Translations under genes and position numbers: made by a program
Part shown: piece after piece, positions 1 through 64,000 of the stretch
Position numbering within the stretch: position 1 is the stretch's first letter
Layout of the letters: the number at the start of each line of letters is the position of its first letter
Notes under the pieces: model-generated
The model's input: only the letters and a program-made list of their open reading frames with translations
Database searches by the model: none
Told to the model about the DNA's origin: nothing
Assembly (NCBI RefSeq): GCF_021538615.1
Contig: NZ_JAJHIZ010000002.1
Location: forward strand, 1,116,001-1,180,000
Direction of reading: 5' to 3'
DNA from: Niabella agricola
Lineage (GTDB): Bacteria > Bacteroidota > Bacteroidia > Chitinophagales > Chitinophagaceae
Length of the DNA: 64,000 bases

Positions 1-165
1 CTGCATACTTTCCGGGCATTGCCTGGGTCGGTATTTGCCGTGTACCGCAAAGAAGCACCCGGGCCCGTGATCAGCCAGGCTATCTATGGCGGGAATACAG
101 AAATCCCCTGCCGGTTTTCCGGTTTCCTGAGGGTGCGCCCCGGGCTACCAATACACCAAGAATAA
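1..165 (+). CDS. Possible C-terminal end of a gene cut by the left window edge
   Basis: Frame 1 is open from the first base to a TAA at 163-165, giving 54 residues without a start. I do not recognise the peptide; it is mixed in composition and carries no motif I can name. A perfect 10-bp hairpin follows about 65 bases downstream, which would fit the end of a plus-strand transcript. An open stretch this short can arise by chance, so the call rests mainly on the terminator-like structure behind it. Confidence 0.3.
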   Translation: MHTFRALPGSVFAVYRKEAPGPVISQAIYGGNTEIPCRFSGFLRVRPGLPIHQE

Positions 166-228
166 GCTTTCTTTAACCAATAATAATGCAACTCTGAAGT
201 CTGTTTACCTGGCATGCATCAAAAAATG

Positions 229-261
229 GACAATGCCTTTCAGATTTGAGGCATTGTCTTT
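229..261 (+). terminator. Terminator-like hairpin
   Basis: GACAATGCCT (229-238) and AGGCATTGTC (249-258) are perfect inverted 10-bp arms around a 10-nt loop, with TTT directly after and a run of six A before. This resembles an intrinsic terminator for a plus-strand gene ending at 165, though the U tract is short. The rest of 166-497 shows no gene I can support. Confidence 0.5.
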
Positions 262-497
262 AACCAGTTCTTGATTATTTTTGGAGACCGGTTGAAGGCA
301 TAAGTGCTACGATTATTTTACCTCGATTTAACTTACACACTTTTCGGGTACTTCTATTTTTTTTAATTCTAATCCTCTTGAAAATCTTAGAAACCATTCC
401 TTCCTGATCAAATCGCAACTTCACACAATCCCTGACCTGAATCCGACTTGATCAACTACTCATCCCTGTTTTCTCCAGTGGCGTTCATGAGGAATAT

Positions 498-674
498 TTA
501 AAAACGTATTCCATTTTTCTTCATCTCTTTGACCAGTTTTTCGGGGATCTTTCTGCATCCGCAATGCTTCTGATGTTCAAGATGCCACTGCACCCGCTGT
601 TCAAAACTGGGGTTGGCCGGCATGGGATGTGCTTTATGCCACTCTGCATTTAATTTTTTTATTCCGGATTTCAT
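498..674 (-). CDS. Small conserved-looking hypothetical protein (58 aa)
   Basis: Reading the minus strand from ATG at 674 to TAA at 498 gives a 58-residue basic protein. Its middle holds WHLEHQKHCGC and the tail is lysine-rich (IPEKLVKEMKK). The His/Cys cluster (H..H..HCGC) looks like a small metal-binding or structural motif, but I cannot name the family with certainty; similar short proteins with a WHLEH-x-HC core occur in Bacteroidota. The start lies 11 bases after the stop of the DUF998 gene on the same strand, so the two are probably cotranscribed. It is easily missed because of its length. Confidence 0.7.
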   Translation of the reverse strand: MKSGIKKLNAEWHKAHPMPANPSFEQRVQWHLEHQKHCGCRKIPEKLVKEMKKNGIRF

Positions 675-685
675 ATAGATTAAGT

Positions 686-1396
686 TTATTCACAATCAGA
701 CAACATATTACCGATTTCCCCCGGCGGCATGGTCGGTTTTCTTCGTAAAAGGGCAACAGCCAGTATTATGATCCAAAGCATAAAAACGCCGATATTAATA
801 CGTTCCCATATTCCGATCCAGGGTGTAGGCAGGTTGGCAGCGATCTTTGATCCCCCGATACTACTCAAAAGACCTGCGACAACAAGGGTTACCAATGTGC
901 CGGCAGAATAAATACGAAACCACCCGCTCAAAGATGCACCGCCGAAAGCGATGGCCAGTATGATAAGAAAAACTGCTGCTATAGTAAAAACGATATGCAG
1001 TGTATCGCTTAGCGTTGCGCCACCAGCTGCCAGCACTTCACGTTGATGCATTGGAGGCCAGAAAAAACCGATGACAGCATTAGCAATCAGTATGATTCCA
1101 ACGATTTCAAGACGACGATAGCCCCTAGCCGATTGCCTTACTCCCCAGCCAAAAACGACCATCAATAACGAATAAGGTACCATCAGAGACACCCATAGTT
1201 TCCGAGTAGGAGCGCCTATTGCCGATAGCTCACTTACAGTTTGGGATACCGGGCTATAATTTTTATACAGCAATACACAAATAACATTTGCAGCAATATA
1301 AACGACTGAAGACAGAATGCCGCAGCATAACAGCATTTTTTGCATCAGGCTGAGTGGCGGCAGTGCCTTATTATCATATAACGAGAGTGATCTCAT
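686..1396 (-). CDS. DUF998 family integral membrane protein
   Basis: A 236-residue protein with about six hydrophobic segments, the first near residues 20-45 and the last near 200-220. The segment reading YSPVSQTVSELSAIGAPTR after the first helix is the hallmark loop of DUF998 proteins, a family of six-helix membrane proteins of unknown function. No catalytic motif stands out. The gene leads a probable two-gene minus-strand unit with the 58-residue protein just downstream. Family assignment is firm; function is unknown. Confidence 0.85.
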   Translation of the reverse strand: MRSLSLYDNKALPPLSLMQKMLLCCGILSSVVYIAANVICVLLYKNYSPVSQTVSELSAIGAPTRKLWVSLMVPYSLLMVVFGWGVRQSARGYRRLEIVGIILIANAVIGFFWPPMHQREVLAAGGATLSDTLHIVFTIAAVFLIILAIAFGGASLSGWFRIYSAGTLVTLVVAGLLSSIGGSKIAANLPTPWIGIWERINIGVFMLWIIILAVALLRRKPTMPPGEIGNMLSDCE

Positions 1397-1980
1397 ACCA
1401 GCCTTGTTTTTTGAAAGAAATTGTCAAGCTAAAATTCGGACAAAAAACAGACTTACAGTATGACGGCAATTAGCGTAGAGCCTGATCTTTATCAACAAGC
1501 GCGAAAAGCACCTAGCCTATTCCTGCAAAAAATGTACCGCCTTAAGCCTAAATATCATAACTGTCTGCCAACAATTATAACCGCCAGACATTACAGAATC
1601 CCAAGGGATATTCGGAAATATACCGGAGTTATGCAACACGTAATACAAGAAATGTAGCAGTATCATTCAAAAGAGAAGCATGAGGGGTTTTCAGTAATCA
1701 TTACGCAGGTGATAAATGAGTGATGAATAATTTTTCCATGGTTGAGGCGATTAAATTTCCTGTGTTAAAGAACTGCTTGCATTACGGGTCCCTCCAAGTC
1801 TGAAAAAACGGGAAGGTGCTGTTGCCGCGCCGTTTCTACAAAGCACAGCGGCGCAACACCAAAAACGGTTCTTTCTACCACGCTGACAAAAAGTATGGTT
1901 TCGGCTAAACCAAACATGGATTTGGATAAATCTTTCTCCCCGTTACAGCGGTACTTTGTGTCAATAAAAGCAATTAACAC
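1397..1980. other. Intergenic region, no supported gene
   Basis: About 580 bases between the divergently read DUF998 gene and the first reductase gene. Short open stretches on both strands have no recognisable family and unconvincing composition. A TACTTTG at 1952-1958, 22 bases before the ATG at 1981, resembles a Bacteroidota -7 element but lacks a well-spaced -33 partner. Nothing else is seen. Confidence 0.5.
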
Positions 1981-2871
1981 ATGAAAGTATTTGTTACAGG
2001 AGCCTCCGGCTTTGTAGGCACCGCTGTTGTACGGGAATTATTAAAGGCGGGCCACCAGGTGCTGGGGCTGGCGCGATCAAAAGCATCTGCAGACCAATTA
2101 GAAGCAGCGGGCGCTCAGGTTCATTACGGCAACCTGGAAGACCTGGATAGTCTTCGACAAGGCGCAGCCGAAAGCGATGGTGTCATCCACTGCGGTTTTG
2201 TCCACGATTTTACCCGCTTTGCCGAAGTTTGCGCCATCGATGAGCGGGCCATAGAAACGATAGCCAACGTACTGACGGGTACAGACCGCCCGTTAATTGT
2301 CACTTCAGGGACTGCATTGGTAAGGCCTGGGAAAGTTGCGACTGAAGACATGCCTTCACCATTCAACCCCGCCTGGCCCCGTGCTTCAGAACACGCGGCG
2401 GAAGCAGCCACGGTTGCAGGCGTGCGTGCGGCTATTCTGCGGTTGCCGCCTTCGGTGCATGGGGAGGAAGATAAACACGGCTTTATCCCCATCCTGGTAA
2501 ACCTGGCGCGGGAAAAAGGTTTCTCAGCCTACATCGGCGAAGGCCAGAACCGCTGGAACGCCGGGCACCGGTTGGACGCTGCGTTACTGTACCGTTTAGC
2601 GTTGGAGCAAGCAACGCCCGGAGCACGTTTCCACGCCAATACAGAGGAAGGTGTAACCGTTAAAAGCATTGCCGAAGCCATTGGTCAACAATTGAACCTG
2701 CCAGTAAAATCCATCTCCGCTGAACAAGCCGCCGAGCATTTTGGCTGGTTTGCCCATATGGCAGCCATCGACTGTCCATCTTCCAGCAAATGGACGCAGG
2801 TACACCTGAACTGGCGCCCGTCAAACCCGCTCTTGTTAAATGATATCGAAAACGGCATTTATACTCAATAA
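1981..2871 (+). CDS. NAD-dependent epimerase/dehydratase-like SDR oxidoreductase
   Basis: A 296-residue extended/atypical short-chain dehydrogenase. The Rossmann glycine motif TGASGFVG lies at residues 6-13 (G7, G10, G13), followed by an arginine at the end of beta-2 (LARSKAS), which in this superfamily often favours NADP(H). The protein continues with the HCGFVHDF segment typical of SDR proteins annotated as 3-beta-HSD or epimerase-like. It is cytosolic, with no signal peptide; the substrate is not evident. The next reductase starts 1 base after its stop and an AraC regulator follows, so all three are probably one operon. Confidence 0.85.
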   Translation: MKVFVTGASGFVGTAVVRELLKAGHQVLGLARSKASADQLEAAGAQVHYGNLEDLDSLRQGAAESDGVIHCGFVHDFTRFAEVCAIDERAIETIANVLTGTDRPLIVTSGTALVRPGKVATEDMPSPFNPAWPRASEHAAEAATVAGVRAAILRLPPSVHGEEDKHGFIPILVNLAREKGFSAYIGEGQNRWNAGHRLDAALLYRLALEQATPGARFHANTEEGVTVKSIAEAIGQQLNLPVKSISAEQAAEHFGWFAHMAAIDCPSSSKWTQVHLNWRPSNPLLLNDIENGIYTQ

Positions 2872-2872
2872 A

Positions 2873-3799
2873 ATGAAACTTATTATAACTGGCTCTTTGG
2901 GTAATATCGGCAAACCGCTGACGGAAATACTGGTAGCCCAGAGACACGATGTAACTGTAGTGAGTAGTAACAGGAATAAACAGGCAGCCATCGAAGCCCT
3001 GGGGGCTTCGGCTGCCATCGGCTCCATCGCCGATGTTGATTTCCTTACAGCCCTGTTCCGGGACGCGGATGCGGTTTATGCGATGATCCCGCTCAGCTTT
3101 ACCGAACCGGATGCCGGCGATTATCTACGCCGGATGGCTCGGAATTACGTACAGGCACTAAAGGCAGCAAAGACGAAGCGTGTTGTCGTAATGAGTGGTT
3201 GGGTAGCCGATCTGATAAAAGCCGAAAATGTGGAAAGCGAGTTTGAGGGTCTGGAGGCTTCTATTACCGCTATGCGTCCCGGATCATTTTACACAAATTT
3301 TTACCAGAGTATCGACCTGATCAAAGGGAAAGGCCTGATGGGCAAACTGCTTACGCTACGCTATTCAGGCCTTTGGGCATTACTGACCGGAAAGACCGGC
3401 CTGCTGATGGGCAACTATGGCGGAGATGACCGGATCATTTTTGTTTCGCCAAAAGACATTGCCGATGCAGTTGCCGAAGAACTTGTATTGATACCAGAGC
3501 AAAACACGATCCGGTATGTGGGCAGCGAGGAACTGACCTGTAACGAAGCGGCCCGCATCATCGGAACGGCAATTAATAAGCCCTGGCTGAAATGGGTATT
3601 ACTGACAGATAAAGCCATGCTGCAGGGGTTAAAAATGGCTAAAGTGCCCCAAAAGCTAGCCGAAACACTGGTGGAGATGCAGGCTGCCATGCACAGTGGC
3701 AAACCACTGGAAAATTTTCATCGAAATCAACCGAAAATGGGCAACGTTAAACTTTCAGCATTCGCAAAGGAGTTTGCCCAGGTATACCAGCAAAAATAA
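2873..3799 (+). CDS. NmrA-like NAD(P)-binding protein
   Basis: I start this at the ATG at 2873, not an upstream in-frame start inside the previous gene, because the Rossmann strand begins at once (MKLIITGSLGNIG). That gives 308 residues and a 1-base gap to the preceding stop. The fold resembles NmrA/HSCARG and azoreductase-type atypical SDRs: glycine motif at residues 7-13, then VVSSNRNK in the cofactor-selecting loop and a conserved AMRPGSFYTNF segment after the central sheet. Such proteins sense or use NAD(P)H. The substrate is unknown. It is cotranscribed with the upstream SDR and the downstream AraC regulator. Confidence 0.85.
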   Translation: MKLIITGSLGNIGKPLTEILVAQRHDVTVVSSNRNKQAAIEALGASAAIGSIADVDFLTALFRDADAVYAMIPLSFTEPDAGDYLRRMARNYVQALKAAKTKRVVVMSGWVADLIKAENVESEFEGLEASITAMRPGSFYTNFYQSIDLIKGKGLMGKLLTLRYSGLWALLTGKTGLLMGNYGGDDRIIFVSPKDIADAVAEELVLIPEQNTIRYVGSEELTCNEAARIIGTAINKPWLKWVLLTDKAMLQGLKMAKVPQKLAETLVEMQAAMHSGKPLENFHRNQPKMGNVKLSAFAKEFAQVYQQK

Positions 3800-3811
3800 G
3801 TATCTTGTATC

Positions 3812-4738
3812 ATGAGCAGTACACCGCTTCTTCGTTTCAGCACAATCAGTGAGTATCATTGTGCCGCCGGCCTGTCCAAACCGGCTCATCCGCTGATCAG
3901 TGTTGTCCGCATGGAAAATGTCAATATGCCAATTGCCGAGATCCCCTTCCGTCTGGTCGGTGATTTTTACTGGATCTCGATGAAAAGGAAACAGCATATT
4001 AAATTCCGGTACGGTCAGCAAACCAGCGACTTTGATGAAGGTGTATTGTTCTTTATGTCGCCAGGTCAGTTGTTTGGCGTGGAAAGTGTGGAGCATGCCG
4101 CGAATTTTCAAAAGCCCGAAGGCTGGATGATCCTGATCCACCCTGATTTTTTATGGAATACATCGCTCGCCAAAAATATCAAGCAGTACGAATTCTTTAG
4201 CTATTCAGTGAACGAGGCGCTGTATCTTTCCGAAAAGGAAGAATGGATGCTTACCGCGATTGTGAATCAGATCGAACACGAATACAGCACGGCTATTGAC
4301 CACTTCAGCCAGGATGTGATTATTGCACAATTGGAGTTATTGTTAACTTATTCTCAACGATTCTATCAACGGCAATTTATTACCCATAAAAAAGCCAATC
4401 ATGAACTGCTGACACGCCTGGAAGATTACCTGAGCAGTTATTTTAGCAGCGGTGCTTTAGCAAGCCAGGGCCTGCCGAGCGTAACGCGTATCGCCGAAAA
4501 ATTGAACATTTCGCCAGGCTACCTGAGCAGCATCCTCAAAACGCTAACCGGGCAAAACATGCAGCAACACCTGCACCATAAACTGATCGAGCTGGCCAAG
4601 GAAAAACTCACCACCACCAACCTCAGCATCAGCGAGATTGCTTATGAACTCGGATTTGAGCACCTGCAGTCCTTCAGCAAATTGTTTAAAACAAAAACCA
4701 ACCTGTCGCCGCTGGAATTTCGGACGTCATTCAATTGA
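3812..4738 (+). CDS. AraC family transcriptional regulator
   Basis: A 308-residue regulator with an N-terminal cupin-like sensor region (about 1-170) and a C-terminal AraC double helix-turn-helix (about 215-305). The second HTH carries the diagnostic pattern ISEIAYELGFEHLQSFSKLFK followed by LSPLEFR. It begins 12 bases after the NmrA-like gene and most likely controls that reductase pair. AraC regulators of this shape next to SDR oxidoreductases are common in Bacteroidota and are usually activators; the inducer cannot be read from the sequence. Confidence 0.9.
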   Translation: MSSTPLLRFSTISEYHCAAGLSKPAHPLISVVRMENVNMPIAEIPFRLVGDFYWISMKRKQHIKFRYGQQTSDFDEGVLFFMSPGQLFGVESVEHAANFQKPEGWMILIHPDFLWNTSLAKNIKQYEFFSYSVNEALYLSEKEEWMLTAIVNQIEHEYSTAIDHFSQDVIIAQLELLLTYSQRFYQRQFITHKKANHELLTRLEDYLSSYFSSGALASQGLPSVTRIAEKLNISPGYLSSILKTLTGQNMQQHLHHKLIELAKEKLTTTNLSISEIAYELGFEHLQSFSKLFKTKTNLSPLEFRTSFN

Positions 4739-5103
4739 AATGGCCTGGATATGCGGCCGGGCTGTCTGGAATAGGCCCGGTAAATCCGGAAATCTTGCAA
4801 AGACTACCAAAAAACCCAAAAGCCTCCGGAAGCTTGCAATATTCGGTGGAGAAGAGGGATTTCGGACAGAACCCCCTTCGCCGGAGATGATCAAAAGACA
4901 TCATAAGACCGAACCGCTGACCGGCCAACACTATCCTGTCCGTTCATAATCAGCAACGGCACTGTTGCGCTTAAAACTCATTTCAAACGTAAGAATTTAC
5001 GTTGCGATCCCTCCTAATGCCTTCAGCTCTTATTATAGCACTAAATTTAGGCACCGGATATTCGAAGGATAAAAAAAAGAAGCAAAAGACAGCACCGTTA
5101 TCT
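4739..5103. other. Intergenic region between convergent genes, no supported gene
   Basis: About 365 bases separate the AraC stop from the stop of the minus-strand hydrolase. An open frame on the plus strand overlapping the AraC end has no recognisable content. A purine-rich stretch near 5070-5090 may act as a transcript end for either side, but I see no clean hairpin. Confidence 0.5.
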
Positions 5104-5799
5104 TTAAACAGCCGCGCAACATTTAGCCACAAATTGTTCAAACTTCCGATCTGTATTCCGCATGATCGGTCCGTGACCGAAGCAGACAATGGAAGGGTTT
5201 AGTTTTGCTAACTTCTGGAGCGATTTAATGTTGCGTTGCTGATCCGAGGTGAATATGTTGGGCGGAAGCCGTAGACCCGTTGCGGTTGTGAGCAGGTTCA
5301 TATTTGTCGCCGCATCTCCCATTATCAGCACACCGTCTCGCTCACGGAATAAAGAAATATGACCCGCCGAATGGCCGGGCGTCTCTATTACCCGAAAGCT
5401 TCCGATCCTGTCGTTTTCTACAATTGTCCGTTCGACTTTATGTCCCTGCCCTGCCCAGTACTTTTGTTGAAACTTTGCTACCCAATGTTGTGGAGTGGGA
5501 TAGTCGTTGGTTACCATACCCGTTTCTGTCCTGAAAACTTCATCGGGATGACAGCGTAAGGGGATCGCGAACTCAGCACATATCTGATCGCTACAGCCCT
5601 GGTGATCTGCATGCGCATGCGTTAGTATATGTTGATAAACGGGAATTTTCCGGAGCGCGCTCTTTACAGTGGTATAGGAACTTCGTATTCCGGAGTCTAC
5701 CAATACCCCTTCGATAATATAGCAATTGATACTATTTCGCGGCATCAGTGAAATCTGGAACACTTCGGGAGCAATTTGACGTAGCATTTTTTTGTGCAA
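5104..5799 (-). CDS. Metallo-beta-lactamase-fold hydrolase
   Basis: A 231-residue MBL-fold protein. The metal-binding signature THAHADH is at residues 60-66 (H61, H63, D65, H66); further ligands fit H143 (PGHSAGH), D162 (MGDAA) and H209 (FGHGP). This is a complete dinuclear zinc site as in glyoxalase II-like and general MBL hydrolases. There is no signal peptide, so it is probably cytosolic. The substrate cannot be deduced. It lies 39 bases downstream of a Crp-family regulator on the same strand, suggesting that the regulator controls it or shares its signal. Confidence 0.85.
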   Translation of the reverse strand: MHKKMLRQIAPEVFQISLMPRNSINCYIIEGVLVDSGIRSSYTTVKSALRKIPVYQHILTHAHADHQGCSDQICAEFAIPLRCHPDEVFRTETGMVTNDYPTPQHWVAKFQQKYWAGQGHKVERTIVENDRIGSFRVIETPGHSAGHISLFRERDGVLIMGDAATNMNLLTTATGLRLPPNIFTSDQQRNIKSLQKLAKLNPSIVCFGHGPIMRNTDRKFEQFVAKCCAAV

Positions 5800-5838
5800 A
5801 TCTACATCGCTGATCAGGACCGGATAAGGACATTTGTC

Positions 5839-6426
5839 CTATAATCCGTTGGGTCTGTGTATTTGTCCTTTTGCCCGCGTAAGCGATCGCTGCGTGATGC
5901 CCAGGTATGATGCCAGATCCTGCGTCGATATGCGCTGAATGAGTATCGGTTCGTCAGACAGAACATGACGGTATTTATCCACAGCCGACCTGTTATTGTA
6001 ATTCAGCAGATACCGTTCCTTTTGGTTATACTCCTGCTCCATCACCGACTTTATAACTTCGTTCCAGGCGGTCACCTGAGCAAGCAGATACTGATAGTCC
6101 GGGTAGTTTATCCTATAGATGACACTATCTTCTACAGCGCTGATACTTCTCCTGGATTTTTGCTGCGCCACAAACTCCGGAAACGAGGTGACAAATTCAT
6201 TTTCAAATTTGAAGCAGGTTATATTTTCTCTTCCTTCTTTGTCGATAGCATATGCTTTTACAGCACCGCCGGCGATAAATCCAATATGACGGCAGAATTC
6301 ATCTTCACGGATAAAAAAATCACCTTTTTTTAAGCGGATCGGTTTGAAGAATTGCTTCGAAAAATCGATTTCCCCGGCTGATAATCGTCCTGTTGAGGAT
6401 AGGTAGTTCTCAAATACATCATGCAT
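5839..6426 (-). CDS. Crp/Fnr family transcriptional regulator
   Basis: A 195-residue regulator with a cyclic-nucleotide-binding-like beta barrel (about residues 20-130; GGAVKAYAIDKEGRENI matches the turn region) and a C-terminal winged helix ending ISTQDLASYLGITQRSLTR, the recognition helix pattern of Bacteroidota Crp-like proteins. The phosphate-binding cassette of true cAMP-binding Crp is not evident, so the effector is unknown. It is followed by the MBL-fold hydrolase in the same orientation. Confidence 0.88.
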   Translation of the reverse strand: MHDVFENYLSSTGRLSAGEIDFSKQFFKPIRLKKGDFFIREDEFCRHIGFIAGGAVKAYAIDKEGRENITCFKFENEFVTSFPEFVAQQKSRRSISAVEDSVIYRINYPDYQYLLAQVTAWNEVIKSVMEQEYNQKERYLLNYNNRSAVDKYRHVLSDEPILIQRISTQDLASYLGITQRSLTRAKGQIHRPNGL

Positions 6427-6660
6427 TTCGTAATTCTTTTGGTCCTTTTATTTTCTTCTTAATTATCTATGGATTGCATACTTAAATCCCGCATCCAAAT
6501 CTAAGAACTATTGTACATTCGAAGCTAATAATTACTGTATATTCAATAAAACGTTCCAGCTGCTCGTATGACCGTCCTTTCAAAGGATGATATTTATCAA
6601 CAACTTACAGGTGAAGGATACCTGTCCCCATCATGAGGCCAGGCAATCAAAAAAATATGC

Positions 6661-7179
6661 AAAAAGCTTTGCAAAGACTACCCGGCTATAAGTGTCGATA
6701 AAGGCCTGCTGGTAAATACGCCCAACACCTTTGATCGTTCCAACATAGTAGGGGTCCTGGGAGCCAAGATAACCCGGGTGCTCCGTCTCTATTTCGCCAT
6801 GAGCCTACTGCTTTTCCGTCTACATTCCATAGCCATCATCTGGGCCTCTGTTAACACCAGGCTTTCCTGAGCCATCCGGGCTTCTAATGCCTTCAAGCGT
6901 TTTTCAAACGTTTATAAATCGTTACGTTGCCAAACGCACCGAACACCTGCTGCTGAAATAAAAATCCCTTCCCGGCGCAGTTCATTACTGGCCCTTAACT
7001 GACAAAAGGCAGAATTGACGAAGGACTTTCTCGCCTCCGGACTCGTAAAGTAGTTTGATGCGATAAAAGCTATCCCGACTTATACCCATTAATTTGCAGG
7101 CGCGGATCACATTGTTTAATTGTTCCGCTAAATTGAATAATCCAACGCGGGATTTGATTAACTTAATCTCTAAATTCAT
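6661..7179 (-). pseudogene. IS481-type transposase relic
   Basis: From ATG at 7179 the minus strand encodes an IS481-family N-terminus (leucine-rich start, then CKLMGISRDSFYRIK, the HTH of these transposases). It runs intact for about 52 residues. Recognisable sequence then resumes after an apparent internal deletion of about 40 residues (SNELRREGIFISAAGVR). It is interrupted by TAA within NDL-TFEKRLKAL, shifts frame near LMA/HGE, and continues as HPGYLGSQDPYYVG and GVGRIYQQAFIDTYSR until about 6661. The catalytic C-terminal half is missing, and I could not define terminal inverted repeats. Stops, a shift and a deletion make it a long-dead insertion. Flanking 6427-6660 and 7180-7374 hold nothing else I can name. 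Confidence 0.85.
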
Positions 7180-7374
7180 AATCTGGCTTTTTGGGGTTAA
7201 TTAATATATTAAGTGGGGGTTACTTAAAATTAATCCCAAACTGTCAAATCAAATCAAAACTATTTCAATTTATTTCACAGCAGGCATTAAAGATTTCGGT
7301 TTGCGGGCCTTTATTCACGAGGCGCCCATTGGCGCTTGTGTTCAAAACTGATATCGTCGCTATTGCTGAAGAAT

Positions 7375-9288
7375 TTATCTTAACAATACAGATAACTGTA
7401 TCGAGTACCCGTTGGGGTGCTGATTCCGTATGCTGTAATCCCCGTTGAGGCCGTTGATCCGTTCTTCAATATTTTTCAGCCCCATACCTTCGCTTTTTTT
7501 GCCGCCATCCCAACCTTTGCCATTGTCTTTATAAGTAATAGTAAGCCGGTTATTATTTTGTTCAAAAGCCATTTCAATTTTGCTAAACTCGGCATGTTTA
7601 ATCGTATTGGTAATGCATTCATTTAAAATTGCTTTTAGTTCAGCGTACTGGTAATGACTGATAAAGCGTTTTTCATTCAATGGCTTTCCAATGGAATAAA
7701 TAAAACTGTTGTCGGAATTTAGCTTCCGCAATAGCTGTCCGGTATCCTCAATGAGGCTGGCAATGGTATATTGCCGATCTGACCTGAGATCATGCGACAG
7801 ACTGCGGATAAGCACCATGGTATGATCGATCTGTTTTTCCAGTTCGGCCTTTTCGCTGCTGTTGCCTGTTGCCTGTGAGCGCACCAGGGCCTTGGCATAC
7901 AAAAGAGCCGGGTTGGTTTCATCGTGTATATTACGGGCAAGGTTCATTTTGAACTTTAAAAACCGGGACTGCTGCCTGTGACGAGCAAATCGTATTATAA
8001 AAACACCCAGCAACAATAAAAGCCCGAGCGCCAAACCTGTCAGCATTAATTTGCGTTCGGTTGCTTTCTGCTTTACGGAGGCTTCTTCCAGTAAAAATTG
8101 TTTTTCCTCTGCCGCCGCTTGTGCATACAGTATGTTATCTACGTCCTGTGCAATAAGCGAACGGGACGAGTCGAGGATTGCTATCGCCCGCGTCAACGTA
8201 TCGGCACTTTCTTTAAAAAGCCCCTGGTTATACAGTGCTTGTGCTTTGTAGTTTTGATACTCGAACAGCAGGTAGGGCTTTCTGCCGTTTTCTATAACGC
8301 GCCCATAAATCTCAAGGTAACGGGCCGTACTGTCGCGGTTGCGCTGCTTTAAAAAATAGTTGAGTTTCCAGAAATTAAGATTGATGTCAATAAGGTTTCT
8401 TCGTTCCTGAGGCGTTGTTGCACTGTTCCGTAACGCCTCCAACTGTTGTATGGCTTTCCACTGTTTCCTGGCATCTTTTGTTGCAGATGCCCCTTTAATA
8501 GCAGTAAGGGTCTGCACATGACCGAGGGCACTCATTAAATTGTTGTCTGTGCCGTATTTTTCTTTTGTGATGCGAATGATTTGCTGCATTACTGCAGCTG
8601 CAGCATCGCCATTGGTTATCTGCCCGAGATCGTAATAAGCAGCTGCGGTAAAATAAAGAAAAATGACAGCCTGACCCAGGTTCTTCCCGGTCATGGGCTC
8701 TTTTCTGGCCAGCTGTGGTATGGTATCTATATAGGTCTTTGATTTTTCATAAAGTGCAATTATTTTCTCCGGCGAATTAACTACTTCGTAATATGAGGCG
8801 AGGGAGGATAAAGCTGAAAGTGAAGGCCTGTTGTGATTGGCAGCACGCTCCAGTTTGTCAATTTTCTCCGTGTAGTACAACTTTTCCCCCATACGGCTGG
8901 CCATATGGGCCTGGGAACTTAAAATAGCGTAATAGTTGCGCTTCTGTTCATAGGTGTTTTCCTCCTCCCATATTGTTTTTCGGTATTGCCTTAACAGTTC
9001 AACAGCTTCTTTGTTGGTAAAGTTAATGTTGGCTGACAGCAGCAAGTTTACCGTCGCGTAAACAGAATCGAGATACACTTTTCTTTCGATACGACCGCTC
9101 GCATAGGCCTGATCGATCCTTGAGATTGCTCTCCGGGCTGAATCTTTTACATTATCACCATATACCGCCGGCGAAATAAAATGGAATAGAAAAAAAATGA
9201 TCAGCATCCTTTTTAACCTGTGCCTATTGAAAATCGAAACGCTATCAATTTTCTTGATCGACAGAAGCGGGTTCAATAAAACCTTCAT
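7375..9288 (-). CDS. TPR-containing sensor histidine kinase (orphan, NarL/LuxR-partner type)
   Basis: A 637-residue membrane kinase. An N-terminal hydrophobic signal segment (about 28-44) precedes a roughly 350-residue helical, TPR-like sensor region. A coiled segment and a transmembrane helix follow (about 414-433). Next is a HisKA_3-type phosphoacceptor region with H455 (ARNIHDETNPAL) and an ATPase domain with N-box NECITNTIKH (556-565), G1 DNGKGWD (588-594) and G2 GMGL (601-604). This layout fits Bacteroidota kinases that partner with LuxR-type regulators. No response regulator gene is adjacent, so the partner is elsewhere. The sensor should face the periplasm. Confidence 0.88.
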   Translation of the reverse strand: MKVLLNPLLSIKKIDSVSIFNRHRLKRMLIIFFLFHFISPAVYGDNVKDSARRAISRIDQAYASGRIERKVYLDSVYATVNLLLSANINFTNKEAVELLRQYRKTIWEEENTYEQKRNYYAILSSQAHMASRMGEKLYYTEKIDKLERAANHNRPSLSALSSLASYYEVVNSPEKIIALYEKSKTYIDTIPQLARKEPMTGKNLGQAVIFLYFTAAAYYDLGQITNGDAAAAVMQQIIRITKEKYGTDNNLMSALGHVQTLTAIKGASATKDARKQWKAIQQLEALRNSATTPQERRNLIDINLNFWKLNYFLKQRNRDSTARYLEIYGRVIENGRKPYLLFEYQNYKAQALYNQGLFKESADTLTRAIAILDSSRSLIAQDVDNILYAQAAAEEKQFLLEEASVKQKATERKLMLTGLALGLLLLLGVFIIRFARHRQQSRFLKFKMNLARNIHDETNPALLYAKALVRSQATGNSSEKAELEKQIDHTMVLIRSLSHDLRSDRQYTIASLIEDTGQLLRKLNSDNSFIYSIGKPLNEKRFISHYQYAELKAILNECITNTIKHAEFSKIEMAFEQNNNRLTITYKDNGKGWDGGKKSEGMGLKNIEERINGLNGDYSIRNQHPNGYSIQLSVLLR

Positions 9289-9614
9289 TGTTAAAATATT
9301 ACTTTATTTTTTAAGTTCGGCTGACGGCATACACAAGCAGCTTAAATGGCTTTATCCCAGGCGCAAAGAAAAGAAAAAATATTTAATTAATTGAATACTA
9401 TAATATTGTGCAAACAGGTATTATTATATAATTTTTAGCCATAATTAATTTAATTTAGTGATTGCGGTTATACAGAGCCAACATGGAGCTGGCTGTTGAA
9501 ATAGCAGCATCGGCATTCGAAGTTAGTGTCCTGATGCATCAAGTATATTTTCCTGAGTCGTTCCACTACGGAGGTTTTGTATCAAATGGAATAAACAGAA
9601 TAAAACAGAATAAA
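9289..9614. other. Divergent intergenic region
   Basis: About 325 bases between the histidine kinase (minus) and an AraC regulator (plus). The plus strand is open in the regulator frame from a TTG at 9462, but that extension has no domain content and is AT-rich like the rest, so I treat it as leader. Promoters for both genes must lie here; no clear TAnnTTTG pair was identified. Confidence 0.45.
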
Positions 9615-10433
9615 ATGGATTACAAGGTGATGCGTCCGCCACAGCAACTTGCCGACTATGTGAGGTTTATTTGGTTCTTGGAAACGGATGTTTCAACAGA
9701 CAGACCATTTATTCATCATGCATTTGCTCATCACTGTCCTGAGGTCCTGTTTTGCTACAAAGGTCAATTCCGGCACCAATCCGGGTTTAAAGAGGAACAG
9801 AAACTGATTTCAGGAGTCTATGGGCAAACGCATACCTTCAGTAAAGTTGTATCTAACGCAGCTTTTGGCATCTTTGGATTTTACTTATATCCCTATGCCT
9901 TTACTCAGCTTTTTTCTGTGCCCGCAAATGAGCTCACGAACCAGTCTGTAGATATAAAAACGCTTTGCGGTAAAGAGGGAGAAATCCTTGAAGAAAAAAT
10001 GATGCTGGCCACAAACAATGATCATCGGTTAACCCTGGTGTGTGATTTTTTGGAGGCGCGCTTAAAAAACATTCGAACTGCCTACAACACTATTTGCGCA
10101 TCGATCAAAGCAATTTCAAACGCCTACACGGAAATTTCCGTACGATCGCTGGCAGAAACGAACTTTTTATCGCTCCGGCAATTTGAACGAAGGTTTAAGG
10201 AACTTTCCGGCTTTAGTCCCCAATTATTTTTAAGGATTGCAAAATTCAATTCACTTCTTGGAAAAGCCTTTCAGAACAAATCGCTGACCGATATTGCCTA
10301 TGAATACGGATACTACGACCCGGCACATTTTACGCACGATTTCCAAAAGTTCTCCAATCAGACTCCTAAGGCCTATTTTAATGCGCAAACAATATCAGCA
10401 TCCGATAGAGGGACGGTCGACTTTGAAATATAA
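9615..10433 (+). CDS. AraC family regulator with DUF6597-like N-terminal domain
   Basis: I use ATG 9615, because the conserved opening MRPPQQLADYVRFIW follows it almost immediately; this gives 272 residues. Residues about 5-115 match the DUF6597 sensor domain common in Bacteroidota AraC proteins (HCPEVLFCYKG and YGQTHTF segments). Residues about 165-262 form the AraC HTH pair, with LSLRQFERRFKELSGFSPQ in the first repeat and DIAYEYGYYDPAHFTHDFQ in the second. It precedes a small membrane protein gene by 65 bases and probably regulates it. Confidence 0.88.
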   Translation: MDYKVMRPPQQLADYVRFIWFLETDVSTDRPFIHHAFAHHCPEVLFCYKGQFRHQSGFKEEQKLISGVYGQTHTFSKVVSNAAFGIFGFYLYPYAFTQLFSVPANELTNQSVDIKTLCGKEGEILEEKMMLATNNDHRLTLVCDFLEARLKNIRTAYNTICASIKAISNAYTEISVRSLAETNFLSLRQFERRFKELSGFSPQLFLRIAKFNSLLGKAFQNKSLTDIAYEYGYYDPAHFTHDFQKFSNQTPKAYFNAQTISASDRGTVDFEI

Positions 10434-10461
10434 AATGTCGTTTTTATACAAATTTGCCTCA

Positions 10462-10486
10462 TACGCTAACTTTAATTTTACGCTAA
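10462..10486 (+). promoter_or_regulatory. Direct repeat TACGCTAA x2 upstream of the small membrane protein
   Basis: TACGCTAA occurs at 10462-10469 and again at 10479-10486, a 17-bp period, ending 12 bases before the start codon at 10499. The spacing resembles paired regulator half-sites, and the AraC gene lies just upstream, but binding is purely inferred. Confidence 0.3.
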
Positions 10487-10498
10487 AATAGTATTGTA

Positions 10499-10948
10499 AT
10501 GAAGGTTATTTTACGCGTTATCCCGGCTTGCTTATTCATGGTATTTATAGTTGGCTCAACTGTGAAAGTGTTTTCACAAACCAACCAACCAGAAGATAAA
10601 ATGAACCTGACCAATGACTCAAGCAAAACAGCTCACAAAGCGGCCAATTATGTTAAAGGCCTTACGGCTCCGAGAGCTATTGCGCTGGCAGAAGGGCTAT
10701 TGGGTTTGATGAGTATCATTTCCGGCTGGCGGGCTAAAAAACGGCCAACAAAAAAAAGCGCAAAGACGGCTATACTATTCGGTTTGCTTGCGATCATTTT
10801 TGGTATTGTTCATCTGGCCATTACTTCCGGCGCTGTCTTTGGATCGGGCAGCGGAAAGGCGGGTTCAATTTTTGCGCTGCTGTTGGGACTTATCGGCGTA
10901 ATGCTTGGAGGGCGGATCCTACGTTTATTACAAAACGAACGCCTGTAG
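10499..10948 (+). CDS. Small integral membrane protein, DUF6223-like
   Basis: A 149-residue protein with an N-terminal signal/anchor (about 5-27), a hydrophilic stretch, then three hydrophobic segments (about 57-75, 89-110, 118-140). A GLTAPRAIALAEGLLGLMSIISGWRA-type first helix and a glycine-rich GSGSGKAG loop precede the last helix. This arrangement resembles DUF6223 membrane proteins, though I hold the family name loosely. Function is unknown. It follows an AraC regulator in the same direction and may be its target. Confidence 0.75.
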   Translation: MKVILRVIPACLFMVFIVGSTVKVFSQTNQPEDKMNLTNDSSKTAHKAANYVKGLTAPRAIALAEGLLGLMSIISGWRAKKRPTKKSAKTAILFGLLAIIFGIVHLAITSGAVFGSGSGKAGSIFALLLGLIGVMLGGRILRLLQNERL

Positions 10949-11297
10949 CCGCTTGGTTAGCCATAATTTTACCAAACAGGCAAACAAATAGCATACGATT
11001 ATAAATATACCATCGCCTGGCCGATACGGTTTGCTTTTAGCCATACCCAACAAACCAGTCGCGGGCAACTGCCGGCATCTGGCCATACCATATCGGCGTT
11101 TGGTCATTATATAGATCTTTAGTCCCGGTTATTCCGGTTTCAGCCGCTTCTCCTGTAAGTCTAACAGATACACAACTCCCGGCGAATCAGTTCTTCATTT
11201 ATACCCGGCTCTTTATTTAGTTCAGAAAGATATTTCAGCCGATACCAGGAAACTGCCCTACCGGATCTTTTACTCTTAAAACGCCCTATGCATGCGG
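10949..11297. other. Intergenic region between convergent genes
   Basis: About 350 bases between the small membrane protein (plus) and the GH105 gene (minus). The sequence contains two GGCCATACC/GGCCGATAC-like repeats near 11020-11100 but no gene, no clean terminator and no recognisable mobile element. Confidence 0.45.
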
Positions 11298-12428
11298 TTA
11301 TCGCAACCGGTACAATTCACTACCTGCCAGCAGAAAACATCCCAAACCATAGTCTTCGAAATCAGGCCGGCTAGCATAAGTTACCGGCTGGCCATCCTTC
11401 GGCTCTTTACCGGTTCCCTGCACGTAGCCCAGGAAGCCATTCTTATGTACCGCATCTCTTACCATGGTATTCCATGCTTTTGAAGCGGCCGGCAGGTACC
11501 GGCTCCGGTCCAGGATCCCACGGCGTACTCCCCAGGCAAAACCGTATGTAAATAAAGCACTGCCGGTGATCTCTTTTCCACCGTAATGACCAGGGTCAAG
11601 CAGACTGGCGGTCCACAAGCCATCGGGCTGTTGTACCGTTAACAACGCCGCAGCCATATCTTTAAAGTCCTGCAGGTATTCGTTATAATGCGGATCCGAT
11701 TTGGGTAAAATATCCAGCACTCTTACCAGGGCTGCAAAGACCCAGCCGTTCCCCCGGCTCCAGTAACAATTCCGGCCGTTGGGTTCTTTGTAGGGCGGAA
11801 CGAAATCTTTATCGCGCCACCACAAATGTTCCTCCTTGTTGTAAAGCCCGTTTCCTCCGTGATTGTTTTTTGTAAACGCATACAGCGCATACATCTTGTC
11901 AGAATATTTCTTATCGCCGTATACCGCTCCCAGCCTGGCAAATACCGGCATGGCCATTTGTATGGCATCGATCCAGCTCCAGGCCTCATTTCCATCTTTT
12001 TCCACCACGCGGTCTATACAGGTCTTTATATCCCGGATGCGTTCGCTTTTTTTATCGATCTGGTAAAGATCGATATAGGTTTGCCCGCAGCATTGATTAT
12101 CTGCGTTTTTTGTACCGGTACCTCCCCACAACCCCCACTGGTGTTTTTCACCCCAGTTAACCACGTATTCATAGTACTTTTTTTGCGGATCGATCGCATA
12201 CAGGGCCATCAATCCTTCGTAATAAACGGCACGTGTCCATAAATTGCTGGGGCGCTCCTTATTGGTGACCACGGGTTTCCCGGGGTCAGGCCATTCGTTC
12301 ATAAAATAGTTGTTGGCAAGCCGCAACACCGTTAACAGTTGCTTTTTTGAGGGAAGCCGCTGTGCTTCAACCGTACATATATTCAAAAAAAAAGTCAAAA
12401 ATACAATTAAAATACCGGTTCGTTTCAT
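11298..12428 (-). CDS. GH105 unsaturated rhamnogalacturonyl hydrolase (secreted)
   Basis: A 376-residue GH88/GH105-type (alpha/alpha)6 enzyme with an N-terminal signal peptide (about 1-22). GH105 enzymes hydrate and release the 4,5-unsaturated galacturonyl end left on oligosaccharides by pectin or rhamnogalacturonan lyases. The catalytic pattern AWSWIDAIQMAMP places the likely general acid/base at D154; the second acidic motif is NADNQCCGQTYIDLY (D110). YWSRGNGWVFAAL is the conserved C-terminal active-site segment. It reads alone on the minus strand from a promoter carrying the CAGGATG repeat pair, divergent from the six-hairpin gene, and belongs to PUL 1. Confidence 0.9.
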   Translation of the reverse strand: MKRTGILIVFLTFFLNICTVEAQRLPSKKQLLTVLRLANNYFMNEWPDPGKPVVTNKERPSNLWTRAVYYEGLMALYAIDPQKKYYEYVVNWGEKHQWGLWGGTGTKNADNQCCGQTYIDLYQIDKKSERIRDIKTCIDRVVEKDGNEAWSWIDAIQMAMPVFARLGAVYGDKKYSDKMYALYAFTKNNHGGNGLYNKEEHLWWRDKDFVPPYKEPNGRNCYWSRGNGWVFAALVRVLDILPKSDPHYNEYLQDFKDMAAALLTVQQPDGLWTASLLDPGHYGGKEITGSALFTYGFAWGVRRGILDRSRYLPAASKAWNTMVRDAVHKNGFLGYVQGTGKEPKDGQPVTYASRPDFEDYGLGCFLLAGSELYRLR

Positions 12429-12459
12429 GGCAAGATAATTTTATGCGTTTGAATCATTG

Positions 12460-12504
12460 CTAAGATACAGCAGGCCAATGCCAGCGCCATCCTGTGGTGT
12501 CCTG
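12460..12504 (-). promoter_or_regulatory. PUL 1 promoter A: heptamer repeat pair plus -7 box (for GH105)
   Basis: On the minus strand CAGGACA (12504-12498), three bases, CAGGATG (12494-12488), exactly 20 bases, then TATCTTAG (12467-12460). The same order and spacing occur at 14850-14894 and 34476-34432. The proximal heptamer sits where a -33 box would be, suggesting an activator that replaces or overlaps it. The start codon is 31 bases downstream. Confidence 0.65.
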
Positions 12505-12540
12505 AAACGCAAAGCAAACAAGCGATGCGGCTGCCTGCAG

Positions 12541-12584
12541 CAGGAAGGAGCAGGATTGTTGTTTTACCGGAATTGGTACATTTG
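12541..12584 (+). promoter_or_regulatory. PUL 1 promoter B: variant heptamer pair plus TACATTTG
   Basis: CAGGAAG (12541-12547), GAG, CAGGATT (12551-12557), then 19 bases and TACATTTG (12577-12584), a perfect Bacteroidota -7 consensus. ATTG at 12555-12558 could serve as the -33 box. It reads toward the six-hairpin gene at 12649. Spacing is one base shorter than at the other three sites. Confidence 0.55.
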
Positions 12585-12648
12585 CACTTGCTGAAACGTT
12601 TGATTTCTGTATCAGCTATTTTCAAAAGTCCCTACGATTCCCAAGCAT

Positions 12649-14796
12649 ATGAAAAGAGCGCTTCAATTCCTGTTCCTGCTATTCGCAATTCCGTTTTTAG
12701 CAAAGACCCAGCAACTACCCCGGGGCAGCATCAACAGGAAACAACTGGTCGAGCGGCATACGGTACGCGTTGAAACAGCAGATACGCTGTCTTCCCTTTC
12801 AGTAGGTAACGGTGCATTTGCTTTTACGACGGATATTACGGGTTTGCAAACATTTCCTGAAGTTTATTCCAGGGGCGTGCCACTTGGAACGCAAAGCGAA
12901 TGGGGCTGGCATAGTTTTCCCAATACGCAGCATTATGCCTTCCGGGACGCACTAAAGTCTTACCAGCTTAACGGAAGGGACGTATTATATGCAGTGCAGT
13001 GGAGCGGTGGTCCGCCGGCTCATCATCAGGCAGCCGACTACTTCCGGCAAAACCTGCACCGGCTGCAGCTGGGCAATATCGGGTTCGACATCCGGTTGCG
13101 GAACGGCGCACCTGCCCGAATCACCGATATCCGCAACATCACGCAAGAATTGAATATGTGGACCGGAGCCATCACGTCTTCTTTTATGGTAGAAGGTATC
13201 CCGGTAACAGTGTCCACCTTTTGTCATCAGCAACAGGACGCCATTGCCGTACAGGTTCGCTCCACCTTATTGACACAGGGCCGTCTCCGGATCCGCATCC
13301 GCCTGCCCTATCCTACCGGTACATGGGCCGATATGGGCACTCACTGGAACGAAGAACAAAAGCACCAGTCTGTATTGACCGGCCTTTCAAAGAACTGTTC
13401 AGTGATCCGGCATACATTGGATACCACAATCTATACGATTACCACTACATGGACCGGAGCCGCTACAATAGCTGCAAAAGCACCCCACGATTACCTGCTG
13501 ACACCGCAGCATCGCGATCATTTCGAATTTACCTGTGCATTCCGTTCCGGAAGCCAGGCAGCACCCACCCCTTCCTATTCAGAAACCGCGGCGAACAACC
13601 GGCAGCAATGGGCACAATTCTGGAAAAGCGGAGGAGCTGTTGATTTTTCGGGCAGCACCGATCCCAGGGCAGCGGAACTGGAACGCAGGATCATCCTGTC
13701 TCAGTATCTTACCAAAATTCAATGCGCGGGCAATAACCCTCCCCAGGAAACCGGCCTTACCTATAACAGCTGGTATGGCAAACCCCATATGGAAATGCAC
13801 TGGTGGCACGGCGTGCATTTTGCATTATGGGGACGTACGGCCTTACTCGAAAAAACGCTTGCGTGGTATGCGAAAGCCGCAGGCGGAGCCCGGCGGATTG
13901 CTGAAAGGCAGGGATACCGGGGACTGCGCTGGCAAAAGATGACCGACAATGAAGGCCGTGAAAGCCCTTCCTCTGTGGGCGCGTTCCTCGTATGGCAGCA
14001 GCCGCATTTTATTTATTTTTCGGAGCTTTGTTACCGGGCGTACCCGGATATTCAAACGCTGAACAAATACAAGGACCTTGTATTTGCCACAGCTGATTTT
14101 ATGGCCTCTTTTCCCTATTACGATACGCTGCAACAACGCTATATCCTGGGCAAGGGCATTATTGCAGCGCAGGAACGGTTTAAAGCGGAGGAAACCTTTA
14201 ATCCAACTTATGAACTGGCCTACTGGCGATGGGGCTTACAGGTGGCGCAGCGTTGGCGCGCGCGCCTGAAACTTCCCCGTGAAAAAAACTGGGACCGGGT
14301 GCTGCAGCAACTTTCAGCACTTCCCGTACAAGGTGATAAGTATCTTTTTACGGAAAGTGCTGCCGATTCTTATACCAACCCGGAATATAAAACGGACCAC
14401 CCGTCCGTTTTCGGAGCATTGGGCATGTTACCTGAAACCGCCGGTGTTAACAAAAAGATCATGCAGCATACCTTTGACTGGATCTGGAACAACTGGAGCT
14501 GGAAAGACACCTGGGGCTGGGATTTTCCCATGACCGCAATGACCGCTACCCGTCTTGGAATGCCGGAAAAAGCGATCGATGCCTTACTGATGCCCATACC
14601 TACCAATACCTATTTACCCAACGGACACAATTATCAGGATGAGCGTCTTACCTTATATCTTCCCGGCAATGGAGGTTTGCTTGCAGCTATTGCCATGATG
14701 TGCGCCGGGTATGATTACAATACCCGGGTCCTTCCGGGCATTCCACAAAACGGACAATGGATGGTGAAGTGGGAAGGGTTAAAAAAAATGCCCTGA
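12649..14796 (+). CDS. Predicted secreted six-hairpin glycoside hydrolase, family not assigned
   Basis: A 715-residue protein with a signal peptide (about 1-20), an N-terminal beta-sandwich-like half (about 40-310) and a C-terminal helical half (about 335-690). The order resembles GH65/GH95-type inverting enzymes with a beta supersandwich followed by an (alpha/alpha)6 barrel. Conserved-looking active-site features are GKPHMEMHWWHGVHFALWG near residue 380 and ESPSSVG near 440; WNNWSWKDTWGWDFPM and YQDERLTLYLPGNGGLL lie near the C-terminus. The acidic E in PHMEMHWW and D/E in YQDERLT are candidates for catalysis. It sits in PUL 1 divergent from GH105, so the substrate is probably a rhamnogalacturonan side chain or end unit. 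The exact family is uncertain. Confidence 0.7.
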   Translation: MKRALQFLFLLFAIPFLAKTQQLPRGSINRKQLVERHTVRVETADTLSSLSVGNGAFAFTTDITGLQTFPEVYSRGVPLGTQSEWGWHSFPNTQHYAFRDALKSYQLNGRDVLYAVQWSGGPPAHHQAADYFRQNLHRLQLGNIGFDIRLRNGAPARITDIRNITQELNMWTGAITSSFMVEGIPVTVSTFCHQQQDAIAVQVRSTLLTQGRLRIRIRLPYPTGTWADMGTHWNEEQKHQSVLTGLSKNCSVIRHTLDTTIYTITTTWTGAATIAAKAPHDYLLTPQHRDHFEFTCAFRSGSQAAPTPSYSETAANNRQQWAQFWKSGGAVDFSGSTDPRAAELERRIILSQYLTKIQCAGNNPPQETGLTYNSWYGKPHMEMHWWHGVHFALWGRTALLEKTLAWYAKAAGGARRIAERQGYRGLRWQKMTDNEGRESPSSVGAFLVWQQPHFIYFSELCYRAYPDIQTLNKYKDLVFATADFMASFPYYDTLQQRYILGKGIIAAQERFKAEETFNPTYELAYWRWGLQVAQRWRARLKLPREKNWDRVLQQLSALPVQGDKYLFTESAADSYTNPEYKTDHPSVFGALGMLPETAGVNKKIMQHTFDWIWNNWSWKDTWGWDFPMTAMTATRLGMPEKAIDALLMPIPTNTYLPNGHNYQDERLTLYLPGNGGLLAAIAMMCAGYDYNTRVLPGIPQNGQWMVKWEGLKKMP

Positions 14797-15146
14797 CCAT
14801 TAAAATAATTGTCTTTTTAACAAAAAATTTTGCTTCGCAATCGTTTGCGCAGGATGGAGCAGGATGATCACCGGTTTTAGTTGATTTATTTTAGTATGGT
14901 TCCATTAAAAACGAACCATATGACCCTAAACTCAATGATTGCGCGAAGCCTCGCATTGCCGATAGTATCCTTTGTGTTCACGAACCATACATTTACACAG
15001 ACATTCCCCATCACCGGAAAGATTGCCGTTCATAACGAATACGTTTACCCGTATACCAATACAGGTACACCCATCCGTTGCACCTTCCCATCCGCGTCCG
15101 ACGCATTTCCTAATTTAAAATATACCAAATGCAAACACAATATCTA
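14797..15146 (+). other. Leader and promoter region of the PL1 gene
   Basis: A 350-base stretch between two plus-strand genes. It holds promoter C and a 5-prime hairpin (described separately), followed by about 225 bases of apparent 5-prime leader. An open frame through it has no recognisable content and runs into the lyase gene in another frame, so I do not call it a gene. Confidence 0.5.
14850..14920 (+). promoter_or_regulatory. PUL 1 promoter C with 5-prime stem-loop (for PL1)
   Basis: CAGGATG (14850-14856), GAG, CAGGATG (14860-14866), 20 bases, TATTTTAG (14887-14894). Overlapping the expected transcription start, TATGGTTC (14895-14902) pairs perfectly with GAACCATA (14913-14920) around a 10-base loop, giving a hairpin at the extreme 5-prime end of the mRNA. 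Such structures can protect transcripts; that role is inference. Confidence 0.65.
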
Positions 15147-16592
15147 ATGAAACACAGGCTTTCTAAAAATGCAGGTCTGGCCATCCTGGCATTTCTGATC
15201 TGCTCCTGTCAGAAATCAGTTGTCAATAACCCCGTTCCGCTGCCTAACGGAAGCAGCAAACAGGTCCTTAGTCCTGCAGCGTTGGCCAATGAACGAACTC
15301 CGGCATTCCCCGGGGCAGAAGGCTTTGGCCGGTTTGCCACAGGCGCCCGGGGAGCAACCGACCCCGCTGTTTATACCGTTACCAACCTGGAAGACAGCGG
15401 CCCCGGTTCATTCAGGGACGCCGTGAGCCAGCCCGGACGATTCGTGGTCTTTGCCGTTACCGGTATCATCCGGTTAAAATCGACAGTGGCCGTAGCCCCC
15501 AATACAACGATTGCCGGGCAAACCGCTCCCGGCAAAGGCGTGGTCATTTATGGAAGGAAGGTTTCCTTTACCGGCGCCAGCAATACCATCGCGCGCAACC
15601 TGCGCATCCGCCTGGGCTCCAATGCCGGCTCCTCCCGCAGCGATGACGCTTCGGGAATCGCCAATGGAAAGCATATGATCTTTGATCATGTTTCCTTTAC
15701 CTGGGGCCAGGATGAAGTTTTTTCCATCAACTGGGATAATAAGCATATCGAGCCCGACAGCATTACACTGCAGCACTGCATCGTTGCCCAGGGGCTTAAC
15801 AAAGTAAATCACTCTGCCGGCGGACTGATCCAGACACATGGGAGGATCAGCATTCTCAAATGCCTTTATGCCAGCAATAAGACCCGGAATCCAAAAGTAA
15901 AAGGCATTAATGAGTTCGTAAACAATATCGTTTACAACTGGGGCAACCTGGGCAATCCCAAGGGCCACACCGTTTCCGGGGAAGCCTATATTATGGGTGG
16001 ATCGGAAGGTGTATCCAATGTCAATATCATAAACAATTATTTTATACAGGGGCCGCTTACTCCCGACGAACCCACGCCGTTTTCAAGGGGAACCGGCACC
16101 TTTTACCTTTACACAGCCGGCAACTATTTCGACCGGAACAAGAACGGCCTGTTGGATGGCACAGAAGTGTCCCCGGATTCAACCGGTTATCCGGGTCTGG
16201 AGCCCGGCAATTTTATGCCGGTGCCCTACGCTTATCCCTACAGCACCCCTGTATTGTCTGCAACCGATGCATTTAAATATGTAGCAAAAAACGCCGGGGC
16301 CCTGTATCCACACCGGGATGATGTAGACAAATTACTGATTGCGGAATTGCAGTCCCTGGGCACAGCAGGCCTGTATGTGTATACAGAATCCGACCTGCCC
16401 CTAGTCAATGGCGGCCTGGGCGATTTCCCCTATGCCAGTCCGCACAAAGACAGTGATGGAGATGGCATCCCGGATAGCTGGGAAAAGAAACTGGGGCTGA
16501 ATGCCGCCGTCCGCGACGCATTGCAGCCAAACAGCGCAGATCCGCGTTACCTGAATATCGAAGTGTACATCAATGCGCTCGTGCGTAAATGA
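15147..16592 (+). CDS. PL1-type pectate lyase lipoprotein
   Basis: I start at ATG 15147 rather than 15129, because this gives a 20-residue lipoprotein signal ending at the lipobox LICSC (C21). The 481-residue product carries AFPGAEGFGRFATGARG and VTNLEDSGPGSFRDAV, the opening of Bacteroidota PL1 parallel beta-helix lyases. FDHVSFTWGQDE lies in the calcium/active-site region. DSDGDGIPDSWE near the C-terminus is a calcium-loop motif often appended to these lyases. PL1 enzymes cleave homogalacturonan by beta-elimination, which creates the unsaturated ends that the GH105 enzymes remove. It sits in PUL 1 under promoter C; the GH43-like gene follows after 125 bases. Confidence 0.88.
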   Translation: MKHRLSKNAGLAILAFLICSCQKSVVNNPVPLPNGSSKQVLSPAALANERTPAFPGAEGFGRFATGARGATDPAVYTVTNLEDSGPGSFRDAVSQPGRFVVFAVTGIIRLKSTVAVAPNTTIAGQTAPGKGVVIYGRKVSFTGASNTIARNLRIRLGSNAGSSRSDDASGIANGKHMIFDHVSFTWGQDEVFSINWDNKHIEPDSITLQHCIVAQGLNKVNHSAGGLIQTHGRISILKCLYASNKTRNPKVKGINEFVNNIVYNWGNLGNPKGHTVSGEAYIMGGSEGVSNVNIINNYFIQGPLTPDEPTPFSRGTGTFYLYTAGNYFDRNKNGLLDGTEVSPDSTGYPGLEPGNFMPVPYAYPYSTPVLSATDAFKYVAKNAGALYPHRDDVDKLLIAELQSLGTAGLYVYTESDLPLVNGGLGDFPYASPHKDSDGDGIPDSWEKKLGLNAAVRDALQPNSADPRYLNIEVYINALVRK

Positions 16593-16717
16593 CCGCGATC
16601 AAATCTTCTTAATTTTGGCCCTGACAACCTGCAGGCAGTTGTTCGCTAAAACTGCCGGGCGTGATTCAAGCAGCCCGGGAAACAGCTTGTTAGGGCCTTT
16701 CAAAAAACAGTGTTACA

Positions 16718-17776
16718 TTGAACCGCAAAACATTCGTACAACAACTTTCGGTTTTAAGTGCCGGTGTGTGTATTCATACCGGAGGCCTGATGCCTTCCGG
16801 TCCTGCGCCTTCAGCATTCAGTAAACACCTCAAACCCCTGGGGCGGGCACTGGAGCTGGAAGGTTTTTATGTCTGGTGTAACAGTCCCATTACGGGCCCC
16901 GACGGCAAAACGCATGTATTCTTTTCGAGATGGAATGCAGCCAAAAAGATGAGTGGCTGGATTAACGGATCGGAGATCGTGCATGCCGTTGCAGATAAGC
17001 CGGAAGGTCCATATGAGGTGCGGGGTACCGTACTGCAACCCCGCCCGGGTTACTGGGACGCAACCACCTGCCACAATCCCTTTATTACTACCTTCAACAA
17101 TAAGTACTACCTGTATTATATGGGCAATGCCAACGGAAAAACCAATACCAAACGGATCGGTTTGGCCGTGGCGGATACGTTGGATGGGCCCTGGGAACGC
17201 ATGGACCACCCCCTGCTGGAGCCCGGGCGGAAAGGCAGCTGGGATGACCATTGTACCACCAACCCTTCCGTAATCCAGCACCCGGATGGCCGGTACTGGC
17301 TTTATTACAAATCCTGGAATACCCGGGAATACGAAACACAAACCGGCGCCGTACGAGGGAACCGGAAATACGGCCTGGCATTCAGCGACCAGCCCGAAGG
17401 CCCGTTCAAAAAATATGAAGGCAATCCCATTGTTGATTTTTCAAAAAGAGGGAACAACGCACAACTGGAGGATGCTTTTATATGGCAACAGGGCAATACA
17501 TTTTATATGATTGCAAGGGATATGGGGTATTACAATCATGAATGCGGCATCATCCTTACTTCCCGGAACGGTATGGTATGGGGCAAGCCTAAAATTGCAT
17601 TTTACGGGGCAGAGCGATATCTGCAACAACCACCGGCCCCACCCCACCTTAAGCGCTATGGCCGTTTTGAACGGCCACAACTGTTACTGCAAAAGGGGAA
17701 ACCCACACACCTGTTCACTACCAGCCAGGGAGGAAAATACCATACCGCCTCTTCGTTTATTTTTAAAATCACCTGA
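16718..17776 (+). CDS. GH43-like glycoside hydrolase, TTG start
   Basis: A 352-residue five-bladed beta-propeller-type enzyme. The only start that keeps the N-terminal signal-like stretch (NRKTFVQQLSVLSAG) is TTG at 16718; no ATG is available nearby in frame. Recognisable family segments are WDATTCHNPFI, KYYLYYMGNA, GSWDDHCTTNPSV, DGRYWLYYKSWN and QLEDAFIW; acidic residues in these loops would be the catalytic set. Clan GH-F/GH43-type enzymes mostly act as arabinanases, arabinofuranosidases or galactosidases; the exact activity is open. It is probably cotranscribed with the PL1 lyase. The next gene is convergent. Confidence 0.75.
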   Translation: MNRKTFVQQLSVLSAGVCIHTGGLMPSGPAPSAFSKHLKPLGRALELEGFYVWCNSPITGPDGKTHVFFSRWNAAKKMSGWINGSEIVHAVADKPEGPYEVRGTVLQPRPGYWDATTCHNPFITTFNNKYYLYYMGNANGKTNTKRIGLAVADTLDGPWERMDHPLLEPGRKGSWDDHCTTNPSVIQHPDGRYWLYYKSWNTREYETQTGAVRGNRKYGLAFSDQPEGPFKKYEGNPIVDFSKRGNNAQLEDAFIWQQGNTFYMIARDMGYYNHECGIILTSRNGMVWGKPKIAFYGAERYLQQPPAPPHLKRYGRFERPQLLLQKGKPTHLFTTSQGGKYHTASSFIFKIT

Positions 17777-17978
17777 TATAAAAATGCCCCTGGCTTTGAG
17801 ACCGATCGTCTTTTTCCAAGCGTCCCTGCAGTTGTTTGCGCAAACAGCCGGGCGGGTCAAAGACCGGCATTTACAGTCTGATCGGCGCTGCCATCCCAGC
17901 GGTGAAGGCAAGCACAGCACCCCGGTAATGGATGGGCCTGATCACATTTATTATTTACATCTCAATACCTGTTCCGAT

Positions 17979-20666
17979 TTATTCTGATGTATGGGCCGGG
18001 ATCCAGATTTTGCTCAGGGGTTCCCGCGCGGCATCTTCTGCCGGCAGGGGTGTTGCCGCCACCCGGTTCATCCGGCTATAATTGGGGATCGCCAGTAACG
18101 GCGATCCATCTGTCCAGCTCCCCTTAATCACCATAACGCCGCGTAGCAGATCGGGTCTCCATTGCAAACTCAACGGCCCGTTACTGATCGTTTTTTTGAT
18201 ATCCTGGTCGGCGGCTTCCACATTATAAACAAGCGGGCCATAACGAAGCGCCACCTTCCCTTTATCGGCGGCGATGCGCGCATCAGCGGTTACGCGTTGT
18301 ATTTCCATTGGCAATTCCAGGTCGATCTGATCTCCTTTTTCCCATACTCTGGTAACCGCCACGTAACCCTGATGCACTGTTGAAGCAATCATCCTGCCGT
18401 TTACAGACATGAATTTCAGCCCCTGCACCAAGGGCACGGCCCTGTACAGTTTGCTGGTGCTGCGATTGGGCACACGGATATAAATCGTAAATGCTTTTTT
18501 TTGATCCGGATTTACCGTAATACGAACCTTTCCGCTCCAGGGGTAATCTGTTTTTTGTATCATCTCTACGTCTGTGCCCGCAACCTGATCCACTTTGATG
18601 GTACTTCCTACAAAAAGGTTTACATAAAGTCCCTGTTCGCCCCTGACATAGGTCCAGGTGGGCAACATCAGCAGCGTGCGGGGAATATTGCCTACACAGC
18701 AGGGACACACATGCCAGGCGTATCTTGGCTGACTGGTAGACAGCGCATTCGTATACGTAAAGTATTTGCCATCGAGCGATAAGGACCCCAGCAAGGCATT
18801 GTACATCGTTTCTTCATAAAGGTCTGCATATTTGGCATCATGGTAGGCCAGGTTCATCTTATACTGAAAAAATATGAGCCCGCAGCTGGAGCAGGACTCG
18901 CAGTAAGCATCATTGCCTAATGAAAAATCAGGACCGAAACCTTCGGAGGTTTCACCACTTCCGATTCCGCCGGTGATATAATATTTCCGGTTCACCATAT
19001 TGTCCCAAAGCGACATTACCGCACTTTGATAATCCACATCACCGGTTTCTGCGGCCACATCTGCCATGCCTGAATAATTATAGGTGGCGCGCACCGCATG
19101 TCCTACAGCTTCATACTGTTGCTGCACCGGTACATGGCTCTGATCATAAGAACTTCCGCCATTGCGGTTATCCAGCAGGAACCGGGCCAGCTTAATATAG
19201 CTGTCTCCATGGCTTTGATGTCCCTCCATATCATTCACAAACCGGCCAAACCGCACCAGGGCCTGCTCCATTTCCTGGTGTCCGTCGTACCAGGCATTTT
19301 TGCCCGGACCAATGTAGGCGACCCAGCAATCCGCCAGTTTTTTGGCCGCATTGTACAGGCGCTTGTCCTTACCCTCTGTAAGCGTGTAGTGATTGATCGC
19401 CGATTCAATAAAGTACCCCGCCACATATCCTTCATGGTTCCCCCGCCCCTCCGGAGACCAGCGGTTATGCCACCTGTTGGTATCGCGCAATGTAAAGGCC
19501 GTTTGCAGATAGCCATCGGATTCCTGCGCCGCCAGGATGATGGGGATCCACCGGTTCAGGGTTTTCTGCATTTTCTGCTGGGCTGCAATCATCTCCTGGT
19601 CACCCTGCGGATCCACCATAAGGGCTTCGCACATCGCCTCCACCGTCTGGTGCACCCAGGCATTTGAGAATACGTAGCCCTTATGCGGTCCGTGCGGCGC
19701 TCCACGCAGCGCTTTTGCGGCCTCAATAAAATTATCAATACCTCCGTTTCCAACGGACAGATCGGTGCGTTCGCATTGATCGATACAAAAGGGAATCCAG
19801 CTAACGATCAGTGCTTTGACCCGGTCGCTCCATAACTGATGATCTACCCTATAACGGCGTGTATACACCACATCCAGGCGCCGGGCCGGTGGCGGTGAGA
19901 CCACTTTTACTTTTATGGAAGATCTGGCCTGCAGCTTGCCGGAAGCGGCCTCAAGAGAAAGCACATAATCGCCGGTGGCGGAGAAAACGGCCGTACCTGT
20001 TTTATCCTGCGCATTGCTGAAAGTAACCGTTCCCGGGCCTGATAACTTTTTCCATACAATCTTTTGAACCGGTGTTGATGACCGTACGCTACCCGAAAGA
20101 TATGTTTTCCCATTTAACATTACATTCCGGTCGATGCCCGCATCCACAAGCGGCGGATAGGCGGCACCTTCGACCTGGTAAACCACCCATTCCTGCAACG
20201 ACGGCACCTGCCGGTAAGCGGCATCTATCTCCAGCCGCAGGCGGGTGGTTTTTATTTCATCAAAACGGCTATGATTGAACACGTCGTTCTTTAGTCCCAG
20301 TCCCGTAACATTCTTCACCGGCACAAAACCCTTACCATTCCAGTATTGAATGCGGTACGCTGCGGGTATGGGTTCACGGCCGTTAAAATTGTGCCAGTAC
20401 AAGGCGATCTCTTCTATCGCCACCGGCTGTTTCCACTCGTATTGCACCCATTGCACCTCCGGACGGGATGATCCGCCATGCCCGGCCGGAGCGAGGTCGC
20501 CCTTATTTACGGGCATCACACCATCATACAAATGCGAAAAATCGTCCCCCGACCCGGAGGGCATTGCTATCATCGCCAGGTTATGCCGTTCCGGCCCCTT
20601 CTGCTGCGCAAGGCAAACGGGTATCCAAACAAGCATCAGCCAACATACACAGATACTTTTTTTCAT
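17979..20666 (-). CDS. GH127 beta-L-arabinofuranosidase with accessory domains
   Basis: I use ATG 20666, which places a signal peptide (about 1-20) first; an upstream in-frame start adds eight unlikely residues. Of 895 residues, about 25-170 look like a carbohydrate-binding F5/8-type sandwich, about 173-257 a PKD-like Ig domain, and 265 onward GH127 (DUF1680). The zinc/thiolate site is visible: E590 and C592 in CESC, and C654, C656 and C657 in HVCPCCVGN, with C656 the likely nucleophile by analogy to the HypBA1 enzyme. GH127 releases terminal beta-L-arabinofuranose, present in pectin RG-II and in hydroxyproline-linked arabino-oligosaccharides. It is the last gene of the PUL 1 minus-strand operon. 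Confidence 0.9.
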   Translation of the reverse strand: MKKSICVCWLMLVWIPVCLAQQKGPERHNLAMIAMPSGSGDDFSHLYDGVMPVNKGDLAPAGHGGSSRPEVQWVQYEWKQPVAIEEIALYWHNFNGREPIPAAYRIQYWNGKGFVPVKNVTGLGLKNDVFNHSRFDEIKTTRLRLEIDAAYRQVPSLQEWVVYQVEGAAYPPLVDAGIDRNVMLNGKTYLSGSVRSSTPVQKIVWKKLSGPGTVTFSNAQDKTGTAVFSATGDYVLSLEAASGKLQARSSIKVKVVSPPPARRLDVVYTRRYRVDHQLWSDRVKALIVSWIPFCIDQCERTDLSVGNGGIDNFIEAAKALRGAPHGPHKGYVFSNAWVHQTVEAMCEALMVDPQGDQEMIAAQQKMQKTLNRWIPIILAAQESDGYLQTAFTLRDTNRWHNRWSPEGRGNHEGYVAGYFIESAINHYTLTEGKDKRLYNAAKKLADCWVAYIGPGKNAWYDGHQEMEQALVRFGRFVNDMEGHQSHGDSYIKLARFLLDNRNGGSSYDQSHVPVQQQYEAVGHAVRATYNYSGMADVAAETGDVDYQSAVMSLWDNMVNRKYYITGGIGSGETSEGFGPDFSLGNDAYCESCSSCGLIFFQYKMNLAYHDAKYADLYEETMYNALLGSLSLDGKYFTYTNALSTSQPRYAWHVCPCCVGNIPRTLLMLPTWTYVRGEQGLYVNLFVGSTIKVDQVAGTDVEMIQKTDYPWSGKVRITVNPDQKKAFTIYIRVPNRSTSKLYRAVPLVQGLKFMSVNGRMIASTVHQGYVAVTRVWEKGDQIDLELPMEIQRVTADARIAADKGKVALRYGPLVYNVEAADQDIKKTISNGPLSLQWRPDLLRGVMVIKGSWTDGSPLLAIPNYSRMNRVAATPLPAEDAAREPLSKIWIPAHTSE

Positions 20667-20725
20667 ATACTGACCGTTCATATAAAACATAAATACATCT
20701 TTTTAAAAATTATTTTACCCAATCC

Positions 20726-22060
20726 TCACCTGCCCCATTGTTTATCGTTCACCGTTATATTTTTCAACTGCAGGTTTTTAATAAAGTCCAATGCGGTATC
20801 GGTCCCCTCCGGAGCGGTCATGCGCAGCCGCTCCAAGATAAAATCGGATAGGGTGTATTGCCTGGAGGATTTAATGTTAAGAAACGTATTACAGCTCACC
20901 CGGCAATTGCGCATGGTAATATGACGAGCAAAAGACCGGGGTTCCGGCTGCCCTTTCAGATCGAAGAACTGTGTCCAGGGGCTTATAGAAAGAAAATTGC
21001 GTGCCGTACCGGTAATATCCTCTACCAATACGTATTCATGCTGTTGCGGTGTATCGGGGCGCATCTTCAGCAGCAGCACGTGCGATGTGTTCTTTACGGT
21101 GCAGCGCCGCATAATGACATTGTGTGTAAAAACCGATTCACTCCCCAGCGTTAATGAAGGGCAGTTATCAAAGATATTGTCTTCCACAATAATATTTTGG
21201 TTGGCACCGTTGCTGGCATCCTTGTCGGCCTTGGGCCCCTTGCCTCCTTTCAGACAAACACCATCATCGTTGACCGATATATAGCAATTTTTTATCAACA
21301 CATTCCGGCATACATCCAGGTCGATCCCATCGGAACTTGGGGCGCGTACCTCGAATCCGTTATTGGTACCTGCCAAGATCCGAACCCCCAGGATTTTCAG
21401 GTTCTCACATTTATAATAATGCGAAGTCCAGAACGGCGAATTCAGCAACTGTACCCCTGAAACCTGCACATTCCTGCTGTTTGAAACAAATAAGAGCCGC
21501 GGGCGTTGCTCATCCATATTGGTGCATTCAGGATTCCACTGGCGGCGCAGCCAGAATGCTTTCCAGCAGTTCAGTCCATTGCCATTAATGGTACCCTTGC
21601 CCGAAATCGTAAACCCGTCCAGCCCGTCGGCATTCACCAGGGCTGCGAAATATTTCAATGACTGTCCCTCGATCCGGGTGGTAACCACCTTAAAATCGGC
21701 GATACGATCGCTGCATTTGAGGGTGGCGCCTTCCTCCAGGTATAAATGTGTTTTTGGCTTAAAAAACAGGGAACCGCTGAGGAAAACACCTTTCGGGATG
21801 ATAATAACGCCCCCTCCTTCGCCGGCCGCTTTGTCAATCACTGCCTGGATATGCCCGGTTTGGACTACTGTACTATCGTTCCTTACACCATGATCTGTAA
21901 TGTTGTACTTTTTGCCCAATGTATGGAGCTCAGCGACAGCCGTATCAGAGAACCAGGCAGGTATAGGCGTACTATCGGGGAAGCGTTGCGCCGTGCTCTT
22001 TAAAACAGGAACCGTAAGCACCAGCACCAGTATAAAAATGATTGTTTTTTTGTTCTGCAT
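20726..22060 (-). CDS. GH28 polygalacturonase/rhamnogalacturonase
   Basis: A 444-residue parallel beta-helix enzyme with a signal peptide (about 1-24). GH28 motif I appears as SSDGID (D244) in place of NTDG, and motif II as NDDG (D265, D266), giving the three catalytic aspartates. The GHG motif is replaced by CPS before LTLGSE (about 301-308), and the RIK motif appears as LLKMR with the lysine kept. The family hydrolyses alpha-galacturonosyl linkages in pectin by inversion. The altered GHG suggests an exo-acting or rhamnogalacturonan-specific subgroup. It lies 6 bases after the CE12 gene in the PUL 1 operon. Confidence 0.88.
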   Translation of the reverse strand: MQNKKTIIFILVLVLTVPVLKSTAQRFPDSTPIPAWFSDTAVAELHTLGKKYNITDHGVRNDSTVVQTGHIQAVIDKAAGEGGGVIIIPKGVFLSGSLFFKPKTHLYLEEGATLKCSDRIADFKVVTTRIEGQSLKYFAALVNADGLDGFTISGKGTINGNGLNCWKAFWLRRQWNPECTNMDEQRPRLLFVSNSRNVQVSGVQLLNSPFWTSHYYKCENLKILGVRILAGTNNGFEVRAPSSDGIDLDVCRNVLIKNCYISVNDDGVCLKGGKGPKADKDASNGANQNIIVEDNIFDNCPSLTLGSESVFTHNVIMRRCTVKNTSHVLLLKMRPDTPQQHEYVLVEDITGTARNFLSISPWTQFFDLKGQPEPRSFARHITMRNCRVSCNTFLNIKSSRQYTLSDFILERLRMTAPEGTDTALDFIKNLQLKNITVNDKQWGR

Positions 22061-22066
22061 GTTTGA

Positions 22067-22858
22067 TCATTTAACCTTACCTGGCAGATTGATAAACTCC
22101 CGGAGCCCGCAGTTTTTCAGGGCGGTTATGCCGGCGATCACCATTTCCGCATTCAGCGTAGAACCTTCAAGATCCGGATGCGTATGATCTTTCGGGAAGA
22201 ATTTATTGACCGCCTCCGCGCCTAAACGGTCGTATTGATCGGCAACGCGCTGGTTCAGATCGATGAAAAACGCACCGGTTTGCTCCGCTACCTGTTTTGC
22301 CCAGAGCCCGTAATCCTGGTCGCCGCGTTTCACTTTTCCGTCGTTAAAATTATTGCGCGGAACCGGTGAGCAAATAATGGGGATGGCTCCTTTTTTCCTG
22401 GCTTCGTTTACAAATCTGCGCATGTAATACCCGTAAGTATATACCGTTTCATTGACCTTGCGGATGGGATTATAAATCGTTCTGCGCTCGTCACCAATCC
22501 CCTTAATAGTTCCGCGCGCCCTTGCGGTGTCATCCAGCGGGCTGCTGTCGTTATGCCCAAACTGTATGAGCACATAATCGCCTTTTTTAAGAGTTTTCAA
22601 AATGGCATCCCATCGCCCGTCCGTAATAAATGTACGGCTGCTCCGGCCCCCAATGGCATGATTTTGCACCTCTATTTTTGCCGTATCAAAATAGCTCCCG
22701 ATAAGGCTTCCCCACCCCCAGAGCGCATCTGCTCCTTTTCCGCTTCCGTTCTTAACGGTTGAATCGCCAATAATGTATAATACCGGCCTTGGCTTCAGAT
22801 ACGAAAACGAGACCAGGATGATGCTGACAACAGCCAGGAGATATTTGAAGTATTTCAT
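22067..22858 (-). CDS. CE12 rhamnogalacturonan acetylesterase (SGNH hydrolase)
   Basis: A 263-residue SGNH/GDSL esterase with an N-terminal hydrophobic signal (about 5-20). Block I is IIGDST (S33, nucleophile), block II the IGGRSSR loop (G70-G71), block III GHND (N103) and block V DHTH (D224, H227), so the full catalytic set is present. CE12 enzymes remove acetyl groups from galacturonic acid in the rhamnogalacturonan backbone so that glycosidases and lyases can act. It sits between the GH43-like and GH28 genes, nearly abutting the latter, within the PUL 1 operon. Confidence 0.9.
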   Translation of the reverse strand: MKYFKYLLAVVSIILVSFSYLKPRPVLYIIGDSTVKNGSGKGADALWGWGSLIGSYFDTAKIEVQNHAIGGRSSRTFITDGRWDAILKTLKKGDYVLIQFGHNDSSPLDDTARARGTIKGIGDERRTIYNPIRKVNETVYTYGYYMRRFVNEARKKGAIPIICSPVPRNNFNDGKVKRGDQDYGLWAKQVAEQTGAFFIDLNQRVADQYDRLGAEAVNKFFPKDHTHPDLEGSTLNAEMVIAGITALKNCGLREFINLPGKVK

Positions 22859-22870
22859 GTTTATTTGATT

Positions 22871-22919
22871 GAGAAGTCAGATTTGAGATTCGAGATTCGA
22901 GATTTGAGACCAGAGATTT
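22871..22919. repeat. Degenerate heptanucleotide tandem repeat (7 x 7 nt)
   Basis: Seven 7-base units run without interruption: GAGAAGT, CAGATTT, GAGATTC, GAGATTC, GAGATTT, GAGACCA, GAGATTT. They lie between the start of CE12 and the end of the GH43-like gene, inside the PUL 1 operon. Unit number could vary by slippage and alter spacing or mRNA structure; the effect is unknown. Confidence 0.8.
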
Positions 22920-22939
22920 ACTATTCATCTTCTCCACAG

Positions 22940-23863
22940 TCATTCTTTAAAAAATGTTTCAAATTCCTTCTGGGTAATCATAAAAACGGTTCCGTGTTTT
23001 AAACCCGTTGGCATGCGGAGCTTGTCGGAAACATCCACCCAGTTTTTCAGATCAGCGGAGCGGATCGCTCCATAACTATGATCGCGGTATTTATCAAAAT
23101 AAACGATCCACTCCCGGCCCATTTGTAACACGGTGGGGCCTTCCGCCCAGTAGTTGCCGGTAACAGGGGCCGAAGGTGCACCATAATCTTTATACAGGTA
23201 TCTACTGGCTGCAATTCGGATATTCTTCTGCGGTACCGGCAACTTTGTCTCATCTTTAAGAAACATCAGATACTGCCCGTCCTGCTCCTTTATGGTGGCA
23301 TCAATAACCGTAAATCCCTTGTTATACAATATTTCCGGCTTTGAAAAGGTTTTGAAATCTTTTGTAAACACATAGTACATCCGGTGGTTATACCGGCCAT
23401 CGCCGGACGAATCTGTGTCGGGGAACCGGCCGGGAATAGTAGTGGCCCAGTAGATCATGTAGCGCTTATTTTTTGCGTCGTAGTTGATTTCGGGCGCCCA
23501 GCAATTCAGCGCATTTTCATGCTCCATTAAAGGAAGATAGCGTTGCGCACTCCAGTGCACCAGGTCTTTTGAAGCGGCATACCCGATGCCTTTTTCATTC
23601 CAGCTCACGGTCCACACCATATGAAACAAACCATCAGGTCCTTTAATGATACAGGGGTCGCGCATCAGTTTATCCTTACCAGCGGCCGGTGTTAGAAAAG
23701 ACCGGTCATCCCGGAGCGCTGTCCACTGATATCCGTCCCTGCTATAGGCCAGGTGTAAACCATCCTGTCCATTATCTTTAAAATAGCAGAACATATATAC
23801 GTTATCCTCCTGGGCCATAAGCCTCGTGGTAATAAAGAAAAGGAATATCATATATTTTCTCAT
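22940..23863 (-). CDS. GH43-like secreted glycoside hydrolase
   Basis: A 307-residue protein with a short signal peptide (about 1-17) and a five-bladed propeller pattern: LHLAYSRDGYQWTAL, MRDPCIIKGPDGLFHMVWT, CWAPEINYDAKNKRYMIYW, TVIDATIKEQDGQYLMF and YWAEGPTVL. D in RDP, E in CWAPE and E in AEGP fit the GH43-type acid/base, modulator and general acid positions. The precise specificity (arabinose or galactose side chains) cannot be read. It is part of the PUL 1 operon downstream of SusD. Confidence 0.78.
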   Translation of the reverse strand: MRKYMIFLFFITTRLMAQEDNVYMFCYFKDNGQDGLHLAYSRDGYQWTALRDDRSFLTPAAGKDKLMRDPCIIKGPDGLFHMVWTVSWNEKGIGYAASKDLVHWSAQRYLPLMEHENALNCWAPEINYDAKNKRYMIYWATTIPGRFPDTDSSGDGRYNHRMYYVFTKDFKTFSKPEILYNKGFTVIDATIKEQDGQYLMFLKDETKLPVPQKNIRIAASRYLYKDYGAPSAPVTGNYWAEGPTVLQMGREWIVYFDKYRDHSYGAIRSADLKNWVDVSDKLRMPTGLKHGTVFMITQKEFETFFKE

Positions 23864-23906
23864 CGCTTGCTTTTTTAACGCTTCAATAGCGGTTTATTAA
23901 AATACA

Positions 23907-24275
23907 TTATCCAACCGGGGGGCGGTTGTGTGGTTCTTTGGCGTTGCTGCTCTTTGACAAACCGAAGTAAAAATACAGGGTTCTTTTTACAGCCCCTTGA
24001 ATTCTTGCCGGTTTACTCCGGCGACCCAATGAAACCATATTCCGGTTCAGAGCCAGTACCAGCTTGCTGTCAATCGGCGGAATGGCATCCGGAAAGGAAA
24101 TATCCTGGCGGCAATTTTGGAACAGGCGGGAGCAACGGACGAACCCTAATGGTACCGGATCATCATACCGCGGTTTGGGAGCAGTTTGCCCCGGCAGTGT
24201 TACTGGTGCCGGCAAGACGAGCATCGCCGTAAAGATGCTTTTAGTCTTTTTTATTGCTGGTTTCAATACGGTCAT
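23907..24275 (-). CDS. Possible small secreted protein between SusD and the GH43-like gene
   Basis: A 122-residue open frame begins 4 bases after the SusD stop. It has a basic N-terminus followed by a short hydrophobic stretch (AMLVLPAPVTLPG) that could be a weak signal. I recognise no family, and the proline/arginine-rich composition is unlike its neighbours. The position in the operon favours a gene, but the sequence may equally be the decayed remains of one filling the 416-base gap 23864-24279. Confidence 0.25.
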   Translation of the reverse strand: MTVLKPAIKKTKSIFTAMLVLPAPVTLPGQTAPKPRYDDPVPLGFVRCSRLFQNCRQDISFPDAIPPIDSKLVLALNRNMVSLGRRSKPARIQGAVKRTLYFYFGLSKSSNAKEPHNRPPVG

Positions 24276-24279
24276 ACTA

Positions 24280-26265
24280 CTAGTTATACCCCGGGTTTTG
24301 ATAAGCAGCCATTTCTTCAGCCGTCATCGGCTTGCCATTCATCTGCTGCGCCAGCATCTGTTGGTAGGGAATCGGCCGGCGTTTATGGTACCGGGCAAAG
24401 GAAGGGCTGATATCGGCGTTGAAGAGCCGCGTGCGGTCATACAGGGTTTCTGTACGCGCCAGGTCCTCCCAACGATAAAACTCTCCGCACAACTCTCTTG
24501 TCCGTTCGTTCAATATAAAGTGAATGAACCGGTCCGTGGTTGAAGTTACGTTATCCGGATAAAGCTCACCCGGCGCATTGGTGGTAAATAGCTGTTCTGT
24601 GGCGAGGTTGGCGGTCTCGGTATTATCCAGCGTATTGGCCCCACCCAGGTATTGCCAGATCTGCGGGCTCCGGCTTTCATTGGATTTGTAGGCTGCTCTT
24701 TTCCGAAGCACGTTCACATAATTAAGCGCCGTTGCATAATCCCCTTTGCGGCCATAGGCTTCCGCAATCATCAGGTAGGTTTCAGCAAGCCGGGCATAGG
24801 TGCCGTTCCGGATTCCTCTTGCTTCATTGTTGGTGGTCGTAAGACGGATGGGATCCGAAAATTTTATCATTGAAAGGTATTTGTTGGCATTGAAATCGGA
24901 AGACACGGCTCCGCCAACGGCGGTTTGCTTGTAGCGTGCGAATACTGCATAGTAACGCATAGCGGCAATCTTTGAAGTAAGAACGGGATTACCGGCCGGG
25001 TTTACGATAAACAGGGCCGCCGTATCCCCCGGCATTACGCGGGGCTTACCGATAAGCGAGGGATTGGGCGCGTCTGCCGCCGTAAATTTCGGAAGCGTTT
25101 CTTTTTCAGCATAGGGTACATTCCGGTAAAATACGGTTTGAAAAGTTTTAAAGAACCGCGAGTCGTGCACTTTATCAAAAATATCAATAGTATAATCGGT
25201 AGGACGCAGCCGCCGGTAGGGTCTTCCGTTAAAGAAGTCTCTTGTCATGCCCGGCATGCCGGCATCATACTGCGTTGGGTAATACAGATGTGTGGTATTA
25301 TTGGTGCCTGCCAGGCTAAGGTTACTGCTGAATTGCGCAGCAAAGATGATTTCATTGCTGGCATTATTGGCATCAATCTTTGCTTTACTGCCTGTGGGCG
25401 GAACCCCGGCCTGCCCAAGCGGCGCAATGATCCCATCCGGGTAGCCGGCATTAAAGAGGTTGCCATAATCGCTCTCCAGTGTGTGGCCGCTATTGGCAAT
25501 GACCTCGTTGGCGTAATAAATAACGCTGTCCATATCTGTGGCTTTTTGTCCGCGTTGCTCGGTAACAGCACTGCCCCGGGTAAGGTATACCTTAGCCAGG
25601 TAATGATCAACCATTGCCCGGGTGGCCCTTCCGCGATCGGTTCCGCTATAACGCCAGGGCAATACCGGTCCGGCTTCCTGCAGGTCTTTAATGATCTGAT
25701 TATATACCGCAGCCTCTGTTGCCCTCGGAAATTCATACTGAGGTTCCTTTGGTACGGTTAGTACCAGGGGTACCCCTCCCAGCTGTTGTAAGAGCTGGAA
25801 ATAATAAAATCCCCTCAATGCCTTCAATTCTGCAATGCGCAGGTCTTTCTTTGCCTGGGTTCCCAATACAGCCGATGACGGGTTATCATAGGCGGTAATC
25901 AGCTCAATACCCTGGTTGCAACGCCGGATGCCCGCGTAGTCGTTCTCCCACAGATCATTTACAAACGGGTCGTTGGAGTTCAGATTGGCATCGTAATCGT
26001 TATATCGCACGTTGTTGAACTGATCACCCTCCCGAAACTCATCGGTACCGAAATTGGACATACAATAAGACTGCTCACCCGTAAATTTCCACTGCAGCGG
26101 CGCGTAAGCCGATTTCACCAGGTCCTCCAGCCCCGCATCGGTTTTATAATAGTCTTCATTGAGCGTGGTTACCAAATCTTCTTTTATAAATTTCTTACAG
26201 GATACCGTCAGCACCATCAAAATAGCTAACATCATCCATCTTCTGTCTGTATATATATATTTCAT
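24280..26265 (-). CDS. SusD/RagB family outer-membrane glycan-binding lipoprotein
   Basis: A 661-residue lipoprotein (lipobox LTVSC, C23). TPR-like helices give the SusD signature ELKALRGFYYFQLLQQLGGVPLV near residues 150-170. The C-terminal half has the conserved ETYLMIAEAYGRKGDYATALNYVNVLRKRA and ILNERTRELCGEFYRWEDLAR segments, and it ends in the usual NPGYN. SusD proteins sit on the cell surface as a lid on the SusC channel and bind oligosaccharides. It follows its SusC partner by 30 bases and is part of PUL 1. Confidence 0.95.
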   Translation of the reverse strand: MKYIYTDRRWMMLAILMVLTVSCKKFIKEDLVTTLNEDYYKTDAGLEDLVKSAYAPLQWKFTGEQSYCMSNFGTDEFREGDQFNNVRYNDYDANLNSNDPFVNDLWENDYAGIRRCNQGIELITAYDNPSSAVLGTQAKKDLRIAELKALRGFYYFQLLQQLGGVPLVLTVPKEPQYEFPRATEAAVYNQIIKDLQEAGPVLPWRYSGTDRGRATRAMVDHYLAKVYLTRGSAVTEQRGQKATDMDSVIYYANEVIANSGHTLESDYGNLFNAGYPDGIIAPLGQAGVPPTGSKAKIDANNASNEIIFAAQFSSNLSLAGTNNTTHLYYPTQYDAGMPGMTRDFFNGRPYRRLRPTDYTIDIFDKVHDSRFFKTFQTVFYRNVPYAEKETLPKFTAADAPNPSLIGKPRVMPGDTAALFIVNPAGNPVLTSKIAAMRYYAVFARYKQTAVGGAVSSDFNANKYLSMIKFSDPIRLTTTNNEARGIRNGTYARLAETYLMIAEAYGRKGDYATALNYVNVLRKRAAYKSNESRSPQIWQYLGGANTLDNTETANLATEQLFTTNAPGELYPDNVTSTTDRFIHFILNERTRELCGEFYRWEDLARTETLYDRTRLFNADISPSFARYHKRRPIPYQQMLAQQMNGKPMTAEEMAAYQNPGYN

Positions 26266-26295
26266 ATCAGGCTTTTTAATTAGTATATATTTAAA

Positions 26296-29200
26296 TTACA
26301 GATCAACCCTCACACCAAGTACAAAACTCCGGTAGCTGTAAGAGTTGGGGCCCACCTGCCCGGTGTTTGAAACATCCACAAATTCCTTGTAAGGCACCGT
26401 TTCGGGATCATAGTTCTTATCGGCATTGTGGATGAGCACGGGGTTCATGGCTGTTACATATACGGCCATATTGCTCATATGGGCCCTCTCGGTGAAATGC
26501 CTGGGCAGGCGGTACGTAAGCGTAATATTTTTTACCCTGATGAAAGTCGCTTTGCGGTAAGTAAGCGCTTCCCAGTACAAGGGAATGTCGCTTGTTTGAG
26601 TGGGTTGCTGGTAATCATTGCTGGGATTCGAAGGCGTCCAGTAATCGACCTTACTGGATTGATAACGTCCTACCAGTCCCGGACGGGGCACACGGTACAG
26701 GCCTCCCACCCGGAAATAAGTGAGAAAATTCAGCTCAAAATTTTTATAGGTAAATGTATTATTAACGCTGGCAATAAAATCGGGATTGTGTGAGCCCAAT
26801 ACCACTTTATCGATGGGGCTAAACGCCGAATCTCCGTTGGCATCAAAAATTTTAATCTTGCCCGGCTGATAAGCGCTGTTGGTGCGCCCGTTCTTGGGCC
26901 AGAAAATGGCAGACAGGATCCCGTTTGCGGCCGTGTCTGCGTACTGGAAGATTCCCTCTTTCTTATAGCTCCAGTACACCTGCAGGGGTTGGCCCAGGAT
27001 CCACAGGTTTGCATAATTGCTGTTACCGGAGCCATCGATATCCACAATCCGCTCCTTATTTTTGGTAAACATAAAGTCCGTAGTCCAGCTAAATTCCGGC
27101 CGGGCAATGTTCCGGGTCGTCAATGCGATTTCGATGCCCCGGTTATTTACCTTGCCAAGATTAAAATACATCCAGGTAACACCGTTTGCGGCTGGTATGG
27201 TACGTTTTTGTAACAGATCCGTGGTATTGGAATTGTACAGATCCACCGTACCGGTGATCCGGTTGTTTAGCAATCCAAATTCCAGTCCCAGGTTGGTGGT
27301 AGTCGTCTTTTCCCAGCCCAGACCCGGCGTAGGAAAGGTAGAAGGCGCTGTACCGATGGCAGCCGTGCCATTTCCCCAGTTATAATTGGTAAACGCAAGA
27401 GGACCACCGGTCTGATAAGGGTCGATAGAAGCATTTCCAACACGACCGATCCCTGCGCGGATCTTTGCACTATTGAAAAAGCCCTGGTTGCTAAAAAACG
27501 ATTCGCGATCCAGCTGCCAGGCAATGGATCCGGATGGGAACCAGGCGCCTTTATTGTCCTCCGACAACACGGATGAATTGTCGTAGCGGTTGCTGAGGGT
27601 CAGCAGGTATTTGCTCCTGAACCCATACTCCACTCTTGCCATATAAGACAGGTATTGCGAAGCCGAAAAATCGCCACTACCGGTTACCGTTGCGTCGGTG
27701 TTCCGTTGCAGCGAATACCATTTCTGCGATTCGAAGATGAGGTTGTTCGCGCTCATGGTCAGCGAAGAGGAACGGTTCAGGCTTTGCATCTCGTGCAGGA
27801 GGGTTACGTTCAGGGAATGGTCATTCTTAATACTCGTGTTATATGTTACAATATTGTCAAATACCCATGAGGAAGCCCTGTTATCTGTTTGACTGGCACT
27901 TGCCAGACCACCCAGCCGCACTGAAGATTCGGCGCCGTTAAACTGGCCGCGTACGGAACTGCGGATGTCGGCGCCGAACATTGTACGGTATTTCAACCCT
28001 TTCAAAAGCGTTACCTCGGCATATACATTTCCAAAAATGCGGTTGGCCTTGGTTTCATCAAAAACGGTATTGCGGTCATTAATGGCGCTGCGGATCTGCT
28101 GGTCGCCATTCGGATAAAGCACCCATTTGCCGGCCGAGTCATAAGGCGTCACCAGCGGGATCATGCCGGAAGCATTGCCAAAGGAACTGGTGCTTGAATT
28201 GGTAATGCTGTGGGAAAAGTTGATACTGGTACCGAAATTCAAAAATCTGGCAGGTTTGAAATCAACCGTATTGCCGATGGAATAGCGCGTATAATCCTGC
28301 GCCCATTCAATGCCTTTCTGTTTAAAATAACCGGCACTGAGGGATGCTTTTATTTTTTCGCTCCCCCCGGATACCGAGATGCTATGATTATCGGTCGACC
28401 CGTTCCTCAGGCCTACTTCATTTTGCCAGTCGTAGCCTTTTACTTTTGAGGGATCATACAGGTCCACACTGTCCAGCTGGGTAGTGATGCCCAGCCCCTG
28501 CATCAGGGCTCTTTCTTCAGCGGTGGTAGCCCTTTTCCGGGCCCTGAAGATATTGTTCACCGGATCATATACATCCCAGGTATAGGCGTCTTTGACTGCA
28601 TTCCACTGCGCCTCGCTGCCAAAGCGCTTCCAGAACAGCGCAATATCATTCACAGCCGTGGGATAATAATACAAGGGATTGCTAGCTGAAGCGGTACCCC
28701 TTGTTGCCGTATACTGGCGGTCTGCAAAAAAAGCCTGCCTCCAGGCATCGGCAATCTCGGCGCCGTTAAAAACGGGCAGCGGGCGGGTAACCTTCTCGAT
28801 CGATTTACTGCCCATGTAGGTAACACTTACCTTTCCGGCCCTCCCCTTCCTGGTAGTAATCTGTACCACTCCATTGGCACCTCGTACACCATAAATGGCC
28901 GTTGCGGACGCGTCTTTTAATATATCCACGCTTTCGATATCGGCTGGGTTCAGGTCATCGATGGTATAACTCACCGGGAACCCATCCACTACATATAAAG
29001 GTTCGTTACTGGCATTGAGGGAACGGTTTCCGCGAATGCGGATGGTGGCGCCGGCACCAGGTTTAAAACTGCTTGGGGTGGCCACCACACCCGTGATCCT
29101 TCCCTGGAGGGCCTGTGTAAGGTTGGAAGCAGGTACAGTTCTGAGCTTATCACCGCTGATGGAAGCCGTAGCCCCAGTTACATCCGACTTCTTCCGCGAT

Positions 29201-29553
29201 CCATAACCAATGACCACCACTTCATCCATTGAACTGGTTTTTTGTTTCAGTACTACGTTTATCGCCGGCCCGGAAACGGTTAGCTCCTGTGTTTCATATC
29301 CCACGCTGGAGATCCCGACCACAGCGTCCTTCGGGGCCGTAATGGTAAACCGGCCGGCATCGTCGGTGCGTGTAGCGGCGGTGGTTCCTTTTACTTCAAC
29401 AGAAGCTCCCGAAACCGGTTTACCGGCTTCATCCGAAACGACCCCTTTCACTGAAATAGTTCCCGGAACCTGCGCCCAAAGCCCTCCCGATACGGTTGCC
29501 GCCAGCAGGATCAGCATATACAGCAATTTTCTAAAGATTAAGTTTTTTTGCAT
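26296..29553 (-). CDS. SusC/RagA family TonB-linked outer-membrane transporter
   Basis: A 1085-residue transporter. A signal peptide (about 1-27) is followed by a carboxypeptidase-like regulatory domain (about 33-107) and the SusC-specific DEVVVIGYGS motif (about 109-118). The plug contains ADIESVDILKDASATAIYGVRGANGVVQITT, and a large beta-barrel ends in an aromatic/hydrophobic tail (FVLGVRVDL). There is no N-terminal STN domain, so it is not expected to signal to an anti-sigma factor. It imports oligosaccharides using TonB energy. It lies inside the PUL 1 operon, 128 bases after GH105, with an inverted repeat upstream. Confidence 0.95.
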   Translation of the reverse strand: MQKNLIFRKLLYMLILLAATVSGGLWAQVPGTISVKGVVSDEAGKPVSGASVEVKGTTAATRTDDAGRFTITAPKDAVVGISSVGYETQELTVSGPAINVVLKQKTSSMDEVVVIGYGSRKKSDVTGATASISGDKLRTVPASNLTQALQGRITGVVATPSSFKPGAGATIRIRGNRSLNASNEPLYVVDGFPVSYTIDDLNPADIESVDILKDASATAIYGVRGANGVVQITTRKGRAGKVSVTYMGSKSIEKVTRPLPVFNGAEIADAWRQAFFADRQYTATRGTASASNPLYYYPTAVNDIALFWKRFGSEAQWNAVKDAYTWDVYDPVNNIFRARKRATTAEERALMQGLGITTQLDSVDLYDPSKVKGYDWQNEVGLRNGSTDNHSISVSGGSEKIKASLSAGYFKQKGIEWAQDYTRYSIGNTVDFKPARFLNFGTSINFSHSITNSSTSSFGNASGMIPLVTPYDSAGKWVLYPNGDQQIRSAINDRNTVFDETKANRIFGNVYAEVTLLKGLKYRTMFGADIRSSVRGQFNGAESSVRLGGLASASQTDNRASSWVFDNIVTYNTSIKNDHSLNVTLLHEMQSLNRSSSLTMSANNLIFESQKWYSLQRNTDATVTGSGDFSASQYLSYMARVEYGFRSKYLLTLSNRYDNSSVLSEDNKGAWFPSGSIAWQLDRESFFSNQGFFNSAKIRAGIGRVGNASIDPYQTGGPLAFTNYNWGNGTAAIGTAPSTFPTPGLGWEKTTTTNLGLEFGLLNNRITGTVDLYNSNTTDLLQKRTIPAANGVTWMYFNLGKVNNRGIEIALTTRNIARPEFSWTTDFMFTKNKERIVDIDGSGNSNYANLWILGQPLQVYWSYKKEGIFQYADTAANGILSAIFWPKNGRTNSAYQPGKIKIFDANGDSAFSPIDKVVLGSHNPDFIASVNNTFTYKNFELNFLTYFRVGGLYRVPRPGLVGRYQSSKVDYWTPSNPSNDYQQPTQTSDIPLYWEALTYRKATFIRVKNITLTYRLPRHFTERAHMSNMAVYVTAMNPVLIHNADKNYDPETVPYKEFVDVSNTGQVGPNSYSYRSFVLGVRVDL

Positions 29554-29586
29554 CGTTTTATATTGGTTTAGTTAACATATGTATTA

Positions 29587-29625
29587 AATAATTGTAATTA
29601 TCACAATTATTACTATTGACAATAG
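29587..29625 (-). promoter_or_regulatory. Two inverted repeats upstream of SusC
   Basis: AATAATTGT (29587-29595) and ACAATTATT (29603-29611) are perfect 9-bp arms 7 bases apart, 34 bases before the SusC start. CTATTG-A-CAATAG (613-625 of the 29 kb block, that is 29613-29625) is a second, 6-bp palindrome beside it. Both sit in the 128-base gap between GH105 and SusC and could be an internal operator or a processing hairpin. The region is AT-rich, so chance is possible. Confidence 0.4.
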
Positions 29626-29681
29626 CATGATGCAGATGCCGGAAACAGCTGAACCATCAGCCGGCAACCCGGTATCCACTG

Positions 29682-31055
29682 CTATTTCATCTGCACCGCA
29701 CTGTCATTGATCTCAAATGGATGCTGTTGCAGCATCCGGAAGATTTCGGCACCAGCCAGTAAAACAGGACCATAACCATGTGCCGCAAAATTGTTCACCG
29801 GCCGGTAATAATAAAATGCCGGGTCAAAGCCCATCCCGGTGCCCACACAAACGCCGGCGATCTGTCCCCCGGAAGTCACTTTAGTACTTACTGCATTCCA
29901 GGCCAGTAACGCTGCAGGTCCGTAAGCCCTTGCATCCAGCCAGCCCTTATTGATTCCCCGGGCGATGCAGTAGGTATAAATGGCCGTAGCCGAGGTTTCG
30001 AGATAGGAATCATTGCGGTCCAGCAACTGGTGCCAGAAGCCGGTCTTATCCTGGAGCGCCGCGAGCCCGGCCACATGTTTCTGAAACATGCTTAGTATTT
30101 CCTTTCTTCCCGGGTGGGTAGCCGGCAGGGCATCGAGCAGCTCTGTTTTTGTAAGCAGCGCCCACCCGTTTGCACGCCCCCAATGGAACTGCGGGTGCGG
30201 TTCCATCCCCTGTACCCAGCCGTGCATATAGACCCCTTTTGTTTCATTAAACATGCGTGCCGCAAACTGCCGGTATTGTTTTACAGCCTCATCAAAATAG
30301 CTGGTTTGCCCGGAGAGCAGGCCCATCTGTGCCAGCGCCGGTAAACTCATGTATAAATCATCAAGCCACAGCGTATTAGGCAAAGGTCGGTTCCTGGCAA
30401 AAGTTCCATCCGGAAGACGGAATTCCTTATGCAGTATATAGTCTATAAAATGATCGATCATCGGACGCGTCACCTTTTCATCAGCGCCTGCCCGCAGGGC
30501 CTTGATCATCGCCGCGGCCATGGAGCCAGCATCGTCCAGCGCATGGGGACGGATGACGGATGTTACCGGAACCGTTCCGTTTTCATGCTGTTTCAGCAAT
30601 GCCTTATAATGCTGTACTACCTTCCCGATAAAATTGATCCGGTCAACAGCGTATCGGGCATACCGTTTATCACCGGTGGCAGCAGCCGCTTCCAGCATAC
30701 CGGTATATGTAACGCCCCATTCATAACTGATGAGCCGGAAATCACCCGGCTTCAATATGCTGTTAAAATCAGCATCATCTAGGCGGCCAACTATGGCTCC
30801 ATCCGGTTTATTGATCAGTTGCATGGGCGTTACAGCTTCGAGATACTGATATATTTTATCCAGCACTTCTTTTACACGCTGCGGCGTGGTTTCGCCATAA
30901 GGCGTACTGTAATCCGGTTTTAGCAGATGCAGCGGCGTTGTTGCATCATTCCCCTTCGCCGGCACGTATTGCGCGCTGACAGTGCCGGCAGCTGCTGCAA
31001 TAAACAGCCCGGCATACAAAAGGCGTGGTCTTAAACACTTTATACAAGCGATCAT
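29682..31055 (-). CDS. GH105 unsaturated rhamnogalacturonyl hydrolase (second copy)
   Basis: A 457-residue GH88/GH105-type enzyme with a signal peptide (about 1-29). The catalytic segment reads LWLDDLYMSLPAL (D232/D233), with the second acidic motif RLISYEWGVTYTGM; FHWGRANGWALLTK and DRNDSYLETSATAIYTY complete the active-site landmarks. It is clearly diverged from the copy at 11298-12428, suggesting a different chain length or linkage preference. It removes unsaturated uronic acid from lyase products. It is third in the PUL 1 operon, between GH106 and SusC. Confidence 0.9.
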   Translation of the reverse strand: MIACIKCLRPRLLYAGLFIAAAAGTVSAQYVPAKGNDATTPLHLLKPDYSTPYGETTPQRVKEVLDKIYQYLEAVTPMQLINKPDGAIVGRLDDADFNSILKPGDFRLISYEWGVTYTGMLEAAAATGDKRYARYAVDRINFIGKVVQHYKALLKQHENGTVPVTSVIRPHALDDAGSMAAAMIKALRAGADEKVTRPMIDHFIDYILHKEFRLPDGTFARNRPLPNTLWLDDLYMSLPALAQMGLLSGQTSYFDEAVKQYRQFAARMFNETKGVYMHGWVQGMEPHPQFHWGRANGWALLTKTELLDALPATHPGRKEILSMFQKHVAGLAALQDKTGFWHQLLDRNDSYLETSATAIYTYCIARGINKGWLDARAYGPAALLAWNAVSTKVTSGGQIAGVCVGTGMGFDPAFYYYRPVNNFAAHGYGPVLLAGAEIFRMLQQHPFEINDSAVQMK

Positions 31056-31096
31056 ATTTTTGGTTTATTTTTGAAACACTGCACCCTGCAGTGCCG

Positions 31097-33919
31097 TTAT
31101 TGTAAGGGCGTAAGCGTAACAGGGCCCAGAAGGCCGGAGGGCAAGGGCTTCCAATGCGCTGCATTAAACAAGCCATTCTTTCCATTTTCCTTTAGCCGGG
31201 CTGGCATATTGACGTTGTAAAATATTTTCCAGGGTAATTGCTCCCGGTCCATATAAGCGATGCGGTTGGCCATCCGGTTGGCTACCACAATTTCCAGCCG
31301 GTTTGTTTTCTGCAACGCCGATGCCGGGATCACTGCTGTAAATGAAGGTCCGATCAATGTAGCCAGGCTCTTGCCATTCAGGATCACTTCGGCCGTTTCA
31401 TGCACCGTGCCCAGGTTCAGCAGGTATTGCTCCGCATTGCCGGGCCTGTCAAAAGCAATCGTATATTTTGCCGTACCGGAGAAGTTCTTTACGGCATCGC
31501 CCGGTGCATCCGTCCAGGAGCCCAGGGTGCTGATGACCTGGCTTGCGGGCAGTACGGGACCACCTTCCAGGAAACTGAGGTTCCAGTTTCCCTTAACGGG
31601 GATGGCAGCTCCCGCACTGTTTTTATAAGGAAACGGATCCCCGTCCCGTTTGGTATCAAAGGTCTGAACCAGCATGGATGCATGAGGCTGCAACTGCACC
31701 CGTACCTCAATGCCGTTTTCTTTTTTACGCCAGTTGGCCAGCCCTTTCTCACCGCTCATCGCGTCAAATAAAGCCACCGATGCGGCATCAGCCGTCAGCG
31801 GCAGCCACTCTTCTGCAACCCGTTCCGTGCGATTGTTAATAAAATAAATACGGCCATCCATATTTTTTTGCCGAAGGATGTAGATCTCCTTATCTGCCGG
31901 CTTTTCTTTTCGTATGGCCCCGGCCTGCATCAGGGTTTCCAGGTCTTCACCTACCCAAACGGAGCCCTTACCGATGACAGCCTTCTGTGCATTCCCCTGT
32001 TGGGTGAACCGGAGCTGGCGGATCAGGCCGGAAAGCTTGCTCCGCCGGGCGTCCAACTGATACAGCCCCGGCACATCCGAGGGAAGCTTCTTATATACCA
32101 ATACCGTTGCACCGGCCCGTGCCAGCGCCAGTATTTTGCCAAAGCTTTCATCCGTAATAAAATGATTAGCCGGCAGCATGATCGCTGTATATTGATTGCC
32201 TCCGGTGACGATATGCCCCGATGCAACCCGGAATTGCTGCAATTGCCGGTCTGAAAAAAAGTCAAACCCATATCCTTTTTCAACCATGGCGTTCGACACC
32301 TGTTCAAAACCGGTATGCTCAAAATTTTTCTCCATGCCGTCAAAATGTTGTAACAATGCGTTTCCCGGCGCTGAGTAGCGATCGATGATCGGATAATAAA
32401 GCAGGAGATCATTATCCGGTTTCCCCATCTGTAAAAAACTTTGAATACGTGCGATATAAGTGTTCAGTGCATGGAAGTCTTTCCATTGCGGGTTAACCGG
32501 CTGAAAATGCACCGCTGCATAAAACAACCAGCCCGGCCAGGGAGCCTCCCTCGGTGAGTAGGCGGTGCCATGATAAAAAACATGATTGATGCCGCCCAGA
32601 AAATACAGATCGATCGCTTTCTTTACATCACCCCAGGATGAAAGAAAATGTTCGTTGAGCCAGGTGGCTGATTCTGAGGAAACCAGTTGCTTACCGGTAA
32701 CATGGGCCGCTGAACTTGCAAATTTAAAGCGCAGGATATCGTTTCCCTCCGTTTCCGGTATATCCACCACGCCATACAGATCCAGCGTATTTGCCGGTGA
32801 GCCATGGCTTTGATTGCGCAGCATCTTTCCTTTTCCATCGCTCCATTTTTTCCACTCCATTGTAAAATGCTCCAGCAACAGTTCGTCGATCACGGAACGG
32901 TAGTCATAGCGTACACGGCTGTTTTTATCTGCTTCATCTTCCCCAAAGAGCGCCGGCAGCTCATTACGGAGGTCGTAGCCTTTCCGTTTTTTAAACTCAG
33001 CAAAAAACTCCGGTGTCCAGTTGGCTTGTCCGCGTGCATCATCTACCTCATACGAGTCGTTAAAGAAGGAACGCAGGTAACTGATGTCGGATGCTTTAAA
33101 CGCCTGATCAAACCGCTTAAAATAATTTGCTGCAGCCTGCTTTGAAAAGTGGTCAATAGCATATCCTTCACCACCCGGTGCGGCCCGCTCTACCATTTTG
33201 CCATGCAACCCCTCAAACAATGCATAAAGGGTCCAGTTTTTTGCGCCCGGAGGGGCCGTCCAGTTGAGCTTACCGGATGCTTCCACTTTTGCGGTAAGGT
33301 CTACCGGAGCGCCCTTGTCCGGGTAGGCCATCAGTGTTTTTAATGGCAGCCGTCCCGGAAACTGTACCTGATCCAGCGCCAGTGCCTGCAGGTTTTTATT
33401 ATCCGGAAGCGGGTTCTTAATCGCTGCCACTATTGCCGGTTTGTTATTGGCGGTACGCACAAAGCCCTCTTGCATATATAGCACCGGTTCTTTTAACTGT
33501 TGATTCCCATTTAAGGCATAGGTTTTATAATAGATAGATTTACTGGCATCGGCATCTTTCACCCAGGGGCCGCCAAAAGGCCATCCGGTGCCGTTGGCCA
33601 GGTCCACCCCCAGGCCCAGGCGTTTGCTTTCTTTAAGCGTGAATGAAAACAACTCCATCCAGCGTGGCGACAGAAAGTCAACAAATTTTTGTTCCTGGCC
33701 ATGAATACCGTAGATGGGCGTGATCTCCGTACCTCCGATGCCAGCCTGCTTGTATTGCTCCAGGTTCCAGGTCAGTTCTTCCTCGTTTACCGCACTTCCC
33801 TCCCACCACCAACGGGTCCAGGGTTTACTGGTTGCTGTAATTTGCGGCCAGCTAACCTGTGCCTGCATTATAACAGCAACTGCACAGGCAATCAGTAAGC
33901 ATATTATGTTTCTTATCAT
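31097..33919 (-). CDS. GH106 alpha-L-rhamnosidase
   Basis: I start at ATG 33919, where a signal peptide begins (MIRNIICLLIACAVAV); an upstream in-frame start adds 13 residues without signal character. The 940-residue product opens with SKPWTRWWWEGSAVNEEEL and GIGGTEITPIYG, the diagnostic opening of GH106. It has a long barrel region with GLGVDLANGTGWPFGGPW, and ends in jelly-roll domains (NLGTVHETAEVILNGK). GH106 enzymes release L-rhamnose by inversion from rhamnogalacturonans. The rhamnose mutarotase gene lies just upstream, supporting rhamnose as the product. Confidence 0.92.
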   Translation of the reverse strand: MIRNIICLLIACAVAVIMQAQVSWPQITATSKPWTRWWWEGSAVNEEELTWNLEQYKQAGIGGTEITPIYGIHGQEQKFVDFLSPRWMELFSFTLKESKRLGLGVDLANGTGWPFGGPWVKDADASKSIYYKTYALNGNQQLKEPVLYMQEGFVRTANNKPAIVAAIKNPLPDNKNLQALALDQVQFPGRLPLKTLMAYPDKGAPVDLTAKVEASGKLNWTAPPGAKNWTLYALFEGLHGKMVERAAPGGEGYAIDHFSKQAAANYFKRFDQAFKASDISYLRSFFNDSYEVDDARGQANWTPEFFAEFKKRKGYDLRNELPALFGEDEADKNSRVRYDYRSVIDELLLEHFTMEWKKWSDGKGKMLRNQSHGSPANTLDLYGVVDIPETEGNDILRFKFASSAAHVTGKQLVSSESATWLNEHFLSSWGDVKKAIDLYFLGGINHVFYHGTAYSPREAPWPGWLFYAAVHFQPVNPQWKDFHALNTYIARIQSFLQMGKPDNDLLLYYPIIDRYSAPGNALLQHFDGMEKNFEHTGFEQVSNAMVEKGYGFDFFSDRQLQQFRVASGHIVTGGNQYTAIMLPANHFITDESFGKILALARAGATVLVYKKLPSDVPGLYQLDARRSKLSGLIRQLRFTQQGNAQKAVIGKGSVWVGEDLETLMQAGAIRKEKPADKEIYILRQKNMDGRIYFINNRTERVAEEWLPLTADAASVALFDAMSGEKGLANWRKKENGIEVRVQLQPHASMLVQTFDTKRDGDPFPYKNSAGAAIPVKGNWNLSFLEGGPVLPASQVISTLGSWTDAPGDAVKNFSGTAKYTIAFDRPGNAEQYLLNLGTVHETAEVILNGKSLATLIGPSFTAVIPASALQKTNRLEIVVANRMANRIAYMDREQLPWKIFYNVNMPARLKENGKNGLFNAAHWKPLPSGLLGPVTLTPLQ

Positions 33920-34059
33920 TTTGTCCAAATGGCTTATGCAATTTTTTAATGTGGGCACATTACCGGCAGCTGGTCTGCGGGATTCTGGTTCGCTGTTTTC
34001 TGCGCCCCCGTAATGACCCTGCCGGCTAACGGCAGCTTCAGGTTTTATATCGCATCCCG

Positions 34060-34374
34060 TTATTCAAGATAGAATACTTCCTGAAGCGGAACGGATACCG
34101 GCGACTGGTCGGTATTCGTTTCCATGATATCGCACATATAGGCCCACCACTTCTGCATTACCGGGTGCGCGGGCAGATCTTCCATGGTGCGCCCCTGTTC
34201 AATCTTTAATATACCAAACAAATCGCAGGTCCCCTCGTCTAGAAAAATGCTGTAATCGCTGATACCTGTTTGTTTTAGCAGCTGCTGCAATTCGGGCCAC
34301 AGAGCGCCGTGTCTTTTTTTGTATTCAGCTTCATATCCTTTAAATAATTTCATTTTAAAAGCAATCCGTTGCAT
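34060..34374 (-). CDS. rhaM: L-rhamnose mutarotase
   Basis: From ATG 34374 the product is 104 residues, the usual length of RhaM; an in-frame start at 34398 adds eight residues outside the fold. MQRIAFKMKLFKGYEAEYKKRHGALWPEL matches the family opening, with H22 at the position of the catalytic histidine of the E. coli enzyme, and ISDYSIFLDEGTCDLFG continues the ferredoxin-like fold. It interconverts alpha- and beta-L-rhamnose in the cytoplasm. It is the first gene of the large PUL 1 minus-strand operon. Confidence 0.93.
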   Translation of the reverse strand: MQRIAFKMKLFKGYEAEYKKRHGALWPELQQLLKQTGISDYSIFLDEGTCDLFGILKIEQGRTMEDLPAHPVMQKWWAYMCDIMETNTDQSPVSVPLQEVFYLE

Positions 34375-34431
34375 ATTACCAGGCATTATTGTTCGCAATC
34401 CATAGGGCCATCAACCAGTGATTAAGAGGCA

Positions 34432-34476
34432 CTAAAATAAATCGTTTTTTGCTGTTACCCATCCTGCGCCATCCTG
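34432..34476 (-). promoter_or_regulatory. PUL 1 promoter D: heptamer repeat pair plus -7 box (main operon)
   Basis: On the minus strand CAGGATG (34476-34470), GCG, CAGGATG (34466-34460), 20 bases, TATTTTAG (34439-34432). It lies 58 bases upstream of rhaM, so it would drive the roughly 16-kb operon down to GH127. Spacing is identical to promoters A and C. Confidence 0.68.
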
Positions 34477-34556
34477 AATCTTGTTTTTAATTGTAAATTA
34501 AACAAATATTAATCATGAACGCATAAAACCGCATCCATTTCATTGAAGCGGTAATA

Positions 34557-34994
34557 TCATACGGTGCTATTTGCTTTTTCCAGTCGGCCTTCTACCGGGA
34601 AACCGGCGTTTCTGAATATACCCGTTTCCATAACAGCCGCTTTTGCCAAAACAATATCCGGATATGCCGTCATCAGGGGCAACCGGGATGGTGTACAAAC
34701 CGCAGCGCCTGGATAAAACGATTTGAACATGGTTCCTTCTTGCACCGGTTGACCGATGTTTGAGGTTTTGATCCGCCACTGTCCGTAAACGCCGATATCG
34801 CCATAACCCAGGTTATCCCCTAGGGTCAATATCATATTGGAGCATGATGGCGTTGAAATTTTTATGGAACAGGAACCGGCAACCCAAAAGCAACCTTTTA
34901 CTGCGGACATCAGACCGCTTTTCATATAGGACTTCAGCATCGGCATAAAAAATGATCCTTTCAAAAATACGGTTGTTTCATTCATTAACCACAT
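34557..34994 (-). pseudogene. Sulfatase relic
   Basis: Residues about 53-111 of this 145-residue frame match the start of a type I sulfatase (NMILTLGDNLGYGDIGVYGQ, RIKTSNIG, AAVCTPSRLPLMT). The formylglycine-site motif CTPSR is kept, but the calcium-binding DD of ADDLGYGD reads GDN, the signal peptide is unrecognisable and everything after LMTAYPD is lost (a sulfatase needs some 450-550 residues). It cannot be functional. It sits just upstream of PUL 1 and may be a lost member of that locus. Confidence 0.75.
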
Positions 34995-35233
34995 CTATAC
35001 CTGTGCAAGGACCCGCCTAAACCACTTTATATGCGGTTGTTGAATACGCGTATTCTTTCCTATCCCTTTTAAAATAAAGGAGATAGAAAAAGCGCTGTAA
35101 GACCGGCAACGATTGCGTAAAAAGCAGGAAGCGGGCTCTTTTTTAAAACGCATCCCCGGCCGGAAAATAAATTATCAACAAGTGATCCCATCCGGTATAG
35201 CTGCAGGAGAAAAAAAATTTGCGCAACCAAATA

Positions 35234-35265
35234 ATTGCATTTAAATTTGCAATCATTCAATTGCA
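35234..35265 (+). promoter_or_regulatory. Triple half-site ATTGCA/TGCAAT before the ArsR gene
   Basis: ATTGCA (35234-35239), TGCAAT (35248-35253) and ATTGCA (35260-35265) alternate in orientation, forming two perfect inverted repeats that share the middle arm. The last arm ends 4 bases before the ATG at 35270. This is where an ArsR-type dimer would autorepress. Confidence 0.5.
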
Positions 35266-35269
35266 TAAT

Positions 35270-35623
35270 ATGATCATCAGGCGTGATGTTTTCCAGGCAA
35301 TAGCCGACCCTACAAGGAGACAGATTATTGATCTCCTGGCTCATGAGCCGCTCAATGTAAATGCTATTGCTGAACAATTTGACGTAAGCCGGCAGGCTGT
35401 TTCCGTACATGTAAAGATCCTTGCGGAATGCGGGCTGCTGGTGATCCGCCGGGAAGGAAGGGAACGGTATTGTGAAGCACAACTGCATAAGTTAAGCGAA
35501 GTAGCATCCTGGGCAGCGCAATATAAAAAATTCTGGGAGGGCCGGTTTGGCGCCCTGGATCGTTATTTGAATACAGTAAAAACTAAAAAATCTACAAATG
35601 GAAAAGGTACAAAGCCCCGCTGA
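35270..35623 (+). CDS. ArsR family winged-helix regulator
   Basis: Starting at ATG 35270 (MIIRRDVFQAIADPTRRQII), the product is 117 residues; an upstream in-frame start covers the operator-like repeats and is rejected. DPTRRQIIDLLAHEPLNVNAIAEQFDVSRQAVSVHVKIL is the winged HTH of the ArsR subgroup that is paired with SRPBCC proteins. No metal-binding cysteine pair (ELCVCDL type) is present, so it is not a metal sensor. Its 3-prime end overlaps the next gene by 26 bases. It is probably an autorepressor of the three-gene operon. Confidence 0.9.
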   Translation: MIIRRDVFQAIADPTRRQIIDLLAHEPLNVNAIAEQFDVSRQAVSVHVKILAECGLLVIRREGRERYCEAQLHKLSEVASWAAQYKKFWEGRFGALDRYLNTVKTKKSTNGKGTKPR

Positions 35624-36092
35624 AATGACTTCACAGGAAGTATGGATCACCCATGTTTTTAATGCAGACCCGCAAACCGTTTTCCGGGCCTGGACGGATC
35701 CCAATCAATTGGCCCAATGGTACGCGCCCGATGGCTGCACCATCACTTTTAAAAAAGCGGATATCCGGAAAGGAGGTCATTACCACTCCTGTATTCATCA
35801 CCCGGTACACGGTGATTGCTGGTGCAAGGGAACCTATTTGGAAATGGAAGCACCCCGGAAACTTGTTTTTACAGCGGAAGTTACAGATGCGCAGGGAAAT
35901 GACATCGATCCCGTAACCGCCGGCATGCCGGCGGACTGGCCGGCTAAGACCACGGTAACCCTGGAATTTAAACCGCTGGGTACTCAAACAGAAATGATCC
36001 TGCATCAAACCGTAGCCGCATCGCTGGCAAAAGCAACCGGGGCCTTTCCGAGCTGGATTGAAATGTTTAACCGCCTCAACCAGCAGTTATGA
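35598..36092 (+). CDS. SRPBCC (AHSA1-like) protein
   Basis: A 164-residue START/Bet v1-like protein. VWITHVFNADPQTVFRAWTDPNQLAQWYAP is the classic AHSA1 opening, then GTYLEMEAPRKLVFTAEV and TTVTLEFKPLGTQTEMILHQ. These hydrophobic-pocket proteins are usually paired with ArsR regulators as here; the ligand is unknown. The gene overlaps the ArsR gene by 26 bases and the hydrolase gene by an ATGA. Confidence 0.9.
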   Translation: MEKVQSPAEMTSQEVWITHVFNADPQTVFRAWTDPNQLAQWYAPDGCTITFKKADIRKGGHYHSCIHHPVHGDCWCKGTYLEMEAPRKLVFTAEVTDAQGNDIDPVTAGMPADWPAKTTVTLEFKPLGTQTEMILHQTVAASLAKATGAFPSWIEMFNRLNQQL

Positions 36093-36970
36093 AACCCATA
36101 TGGATCTTCTCTGTTTTATTCCTCTGTTATACCGCAAAAGCGGGCGCCCATACCTTTCCTCCGATAAACAATGCGTGGCTTCTGCACGATACGGTTCCTT
36201 TAAAAGCCAGCTACTCTAAGGTGAACGGAATTAAAATGTACTACGAAATATATGGAAAGGGCGCTCCCCTGGTGTTGCTTCATGGCGGCGGCTCTACCAT
36301 ACAAACAACCTTCGGGAAGGTGATCCCGCTGCTGGCACAGCACCGGCAACTGATTTGTGTAGAGCTACAAGCCCATGGCCGCACAGAAGACCGTAATACA
36401 CCTCTATCATTTGATCAGGACGCAGACGATGTAGCTGCGCTATTACAAAACCTCGCTGTTCCAAAGGCCGATATTTTTGGATTTAGCAATGGGGGAAACA
36501 CGGCGCTTAAAATAGCTATCCGGCATCCGCAGCTTTGCAACAGGATCATTGCCGGCTCCGTTTTATTAAAACGCAACGGAACCGCCCCGCAATTCTGGGA
36601 AGCGATGCAAAACGCCCGCTTTGAGCAAATGCCCCAGGTATATAAAACCGCCTTTCTTCGTGTTACGCCGGACCGCACAAAACTGGTCAATCTCTTTCAG
36701 CGCTGTGCCAGCCGGATGAACCACTTTACCGATTTCAGCGATGCAGCAATCAGCTCCATAAAGGCTCCGGTGCTCTTTATCAACGGCGATGCAGACGTGG
36801 GTAGCACGGAGCACATTGCGGCTATGGCAAGACTTGTTCCGCATAGTCAGCTTGCGATCATCCCAGGAGGCCATGGGGCCTATATCGGTGAACAGGCTGC
36901 ATCACGGCCCGGCGATACCCTATACCGGTCTGTAATACCGATTTTGATGCAATTCCTCGATGGAAAGTAG
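36089..36970 (+). CDS. Secreted alpha/beta hydrolase
   Basis: A 293-residue alpha/beta hydrolase with a signal peptide (about 1-20). LVLLHGGGSTIQTTFG is the oxyanion loop, GFSNGGNTAL carries the nucleophilic serine in the G-x-S-x-G elbow, FINGDADVGS supplies the acidic residue and IPGGHGAY the histidine, so the triad is complete. The substrate is unknown. The start codon overlaps the previous stop (ATGA), implying translational coupling with the SRPBCC gene. Confidence 0.88.
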   Translation: MKPIWIFSVLFLCYTAKAGAHTFPPINNAWLLHDTVPLKASYSKVNGIKMYYEIYGKGAPLVLLHGGGSTIQTTFGKVIPLLAQHRQLICVELQAHGRTEDRNTPLSFDQDADDVAALLQNLAVPKADIFGFSNGGNTALKIAIRHPQLCNRIIAGSVLLKRNGTAPQFWEAMQNARFEQMPQVYKTAFLRVTPDRTKLVNLFQRCASRMNHFTDFSDAAISSIKAPVLFINGDADVGSTEHIAAMARLVPHSQLAIIPGGHGAYIGEQAASRPGDTLYRSVIPILMQFLDGK

Positions 36971-37728
36971 CAGGCATCCGGAGTCGTATGCAATCTGCGT
37001 ACAGGGCACCGGCGCTCTTTTGAACCCCATGTTGGTACCCGTATTGCAGCTGCCCGGAGGGTGCTATGAATGACACTGTATCCATCCCCTCACCGGAAAG
37101 GACTCCCGCTGTCCATATTCCGGTTCGGACCACCCGGTCCGGACCTTCCCCTGTGGCTTCCGGCTCCCCTTCCTTCACAGGCCTTTCAGCAACCTGTACC
37201 TGTTTATCAAAAGAGTGCATGATGATTTATTTTTAATGTCTTGATCAACTAATTTTCGGCTGTGGCATCAGCCCGTGTTGTTATAATCCCGGATCCCGAA
37301 TCATATACCAATTCATAATATCCAGACCTCTCCGATAAAAACAGCGGGCACCAGGAGTTTCCTATTCCGTTATCTCATTCAAATTACCTGCCACACCGGC
37401 TACCGAAATCCGGTTTATGTTTGGCAAAGGAGGATCGCCGGGGCGCTAAAGGAGTCAATGCACTTCTTCCGGCTAAATCCATTATCCGGGGTTGTGATGC
37501 CACAATCTGTTGCAAATTTTCCTGAACGGTCTTTAACCGGTTTGCGAGTCGTTCATCAACGGAAACTCTTTTTTGCAGAAGCATCGCCGGGTTTAATCAC
37601 GGGTCTGCCCTGTATTTAACCGATTTTTTGGCCTGGCACTTGTTATATACCTATTAGGATCCGGTTCCGGATCACGGCGGTACTATTGAAATTTTCCCCG
37701 TATTTTCTAACATTTAAATAAACCGATT
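36971..37728. other. Long intergenic region, no supported gene
   Basis: About 760 bases. Two minus-strand open frames (starting near 37220 and 37584) encode peptides I cannot place. The first begins with a plausible acidic small protein (MHSFDKQVQVAERPVKEG) but runs on into the back of the hydrolase gene. No RNA gene, repeat or mobile element is seen. Confidence 0.45.
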
Positions 37729-37935
37729 ATGCAACACACAACTGGCACATCTGAAAACACATTTTATGACACCTCCGGGTATGAAAATATACCGATCTGG
37801 AACGAACGTCCCGATCCCGATGCACCAGAAGACCCACCAGAAGAGGACACCGCTGAAATAGAAAAAACAGATGCTCCGCCCGAGGTATCTCCACCTGCTA
37901 CGGAAGAGCAGGAAACGCTGCCTGAAGATACATAA
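37729..37935 (+). CDS. Small acidic proline-rich hypothetical protein
   Basis: A 68-residue, strongly acidic protein with a low-complexity tail rich in Pro, Glu, Asp and Thr (PDAPEDPPEEDTAE, PPATEEQETLPED). No signal peptide, helix or domain is visible; it is probably disordered. It precedes the membrane protein and FAD-Rieske genes on the same strand. Composition suggests a real gene, since such bias is unlikely in non-coding sequence, but I know no function. Confidence 0.5.
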   Translation: MQHTTGTSENTFYDTSGYENIPIWNERPDPDAPEDPPEEDTAEIEKTDAPPEVSPPATEEQETLPEDT

Positions 37936-38025
37936 CACCGGCAGGCACCAAGGAGAATGCAGCGCCGGCATATTTTAACAGATAGAAGATCACAACACTG
38001 GCATAGTTCCTGTGTTCAAAAAACC

Positions 38026-38493
38026 ATGGCAGTTTTCACTATATTGGACAGCATTCTTGCGGGCATTGCCGGCACACTGGCTATGACGCTGTTTATCCGT
38101 TTCACCGGTATGGTGGCCGGCTATCAGCTTTCTGTACCGCGGATCCTGGGAACACTGTTCAGTTCCAGTCCCCGGCCTTCCGGTTCTGTGTCACAACGGC
38201 TACCGGTATTGATCCTGGGCACCACGATCCATTGCCTTATCGGGATCTTCTTCACTCTTTTATATGCCTGGCTGGTGGGCATGGAACTGCTCCCCAAGGG
38301 GTATATAAACGGCCTGTTATATGGAAGTAATCTTGGTATGGTGGCCGTAATCGTCTGGTATATCGCGCTCCGCCTGCATCCGATGCCGCCAGCCCTTCCC
38401 CTGCGGCTTTTCCTGGCAGCAATTTTCACGGGCCATCTGGTATTTGCGGCGAGCATTGTTACCACGTTTAACCTTCTTCTCACCATCTTTTAA
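38026..38493 (+). CDS. Hypothetical integral membrane protein
   Basis: I choose ATG 38026 (MAVFTILDSILAGIAG), which begins with the first membrane segment; the open frame extends upstream without content. The 155-residue product has about four hydrophobic helices (about 5-28, 55-80, 92-115, 130-153). No motif is recognised. The FAD-Rieske gene starts 10 bases after its stop, suggesting one transcript. Confidence 0.65.
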   Translation: MAVFTILDSILAGIAGTLAMTLFIRFTGMVAGYQLSVPRILGTLFSSSPRPSGSVSQRLPVLILGTTIHCLIGIFFTLLYAWLVGMELLPKGYINGLLYGSNLGMVAVIVWYIALRLHPMPPALPLRLFLAAIFTGHLVFAASIVTTFNLLLTIF

Positions 38494-38503
38494 TATCGTA
38501 ATT

Positions 38504-40018
38504 ATGAACAGAGACGCTTTTACCACCACCCTTTGGCAAGACGATTTTAATATCCGCATTCCCGGGGAAGAAATCAGCCATGATGTATTTGATGTCATCA
38601 TCATCGGGGCAGGAATTACAGGTATTACAACTGGCTTGCGCTTGCAACAAGCCGGGAAAAGATGCCTGATCCTCGAAGCCCATACCGCTTGTTTCGGTAC
38701 CACATCTGCCACCACCGCCCACCTGAACACGGTACTGGATGCCTCGTACCCCGAACTGATCAAAAAATTTGGTACCGACAATGCACTACTAATAGCACAG
38801 GGCGCCAAAGAGGCCATTTCCCTGATCAGAGCGCATATTGAGCAATACCAGATTGACTGCGATTTTGAAGAAAAAACAGGCTACCTGTATGCACAGAACA
38901 AAGAGGAAGATGCCCAATTAGAAAAGATGCTCGAAGGAATGCTTGCCGTGGGGATCGAAGCCAGGCCCAGCCTTACAACGCCGGTACCGGTGCCATTTAC
39001 AACAGCCATCCGGGTTCCGGGGCAGGCCCAGTTTCATCCTTTAAAATACCTGTCGGCCCTGTTGCTGCAATTCCTGCTGGCCGGCGGAGCGGTCAGGGAA
39101 GCAACAATGGTACAAGCCGTGGAACAGCAAGATGGTATCCAGGAGATCAGTTCAACAACCGGCCGGTACCGGGCCACCCATGTCGTATATGCCACCCATA
39201 TTCCCCCGGGTGTCAACCTGCTGCATTTCCGGTGCGCTCCTTACCGCTCTTATGTGTTGGGAGTTGAGCTGGCAGATCATGCTTATCCAGACGCGTTGGT
39301 ATATGATATCGAAGATCCTTATCATTATTTCAGAACGGCCCGGCACCAGGGAGCACCGGTGCTGATTGTTGGCGGAGAAGATCATAAAACCGGACATGAA
39401 GTGAACACGGAGCAGGTCTTCCGGGAACTGGAAGCTTATGCCCGAAGGTTTTTTAAAATTGCAGCTGTTCCTTACCGGTGGTCGTCTCAATATTACGAGC
39501 CGGCGGATGGCCTGCCCTATATCGGCTTGCTTCCGGGCAATAACGACCACCTGTATGTAGCAACCGGCTATAGCGGCAATGGGATGATCTTCGGAACATT
39601 GGCGGGTCGGATTCTTTGCGACCTGATTACCGGTAACGATACCCCTTATGCAGACTTGCTGGCTCCTTCCCGGATAAAGCCGGTGGCCGGTTTTAGTAAT
39701 TTTATAAAAGAAAACGCGGATGTGGTAAAACATTTTATCGGTGACCGCCTGTCTGCTGGCACCCTGGAAGCATTTGCCGGGCTAAGTGTCGGGGAAGGCC
39801 GTGTGGTTAACTATGAAAACCAGTCCATCGCCGTGTACAAAGATGAACAAGGCAGGCTTTTCACACTGGATCCGGTATGCCCTCATGCCGGTTGTATGGT
39901 GCAATGGAATCCAGCTGAGCGAAGCTGGGATTGCCCTTGTCATGGCTCCCGTTTTGATATCACCGGTGCTGTATTGAACGGACCGGCTCAAAAAGCATTG
40001 CAGCCGTTATCCACATAA
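38504..40018 (+). CDS. FAD-dependent oxidoreductase with C-terminal Rieske domain
   Basis: From ATG 38504 the product is 504 residues. The DAO-type FAD-binding motif VIIIGAGITG is at 31-40 (G35, G37, G40), and the flavin domain runs to about 400 with LYVATGYSGNGMIFGT near its end. Residues about 415-500 form a Rieske [2Fe-2S] domain with CPHAGC and CPCHGSRF ligands. This fusion is known in Bacteroidota and Firmicutes; the substrate (an amine or amino acid) is not fixed. There is no signal peptide. It lies next to the hydroxyproline operon but is convergent with it, so a functional link is only possible. Confidence 0.88.
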   Translation: MNRDAFTTTLWQDDFNIRIPGEEISHDVFDVIIIGAGITGITTGLRLQQAGKRCLILEAHTACFGTTSATTAHLNTVLDASYPELIKKFGTDNALLIAQGAKEAISLIRAHIEQYQIDCDFEEKTGYLYAQNKEEDAQLEKMLEGMLAVGIEARPSLTTPVPVPFTTAIRVPGQAQFHPLKYLSALLLQFLLAGGAVREATMVQAVEQQDGIQEISSTTGRYRATHVVYATHIPPGVNLLHFRCAPYRSYVLGVELADHAYPDALVYDIEDPYHYFRTARHQGAPVLIVGGEDHKTGHEVNTEQVFRELEAYARRFFKIAAVPYRWSSQYYEPADGLPYIGLLPGNNDHLYVATGYSGNGMIFGTLAGRILCDLITGNDTPYADLLAPSRIKPVAGFSNFIKENADVVKHFIGDRLSAGTLEAFAGLSVGEGRVVNYENQSIAVYKDEQGRLFTLDPVCPHAGCMVQWNPAERSWDCPCHGSRFDITGAVLNGPAQKALQPLST

Positions 40019-40274
40019 CCGCTCATTAAACCGGATACGCCGTATGCTCCGGGCAGGGATCGATACATACAACACCCGGTTCTGTTTCTTGTATAAAAAC
40101 AGCTAACCCATCTATGCCCGGGACGAATGGAAATCCTGGCACCTGTTTATACCGCGCTGCAGGCATTTCCACCAAGATACGATTATTGGAGAGGAACGTG
40201 GTGCATGCTGGCAAAACGGGCCTTCATCCATACCGGATCACCGCAACATATGACGGTACAGGTGTCCGCTTCTT

Positions 40275-41531
40275 TCAATAGAACCGGTCCGGGCTAAATC
40301 CCGTAATTGCAGTAGCTGCCGGCGTTCCGGACAACAGATCTGCAATGGTTTTACCAAATGCAGGCCCCAGGCTCAGTCCCATCATGCCGCCGCCGCCGGC
40401 AATACTCAGGTTCTGATACTGCCGGGTTCTTCCAAGATAAGGCAAGCCGTCCGGCGGACAGGGCCGGTAACCAAACCATATATCGTCCGGATAAGATACT
40501 TTTAACTCCGGAAAATACCGTGGGATGGACTCTACGATCCCTTTCACGCGGTTTTTATAGATCCGGTCATTGGCCGGTCCCAATTCCATTGTGCCACTAA
40601 AACGGATTTGGTGGTTCATGGGGGTTACAGCTACCCGCGCTTCCAGTAGTAGTGCGCCGTGTTTCATAGCCGTTGCACCCTCGGGTTCATGCATAAAGGA
40701 ATAGCCCTTACCCGGCATCAGCGGCAGCTTTAGCTGCAGGCCGGAAACCAGCTTGGGCAATGCGGCACCTCCGGCGATCACCATCTCATCGGCACGGTAA
40801 TTTCCTTTGGATGTGATCACTTCGGTGATCCTGTTACCGGATAGCCGGAAGCCGCTGACCTCAGTGTGATACCGGATCTCCACTCCGCAGGTCAACAGGT
40901 AATGGGTCAGCTGCTGCATGAGCTTGGGTGGGTACAGGATGCCGTCACAAGCGTACCACACGCCACCCAATGCATTTATTTTCAGATCCGGTTCCAACGC
41001 CTGCACGCCGTCCGGGCCCAGTACTTCGGTATGCAAACCCAGCTGTTGGGCAGCTGCGGCCAGTTCCATTTCCTCCTGCTGTACAGCCTTTGTTTGATAC
41101 AACATCAGGATACCGTTTTGCCGGAGCTCAAAATCGAATCCCTCTTCAGCAGCAAGATCATCATATAACCGGCTGCTGTAACCATTCAGATCCCGGATCG
41201 CTTCGGCATTCCGTTGTACATGCTTTTCGTTGGCATGCCGCAGAAATTTGAGTCCCCAGTCGATCAGCGATACATTTAATGAAGGCCGTATATAAAAAGG
41301 GCTCTTGCTGTTCAGCATCCATTTCAATCCCTGCGCCACGATACCCGGTGCGGCCAGCGGTGTAAAATGGCTGGGCACAATCATACCGGCATTGCCATAA
41401 GAGCAGTTGTTGGTACCATCCCCTTTTTCCAGCAAGCATACTTCCCACCCGTCTTTTAGCAGGTAATAAGCGGCCGAAAGCCCGGCGATCCCCGCTCCCA
41501 CTATTATGACTTTTCCTTTATGATGCAACAT
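40275..41531 (-). CDS. FAD-dependent D-amino acid (D-hydroxyproline) dehydrogenase
   Basis: A 418-residue DadA-like DAO-fold flavoprotein. VIIVGAGIAGLSAAYYLL at 8-25 holds the glycine motif (G12, G14, G17), and FGYRPCPPDGLPYLGRT and GGGMMGLSLGPAFGK are the conserved C-terminal flavin-binding segments. In this operon it should oxidise cis-4-hydroxy-D-proline to 1-pyrroline-4-hydroxy-2-carboxylate, the second step of hydroxyproline breakdown. It is the last gene of the operon, 18 bases after the epimerase. The role is assigned from context. Confidence 0.88.
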   Translation of the reverse strand: MLHHKGKVIIVGAGIAGLSAAYYLLKDGWEVCLLEKGDGTNNCSYGNAGMIVPSHFTPLAAPGIVAQGLKWMLNSKSPFYIRPSLNVSLIDWGLKFLRHANEKHVQRNAEAIRDLNGYSSRLYDDLAAEEGFDFELRQNGILMLYQTKAVQQEEMELAAAAQQLGLHTEVLGPDGVQALEPDLKINALGGVWYACDGILYPPKLMQQLTHYLLTCGVEIRYHTEVSGFRLSGNRITEVITSKGNYRADEMVIAGGAALPKLVSGLQLKLPLMPGKGYSFMHEPEGATAMKHGALLLEARVAVTPMNHQIRFSGTMELGPANDRIYKNRVKGIVESIPRYFPELKVSYPDDIWFGYRPCPPDGLPYLGRTRQYQNLSIAGGGGMMGLSLGPAFGKTIADLLSGTPAATAITGFSPDRFY

Positions 41532-41549
41532 CCGCTTTATTTGAATTCA

Positions 41550-42548
41550 TTATAACACCTGGAACCCTTCCTTGTAGGGATCATCATCGTCAATGATGAT
41601 CTGGTTATAGCCGGTGATCAGCGCCCACCCTTCCACTGAGGGGATAATGGCTGCTCTTTCAAGCATCGCCGTTTCCTGCTCAATCCGGCCGGTAAACTGT
41701 GAGCCGATATAGCTTTCATGGATGAAATCTTCTCCCGGCCGGAGTTTGCCCTTCGCATACCATTGCGCCATCCTTGCACAAGTGCCCGTACCGCAGGGAG
41801 AGCGGTCGAGCGCATTCTCACCCACCAGCACCGCATTCCTTCCGGTTGAGCCGGCTTTTAAGGGTTTACCCGTCCACTGGATATGACTCAGTCCCCGGAT
41901 ATGCGGATCTTCAGGATGCAGGAATTCATATTTTTCATTCAGCAATTTCCGGATCATCTTGCCGTAGTGGATCAGCTGTGCCGCCGTAAAACCGGCGATG
42001 TCTTTAAAGTTTTTTTGCGGGTCCACGATCGCGTAAAAATTGCCGCCATAGGCTACATCCGCTGCAATCTCGCCCAAGCCGGGGCAATCTACCGTAAGCC
42101 CTTCCTTATATAAAAAGGATTTTACGTTGGTCAGCTTGACCGATTTCACTTTTTTCCCTTCCTGTATGTAATCGATCAACACCAGGCCTGCAGGCGTTTC
42201 CAGCCGGAGTTTCCCCAGGGTCTTTGGTATAACCAGCCCTTCCTCAACAGCGATGGTAACCGTTCCGATGGTTCCATGCCCGCACATCGGCAAACATCCG
42301 CTGGTTTCGATATATAACACACCCACATCGTTTGCAGGATCAGCCGGCGGATAAAGTATACTGCCGCTCATCATGTCGTGCCCACGGGGTTCAAACATCA
42401 ATCCCTTGCGGATCCAGTCGTAGGTTTCCATAAAATGAAGCCGGCGTTCCATCATAGAATTGCCGTTAAGGAAGGGCACACCACCTGTCACCAATCTTAC
42501 GGCACAACCACAGGTATGCGCATCGATACAAAAAAATGTTTTTCGCAT
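41550..42548 (-). CDS. 4-hydroxyproline 2-epimerase
   Basis: A 332-residue proline racemase-superfamily enzyme. Both catalytic cysteines are present: C89 in MCGHGTIG and C252 in SPCGTGT. The two-cysteine form distinguishes epimerases/racemases from the Cys/Thr dehydratases of the family. It converts trans-4-hydroxy-L-proline to cis-4-hydroxy-D-proline. The opening FFCIDAHTCGCAVRLV is typical. It sits 22 bases after the semialdehyde dehydrogenase gene and 18 before the flavoprotein gene, so the pathway assignment is well supported by neighbours. Confidence 0.93.
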   Translation of the reverse strand: MRKTFFCIDAHTCGCAVRLVTGGVPFLNGNSMMERRLHFMETYDWIRKGLMFEPRGHDMMSGSILYPPADPANDVGVLYIETSGCLPMCGHGTIGTVTIAVEEGLVIPKTLGKLRLETPAGLVLIDYIQEGKKVKSVKLTNVKSFLYKEGLTVDCPGLGEIAADVAYGGNFYAIVDPQKNFKDIAGFTAAQLIHYGKMIRKLLNEKYEFLHPEDPHIRGLSHIQWTGKPLKAGSTGRNAVLVGENALDRSPCGTGTCARMAQWYAKGKLRPGEDFIHESYIGSQFTGRIEQETAMLERAAIIPSVEGWALITGYNQIIIDDDDPYKEGFQVL

Positions 42549-42570
42549 ATGGAGCTTTTTAAATATACAC

Positions 42571-44058
42571 TCATGATATATCTTCCATTGTTAACCGCCC
42601 GTTAACCGTACGCAAAATCTGTAATCCATTTACATTTTTTAATTCTTCCGGCAAATGGGTTTCGGGCCAGTTCTGAAACGCCACCGGCCGTACAAAACGT
42701 TTCACCGCATCCGGCCCCACCGATGTAAACCGCGCATCGGTACTGGCAGGGAAAGGGCCACCATGCTGCATGGCATACACCACTTCCACACCTGTAGGCA
42801 TGCCGTTGTACAGCAACCGGCCGGCCTTATCCCTAACCCGGTCAATAACCGTTTTATGCGCATCCATATCGGCCTCTGTAGCAGCAAGTGTAATCGTCAA
42901 CTGTCCTTTTAACTGTGCAGCAACCGCTGCTACTTCATCCAATGATGCCGCTTCTATAAGGATGCCAAAGGGGCCGAATACCTCTTCACTCAGTACGGGG
43001 TTGGTTAAAAAGTTTACAGCGGTGGTTTCCACAATCCTGGCACGCCCTTCGCCCTCCGTTGCCGGGGTGGCAGCTTCGGCCCAGATATTTACTTCCGGCT
43101 GTGCACTCAACAATGCTTTATTTCTTTCAAAATTTGTATAAATATTCTCATTCAACATGGCCGAAGGAAGCACATCCCCAATACCGGCACGTAACGCCTG
43201 TTTGAACCGGTCGAATGCCGCGCTTTTAACCCCAATAACCATTCCGGGATTGGTACAAAACTGCCCGGTGCCCAATGTAAGCGAAGCGATATATGCTTTA
43301 GCCAGTGTTTCCGCGCCCTGTTCCAGTGCCCGCGGAAAAACAAAAACAGGGTTAATACTTCCCATCTCCGCAAAAACAGGAATGGGCTCCTCGCGGCGAG
43401 CGGCAATATCCAGTAAGGCTTTGCCTCCCTGGTAGGAACCGGTGAAGCCTACGGCCTTTACCTGCGGATGTGCGGTAAGGTAAGCCCCCGTACGTTCCCC
43501 GGTACCCGCCACTTCATCGCCTGCAATATGAGAAAACACTCCCGGCGGCCATCCCAATGCTTCAACTACAGCCGTTATTGCCGCCGCCATGATCCGGGAT
43601 GTGTCCGGATGTCCGGGATGTGCTTTTACCAGCACCGGGCAACCCGCACCAATAGCACTGGCGGTATCACCGCCCGCCGTAGAAAAGGCAAAGGGAAAAT
43701 TGGCAGCGCCAAAAACCAGCACCGGTCCCAGCCCGATACTATACTTGCGGATATCGTTCTTCGCCTTTTCCCTGTCTGCCGTATCAATACGGGCTTCTAC
43801 ATATATCCCCCCGGCAACAGCATCGGCATACGTACGCCACTGACCAACCGTACGGGCCTTTTCACCCGTAAGCCTTTGCAGCGGCAGTGCCGTTTCGCGG
43901 TGCGCTGCATCCAGCAGCTCCGGGCCCAGGGTTTCGATCTGATCTGCAACGGCATGCATAAAAGCCGACCGCTCTTTTACGGTGGTTGTTTTTAAAAACT
44001 GGAAGGCACTACCGGCCAAAGCCACATATGTATCCAATACAGACTGAGATGGAATCAT
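42571..44058 (-). CDS. 2-oxoglutarate semialdehyde dehydrogenase (aldehyde dehydrogenase family)
   Basis: I use ATG 44058, which gives 495 residues; the open frame extends 30 codons upstream into intergenic sequence with unlikely composition. ALDH landmarks are N120 (FGAANFPFAF), K145, VGFTGS near 203-208, E231 (AEMGSINP) and nucleophile C268 (GQFCTNPG). AEMGSINPVF and GQFCTNPG are typical of the ketoglutarate semialdehyde dehydrogenase branch. It catalyses the last step, 2-oxoglutarate semialdehyde to 2-oxoglutarate, feeding the TCA cycle. Confidence 0.92.
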   Translation of the reverse strand: MIPSQSVLDTYVALAGSAFQFLKTTTVKERSAFMHAVADQIETLGPELLDAAHRETALPLQRLTGEKARTVGQWRTYADAVAGGIYVEARIDTADREKAKNDIRKYSIGLGPVLVFGAANFPFAFSTAGGDTASAIGAGCPVLVKAHPGHPDTSRIMAAAITAVVEALGWPPGVFSHIAGDEVAGTGERTGAYLTAHPQVKAVGFTGSYQGGKALLDIAARREEPIPVFAEMGSINPVFVFPRALEQGAETLAKAYIASLTLGTGQFCTNPGMVIGVKSAAFDRFKQALRAGIGDVLPSAMLNENIYTNFERNKALLSAQPEVNIWAEAATPATEGEGRARIVETTAVNFLTNPVLSEEVFGPFGILIEAASLDEVAAVAAQLKGQLTITLAATEADMDAHKTVIDRVRDKAGRLLYNGMPTGVEVVYAMQHGGPFPASTDARFTSVGPDAVKRFVRPVAFQNWPETHLPEELKNVNGLQILRTVNGRLTMEDIS

Positions 44059-44113
44059 GCTTATTTGTTTTGAGCCGGAGATCTCCGGCAATCCAGAATT
44101 GTAACAGTTGTTA

Positions 44114-45016
44114 TCATAATACCGGCCGGGATGCAATGCCTGCAGCAATGATCTGCCGGATCCGGCTGGCCTCCTCGCCAGTTAACGGAAGCCGCGGCGC
44201 CCGCACATGAGGCGTACTGATGCCCTCGGCGGTTGCCGCCAGTTTAATATATTGTACCAGTTTCGGATGAATATCCAGCTCTAACAGGGGCATAAACCAC
44301 CGGTATACCTCAAGCGCCTTTTGCCGATCACCCGATTGCAGGTAACGGTACATGGCTACGGTTTCTTTTGGGAATGCATCCACCAAACCCGCCACCACGC
44401 CATCCGCGCCCAGCATCAGCGATTCCAGGCAAACCGTATCGATCCCGCAAAGGATCTTTATCCGGCTTCCAAAACGGTTGATCATCCGGGTAATATTGGT
44501 CACATCCCGGGTCGACTCTTTTACTGCCTGGATCGTTGAACATTCAATGAGCTCTTCAAACATATCCAGTGTTACATAGATGCCATAATCAACCGGGTTG
44601 TTATAAATCAGGATGGGAAGGTCTGTAGCGGCCGCCACTGTTTTAAAATAAGTCACCACTTCCCGGTTATCAGCCCTGTACCGCATCGGCGGCAGCAACA
44701 TCAGGCCATCGGCCCCGGATGCTTTTGCCCGTTTGGCAAATTCCACTGCATGCTTCGTGGTATTCTCCGATATATTCAGGATCACCGGGATCCGGCCCTT
44801 CACCTGTTGCAGCGCCACCTCCAGCAGCTCAAACTTTTCATTGGTTTCCAGGGTACTGGCTTCTCCCAGGGTTCCTGCCAGTATGATCCCGTGTACGCCT
44901 GCGGTGATCTGTGCTTCTATGTTTTTGGTAAACATTTCAAAATCGATGGCCCCGTCTTCTGTAAAAGGGGTTAACAATGCGGGATAAATGCCCTTCCATT
45001 CTGGTTTTGTACTCAT
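44114..45016 (-). CDS. DapA-superfamily lyase, probable 1-pyrroline-4-hydroxy-2-carboxylate deaminase
   Basis: A 300-residue (beta/alpha)8 enzyme of the dihydrodipicolinate synthase superfamily. The Schiff-base lysine is K166 (AVKESTRD) and the partner tyrosine Y138 (YNNP); GTLGEASTL is the substrate-carboxylate loop. It is not likely to be true DapA, because it opens a hydroxyproline operon, where this superfamily supplies the deaminase that turns 1-pyrroline-4-hydroxy-2-carboxylate into 2-oxoglutarate semialdehyde. It is the first structural gene, 81 bases after the AraC regulator, which leaves room for its own promoter. Confidence 0.9.
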   Translation of the reverse strand: MSTKPEWKGIYPALLTPFTEDGAIDFEMFTKNIEAQITAGVHGIILAGTLGEASTLETNEKFELLEVALQQVKGRIPVILNISENTTKHAVEFAKRAKASGADGLMLLPPMRYRADNREVVTYFKTVAAATDLPILIYNNPVDYGIYVTLDMFEELIECSTIQAVKESTRDVTNITRMINRFGSRIKILCGIDTVCLESLMLGADGVVAGLVDAFPKETVAMYRYLQSGDRQKALEVYRWFMPLLELDIHPKLVQYIKLAATAEGISTPHVRAPRLPLTGEEASRIRQIIAAGIASRPVL

Positions 45017-45097
45017 TGTTTTTTTTATTCAAAGCTAATTGCACCCTGCATAAGACGTTATGTAGCTTTTAATCAATGCTGACCATATTTTAACCGC

Positions 45098-45979
45098 TTA
45101 TTCCATCGCCGTTGTGCTCCGGTACCGCTTGAGGTATTCCTTTGGCGGGCACCCGATAAGAGAACGGAACACCCGGTTAAAATTGGTAAGGCTGTTGAAC
45201 CCGCTGTTATACGCCACCGACGAAATACTATTCAGCCGGTCGGCTGCAAGCAATTTGCAAGCCTCCTGTACTCGCAATTCATTCAGGTACTCAATATATG
45301 TAGTGCCGGTATGCTTTTTGAAGGAACGGCAAAAAGCCTGTGGCGTCAGGTTGGCCTGGGCGGCTATTTCCTGTAAGCACAATGTATGCTGGGTAAATTT
45401 TTTCCGGATATATTCCTTTGCCTCCAGGATCCGCCGATCGCTGTCTGAAATGGATGCAGCACGGTTCCTGCTGCCTGATAGAAAGAGATGCTGCTGTTGG
45501 TGCTCCCGGAGGCAATGCAGCACGCGGACAAAAGAAAAAATCCGCTCAAACCCTTGCTGTGCCTTCAATGCATGCAAGGCCGCTCCCAGGTTTTTTTTTA
45601 AAGACGGAGCCACTTTAAAGCCGGTTTCAGCATGCAGGATGAATGTTTTCAACGGTTCCAGTTCCGGCAGGTTAAAGAAAGCCGCCAGCTTTTTAAAAGG
45701 ATCAAAAAAAACGGAAATGGCATGCACCCGATGTTGTTCGCCTTCTTCAAAGCGTGCTTTAAACACGTGTGATTGGTTGGCCCCCAGGTAAAAAATGTCC
45801 CCGGCATTAAAATCGATCAGATGTTGCTCCATTGCCAGGGTACCGGCCCCTTTGATGATCCACATGATCTGGATCTCCGCATGCCGGTGGAAATAGGGAT
45901 AAAAACCGGGCAACCGGTCTTCCTGGATATCGATACTCGCATCGCCGGTGGTAGGTACAGAAAACTGCAAGCTTCTCAT
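45098..45979 (-). CDS. AraC family regulator of the hydroxyproline operon
   Basis: From ATG 45979 the product is 293 residues; an in-frame start ten codons upstream is less likely. The N-terminal cupin (about 1-150) carries YPYFHRHAEIQIMWIIKG and GDIFYLGANQSHVFK. The C-terminal HTH pair (about 190-290) reads LCLQEIAAQANLTPQAFCRSFKKHTGTTY and ISSVAYNSGFNSLTNFNRVFRSLIG. It lies upstream of and in line with the four catabolic genes and head to head with SusC of PUL 2 across a 270-base region, so it could control both. Its inducer is plausibly hydroxyproline. Confidence 0.88.
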   Translation of the reverse strand: MRSLQFSVPTTGDASIDIQEDRLPGFYPYFHRHAEIQIMWIIKGAGTLAMEQHLIDFNAGDIFYLGANQSHVFKARFEEGEQHRVHAISVFFDPFKKLAAFFNLPELEPLKTFILHAETGFKVAPSLKKNLGAALHALKAQQGFERIFSFVRVLHCLREHQQQHLFLSGSRNRAASISDSDRRILEAKEYIRKKFTQHTLCLQEIAAQANLTPQAFCRSFKKHTGTTYIEYLNELRVQEACKLLAADRLNSISSVAYNSGFNSLTNFNRVFRSLIGCPPKEYLKRYRSTTAME

Positions 45980-46078
45980 GCTGTAAACAATTTGAATGCA
46001 ATTTAGCATTTTGAGTTAAATGTTAAAATATTGCCATACAAAACTAAAAAACGAACAATCCCCGTTAAAAAAAGCAAT

Positions 46079-46086
46079 TATATTTG
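46079..46086 (+). promoter_or_regulatory. -7 promoter element for PUL 2
   Basis: TATATTTG matches the Bacteroidota TAnnTTTG consensus in the 270-base region between the AraC gene and SusC. The usual TTTG -33 box is not clear about 20 bases upstream, which fits an activator-dependent promoter. The implied leader before the SusC ATG at 46250 is about 155 bases. Confidence 0.5.
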
Positions 46087-46249
46087 CATTAGAATAGATT
46101 AGACCAGACCTAAAAATCAACGAACGATTTCCTGCGTATCATTTAAAACGATTGTAATGAAAAAAAATACTTCACACCGCTTCGACAGCACCTGAGTTTC
46201 CGTTTCCTGTTTGTGTTATATTAATTATTCTCCAGTTAAATCAAAACAA

Positions 46250-49200
46250 ATGATGAAATCCTGTTTTTATACGGGGAGGGCTGTTTTTTGCCTTCTTCCC
46301 GCCAAACGATTGCCGGCAATGCTCCTGTTATTGCTGCTGCTGTTCAGTACTGCTCCCCTCCTGTTTGCGCAAAACCAGCGGCAGCTCCGGGGTACGGTTA
46401 CCGATGAAAAAGGCGCGCCGCTGGCTGATGTATCCATTTTGGAAAAGGGCACCCAGCATGGTACCCGCAGCCAGGAGGACGGCCGCTTTGAACTAATGGT
46501 GTCCGGTAGCAATCCGGTTCTTGTTGTGACCCACACCGGCTTCCAGTTAACTGAAGTAGCGGCAGGACGCCAGTCCCTGCTTTCCATCGTACTACAGTCA
46601 TCCAACAGGTCGTTGGATGAAGTAGTGGTAGTGGGATATGGTTCCCAGAAAAAGACTACGCTCACAGGAGCGGTAGCTACTGTAAAGGGAACAGCCCTTG
46701 TTCAGAGCAGTTCCGCCAACGTAGCCAATGCCATTGCCGGCCGTATTCCTGGTGTAATTGCTAATAACCGGTCCGGCCGGCCGGGAGATGACGGCTCGGC
46801 GCTTTTTATCAGGGGATTTAATTCCTTCGGCGGCGGCACCAGTCCGCTGATCGTGATAGACGGCGTGCCCGACCGGGATTTCAGCCGTCTTAACCCTAAC
46901 GATATCGAAAGCATTACGGTGCTGAAAGATGCATCGGCAGCCATTTACGGCGTACGTGCGGCCAACGGTGCCATACTGGTAACCACCAAACGCGGAAAAT
47001 CCGGCAAACCATCGATCCAATATGACGGCAACTATGGCATACAGCAATTGACCCGCTTGCCGGAAATTGTAAATGCTTGGGAGTACATGACCTATTACAA
47101 CGAGATCAACCCCGGCACTTACCAGCAATCGGAGATCGATAAATACAAGGCCGGCAATGATCCTAACTATACCAGCACCGACTGGATTCACGAGGTATTC
47201 CGTAAAACTGCGCCGCAAAGCACCCACTCGCTTTCGGTAAGCGGCGGCACCGATAATGTAAAATATTATTTCTCCGGGCAGCTGGTAGACCAGTCGAGCA
47301 ATTTCAGGAACAGCATCGAGCATTACCGGCAATACAATTTCCGCTCTAATATCGATGCCCGCATTTCAAAGAACCTGAAAGTGAACCTGGATGTGGCCGG
47401 CCGGTTAGAAGACCGTACCTATCCTACCTGGAGCGTGGGAAGCATTTTACATGAAACCCGTTCCATGTATCCTTTTATACCTACCCACTGGCCCAACGGT
47501 TCACCCAGTGCCGGTGTAACCGCCGGACGCAACCCGGTGATCCTGGTTACCGGTGATCCCGGCTACGACAAAATCAAAAACTATGTGTTAACGCCATTGG
47601 CCGGATTTGAATGGAAGCTTCCTTTTATTACCGAAGGATTGTCGCTGAGCGGTTATGCTTCTTATGATGTAAACATGCGGCACGAAAAAATATTCACCAA
47701 ACCCTGGGATGCATACTCGTATAATAAGACCAGTGGTGTTTATTCCAATGTACGTACCAGCACGGCTATATCAAGCGTTACCCAGAATGAAGGCATGTAC
47801 AATGGCAGCACCCGTTTTATCAAGCTGGCCTACGACCGTCAGCTGGGCCGTCATAACATCAATGCCTTTGCCGGTTACGAGGCTACCAGTACCACCAACT
47901 GGGGCACCTATGCCTACCGGAAAAACCTGCTGAGCGACCAGATCGACCAGATTTTCACGGGCTCGGCAGACGGGCAGGTAGCCACCGGATCGGCTTCGCA
48001 GGATGGCCGCGCCAGCTACCTCGGCCGGCTGGCTTATGACTACAGCAATAAGTACATAGCGGAAGTAACCATGCGCTACAACGGCTCTTTCAATTTCCCG
48101 GAAGATAAGCGCTGGGGCCTCTTCCCTTCTGTTTCTGCCGGCTGGCGCATCTCCGAAGAACCATTTTTCAAGCAAAGTGTACCCTTTATTGACCAGTTAA
48201 AACTAAGAGCTTCCTGGGGGATCCTGGGCAGCGATGCCGTAGCCCAGTACCTCTTTCTGACCCGGTACCAGTTAATCACCAATACGAGTTATCAAACTTA
48301 TTTCGGGGATTACGGACTGGCCAATGCCCTGTACCTGTCCAGCACTCCAAACCCCGGTATCACCTGGGAAAAACAGGATACCCGCAACATCGGTCTGGAC
48401 CTCGGATTGCTAAACAATAAGCTCAATATCACGGCCGATTATTTCCGCTACCTGCGCAGTGATATCCTTGCGGCCCGGAATGCCTCCATCCCGCTGTATA
48501 CCGGCATGAGCCTGCCCAGTGAAAATATCGGCAAATCGTTAAACCGGGGATTTGATTTTTCCATCGGCTATAACGATGCCGCAGGTGATCTTAAATACAC
48601 CATTGGTATCAACGGAACCTTTGCAAAAAGCAAAGTAATCTTCAGTGACGAGGCAGCTACCGTACCCGAATGGCAGAAATTTGAAGGTCACCCCATCAAC
48701 TCCTGGCTTTTATTTGCCAGCGATGGTATTTACCGCACGCAGGATGAAATTGACCACTCCATACATGTACCCGGTGCCCGGGTTGGCGAAATACGCATCA
48801 AGGATACCAATGGCGATGGTGCCATTACCTTTGACGATGCGGTGCGCACCTACGAATCCGCCGTTCCGCAGATGGTATACGGCTGTGCATTGGGATTGAA
48901 CTACAAGGGCATCGGGTTAAATATCCTGCTCTCCGGCCAGGCAAAGGCCCGGCAATTGATCAACTCACAAATGCAGGGTTCATTGATTGCACCGCCCCAA
49001 TGGCTCTATGATGGGCGATGGACACCGGAACAAACAAACAGCATCTATCCCCGTGCCTTTAATGACAACAGCACCAATGCTTATTATTACAATAATTCCG
49101 ATTTCTGGCTGATGAATGCCGCGTTCCTGCGTTTGAAAACGCTGGAGCTATCATACAGTATTCCCGCGCAGGTATATACCCGCCTGGGCCTTTCATCTGT

Positions 49201-49342
49201 ACGTGTATATGCTGCCGGATACAACCTGCTCTCTTTTGACCGCATGAAGCAATACGGCGTAGATCCAGAAACCAATAATACCACCGGAGTCAATTATCCG
49301 CAATCGAGAATCATGCGGTTTGGCGTGAATATCGGATTGTAA
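46250..49342 (+). CDS. SusC/RagA family TonB-linked transporter (PUL 2)
   Basis: The first in-frame ATG pair (46250, 46253) starts a 1030-residue protein; an upstream TTG extension adds 13 residues and is rejected. A long signal peptide (about 1-40) is followed by a carboxypeptidase-like domain (about 44-115) and DEVVVVGYGSQKK. The plug contains NDIESITVLKDASAAIYGVRAANGAILVTTKRG, and the barrel ends near MRFGVNIGL. It lacks an STN domain. It is diverged from the PUL 1 SusC, so a different ligand is likely. Its SusD follows 17 bases downstream. Confidence 0.95.
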   Translation: MMKSCFYTGRAVFCLLPAKRLPAMLLLLLLLFSTAPLLFAQNQRQLRGTVTDEKGAPLADVSILEKGTQHGTRSQEDGRFELMVSGSNPVLVVTHTGFQLTEVAAGRQSLLSIVLQSSNRSLDEVVVVGYGSQKKTTLTGAVATVKGTALVQSSSANVANAIAGRIPGVIANNRSGRPGDDGSALFIRGFNSFGGGTSPLIVIDGVPDRDFSRLNPNDIESITVLKDASAAIYGVRAANGAILVTTKRGKSGKPSIQYDGNYGIQQLTRLPEIVNAWEYMTYYNEINPGTYQQSEIDKYKAGNDPNYTSTDWIHEVFRKTAPQSTHSLSVSGGTDNVKYYFSGQLVDQSSNFRNSIEHYRQYNFRSNIDARISKNLKVNLDVAGRLEDRTYPTWSVGSILHETRSMYPFIPTHWPNGSPSAGVTAGRNPVILVTGDPGYDKIKNYVLTPLAGFEWKLPFITEGLSLSGYASYDVNMRHEKIFTKPWDAYSYNKTSGVYSNVRTSTAISSVTQNEGMYNGSTRFIKLAYDRQLGRHNINAFAGYEATSTTNWGTYAYRKNLLSDQIDQIFTGSADGQVATGSASQDGRASYLGRLAYDYSNKYIAEVTMRYNGSFNFPEDKRWGLFPSVSAGWRISEEPFFKQSVPFIDQLKLRASWGILGSDAVAQYLFLTRYQLITNTSYQTYFGDYGLANALYLSSTPNPGITWEKQDTRNIGLDLGLLNNKLNITADYFRYLRSDILAARNASIPLYTGMSLPSENIGKSLNRGFDFSIGYNDAAGDLKYTIGINGTFAKSKVIFSDEAATVPEWQKFEGHPINSWLLFASDGIYRTQDEIDHSIHVPGARVGEIRIKDTNGDGAITFDDAVRTYESAVPQMVYGCALGLNYKGIGLNILLSGQAKARQLINSQMQGSLIAPPQWLYDGRWTPEQTNSIYPRAFNDNSTNAYYYNNSDFWLMNAAFLRLKTLELSYSIPAQVYTRLGLSSVRVYAAGYNLLSFDRMKQYGVDPETNNTTGVNYPQSRIMRFGVNIGL

Positions 49343-49359
49343 AATTTAAAAATAAACAG

Positions 49360-51027
49360 ATGAAATCAAAAATAATAATCGCAATCAGCATTCTTTGGAC
49401 CGGTGCATTTTTGCCGTCCTGCTCAAAGGTACTGGACAAGGCGCCCCTGGACTCTTATACCGATGAGTCTGTATGGAAAGATCTGAAGCTGGCAGAGGCC
49501 TATGCCAATAATATTTACAATGTATTACCCACTTTTACAGTCGACTGGGGCAGCTCGCTCAACAGAAGTGTGGTACTTTCCTCCGCCAGCGATGAAGGGT
49601 TTACGAAATTCGGCGACGGTTATACCTGCGGAGCAAGGAATGTGCTGAACAAAGGATTGTTGTCACCGGATAATGCCGGCAGTTTTGATATCTGGTCAAA
49701 AAATTACAGCCAGATCCAGAATGCCAATATTTTCCTCTCAAAAATCGACAATGTTCCGGGCGACGATGGTTACCGCAACCGTATAAAGGGAGAAGTTACC
49801 TTCCTCCGCGCCTACGCATACTTTCAGCTGATCAGCGATTACGGCGGTGTGCCGTTGATCACCCAGCCATTCAACCTGAATTCTGATTTTAAAATGAACA
49901 GGAACAGTTTTGACGAAGGAGTAAAATTTGTCAGCGGGGAGCTGGACAAAGCGGCTGCCTTACTTGCCAATACCACGCCTCAGAGAGGCCGTGCTTCTGC
50001 GCCACTGGCGCTTGCCATCAAATCCAGGTTGCTGTTATACGCGGCAAGCCCCCTGTGGAACCCGTCCAATGATCCGGCAAAATGGACAGCCGCTTCCGCC
50101 GCTGCAAAAGCTGTTATCGACCTGCCGGGTTTCAGTCTCTTTAATGGCAACTATTCCGATCTGTTTACTTCGTTCAACAATGAATTGATCGGTGTGCATC
50201 TTTCCGGTTATAAAGGAGAATGGGATCCCTTTACCGGACTGGAGATGATGTGTTTTCCCAACGGTTATCATGGCTGGGCGGCATTTGCACCCACACAAAA
50301 CCTGGTAGATGCGTTTGGCACCGCTGCGGGTAAATATATCACAGATCCTGCTTCCGGATACAACCCGCAGCAGCCTTATGTGAACCGCGACCCGCGCTTT
50401 TATGCAACCATTATCTATGACGGAAGGCCTACCGGCAATCCTGCATTCTTTTCAGACCGCACTACTACAGCCGCGCAGTTTTACGAAGGCGGTTACGACT
50501 CAGACCAGGGGTTTGATGCCTGGAACAATAGTTTAACCCGCTATGCATTCCGAAAATATATGGATACAACCTTTAATTTCAACGCCACTACCCAGGCCAA
50601 TAAATTCTGGATCCTGGCAAGGCTGGGTGAGATCTATCTCAACTATGCTGAAGCCGAATTTTATTTGGGTCACGAATCCACCGCAAGAACCTACCTCGAT
50701 AAGATACGGCAAAGAGCGGGCATCCTTACACCACTTACCGAAACGGGAAGTGCGCTGGAAGCCAGGATCCGCAACGAGCGGCAGGTAGAGCTGGCATTTG
50801 AAGGCCACCGGTATTATGATGTACGCCGCTGGAAAATTGCGGAGGTAACGGAGAATAAACCCGTAGGCCAGGTGATCATTACCCGCAATGCCGTAACGGG
50901 TATAAAAACCTACCAGTATAAGGATATTGAGCCCCGGAGCTTTGACAAAAGCAAACATTACCTGATGCCCATTCCCAGAACAGAGATCAAAAGAACCGGT
51001 CTGCAGCAAAACCCCGGTTATAATTAA
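49360..51027 (+). CDS. SusD/RagB family glycan-binding lipoprotein (PUL 2)
   Basis: A 555-residue lipoprotein (lipobox FLPSC, C21). SusD landmarks are GEVTFLRAYAYFQLISDYGGVPLIT near residue 145-170, EIYLNYAEAEFYLG, YLDKIRQRAGI and IRNERQVELAFEGHRYYDVRRWK, ending in NPGYN. It forms the outer-membrane complex with the SusC just upstream. It is shorter than the PUL 1 SusD (661 residues), in line with a different ligand. Confidence 0.95.
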   Translation: MKSKIIIAISILWTGAFLPSCSKVLDKAPLDSYTDESVWKDLKLAEAYANNIYNVLPTFTVDWGSSLNRSVVLSSASDEGFTKFGDGYTCGARNVLNKGLLSPDNAGSFDIWSKNYSQIQNANIFLSKIDNVPGDDGYRNRIKGEVTFLRAYAYFQLISDYGGVPLITQPFNLNSDFKMNRNSFDEGVKFVSGELDKAAALLANTTPQRGRASAPLALAIKSRLLLYAASPLWNPSNDPAKWTAASAAAKAVIDLPGFSLFNGNYSDLFTSFNNELIGVHLSGYKGEWDPFTGLEMMCFPNGYHGWAAFAPTQNLVDAFGTAAGKYITDPASGYNPQQPYVNRDPRFYATIIYDGRPTGNPAFFSDRTTTAAQFYEGGYDSDQGFDAWNNSLTRYAFRKYMDTTFNFNATTQANKFWILARLGEIYLNYAEAEFYLGHESTARTYLDKIRQRAGILTPLTETGSALEARIRNERQVELAFEGHRYYDVRRWKIAEVTENKPVGQVIITRNAVTGIKTYQYKDIEPRSFDKSKHYLMPIPRTEIKRTGLQQNPGYN

Positions 51028-51049
51028 TACCCTGAAAGCGGCTGTATTT

Positions 51050-51116
51050 AAAACCATTAAGGCATTAAGAACAATTAAGTGTTTTGCTGAATGCGTCTTA
51101 ACTTCTTAATGGTTTT
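51050..51116. repeat. Long inverted repeat after SusD
   Basis: AAAACCATTAAG (51050-51061) and CTTAATGGTTTT (51105-51116) are perfect 12-bp arms. Inside, TTAAGA (51065-51070) pairs with TCTTAA (51096-51101), so the 67-base element can fold into a two-tier hairpin followed by T residues. It lies in the 233-base gap after SusD and could terminate or attenuate transcription, or be a dispersed palindromic element. Confidence 0.65.
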
Positions 51117-51260
51117 TCACCGCTTAATTATTTACGACCTGAAATATTTAAACCGTTTTAAGAAGTCATGAGGGATGCAAAGCCAAAACAAATGCGGCAG
51201 CACATTATCCGCTCGCACATCATAAACAGATTTTCCAATCGCTACACAGGAATCCCAACT

Positions 51261-52295
51261 ATGAAACCAGTCTATTACATATTAGCTATGTTCGTTTCCG
51301 TTTTACCTGCCTGTAAAAAAGGCAGCAATAACGAACCTTCGGCTGCCGGCGTTCCGGTAACCATCTCCACACCCGGTGATGAGGCGGGCTACCTGTATAT
51401 CGACGGCAAATATACCGGCGTAATGGCCCCGGGTAGCATCCAACTTGCTGCCGGCAATCATACCCTTGGTGTGGCATTGAAAAATTCGGAGGTCTACCTG
51501 AAAAAGGCAATCATCGCAACCGCCCGTACGACGGTGTCCTTTACCGCTGCAGACAAGCCGGCCCCAAAAACCTGGAAGGCCTTGTGGATCGGATTGTATG
51601 AAACCCGCGGCAATTCCGGAACCGGTGATTGCAGTACCCATTTTTCAACAGCAGACCTCGATGCCGGCTACCAGTTTTTCACCTGGAGCCTCCAGGAACA
51701 TTTTGAGAAATATGCGTACGGAACCATGAAATGGGAAGCGGAGCGCAGGGATATCACCGTTCCGGTTACCCTTACAAAAGGAAGCATCGGGTATACGGTG
51801 GAACCCGCTTCCATTGCTGCGCTGGTGCCCCAGATACAACCCGGCGTGTACGATTGTGTATTTGTATTCTGGCGCGAAAAAGAAGGTGCCTGCAGTTTCC
51901 AGAGTAATTATTTCGGCCTGGCCTGGACCAACCCGATGGCGGAGTCGATGAAGACCGGCTACGTGACCATCAAATTTAACCCGGGCAACGATATTACCGC
52001 AACGATCAATCAATACAAGACAAATGACCCCGGCGTATGGGTACACGAGTGGCTGCATACGGTAGGCGAAAACTATTACCAGAACCAGGGACTCCATCTT
52101 CCGGAAAAAGCCGGAGGGCTTGCCGTGCATGCGGCGGAAATGTATGGGTATAGTTCCCCGTGGATGCAATGGTACCGGGACTTTATATCGGGCAGGGTAC
52201 CCAATGCTTCCGGGCAACCGGCATACCTGGGCATCGGTCCGGAAGGCCTTTTAGGCTGTACCGTACGGGAAATGGCTTCTGGAAATTGCCGATAA
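51261..52295 (+). CDS. Lipoprotein with PEGA-like domain and HExxH metallopeptidase-like motif
   Basis: I use ATG 51261, which starts a lipoprotein signal (C18 in VLPAC); the frame is open further upstream but without signal character. Of 344 residues, about 32-95 form a PEGA-like beta domain (GYLYIDGKYTGVMAPGSIQLAAGNHTL). Residues 103-344 are an unassigned domain with HEWLHTVGE at 262-270. HExxH is the zinc-binding helix of gluzincin/metzincin-like peptidases; E270 or a later acid (VHAAEMYGY) could be the third ligand. It is probably surface-anchored. Its place between SusCD and an alpha-galactosidase suggests action on a glycoprotein. No close family can be named, so peptidase activity is inferred. 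Confidence 0.7.
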   Translation: MKPVYYILAMFVSVLPACKKGSNNEPSAAGVPVTISTPGDEAGYLYIDGKYTGVMAPGSIQLAAGNHTLGVALKNSEVYLKKAIIATARTTVSFTAADKPAPKTWKALWIGLYETRGNSGTGDCSTHFSTADLDAGYQFFTWSLQEHFEKYAYGTMKWEAERRDITVPVTLTKGSIGYTVEPASIAALVPQIQPGVYDCVFVFWREKEGACSFQSNYFGLAWTNPMAESMKTGYVTIKFNPGNDITATINQYKTNDPGVWVHEWLHTVGENYYQNQGLHLPEKAGGLAVHAAEMYGYSSPWMQWYRDFISGRVPNASGQPAYLGIGPEGLLGCTVREMASGNCR

Positions 52296-52344
52296 GATAG
52301 TTAATAGTAAAGCAATGCTGTTCCCTTATGCGATTTTTATGATT

Positions 52345-52424
52345 GCCGCAGATACGCTGATTGTGCTTCGGCGCGGTGTTTTTGAATACGATTAAAGCGG
52401 ATGTCAGGTCTGCGCATCTGCGGC
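52345..52424. repeat. Inverted repeat before GH27
   Basis: GCCGCAGAT (52345-52353) and ATCTGCGGC (52416-52424) are perfect 9-bp arms 62 bases apart in the gap before the GH27 gene. The sequence resembles intergenic palindromic units seen repeatedly in related genomes, but only one copy is in this window. Confidence 0.5.
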
Positions 52425-52523
52425 TCCGGGGAAACGACATTGAATGGTAAACAGTGAAAATTTTGCAACAGTCCAATAAAAACAGCGTTTAACCGGAATT
52501 CAGATCTTATAAACATACTTAAA

Positions 52524-53729
52524 ATGAAAAAAGGATTCCTATTCGCGTTCATATGTGTCTCTTCGCTCCTGCTTCGTGCTCAAAAATTTGAGGGCCTGGC
52601 GCCTACGCCACCAATGGGATGGAATAGCTGGAATATTTTCGGAACAGACATCAATGAGGAAAAAATAAGAAGCATGGCCGACCTTCTCGTTTCAACAGGT
52701 ATGAAGGAGGCCGGTTATACATACCTGGTACTGGATGACGGATGGATGGCCGGCGAACGTGACAGCATTACCGGCAACCTGGTGGCTGATCCTAAAAAGT
52801 TTCCGCATGGCATGAAGGCCATTGGTGATTATATTCATGCAAAGGGTTTAAAATTCGGCATCTATAATTGTGCCGGTACCAAAACCTGCCAGGGGCTGCC
52901 CGGCACCCGTGGCTACGAGTACCAGGATGCAAGGCTGTATGCCGCTTTTGGGGTCGACTACCTGAAATTTGACTGGTGTAATACCAGCGGCATTCAAGCA
53001 GCGGAAGCGTATACCACCATGAGCAATGCATTGCGGAAAGCCGGCAGGCCGATGTTATTCAGTATTTGTGAATGGGGTGTAAACCGGCCATGGGAATGGG
53101 CCGGATCTGTTGGCCAGCTTTGGAGAACCACTGAAGATATCTGGCAGGTGTTTGATGGCTATCACGATTATGGCACCTGGAAGGCTTGGTCGGTAATGAC
53201 CATTGCGGATCAGAACGGTACCTTAAGAAAATATGCCGGGCCCGGTCATTGGAATGATCCGGATATGCTGGAAGTAGGCAATGGCATGAGCCTGGTTGAA
53301 GACAAAACCCATTTTGCACTCTGGGCGATGATGGCGGCGCCGTTGATGCTGGGCAATGATCTACGTAAAATGAATGCCCAGACGGCTGCCCTGCTTACAA
53401 ACAGGGATGTTATTGCCATAGACCAGGACACGCTGGGCATACAGGGATTCAAATACAGCGATAACGACAGTGTACAAACATGGTTTAAGCCCCTGCAGCA
53501 CGGGGATTGGGCCGTGTGCTTTTTAAATAGGGGCAGCAAACCCAAAGAAGTTTATTTTTACTGGAAATCTGAGCCCGTAAATGATACCTTGTTTCATCAG
53601 CGCCTGGATAAAACATATAACTACAGGCTGCAGAATGTATGGACCGGTACCATCGAGGGCAATACGTCGATGCCTTATAGCGGAAAATTACAACCGCACG
53701 AAGCGGCGCTATACAGGTTGAAACGATAA
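52524..53729 (+). CDS. GH27 alpha-galactosidase
   Basis: A 401-residue enzyme with a signal peptide (about 1-19). It opens with PTPPMGWNSWN and LVLDDGWM, the GH27 signature. The nucleophile is D150 (YLKFDWCN), and the acid/base is D247 in HWNDPDMLEVGNG by alignment with human alpha-galactosidase A. A C-terminal beta domain (about 310-401) completes the family length. It releases terminal alpha-galactose with retention. In PUL 2 it could act on galactosylated serine of extensin or on other plant galactosides. Confidence 0.93.
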   Translation: MKKGFLFAFICVSSLLLRAQKFEGLAPTPPMGWNSWNIFGTDINEEKIRSMADLLVSTGMKEAGYTYLVLDDGWMAGERDSITGNLVADPKKFPHGMKAIGDYIHAKGLKFGIYNCAGTKTCQGLPGTRGYEYQDARLYAAFGVDYLKFDWCNTSGIQAAEAYTTMSNALRKAGRPMLFSICEWGVNRPWEWAGSVGQLWRTTEDIWQVFDGYHDYGTWKAWSVMTIADQNGTLRKYAGPGHWNDPDMLEVGNGMSLVEDKTHFALWAMMAAPLMLGNDLRKMNAQTAALLTNRDVIAIDQDTLGIQGFKYSDNDSVQTWFKPLQHGDWAVCFLNRGSKPKEVYFYWKSEPVNDTLFHQRLDKTYNYRLQNVWTGTIEGNTSMPYSGKLQPHEAALYRLKR

Positions 53730-53771
53730 GAAGTACAGGATACCGTATAACATAATATTTGTCAAATAAAG

Positions 53772-55208
53772 ATGCGAAGTGTTTTTTTTATGATCTGTTG
53801 CTGGGCCGGCGCCGCAATTCCGGTAGCTGCCCAAAACCCGTCCCTTGAATTTATGTCGTCAGACACTGCGTTGCAGCACAGTTTTTATCGTGCCCGGGAC
53901 CTGGCCGTTTCTTTCAGGGGGAGCCCTTCGGACCCCGTTGGCCCCTGGTATGAGGCGGCACTGCCTTCACGCAACGCCTTTTGCATCCGGGATGTATCGC
54001 ACCAGTGCCTGCCCGCCGAAATGTTGGGTATGAGCGCTGAAAATAAAAATATACTCACCCGCTTTGTATCCAATATTTCAGAAAGCAAAGACTGGTGCAC
54101 CTATTGGGAGATGAACCGAAGCGGGCAACCGGCACCGGAAGACTATCGCAATGACCGGGAATTCTGGTATAACCTCAACGCTAATTTTGAACTTATTGAT
54201 GCCTGCTGGCGGATGTACCTGTGGACCGGCAATACCTGTTATGTAACCGAACCGGCATTCAGAACTTTTTTTGATCTTACAGTAACCCGTTACCTGGAGC
54301 GGTGGAAACTGCAGGTAGATTCATTGTTAACCAGGCCCGTTTACCTGAATGCACCCGTCCCCTTTAATAATAAGGACTACTTTCACCGGTGCAGGGGCCT
54401 GCCCTCTTATTATGAGGCCATACATGATGTAAAAATGGGTATTGATCTTGTAGCGGCTATTTACCGGGGACTGATGAGCTATGCCGCAATGAATACCGTG
54501 TGGAAACAGGAACAACGGGCCGCTCTCTATCGTCAGAAAGCGGAGGCTTACCGGAAGCAGCTGGAAGCCACCTGGTGGAACAGCACCAACAATCGGTATC
54601 ACACCTATTATTCGGGGGGTGGTGTGTTTGGAACCGGTGAAGGTGAAACCTACCTGCTTTGGTACAACGCATTAACGGATAGCAGCCGCATCCGGCATAC
54701 CATACAGCACCTTCTCAGCACCAGGTGGAATGTAGAAAACCGCTCCTATCTCCCCTACCAGCTAGCCCGGTACGGATACGGCAAACAGGCCTACGAGAAC
54801 ATTTTGTTCCTGGCCAACCCCGCCACTGAGCGCCACGATTACCCGGAGGTTTCCTTTGGCGTTATAGAGGGACTGGTACAGGGAATAATGGGTGTAAGTG
54901 CGGATGCGCGTGAAAACCGCATTACCACCCTGTACAATCATCCGTCGGGTGATACCTGTACACTGAAGAATCTTCCCGTATTATCATCGCACATCGGTAT
55001 CCGGCACTGGAACAAGGGCAGTACCTTTGTTAACAACGGGCATTCGGTTATTTACTGGCGGGCAGGCTTCCGTGGAACCGGACATTCGATCCGGGTGAAC
55101 GGGAAGAGCAAAAAAGCCGTTCAACAACCGATAATTGGCGGGCCTCCGTTTTTTTATACGGATATTGCCGTTGCCCCGGGAGCAACAGTAACCGCCGCTA
55201 TTTTATAA
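53772..55208 (+). CDS. Predicted secreted (alpha/alpha)6 glycosidase-like protein, unassigned
   Basis: A 478-residue protein with a signal peptide (about 1-20) and helical repeats typical of six-hairpin glycosidases. Landmarks: LPSRNAFCIRDVSHQCLPAEMLG (about 63-85), ESKDWCTYWEMNRSG, NLNANFELIDACWRMYLWTG and PEVSFGVIEGLVQGIMGVSAD near 363-383. The last resembles the general-base region of GH15/GH63-like enzymes. A C-terminal beta region ends the protein. I cannot name a CAZy family. It lies between GH27 and a GntR regulator in PUL 2, and its layout is echoed by the larger protein at 56283-58259. Confidence 0.65.
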   Translation: MRSVFFMICCWAGAAIPVAAQNPSLEFMSSDTALQHSFYRARDLAVSFRGSPSDPVGPWYEAALPSRNAFCIRDVSHQCLPAEMLGMSAENKNILTRFVSNISESKDWCTYWEMNRSGQPAPEDYRNDREFWYNLNANFELIDACWRMYLWTGNTCYVTEPAFRTFFDLTVTRYLERWKLQVDSLLTRPVYLNAPVPFNNKDYFHRCRGLPSYYEAIHDVKMGIDLVAAIYRGLMSYAAMNTVWKQEQRAALYRQKAEAYRKQLEATWWNSTNNRYHTYYSGGGVFGTGEGETYLLWYNALTDSSRIRHTIQHLLSTRWNVENRSYLPYQLARYGYGKQAYENILFLANPATERHDYPEVSFGVIEGLVQGIMGVSADARENRITTLYNHPSGDTCTLKNLPVLSSHIGIRHWNKGSTFVNNGHSVIYWRAGFRGTGHSIRVNGKSKKAVQQPIIGGPPFFYTDIAVAPGATVTAAIL

Positions 55209-55241
55209 ACCTGTTTAAACAAATCCGAAAAGGCTTCTTCA

Positions 55242-56252
55242 ATGACAACTGTATTTGACAAGATCACCGAACTGGAACAGGTCAGCTCCTATTCAAAACA
55301 CGACCGGATCGTGCAGGGGGTGATCAATACCATTAATGAAAAGGTGCTGGTTCCCGGCGACACATTGCCCTCGGTGAATACCATGATCCGCACCCTGGGG
55401 TTTTCGAGAGAAACCATCATCCGGGGCTACCGGGAACTGATCAGCCGGGGTATCGTGGAGTCGCGCAACCGGCTGGGGTATTTTGTAGCCAACGGAAGTA
55501 CCCAGCAACTGTTAAGGGTGGCCCTGCTCATGTATAACCTGGACAGTTTTGAAGAGCAGTTCTACCGGAACTTCCGGAAAACCCTGGGCGAAGGTATCAA
55601 CCTGCAGGTATTCTTTCATCATGGAAACATCGAGATATTTGAAACCATCCTGCAGCGGATCCGGCGGCAATTCGGCATGTATGTGATCGCGCCCATCCCC
55701 CATCCCCGGTCGAAAGACCTGCTCGACACCATTCCGCGGAACCAGTTACTGATGTTTGACCGTTATGAGCCCATCGACGGTGTTTTTAATCATATCACCC
55801 AGGAGTTTGAACGTTCGTCCTACCAGGTATTTGAGCAGCTTGTAAACGAAATCCGGGCCTTTGACGAATTTGTTTTCTACCATTCGCCCGATTCCCTGGA
55901 TCCCAAAGAGATTGTGACCTCCTTCCGTAAGTTCATCAAAAAATACAAGATCAACGGAACCCTGATCCGCGAATTTATTCCGGGTACCGTTGAAAAAGGC
56001 AAGGTATATTTTACGCTGGACAATTTTGCTATGTGGGAGATCCTGAAAGAATGCAAGGTAAAAAAACTCAAACCCGGTAAAGACGTAGGCATTCTCTCAC
56101 ACAACGATGAACCGGCTAAAGAATTTGTAGGCATCACTACCTACTCGGCCGATTTCGCGCTGATGGGTACCATGGCAGCCCGGGCAATCCTGAAGAATGA
56201 ACCCATACAGGTAACCATCCCTACCACCCTCACCAGAAGAAATACGCTTTAA
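55242..56252 (+). CDS. GntR-type regulator with periplasmic-binding-like sensor domain
   Basis: A 336-residue transcription factor. Residues about 15-90 form a GntR winged helix (LPSVNTMIRTLGFSRETIIRGYRELISRGIVESRNRLGYFV). Residues 91-336 form a LacI/periplasmic-binding-like sugar-sensing domain (LRVALLMYNLDSFEEQFYRN; DVGILSHNDEPAKEFVGITTYSADFALMGTMAARAIL). This architecture is a common sugar-responsive regulator in Bacteroidota. It sits inside PUL 2 between two six-hairpin genes and probably regulates them and the symporter; the inducer is unknown. Confidence 0.9.
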   Translation: MTTVFDKITELEQVSSYSKHDRIVQGVINTINEKVLVPGDTLPSVNTMIRTLGFSRETIIRGYRELISRGIVESRNRLGYFVANGSTQQLLRVALLMYNLDSFEEQFYRNFRKTLGEGINLQVFFHHGNIEIFETILQRIRRQFGMYVIAPIPHPRSKDLLDTIPRNQLLMFDRYEPIDGVFNHITQEFERSSYQVFEQLVNEIRAFDEFVFYHSPDSLDPKEIVTSFRKFIKKYKINGTLIREFIPGTVEKGKVYFTLDNFAMWEILKECKVKKLKPGKDVGILSHNDEPAKEFVGITTYSADFALMGTMAARAILKNEPIQVTIPTTLTRRNTL

Positions 56253-56282
56253 AACTATTTTATAAAATTATTTTCTGCCATC

Positions 56283-58259
56283 ATGAGAAGACTACTATTG
56301 CCGGTATTATTGTGCTCCGGCGTTGCCGTTTTTGCACAACAACATTACTGGAAACTGGATACCGGCGGCAGCATCCGGTGGACCGTTCGGCCGGGGCAAG
56401 CCCATAAGGATCATATTGAAATGAGTGGCAAACAGCTTTCTGCTATTGTACACTATGGCGTTCAGCCATCCGGCGCGCTGTTCCTGAGCAGGAAACTCGT
56501 GTTTCCGATGCTCCGCACCATTCCCAATGATACCCGTGGAAACCTGGTCAAAGAATTCAACGGTAATATCGCCGATTCCATTACCATCGACGGAAGAAAG
56601 ATCACCGAAATGCCCCGTAGTTTTTCGATACATGGTTGTTTGCAAACGACCGGCACACTTTCCAAAAACATGATCCTCGAACGGGCCGTATTCCCGTCTA
56701 CGGATCATGCGGCTTATATTGAATCGTATATCCTGCGGAACCTGGGCCCGGAAACCGTTGCGGTAAACGTTCCCCTTATCGACAGTAATCAGATCACCGA
56801 TGAAAAAAAGGGTGTGTACGGATCTTATATTATCAATACAAAACTATATAACGGCGGATTGCTGACCCTGAAGCCACAGGAAGCCCGTCGTTTCTGGATC
56901 GTGATATCGGCCCGGAAAAAATTTGAAGACCGCTATTATTATTCAGCGGGCTATGAATTTGAAAAACGAAGCGCGCTGGTCCGCAACCTCGAAAACCAGT
57001 TGATTCTTCAAAGCCCGGACCCGGTGATCAACCGCATGTTTGCCTTTGCCAAGATCCGGGCAGCGGAAAGCATTTATGAAACAAAGGAAGGGCTGATGCA
57101 TGGACCGGGCGGTGGCGAATATTATGCCGCGATCTGGGCCAATGACCAGGCCGAATACATTAACCCGTTCTTTGCCTACCTGGGTAATGCCGCTGGTATG
57201 GAATCGGCCCGCAACAGCTACCGGCTTTTTGCAGGTTATATGAATCCCGCTTACAAGCCCATTCCCAGCTCGATCATTGCTGAGGGCGCGGGTTACTGGA
57301 ACGGTGCCGGCGACCGCGGCGATCAGGCCATGATCGGCTATGGCGCCTCCCAGTTTGCTTTAACCAGCGGCGATCCGGTTGAGGCCGCTACCCTGTGGCC
57401 CCTGATCGAATGGTGTAATACCTACCTGCTGCGAAAAAAAACAGCGGACGGTGTTATTGCCTCCCAGTCGGATGAACTGGAAGGACGGTTTCCGGCAGGA
57501 AAGGTGAATCTTTCCACCAATACCCTGGCTTATGGCTCCTTTTTATACGGATCCCGCCTGGCCACGGCACTGGGCAAAACAAAAACGGCTACGGAATGGC
57601 AACAGGAAGCCCACGCGTTACGGCAGCATATGGAACAGTATTTTGGAGGCACCGTGGAAGGCTATCAAACCTATAAATATTACGAAGGAAATGACAAACT
57701 CCGCTCGTGGATCTGCCTGCCGCTAGTGATGGGTATTTACGACCGGAAAGAGCAAACACAAGCCGCTTTACTCTCCCCCAAATTATGGTCGCCCAACGGC
57801 CTGCTTACCGAATCGGGTTCCAGCACCTATTGGGACCGGTCTACCCTCTATGCATTCAGAGGATTGTTTAAAGCAGGCGCTACCGATACCGCAATGGCCT
57901 ATCTTTCTTTTTATTCCGGCAAACGCCTCCTGGGCGAACACGTGCCTTATGCTATTGAGGCCTGGCCGGAGGGCAACCAGCGGCATCTTTCGGCAGAAAG
58001 CGGGTTGTATTGCCGGGCACTGGTGGAAGGGCTGCTTGGCTTTGAGCCTACCGGCTTCCGCTCCTTTTCTATTTGCCCCTGGCTTCCCAAAAAATGGAAC
58101 CGGCTCTCGCTTAAAAATATAGCAGCGTTTCGCACAACATTTGATCTGCAAGTGCAGCGGGTTTCCGGGAAGTACCGCGTTATCTTTAACGAGGCCGGAA
58201 AAAAAAGTCAAATTTTTTCGTGGAGTGGAAAAGCTCCGCTGCGCATTACACTTCCCTAA
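56283..58259 (+). CDS. Predicted secreted six-hairpin glycosidase-like protein, unassigned
   Basis: A 658-residue protein with a signal peptide (about 1-18), an N-terminal beta-sandwich (about 20-230) and a helical barrel (about 240-600). GPGGGEYYAAIWANDQAEYINPFFAYLG (near 276-303) carries D/E residues at a general-acid position. QRHLSAESGLYCRALVEGLLGFEPTG near 569-594 matches the base region of six-hairpin enzymes. The layout recalls GH15/GH63/GH116-like families, without a clear match to one. It is 30 bases after the GntR gene and probably secreted into the periplasm, where its sugar product would feed the downstream symporter. Confidence 0.68.
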   Translation: MRRLLLPVLLCSGVAVFAQQHYWKLDTGGSIRWTVRPGQAHKDHIEMSGKQLSAIVHYGVQPSGALFLSRKLVFPMLRTIPNDTRGNLVKEFNGNIADSITIDGRKITEMPRSFSIHGCLQTTGTLSKNMILERAVFPSTDHAAYIESYILRNLGPETVAVNVPLIDSNQITDEKKGVYGSYIINTKLYNGGLLTLKPQEARRFWIVISARKKFEDRYYYSAGYEFEKRSALVRNLENQLILQSPDPVINRMFAFAKIRAAESIYETKEGLMHGPGGGEYYAAIWANDQAEYINPFFAYLGNAAGMESARNSYRLFAGYMNPAYKPIPSSIIAEGAGYWNGAGDRGDQAMIGYGASQFALTSGDPVEAATLWPLIEWCNTYLLRKKTADGVIASQSDELEGRFPAGKVNLSTNTLAYGSFLYGSRLATALGKTKTATEWQQEAHALRQHMEQYFGGTVEGYQTYKYYEGNDKLRSWICLPLVMGIYDRKEQTQAALLSPKLWSPNGLLTESGSSTYWDRSTLYAFRGLFKAGATDTAMAYLSFYSGKRLLGEHVPYAIEAWPEGNQRHLSAESGLYCRALVEGLLGFEPTGFRSFSICPWLPKKWNRLSLKNIAAFRTTFDLQVQRVSGKYRVIFNEAGKKSQIFSWSGKAPLRITLP

Positions 58260-58313
58260 ACCATCATAACAACAGGGTATATCATTATCATTGGATGGCG
58301 TAAATTGCCTGCT

Positions 58314-59905
58314 ATGGCACTGACCAGTTTTATTATCATCATCTTCGCCGTTGTGTTGTTTTCCTGGTTTAAAACAAGGAAGGAAAAAACGGGCACCCTC
58401 AATGCATTGTTCTTTGCCAACCGGAAGCTCGGCTTTGCCGCTGTTGGCTGCGGGCTGCTGTTTACCAATATCAATACCGCATCCTTTGTAGGTGAAAACG
58501 AACTCAGTTATATCAATAACATGAGTGTAATGGCCTGGGGTGTTACCTCTGTGCTGGCCATGCAGCTGGTATCCGAGCTCATCATTCCCATCTATCTAAG
58601 AACCGGCATCGCCACTACCCCCGATTTCCTGGAAGCCCGGTACGACCGTTCGGTTAAATCGATCGTTTCCATCCTTTTTTTAGCCAATTATATCATCAAC
58701 CTGTTGCCGGCTGTATTATATGGCAGCGCCGTAGCATTTGACGGGCTGTTCGATATTTCGGAATGGCTCCGGATCCCGCATCAGGCCACTGTTTGGATAC
58801 TTGTATGGAGCATCGGTATTCTTGGAACCCTGTATGCCCTGCTGGGCGGCCTGAAGGCCCTTACGATTTCTGATACCCTGCTTGGGTTTGCCCTGTTCAC
58901 CGGCGGATTGCTGCTGCCCTATTTTGCATTGCGTTACCTGGGCGCCGGCGACTGGCAGGCAGGATTGCATACGATCTTATCCGCAAAAACGGAACACCTG
59001 AACAGCATCGGCAAACCCGGTGATGCCGTTCCCTTCGGCACCATCTTTACCGGTATGCTGCTGGTAAACCTGTATTACTGGGGTACCGAACAATATATTG
59101 TTCAGCAAGCACTGGCATCCCGGGACCTGGCTACCTGTCAGAAGGGAATGGCACTGGCTGCACTTGGCAAACTGATGCTTCCGCTACTGCTCAATATTCC
59201 CGGCGTTATTGCCGCCCACCTTTATACAGGGCTTTCCAATACACCCACTGTTTTTTCAAAACTGGCCGGGGATGTGTCGCCGCCGGCCTATTCCGGTTAC
59301 CTGGCAGCCATATTGTTTGGGGCTACGGTTACCACGTTTATTGCGGGTCTTAACAGCTCGGCCACGTTGTTTATGCTAAACGTTTACCGGCTGCTGATGG
59401 CTAAAAGACGCCGGCTTCCCCGCGAGCAGGACCTGGTACGCACCGCCAAACGGTTCCAGGCGGGTATCGCGGCTATAGCAATGCTGATTGCCCCCTTTAT
59501 CCTGTTTGCAACCGGGGGATTCTATACCTATCTTCAAAGATCGGGGGATTGTTTAGTGTTCCCATCTTTACCATTATGGTGGTAGGATTTCTTACCAAAC
59601 GCGTACCACCGCTGGCCGCCCGGGCCGGACTGTTCTTTTTTGTCGTCAGTTATGGTGCCACCCAATTCTTCTTTAATGTTCACCTGCATTTTCTGCATGT
59701 GCTTGCAATATTGTTTGTGATCACTACGATCATCATGTTACTGATCGGCCGGTGGAAGCCTATGCCGGTGCCCTTTGAGCTGAAACAAAACAATATGGTG
59801 GCTGTTCAACCCTGGCGCTATCGGCGCATTGTTGGGCTGGCACTGGTGATAGCCGCCCTGTTGCTGTTTATGCTCTTCTCACCCCTGGGCCTGGTGAACG
59901 CATAG
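58314..59905 (+). pseudogene. Sodium:solute symporter (SSS family) with a single-base frameshift
   Basis: From ATG 58314 the frame encodes an SSS-type transporter (LFTNINTASFVGENELSY, ALLGGLKALTISDTLLG, YYWGTEQYIVQQALASRD, then about eight more helices). It breaks off after GGFYTYLQRSG into nonsense ending at 59585. The next frame resumes with LFSVPIFTIMVVGFLTKRVPP and continues to 59905. Adding one G to the five-G run at 59543-59547 restores a 530-residue protein of normal SSS length. Either a real frameshift (possibly phase-variable) or a sequencing error in the homopolymer. If intact, it would take up the monosaccharide released by PUL 2. Confidence 0.85.
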
Positions 59906-60047
59906 GGGATCTCCAAGGTCTCTTTCAAGAACCGGGCGAAAGCATGTTGTGTGTAGATTTCCGTTTTGTAATGGTACGGGAAACAGGATGCCGGAGAAAA
60001 CAGCGACCTGTATTAACGGAAACCGGATTCCCAATGCATTTGACCGG

Positions 60048-61901
60048 TCAATGCCCCGTATTGCAGTGGATCGTTTTGTGTAATAATATGCAAGCGCCGC
60101 CTCCGGGAGCCAGCGCCAGGTCTATCGTCTGGTTCGGGGCTACCTGCCTTGTTGTAGTGGTATAGCTTTCTTTATTGGTGCAGAAATCGGCGTCCTTCCC
60201 ATCGGTAATAACAAGGGCATCATAGCAGCCTTTTTCGAGCCAGTCCAGCGGGATGCGCAGGGTTCTTGCCTGCTCATTGGTAGCTGCAGCAATCAGCCAT
60301 TGGTCCTTTGCCGACTTTCGTGCCATAACGATGTATTCCCCTATTGCTCCGACGAGGGTCTTACTTTCTTTCCAGGGCATTTCCTGCGCGCTGATAAATT
60401 TTAGCAGCTGCGGATGTTTTAAATAGTGCTCCGGGATATCCGGGATGATGGTTGCGCCTGAAAAAACAATCAGGGTGCGGGCGGCTTCTGCAGTGATGGT
60501 AGCCGGTACAGGCATCGGGTTATCCACCCTTCCTTTTTGCTCCATATCCATCACGCCGTTATTCATATCCAAGGGGCCAGCCAGCATATTGACAAACACA
60601 GCAGTCACAAATGTTCCGGGTTGAAAAACCCTGCGTGCATCCAGCTGGGCGTGACAGTATTCCCGGGTAACGGCATTGTGCCAGGTACGCATCTGTCCGT
60701 AAGGATGCACGGGCCCATCATGGAAATCCACCATCAGCCTATGCGCCGCGCATAGCCGGGTGATCAACCCGGTACGTTCGTTTTTTTCCTCCATATTGCC
60801 CCGCATAAAACCATATTTGATACCGGAGGCGCCCCAATCCCCATATTGCCGGATGGTTTGTTCGAGCGGATATTGCCGGCCGCCTACATCGTTAAGATAC
60901 AGCCAAACACCCACATCCTTTTGTTTGGCATAACGGATCAACGCCTGCACCTGTTCGGCCTTGCCACCCTTCAGTGGATCCGACTCCTTGTTAAATTCCG
61001 GGCCATACCAGTCGGCGTCTAACACCAGGTGCTTTATCTGATGCGCTGCAGCAAAGTCTACCATTTTTACCCAGGATGCATAAGACATCGTATACTGAAA
61101 TCCACCGGCCGTTGCTCCGTTTATACGCCAATCCCAAACCGCCACACCCGGTTGAACCCAGGAAAAATCCATGCCCTTTTCCGGATCGGGGTTTAACAGT
61201 TCCAGTAAATGACTGTCGACCATTTTACCGGGTGTGCTGCCGTATAAGATTACCCGCCACGCGTTTGCACGCTGGGATTGTATGGTAAATACACGGCTTC
61301 CTTTAACAGTATGTAAGACCATGGGCTGACCGGATACCAGGTTGGCCTCATGAATGGCCATATACTGGCCGGCCGCGGCTTTGATGGTCATTACCGGCAA
61401 GCGGGTACCACTCGCATCATCCAGTAACTCCGGCCCGATATTCCTGTTTTCACCATTGTAATACCAGGCCGTAAAATTGCCCGGGAACCGGAATGTTGTA
61501 CGTTCCTTTAAAGAGGTTGCCCCGTCGTAACGAAACGCAATGCCGTCATTGTACGCTCTTACAGTAATGCGGTATCCTTTCTTTTGGATCACCGCTTCAT
61601 TAAAAGCATCTGCTACGTTGCTTCTTTTTCCCCATACAGGGTTCCAGTACCGGCGCACCTGTCTTTTCGTGATCGTTTTCCAGGGAGCTTTATCGCCGGT
61701 ATCTGGTCCCAGTTCCGACCGGTCGATAAGTAAGTATCCATTTGCCTTAAATGCATAAAAGACCCGGCCTTCGTTGTTTTCCCAAACAGAAAGGGCTAAT
61801 TTTCGGTCAGGAGAAGACATCGAAAAATGCTGCGGCACAGACTGACCCGCCAGCAGGAAGGGCCAGGAGAACATTATATGAAAGGGAAAAATGCGCCTCA
61901 T
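60048..61901 (-). CDS. GH97 family glycoside hydrolase, divergent catalytic residues
   Basis: I use ATG 61901 rather than a GTG at 61910; the result is 617 residues with a signal peptide (about 1-22). The GH97 N-terminal sandwich (about 25-250) is followed by the barrel: HLVLDADWYGPE, WASGIKY-type strand reading GIKYGFMRGN, LMVDFHDGPVHPYGQMRTW and LAGPLDMNNG. Retaining GH97 members have an aspartate where this protein has G in KYGF. The inverting SusB type has HE where this one has HD. So the mechanism cannot be read directly. Substrate is an alpha-glucoside or alpha-galactoside by family. It ends the PUL 3 minus-strand cluster. Confidence 0.85.
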   Translation of the reverse strand: MRRIFPFHIMFSWPFLLAGQSVPQHFSMSSPDRKLALSVWENNEGRVFYAFKANGYLLIDRSELGPDTGDKAPWKTITKRQVRRYWNPVWGKRSNVADAFNEAVIQKKGYRITVRAYNDGIAFRYDGATSLKERTTFRFPGNFTAWYYNGENRNIGPELLDDASGTRLPVMTIKAAAGQYMAIHEANLVSGQPMVLHTVKGSRVFTIQSQRANAWRVILYGSTPGKMVDSHLLELLNPDPEKGMDFSWVQPGVAVWDWRINGATAGGFQYTMSYASWVKMVDFAAAHQIKHLVLDADWYGPEFNKESDPLKGGKAEQVQALIRYAKQKDVGVWLYLNDVGGRQYPLEQTIRQYGDWGASGIKYGFMRGNMEEKNERTGLITRLCAAHRLMVDFHDGPVHPYGQMRTWHNAVTREYCHAQLDARRVFQPGTFVTAVFVNMLAGPLDMNNGVMDMEQKGRVDNPMPVPATITAEAARTLIVFSGATIIPDIPEHYLKHPQLLKFISAQEMPWKESKTLVGAIGEYIVMARKSAKDQWLIAAATNEQARTLRIPLDWLEKGCYDALVITDGKDADFCTNKESYTTTTRQVAPNQTIDLALAPGGGACILLHKTIHCNTGH

Positions 61902-61910
61902 TGTAACCAC

Positions 61911-62201
61911 TTAAATGTTTAGCTCAATTACATAGTCGGTTTCATCCGGTTGTTTTTCCAACAACAACAAAACCCCTTCTTTCTGCTGCATAAATTTTAC
62001 CGGTTTTTTATCGATGAATACCCGGGCAGACCGCACCTTTTTACCTGTTAGCGGAAGGAACAGCTCCTTGTCCTGAAGATCGAGGATATGTACAAACAGA
62101 CGGGCACCTTTTTCTGTGGTTACGCCCCATTTATGTGCAGCCACAAGTCCTCCCCGCGTGCCATAGATGCTTTCTCCGTATTGCCGCAACCATTGCCCCA
62201 T
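61911..62201 (-). pseudogene. GH29 alpha-L-fucosidase C-terminal stump
   Basis: This 96-residue frame starts with MGQWLRQYGESIYGTRGG, which in GH29 fucosidases lies some 300 residues into the protein. It continues with GVTTEKGARLFVHILD and the C-terminal beta domain (KELFLPLTGKKVRSARV). The whole catalytic barrel with its nucleophile is absent, and the 156 bases upstream show no fucosidase coding in any frame. It is therefore the tail of a deleted gene. It ends 9 bases before the GH97 start, so it may still be transcribed. Confidence 0.82.
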
Positions 62202-62357
62202 TTGTTATAAGAATAAAAAAATTTCAATGGCAGTTTTCATGGGCTGCCGGAGTCCGGGTCTGTAACAGGCACCATCCGCCATTAGAAAGGCATTTGATTA
62301 GCCGCGGATTTTCAACCTGCGCGGCCTCCTTTCGTTTAAGAGGAATAAGTTATTCGT

Positions 62358-63089
62358 CTACGGTAATTTATAGGTTTGTGCGGATGCCGTCAATGTATCC
62401 AGTGCGCCTGCCGGTAAAAACGATGTAGTTACCTGGATATTGCCTCCCGATTGCAGTCCCTGCAGCAGGGTTTGGGTATCCGCATTTTCTACGCGAACGG
62501 CTTGCAATGCCCCTCCCGAATCATAGGTTACGGTAGTATAAAGAATACTCGCACTAGCAATAGGATTCCATACAATCAGCATATTCCCGTTTGGCTGTTT
62601 GGCAATGGAAGCAATTACCCGGTTTCGCAGATTGCCGATATAGATATCTCCGTATACCGAAGCTGAAACCTGTTTGGGCAGGGAACGCAGCCCTGTTCCA
62701 TTTTGAGTGAGCAGTTCAAAAATGTAATCGCCCTCCTTCAGGTTACCGAGTATAAACTCCGCAGGAATGCGTTCGTTCTGAGTCCGCGTAATATTTACAA
62801 CAACAGAGTCTTTTCGTTGATTCCAGTAAATCAGGGTCTGTGTAATGCGTGGATCTGCTTTAACCTGCCAGGTAAGCTTTACCCTGTTGTAACCCGGAAC
62901 CGCTTTTACGGAGTCTGCCACACCCAGGTAGATCCCCTCCGGCCGGTAATAAAACTCCTCGCTTACATCATACATACTTTTATGACAGGAACTGAGTATG
63001 CAACCCAACATCAGTGCCATTATCCAACCATTCAGCATTCCCGGGCGCTTCCATTTGCCGGGAGAAAGGCTTTTATACAGATTCATCAT
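62358..63089 (-). CDS. DUF4998-like surface lipoprotein
   Basis: From the ATG at 63089 the product is 243 residues with a lipobox (CILSSC, C35 from this start); a later ATG at 63035 would also give a lipoprotein signal. It opens with YDVSEEFYYRPEGIYLGVADSVKAVPGYNRVKLTWQVKADPRIT, the DUF4998 pattern of a fibronectin-like domain in PUL-encoded lipoproteins. Two Ig-like modules follow. Function is unknown; such proteins are assumed to be surface glycan-binding proteins. It is 16 bases downstream of the next lipoprotein gene. Confidence 0.82.
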   Translation of the reverse strand: MMNLYKSLSPGKWKRPGMLNGWIMALMLGCILSSCHKSMYDVSEEFYYRPEGIYLGVADSVKAVPGYNRVKLTWQVKADPRITQTLIYWNQRKDSVVVNITRTQNERIPAEFILGNLKEGDYIFELLTQNGTGLRSLPKQVSASVYGDIYIGNLRNRVIASIAKQPNGNMLIVWNPIASASILYTTVTYDSGGALQAVRVENADTQTLLQGLQSGGNIQVTTSFLPAGALDTLTASAQTYKLP

Positions 63090-63105
63090 CGATTGTAGTT
63101 TTAAT

Positions 63106-64000
63106 TTAGTTGATGGCGTCATTTCCAAACAGGGAGAGTTCTGCAAAATGAATGGCCGCTGTTTTTCCCCAGGTTTCCTTTACCACAAAGCGGAGGTAAC
63201 GCATTTTCCCCGCGCCGGGTTTGAGTATAAATTCAAAACCTGCAGTTTCCGCGGCTTTGTCTTCGTTGGTTGTTTGCCCCAGCGGTAAACCCGAGGGTTT
63301 AATTTCCTCAAAGTCGCCTAATTGCGTCCATTCACTTTTCCAGGCATCCGTTTTCCAATAATCGTCTGTACGGGCATGGCTCAGCGTGTTGCTGCCCCAA
63401 ACTTCAAAAAAACGGGGGTTGTGTTGACTATAGGAATAGTCCAGCCGGTTCCATAATACCAGCCGGCTCAGCAATGCGCTCACACCCAAATCAATGGTAA
63501 AGGTTTCGGGCATGATAAATCCGGCCGTCGGAATCGTATGCCAGATTACATCTGTTTTACCATCCCAAACATTGGAAAGCGGCCGGTTATTGTAATTGGT
63601 ATTGTTATCTCCGGCCAGGTAGCCATCCGTAAATTTCTTCTTATCCAGCATTTTTTCAAACAAAGGAGACGCCGTTGTTACCAATGTATCCGTGGTGTGT
63701 CCGAACCGGTCTGTAATACGTACACCAAACTGGCGGCTTGTAGTATCAAATCCTCTTAAAGCCCGCACATCATCAGGTTTACTGGAAAACGAAAGTCCTT
63801 CTTCTTCCCATTTTCCCTGGTCGTTGACCGCGTACAGGAAAAAGCCGAGGAGTTCCTTGGTTTCATTCGTCCAGTTAAAAAGTACACCACTGAAGTCGGG
63901 TGTTATTTTAATTGTTTTTAAAACCGTCTGCAATGCCGGTTCAAGGGGTACAAACGTACCGGAATAGGCCTGTGACCGGTTCTCACTATGATCTACCAGG
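63106..64000 (-). CDS. DUF5000-like surface lipoprotein, N-terminus beyond the window
   Basis: The frame is open to the right edge; the last bases encode LVDHSENRSQAY, so the start and lipobox lie outside. The visible 297 residues hold fibronectin-like repeats (WTNETKELLGFFLYAVNDQGKW; FGVRITDRFGHTTDTL), then a C-terminal F5/8-type sandwich (IDLGVSALLSRLVLWNRLDY; MRYLRFVVKETWG) as in DUF4959-DUF5126-DUF5000 proteins. Such lipoproteins sit directly downstream of SusD, so a third SusCD pair probably lies just past 64000. It is a likely surface glycan-binding protein. Confidence 0.82.
   Translation of the reverse strand, partial: LVDHSENRSQAYSGTFVPLEPALQTVLKTIKITPDFSGVLFNWTNETKELLGFFLYAVNDQGKWEEEGLSFSSKPDDVRALRGFDTTSRQFGVRITDRFGHTTDTLVTTASPLFEKMLDKKKFTDGYLAGDNNTNYNNRPLSNVWDGKTDVIWHTIPTAGFIMPETFTIDLGVSALLSRLVLWNRLDYSYSQHNPRFFEVWGSNTLSHARTDDYWKTDAWKSEWTQLGDFEEIKPSGLPLGQTTNEDKAAETAGFEFILKPGAGKMRYLRFVVKETWGKTAAIHFAELSLFGNDAIN

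Follow-up and report, generated by a model that had tools for sequence, protein, structure and literature searches.

A conserved tandem-heptamer promoter module at rhamnose and pectin genes of Niabella agricola and its relatives, with a candidate trans-acting regulator

The promoter signature of PUL 1 in Niabella agricola, two heptamers repeated at 10 bp and followed at a fixed distance by a -7 box, is a genuine and widely conserved control switch that also fronts rhamnose-use genes. It was found in a 64,000-nucleotide stretch of one contig, referred to here as the window. The site, its fixed geometry and the type of gene behind it are conserved, and a gene for a GntR-LacI chimera, here named RhaR-G, is genetically linked to it and co-occurs with it. 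We propose that the tandem is the operator of RhaR-G, a trans-acting rhamnose regulator working as an activator, and give this model as a whole a probability of about 0.65.

Geometry of the promoter module

Three promoters in the window (Table 1) match CAGGAYRN3CAGGATGN20TATYTTAG with 0 mismatches, exactly as a sequence-only reading of this DNA had described them, and the window holds no further match at up to 3 mismatches. The fourth site, which that reading had called a 19-base variant, is real; it has 2 mismatches to the N19 form, a minority class elsewhere (15 of 104 tandems). A promoter architecture common to the PUL 1 units, as the reading had put forward, is supported by these matches. 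Its judgment that chance was very unlikely agrees with the mean of 0.00 matches in 100 dinucleotide-preserving shuffles of the window. When the -7 box was left out, the tandem heptamers gave 12 matches in the window at ≤3 mismatches (in shuffles, 5.2 on average and at most 13); the tandem by itself is not rare, and significance therefore lies in the tandem, the fixed spacing, and the -7 box together. The statement that the window has no other tandem holds for promoters, but a match to CAGGATGN3CAGGATGN20TANNTTNG at 4101-4145(-) sits within ORF 3812-4738, as called by a crude script, and looks like a chance occurrence.

Table 1. Promoter sites and genes of PUL 1, and the candidate regulator gene (window positions unless stated)
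Feature	Position	Strand	Remarks
Promoter of GH88/105 gene	12460..12504	-	tandem 12504-12488 + N20 + TATCTTAG (12467-12460); ATG at 12428
Promoter of 715-aa gene	12541..12584	+	variant tandem CAGGAAG-GAG-CAGGATT + N19 + TACATTTG
Promoter of pectate-lyase gene	14850..14894	+	perfect tandem + N20 + TATTTTAG
Promoter of rhaM-to-GH127 gene run	34432..34476	-	perfect tandem + N20 + TATTTTAG
GH88/105-family hydrolase	11298..12428	-	PF07470, E 7.5e-83
715-aa protein	12649..14796	+	GH65-N PF14498 sub-threshold (0.0013, below cut-off); no sequence match in PDB at 0.001
Pectate lyase	15129..16592	+	PDB 9buj_A pectate lyase, E 5.6e-24; no Pfam match at 0.001
GH43-like protein, downstream of pectate lyase	16718..17776	+	PF04616
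GH127 beta-L-arabinofuranosidase family	17979..20690	-	PF07944
GH28 polygalacturonase family	20726..22060	-	PF00295
GDSL esterase	22067..22858	-	PF13472
BT_3657-like arabinosidase	22940..23863	-	PF22847
SusD-like lipoprotein	24280..26265	-	PF07980/PF14322
SusC-like TonB-dependent receptor	26296..29553	-	PF07715/PF13715
GH88/105-family hydrolase	29682..31055	-	PF07470
GH106 alpha-L-rhamnosidase	31097..33958	-	PF17132
rhaM, L-rhamnose mutarotase, first gene of run	34060..34374	-	PF05336, E 5.4e-30
RhaR-G copy nearest to relatives' protein	G000 C3:1054900-1055916	-	outside window

Among 394 genomes, 78 carry exact tandems, 118 in all (3 for the reversed pattern), and spacing was counted on 104 distinct sites among these. 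TANNTT lies 20 nt past the tandem at 34 of these sites and 19 nt past it at 15; distances of 18 and 21 nt do not occur, and every other distance accounts for 4 sites at most. With no -7 box imposed, TANNTT follows at 19 or 20 nt in 48 of the 77 exact tandems outside ORFs, compared with 1 of the 27 within ORFs. The -33 consensus is TTTG; the heptamer places GATG or GACG at this position, and the bare promoter therefore looks weak. With TANNTT at 19 or 20 nt, the tandem is centred where class II activators bind, near -41, and overlaps the -35/-33 region at a fixed distance: taking the -7 box to occupy -12 to -5, as given in PMC9723704, the N20 and N19 centres fall at -41 and -40.

Occurrence at unlinked rhamnose and pectin loci

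A search of the N. agricola genome with CAGGATGN3CAGGATGN20TANNTTNG at ≤3 mismatches gave 8 sites, and none for the reversed pattern; seven precede carbohydrate genes or clusters, and the eighth is the window match within an ORF. Another scan of this genome gave 3 sites, but 2 matches for the reversed control as well. As a control, the reversed pattern is lenient, since the loose tandem alone (≤2 mismatches) gave 81 matches to 7 reversed, several of those inspected being in ORFs. In total, N. agricola has ten promoter sites, mostly at rhamnose or pectin genes, including those upstream of the rhamnose catabolic operon (rhaT), where the heptamer is CATGACR, of GH78 and GH106 rhamnosidases, of a GH127-like gene, and of an ECF/SusCD/GH106 cluster. 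The module had been read as private to PUL 1; its presence at unlinked loci shows otherwise, and the genome-wide placement, which that reading had said would count against the motif if random, favours rhamnose and pectin genes.

A sample of 147 genomes of the family yielded 30 sites in 18 genomes (reversed control, 0). The first gene downstream of the 28 sites outside N. agricola is SusC-type in 10 cases, a CAZyme or esterase in 12, a fasciclin gene in 3, and another gene in 3. The motif is also present in 15 Chryseobacterium stretches, and four loci, three of them from one genus, have arrays of 3 to 4 heptamers in 10-bp steps; in every array TANNTT lies 20 nt past the last heptamer. Upstream regions of rhaT were drawn from 49 loci chosen by hand, motif-positive genomes first, rather than at random. 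With spacings of 19 to 21 allowed, 28 of 43 such regions have a perfect site (24 at N20, 4 at N19) and 36 of 43 a site at ≤2 mismatches; a null obtained by first-order resampling, not an exact shuffle, gave 0 of 8600 and 6 of 8600, respectively. Together, the shuffles, the reversed pattern, the fixed spacing, and the rhaT-region null rule out chance or base composition as the origin of the signature, and both regulon membership and promoter geometry are well supported.

The GntR-LacI candidate and competing explanations

RhaR-G is probably the protein that binds the tandem. In 15 relatives inspected, rhaT and gntR are divergently oriented and, in one of these, separated by a rhaM-like gene; by eye, the tandem is the only element shared by the rhaT-gntR intergenic regions besides two -7 boxes. 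Next to gntR, what is conserved is a direct repeat of 10 bp, the putative RhaR-G operator. N. agricola has two close copies of RhaR-G, both on a contig other than that of the window; the contig carrying rhaT ends 345 bp upstream of this gene, and inspection of contig ends for an adjoining regulator gave nothing informative. The N-terminal GntR winged helix (PF00392) scored over the cut-off in 4 of 4 proteins scanned, and the N-terminal sequence is AraR/GntR-like, matching the AraR DNA-binding domain (PDB 4egy). The C-terminal LacI/periplasmic-binding-protein domain (PF13377) reached 29.3 against a cut-off of 26.5 in one N. agricola copy and fell below it in the other three proteins; an AlphaFold model of this copy (pLDDT 90) has a C-terminal fold that matches LacI-family and AraR effector folds. 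By architecture RhaR-G is AraR-type, and we class it as a variant rather than as AraR itself. The other close N. agricola copy is a paralogue at C3:598797, and the operon divergent from the paralogue is arranged alike, with an altered left heptamer, in two species. A GntR protein encoded in the window (55242-56252) was rejected as the regulator; it too is a paralogue, only 27% identical to RhaR-G.

Close RhaR-G proteins (E below 1e-100, a cut-off chosen after the list was inspected) are present in 18 of 18 motif-positive genomes and 60 of 147 overall (Fisher, 1.7e-8). RhaEW (TIGR02632) tracks the motif almost equally (18 of 18 and 71 of 147; p 5.7e-7), so that co-occurrence alone cannot separate regulator from pathway. 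It served as the rhamnose pathway marker because a genome scan for the RhaA-type isomerase family (PF06134) found nothing at 0.001; the isomerase of the rha operon matches it weakly, at 23.6 bits (cut-off 22). Four genomes in which RhaR-G is absent or 45-46% identical (G006, G124, G053, and G108) have no matching tandem at rhaT, in agreement with the RhaR-G model. RhaR-G is present, with no good rhaT site, in G025, G008, and G013, the last having a site instead at the GH78 gene that heads this run. In G142, which is 60% complete, rhaT has a site with 2 mismatches and RhaR-G was not found; in three genomes of the genus of N. agricola, gntR lies apart from rhaT and lacks its own site.

An unlikely but substantial alternative is that the tandem is the class II site of another protein, of AraC, HTCS, or other one-component type, with RhaR-G merely adjoining rhaT and acting at some other operator. 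In G016 the rhaT site is perfect, but no RhaR-G was found, and RhaR-G lies inside only 2 of 61 stretches examined, the Chryseobacterium ones being ≤8 kb and lacking it. GntR proteins mostly bind palindromes, according to the part of PMC4494728 available. Against another binder stand the shared intergenic element described above, the HTCS and Bacteroides RhaR motifs, which repeat at 21 bp and not 10 in the literature accessible to us, and the neighbours listed, among which by eye no other regulator family recurs (AraC, LytTR, LacI-type, and HTCS genes are sporadic).

Somewhat less likely still, RhaR-G might bind the tandem as a repressor, blocking the -33 region until released by rhamnose or a metabolite, like AraR. 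The tandem does overlap -33, AraR is annotated as a repressor, and most GntR/LacI sugar regulators are repressors. A repressor has no need of the fixed 19/20-nt spacing, however, and the bare promoters look weak. Moreover, in 14 divergons (tandem at ≤2 mismatches) exact TANNTTTG candidates for the gntR promoter lie 10 to 83 nt from the tandem, or 7 to 176 nt with one mismatch allowed, so that the site keeps no fixed distance from that promoter. Activation by RhaR-G is favoured over repression, and the spacing and the centre near -41 support the earlier suggestion that an activator replaces the -33 contact.

A local regulator, either the AraC protein (9615-10433) or the orphan kinase (7375-9288) that had been named as candidates, is very improbable. 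Closeness within the window is all that speaks for either; the sites also control unlinked loci, and a tblastn search of the collected loci at 1e-15 matched neither protein, compared with 53 matches for RhaR-G. The broader idea of one regulator acting in trans fares well.

In the RhaR-G model, rhamnose or a rhamnose metabolite would be the trigger, and identical subunits would sit head to tail on the 10-bp direct repeats, centred about -41. Acting as a class II activator, bound RhaR-G would make up for the absent -33 element and assist sigma-A RNA polymerase at a -7 box of TAnnTTTG type lying 19-20 nt downstream. One monosaccharide signal would thus turn on the rhamnose uptake and catabolic operon, the unlinked rhamnosidases, and the pectin PULs together.

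Comparison with known regulators

Descriptions of PUL regulation in Bacteroidota mostly place the control locally, in an HTCS, SusR, or ECF pair inside the PUL. If the model is correct, rhamnose catabolism and pectin PULs are tied together by a trans-acting monosaccharide regulon in Chitinophagaceae and, judging from the motif, in Sphingobacteriaceae and Chryseobacterium. The model points to a specific regulator gene and predicts target promoters, and it defines a promoter module that is probably rhamnose-inducible. A search of the literature, in the portions available to us, found no description of the motif or of a GntR rhamnose regulator in Bacteroidota. We see about an even chance that RhaR-G is a master regulator of rhamnose and pectin use, not described before, in Chitinophagaceae and related groups. 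It would be an AraR-type class II activator on extendable 10-bp direct repeats (2, 3, or 4), 19-20 nt from the -7 box, and, from a gene outside the PULs, would bring unlinked PULs and the catabolic operon under a single monosaccharide signal.

In the portions of the literature available, Bacteroides HTCS and SusR regulators likewise have direct-repeat motifs upstream of PUL operons, but at spacings of about 21 bp (HTCS) and 67/77 bp (SusR), and HTCS genes are often within the loci they control; here the repeat is 10 bp and no HTCS was found among the PUL 1 proteins scanned. Bacteroides thetaiotaomicron RhaR (BT3768) also regulates a rhamnose catabolic operon, but it is described there as an AraC-family protein with a 21-bp repeat and a single target operon, whereas here the repeat is 10 bp, the neighbour of rhaT encodes a GntR-LacI protein, and the putative targets include many PULs. 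DeoR-family RhaR is closer in its operator, as far as these sources go, with a rhamnose regulon and imperfect direct repeats of 10-11 bp; it belongs to a different protein family. Within the GntR family, the same partial sources place MocR/GabR, NanR, NagQ, and FarR on direct repeats, as proposed for RhaR-G, and MocR genes are often divergent from the targets they activate, as gntR is from rhaT. Unlike RhaR-G, MocR carries an effector domain resembling aminotransferases, and its direct repeats have long spacers; a LacI domain combined with 10-bp steps is described for none of these proteins in those sources. The closest counterpart in architecture is AraR of B. subtilis, itself a GntR-LacI chimera. 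AraR is a repressor with palindromic operators, whereas the N. agricola sites are 10-bp direct repeats at the fixed position of an activator. Were an AraR-type protein to bind such direct repeats, this would be a new variant, adding an activating mode to those of AraR-type GntR proteins.

The promoter module in its own genome

The sequence-only reading had judged it very unlikely that the layout of two CAGGAYR heptamers 10 bp apart, followed 20 nt later by TATYTTAG, arose in the window by chance. Its three sites and the 19-nt variant were recovered at exactly the same positions, and the pattern CAGGAYRN3CAGGATGN20TATYTTAG gave three zero-mismatch matches in the window, against none at up to three mismatches in 100 dinucleotide-preserving shuffles. 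Without the -7 box the tandem is unremarkable at up to three mismatches (12 per 64 kb; shuffle mean, 5.2). At up to two mismatches the tandem alone matched the whole genome 81 times, against 7 for the reversed pattern, and several of the matches inspected fall in ORFs; the reversed pattern is therefore a lenient control, and it is the constant spacing between tandem and -7 box that makes the module rare.

A scan of the 6.26-Mb genome (three contigs, window included) with CAGGATGN3CAGGATGN20TANNTTNG at up to three mismatches gave eight sites, against none for the reversed pattern. Three are the perfect window sites, and the eighth, inside a window ORF, is probably a chance match; the others are tabulated. 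The tandem between the GH127-like gene and GH78 might serve both promoters. A scan with the N19 pattern returned the fourth window site, two register-shifted copies of N20 sites, and two weak matches that are unassigned. The GH106 site at C3:305074 carries less weight, because the CATGACA-type search that found it gave two reversed-control matches. In total, the genome has ten promoter sites at carbohydrate genes, the window's four included, with a majority at rhamnose or pectin genes.

Coordinates of module sites, regulator genes, and neighboring features (C1 and C3, contigs of the genome; L numbers, individual stretches)
Feature	Position	Strand	Context
Module site	window 12460-12504	-	pectin locus
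Module site, N19 variant	window 12541-12584	+	pectin locus
Module site	window 14850-14894	+	pectin locus
Module site	window 34432-34476	-	pectin locus
Module site	C3:305074		before GH106 gene; CATGACA-type heptamer search
Module site	C3:1243996		151 nt upstream of GH78 gene
Module site	C3:2062798-2062842 (L034, L052)		short intergenic region between GH127-like gene and divergent GH78 gene
Module site	C3:2418745		ahead of ECF sigma/SusC/SusD/GH106 cluster
Module site	C3:2714098		immediately before another GH78
Rhamnose catabolic operon (rhaT, RhaEW, isomerase, kinase)	C1		promoter CATGACA-N3-CATGACG-N20-TATTTTTG
RhaR-G copy	C3:1054900-1055916	-	66% identical
RhaR-G copy	C3:598797-599825	+	58% identical
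Second GntR-LacI paralogue site	L152:9639	-	CGGGTCAnnnCAGGATA-N20-TAAGTTTG; GH78 nearby
Second GntR-LacI paralogue site	L154:10726	+	same layout
GntR-LacI-like regulator	window 55242-56252		27% identical to rhaT-linked GntR; alpha-galactosidase-like and other carbohydrate genes nearby
Hydroxyproline catabolism cluster	window 40275-46009		4-hydroxyproline epimerase, D-amino-acid dehydrogenase-like, DHDPS-family, aldehyde dehydrogenase
AraC-family gene of that cluster	window 45098-46009

Spacing and repeat structure

We counted spacings in 104 distinct exact tandem sites, 77 outside and 27 inside ORFs (at least 100 aa, crude caller). TANNTT followed at 20 nt in 34 and at 19 nt in 15, at 18 or 21 nt in none, and at any other distance from 0 to 79 nt in at most 4 sites each; a box at 19 or 20 nt accompanied 48 of the 77 tandems outside ORFs versus 1 of the 27 inside. 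Alignment of 36 sites gave the unit consensus CAGGATGG, with little information beyond the two units and the -7 box; 35 of them came from pattern searches, which inflates the agreement at their fixed positions, and the rhaT site was added.

At four loci (L233, L236, L239, and L245) the CAKGAYR heptamer is repeated three or four times, always at a step of exactly 10 bp, and TANNTT lies exactly 20 nt past the last copy in every case; the reversed control found no such arrays there. The first three loci belong to one genus, leaving at least two independent cases. The heptamer therefore behaves as a true direct repeat whose extra copies are added on the upstream side of a fixed anchor. If the -7 box is placed at -12 to -5, following an excerpt of PMC9723704, the tandem lies at -49 to -33, centered on -41.

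Distribution among relatives

The full module, at up to one mismatch, was found at 30 sites in 18 of 147 sampled family genomes (reversed pattern, 0). Leaving out the own genome, 28 sites remain, and their first downstream gene encodes a SusC-type receptor (10), a CAZyme or esterase (12: GH78 twice, GH106, GH88/105 three times, GH2 three times, GH29, PL11, and GDSL), a fasciclin (3), or another protein (3). With the -7 box requirement dropped, the exact tandem was counted 118 times, spread over 78 of 394 genomes, against 3 for the reversed pattern. The strict module was present in 61 stretches of named genomes, a few of which share an assembly; 58 have Bacteroidota titles (Chitinophagaceae or its genera, 16; Sphingobacteriaceae, 20; Chryseobacterium, 15; others, 7) and 3 are strays. 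Inspection by eye identified pectate-lyase-like, GH28-like, and PL11-like proteins among the products encoded downstream, and none of this kind in several stretches. Among the 15 Chryseobacterium stretches (within L287-L340), the module several times lies directly upstream of large pectate-lyase-like genes.

Of 49 rhaT loci, six lack the gene or its upstream region. In the other 43, with spacings of 19 to 21 allowed, CAKGAYRN3CAKGAYR plus TANNTT upstream of rhaT was perfect in 28 (24 at N20, 4 at N19) and within two mismatches in 36; resampled sequences gave 0 and 6 of 8,600, respectively. CAGGAY and CATGAY heptamers are mixed within single sites, at rhaT of one genome (G083) and GH78 of another (G013), which points to one common binder.

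A candidate regulator and its proposed mode of action

RhaR-G, a GntR-family protein roughly 343 aa long, is encoded next to rhaT in relatives; the two genes are divergent in 15 genomes in which both were inspected, and in one genome (G027) a rhaM-like gene separates them. It contains PF00392 and PF13377, and its AlphaFold model (pLDDT 90) has a LacI/AraR C-terminal fold. Among 14 divergons whose tandem has at most two mismatches (13 rhaT, one GH78-rhaT), the distance from the tandem to the TANNTTTG candidates of gntR varies from 10 to 83 nt for exact candidates and from 7 to 176 nt with one mismatch. In two Sphingobacterium loci a CAGGATG tandem follows closely after the end of the RhaR-G gene. 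The own genome holds a third copy (33% identical) besides the two tabulated. The C3:598797-599825 copy, the second GntR-LacI paralogue of the table, is divergent from a class II aldolase/xylose-isomerase-like/kinase-like operon, and the promoter of this operon repeats the layout with CGGGTCA as left heptamer; the site is kept in a same-genus genome, two species in all.

Of 147 genomes, 60 have a close homologue, among them all 18 motif-positive ones (Fisher, 1.7e-8), at a cut (E < 1e-100) chosen after the list was viewed (72 at 1e-50); RhaEW nearly matches this (71 of 147, 18 of 18, 5.7e-7). A rhaT site within two mismatches was present in 34 of 37 loci with a close homologue versus 2 of 6 where it is absent or 45 to 46% identical (P = 0.004). 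The exceptions are two genomes with a site and no close RhaR-G (G016, G142) and three with the reverse (G025, G008, G013).

The -33 consensus is TTTG. Simple repression is disfavored because the spacing is fixed and the -33 element is missing. The best reading of the sequence data is that RhaR-G would activate rhamnose and pectin promoters in class II mode, with rhamnose or a metabolite, judging from the targets, as the probable inducer. The main ground for caution is that it would be unusual for a GntR-LacI protein to bind 10-bp direct repeats; in excerpts of PMC4494728 and PMC5320631, GntR proteins mostly bind palindromes, with MocR, NanR, NagQ, and FarR as direct-repeat exceptions.

The 10-bp repeat also differs from the Bacteroides systems described in excerpts of PMC3878776 and PMC3870299, where the repeat distance is about 21 bp for HTCS motifs, 67/77 bp for SusR, and 21 bp for RhaR, an AraC-type protein with one target operon. 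DeoR-type RhaR has repeats at 10 to 11 bp, like the tandem here, but belongs to another protein family.
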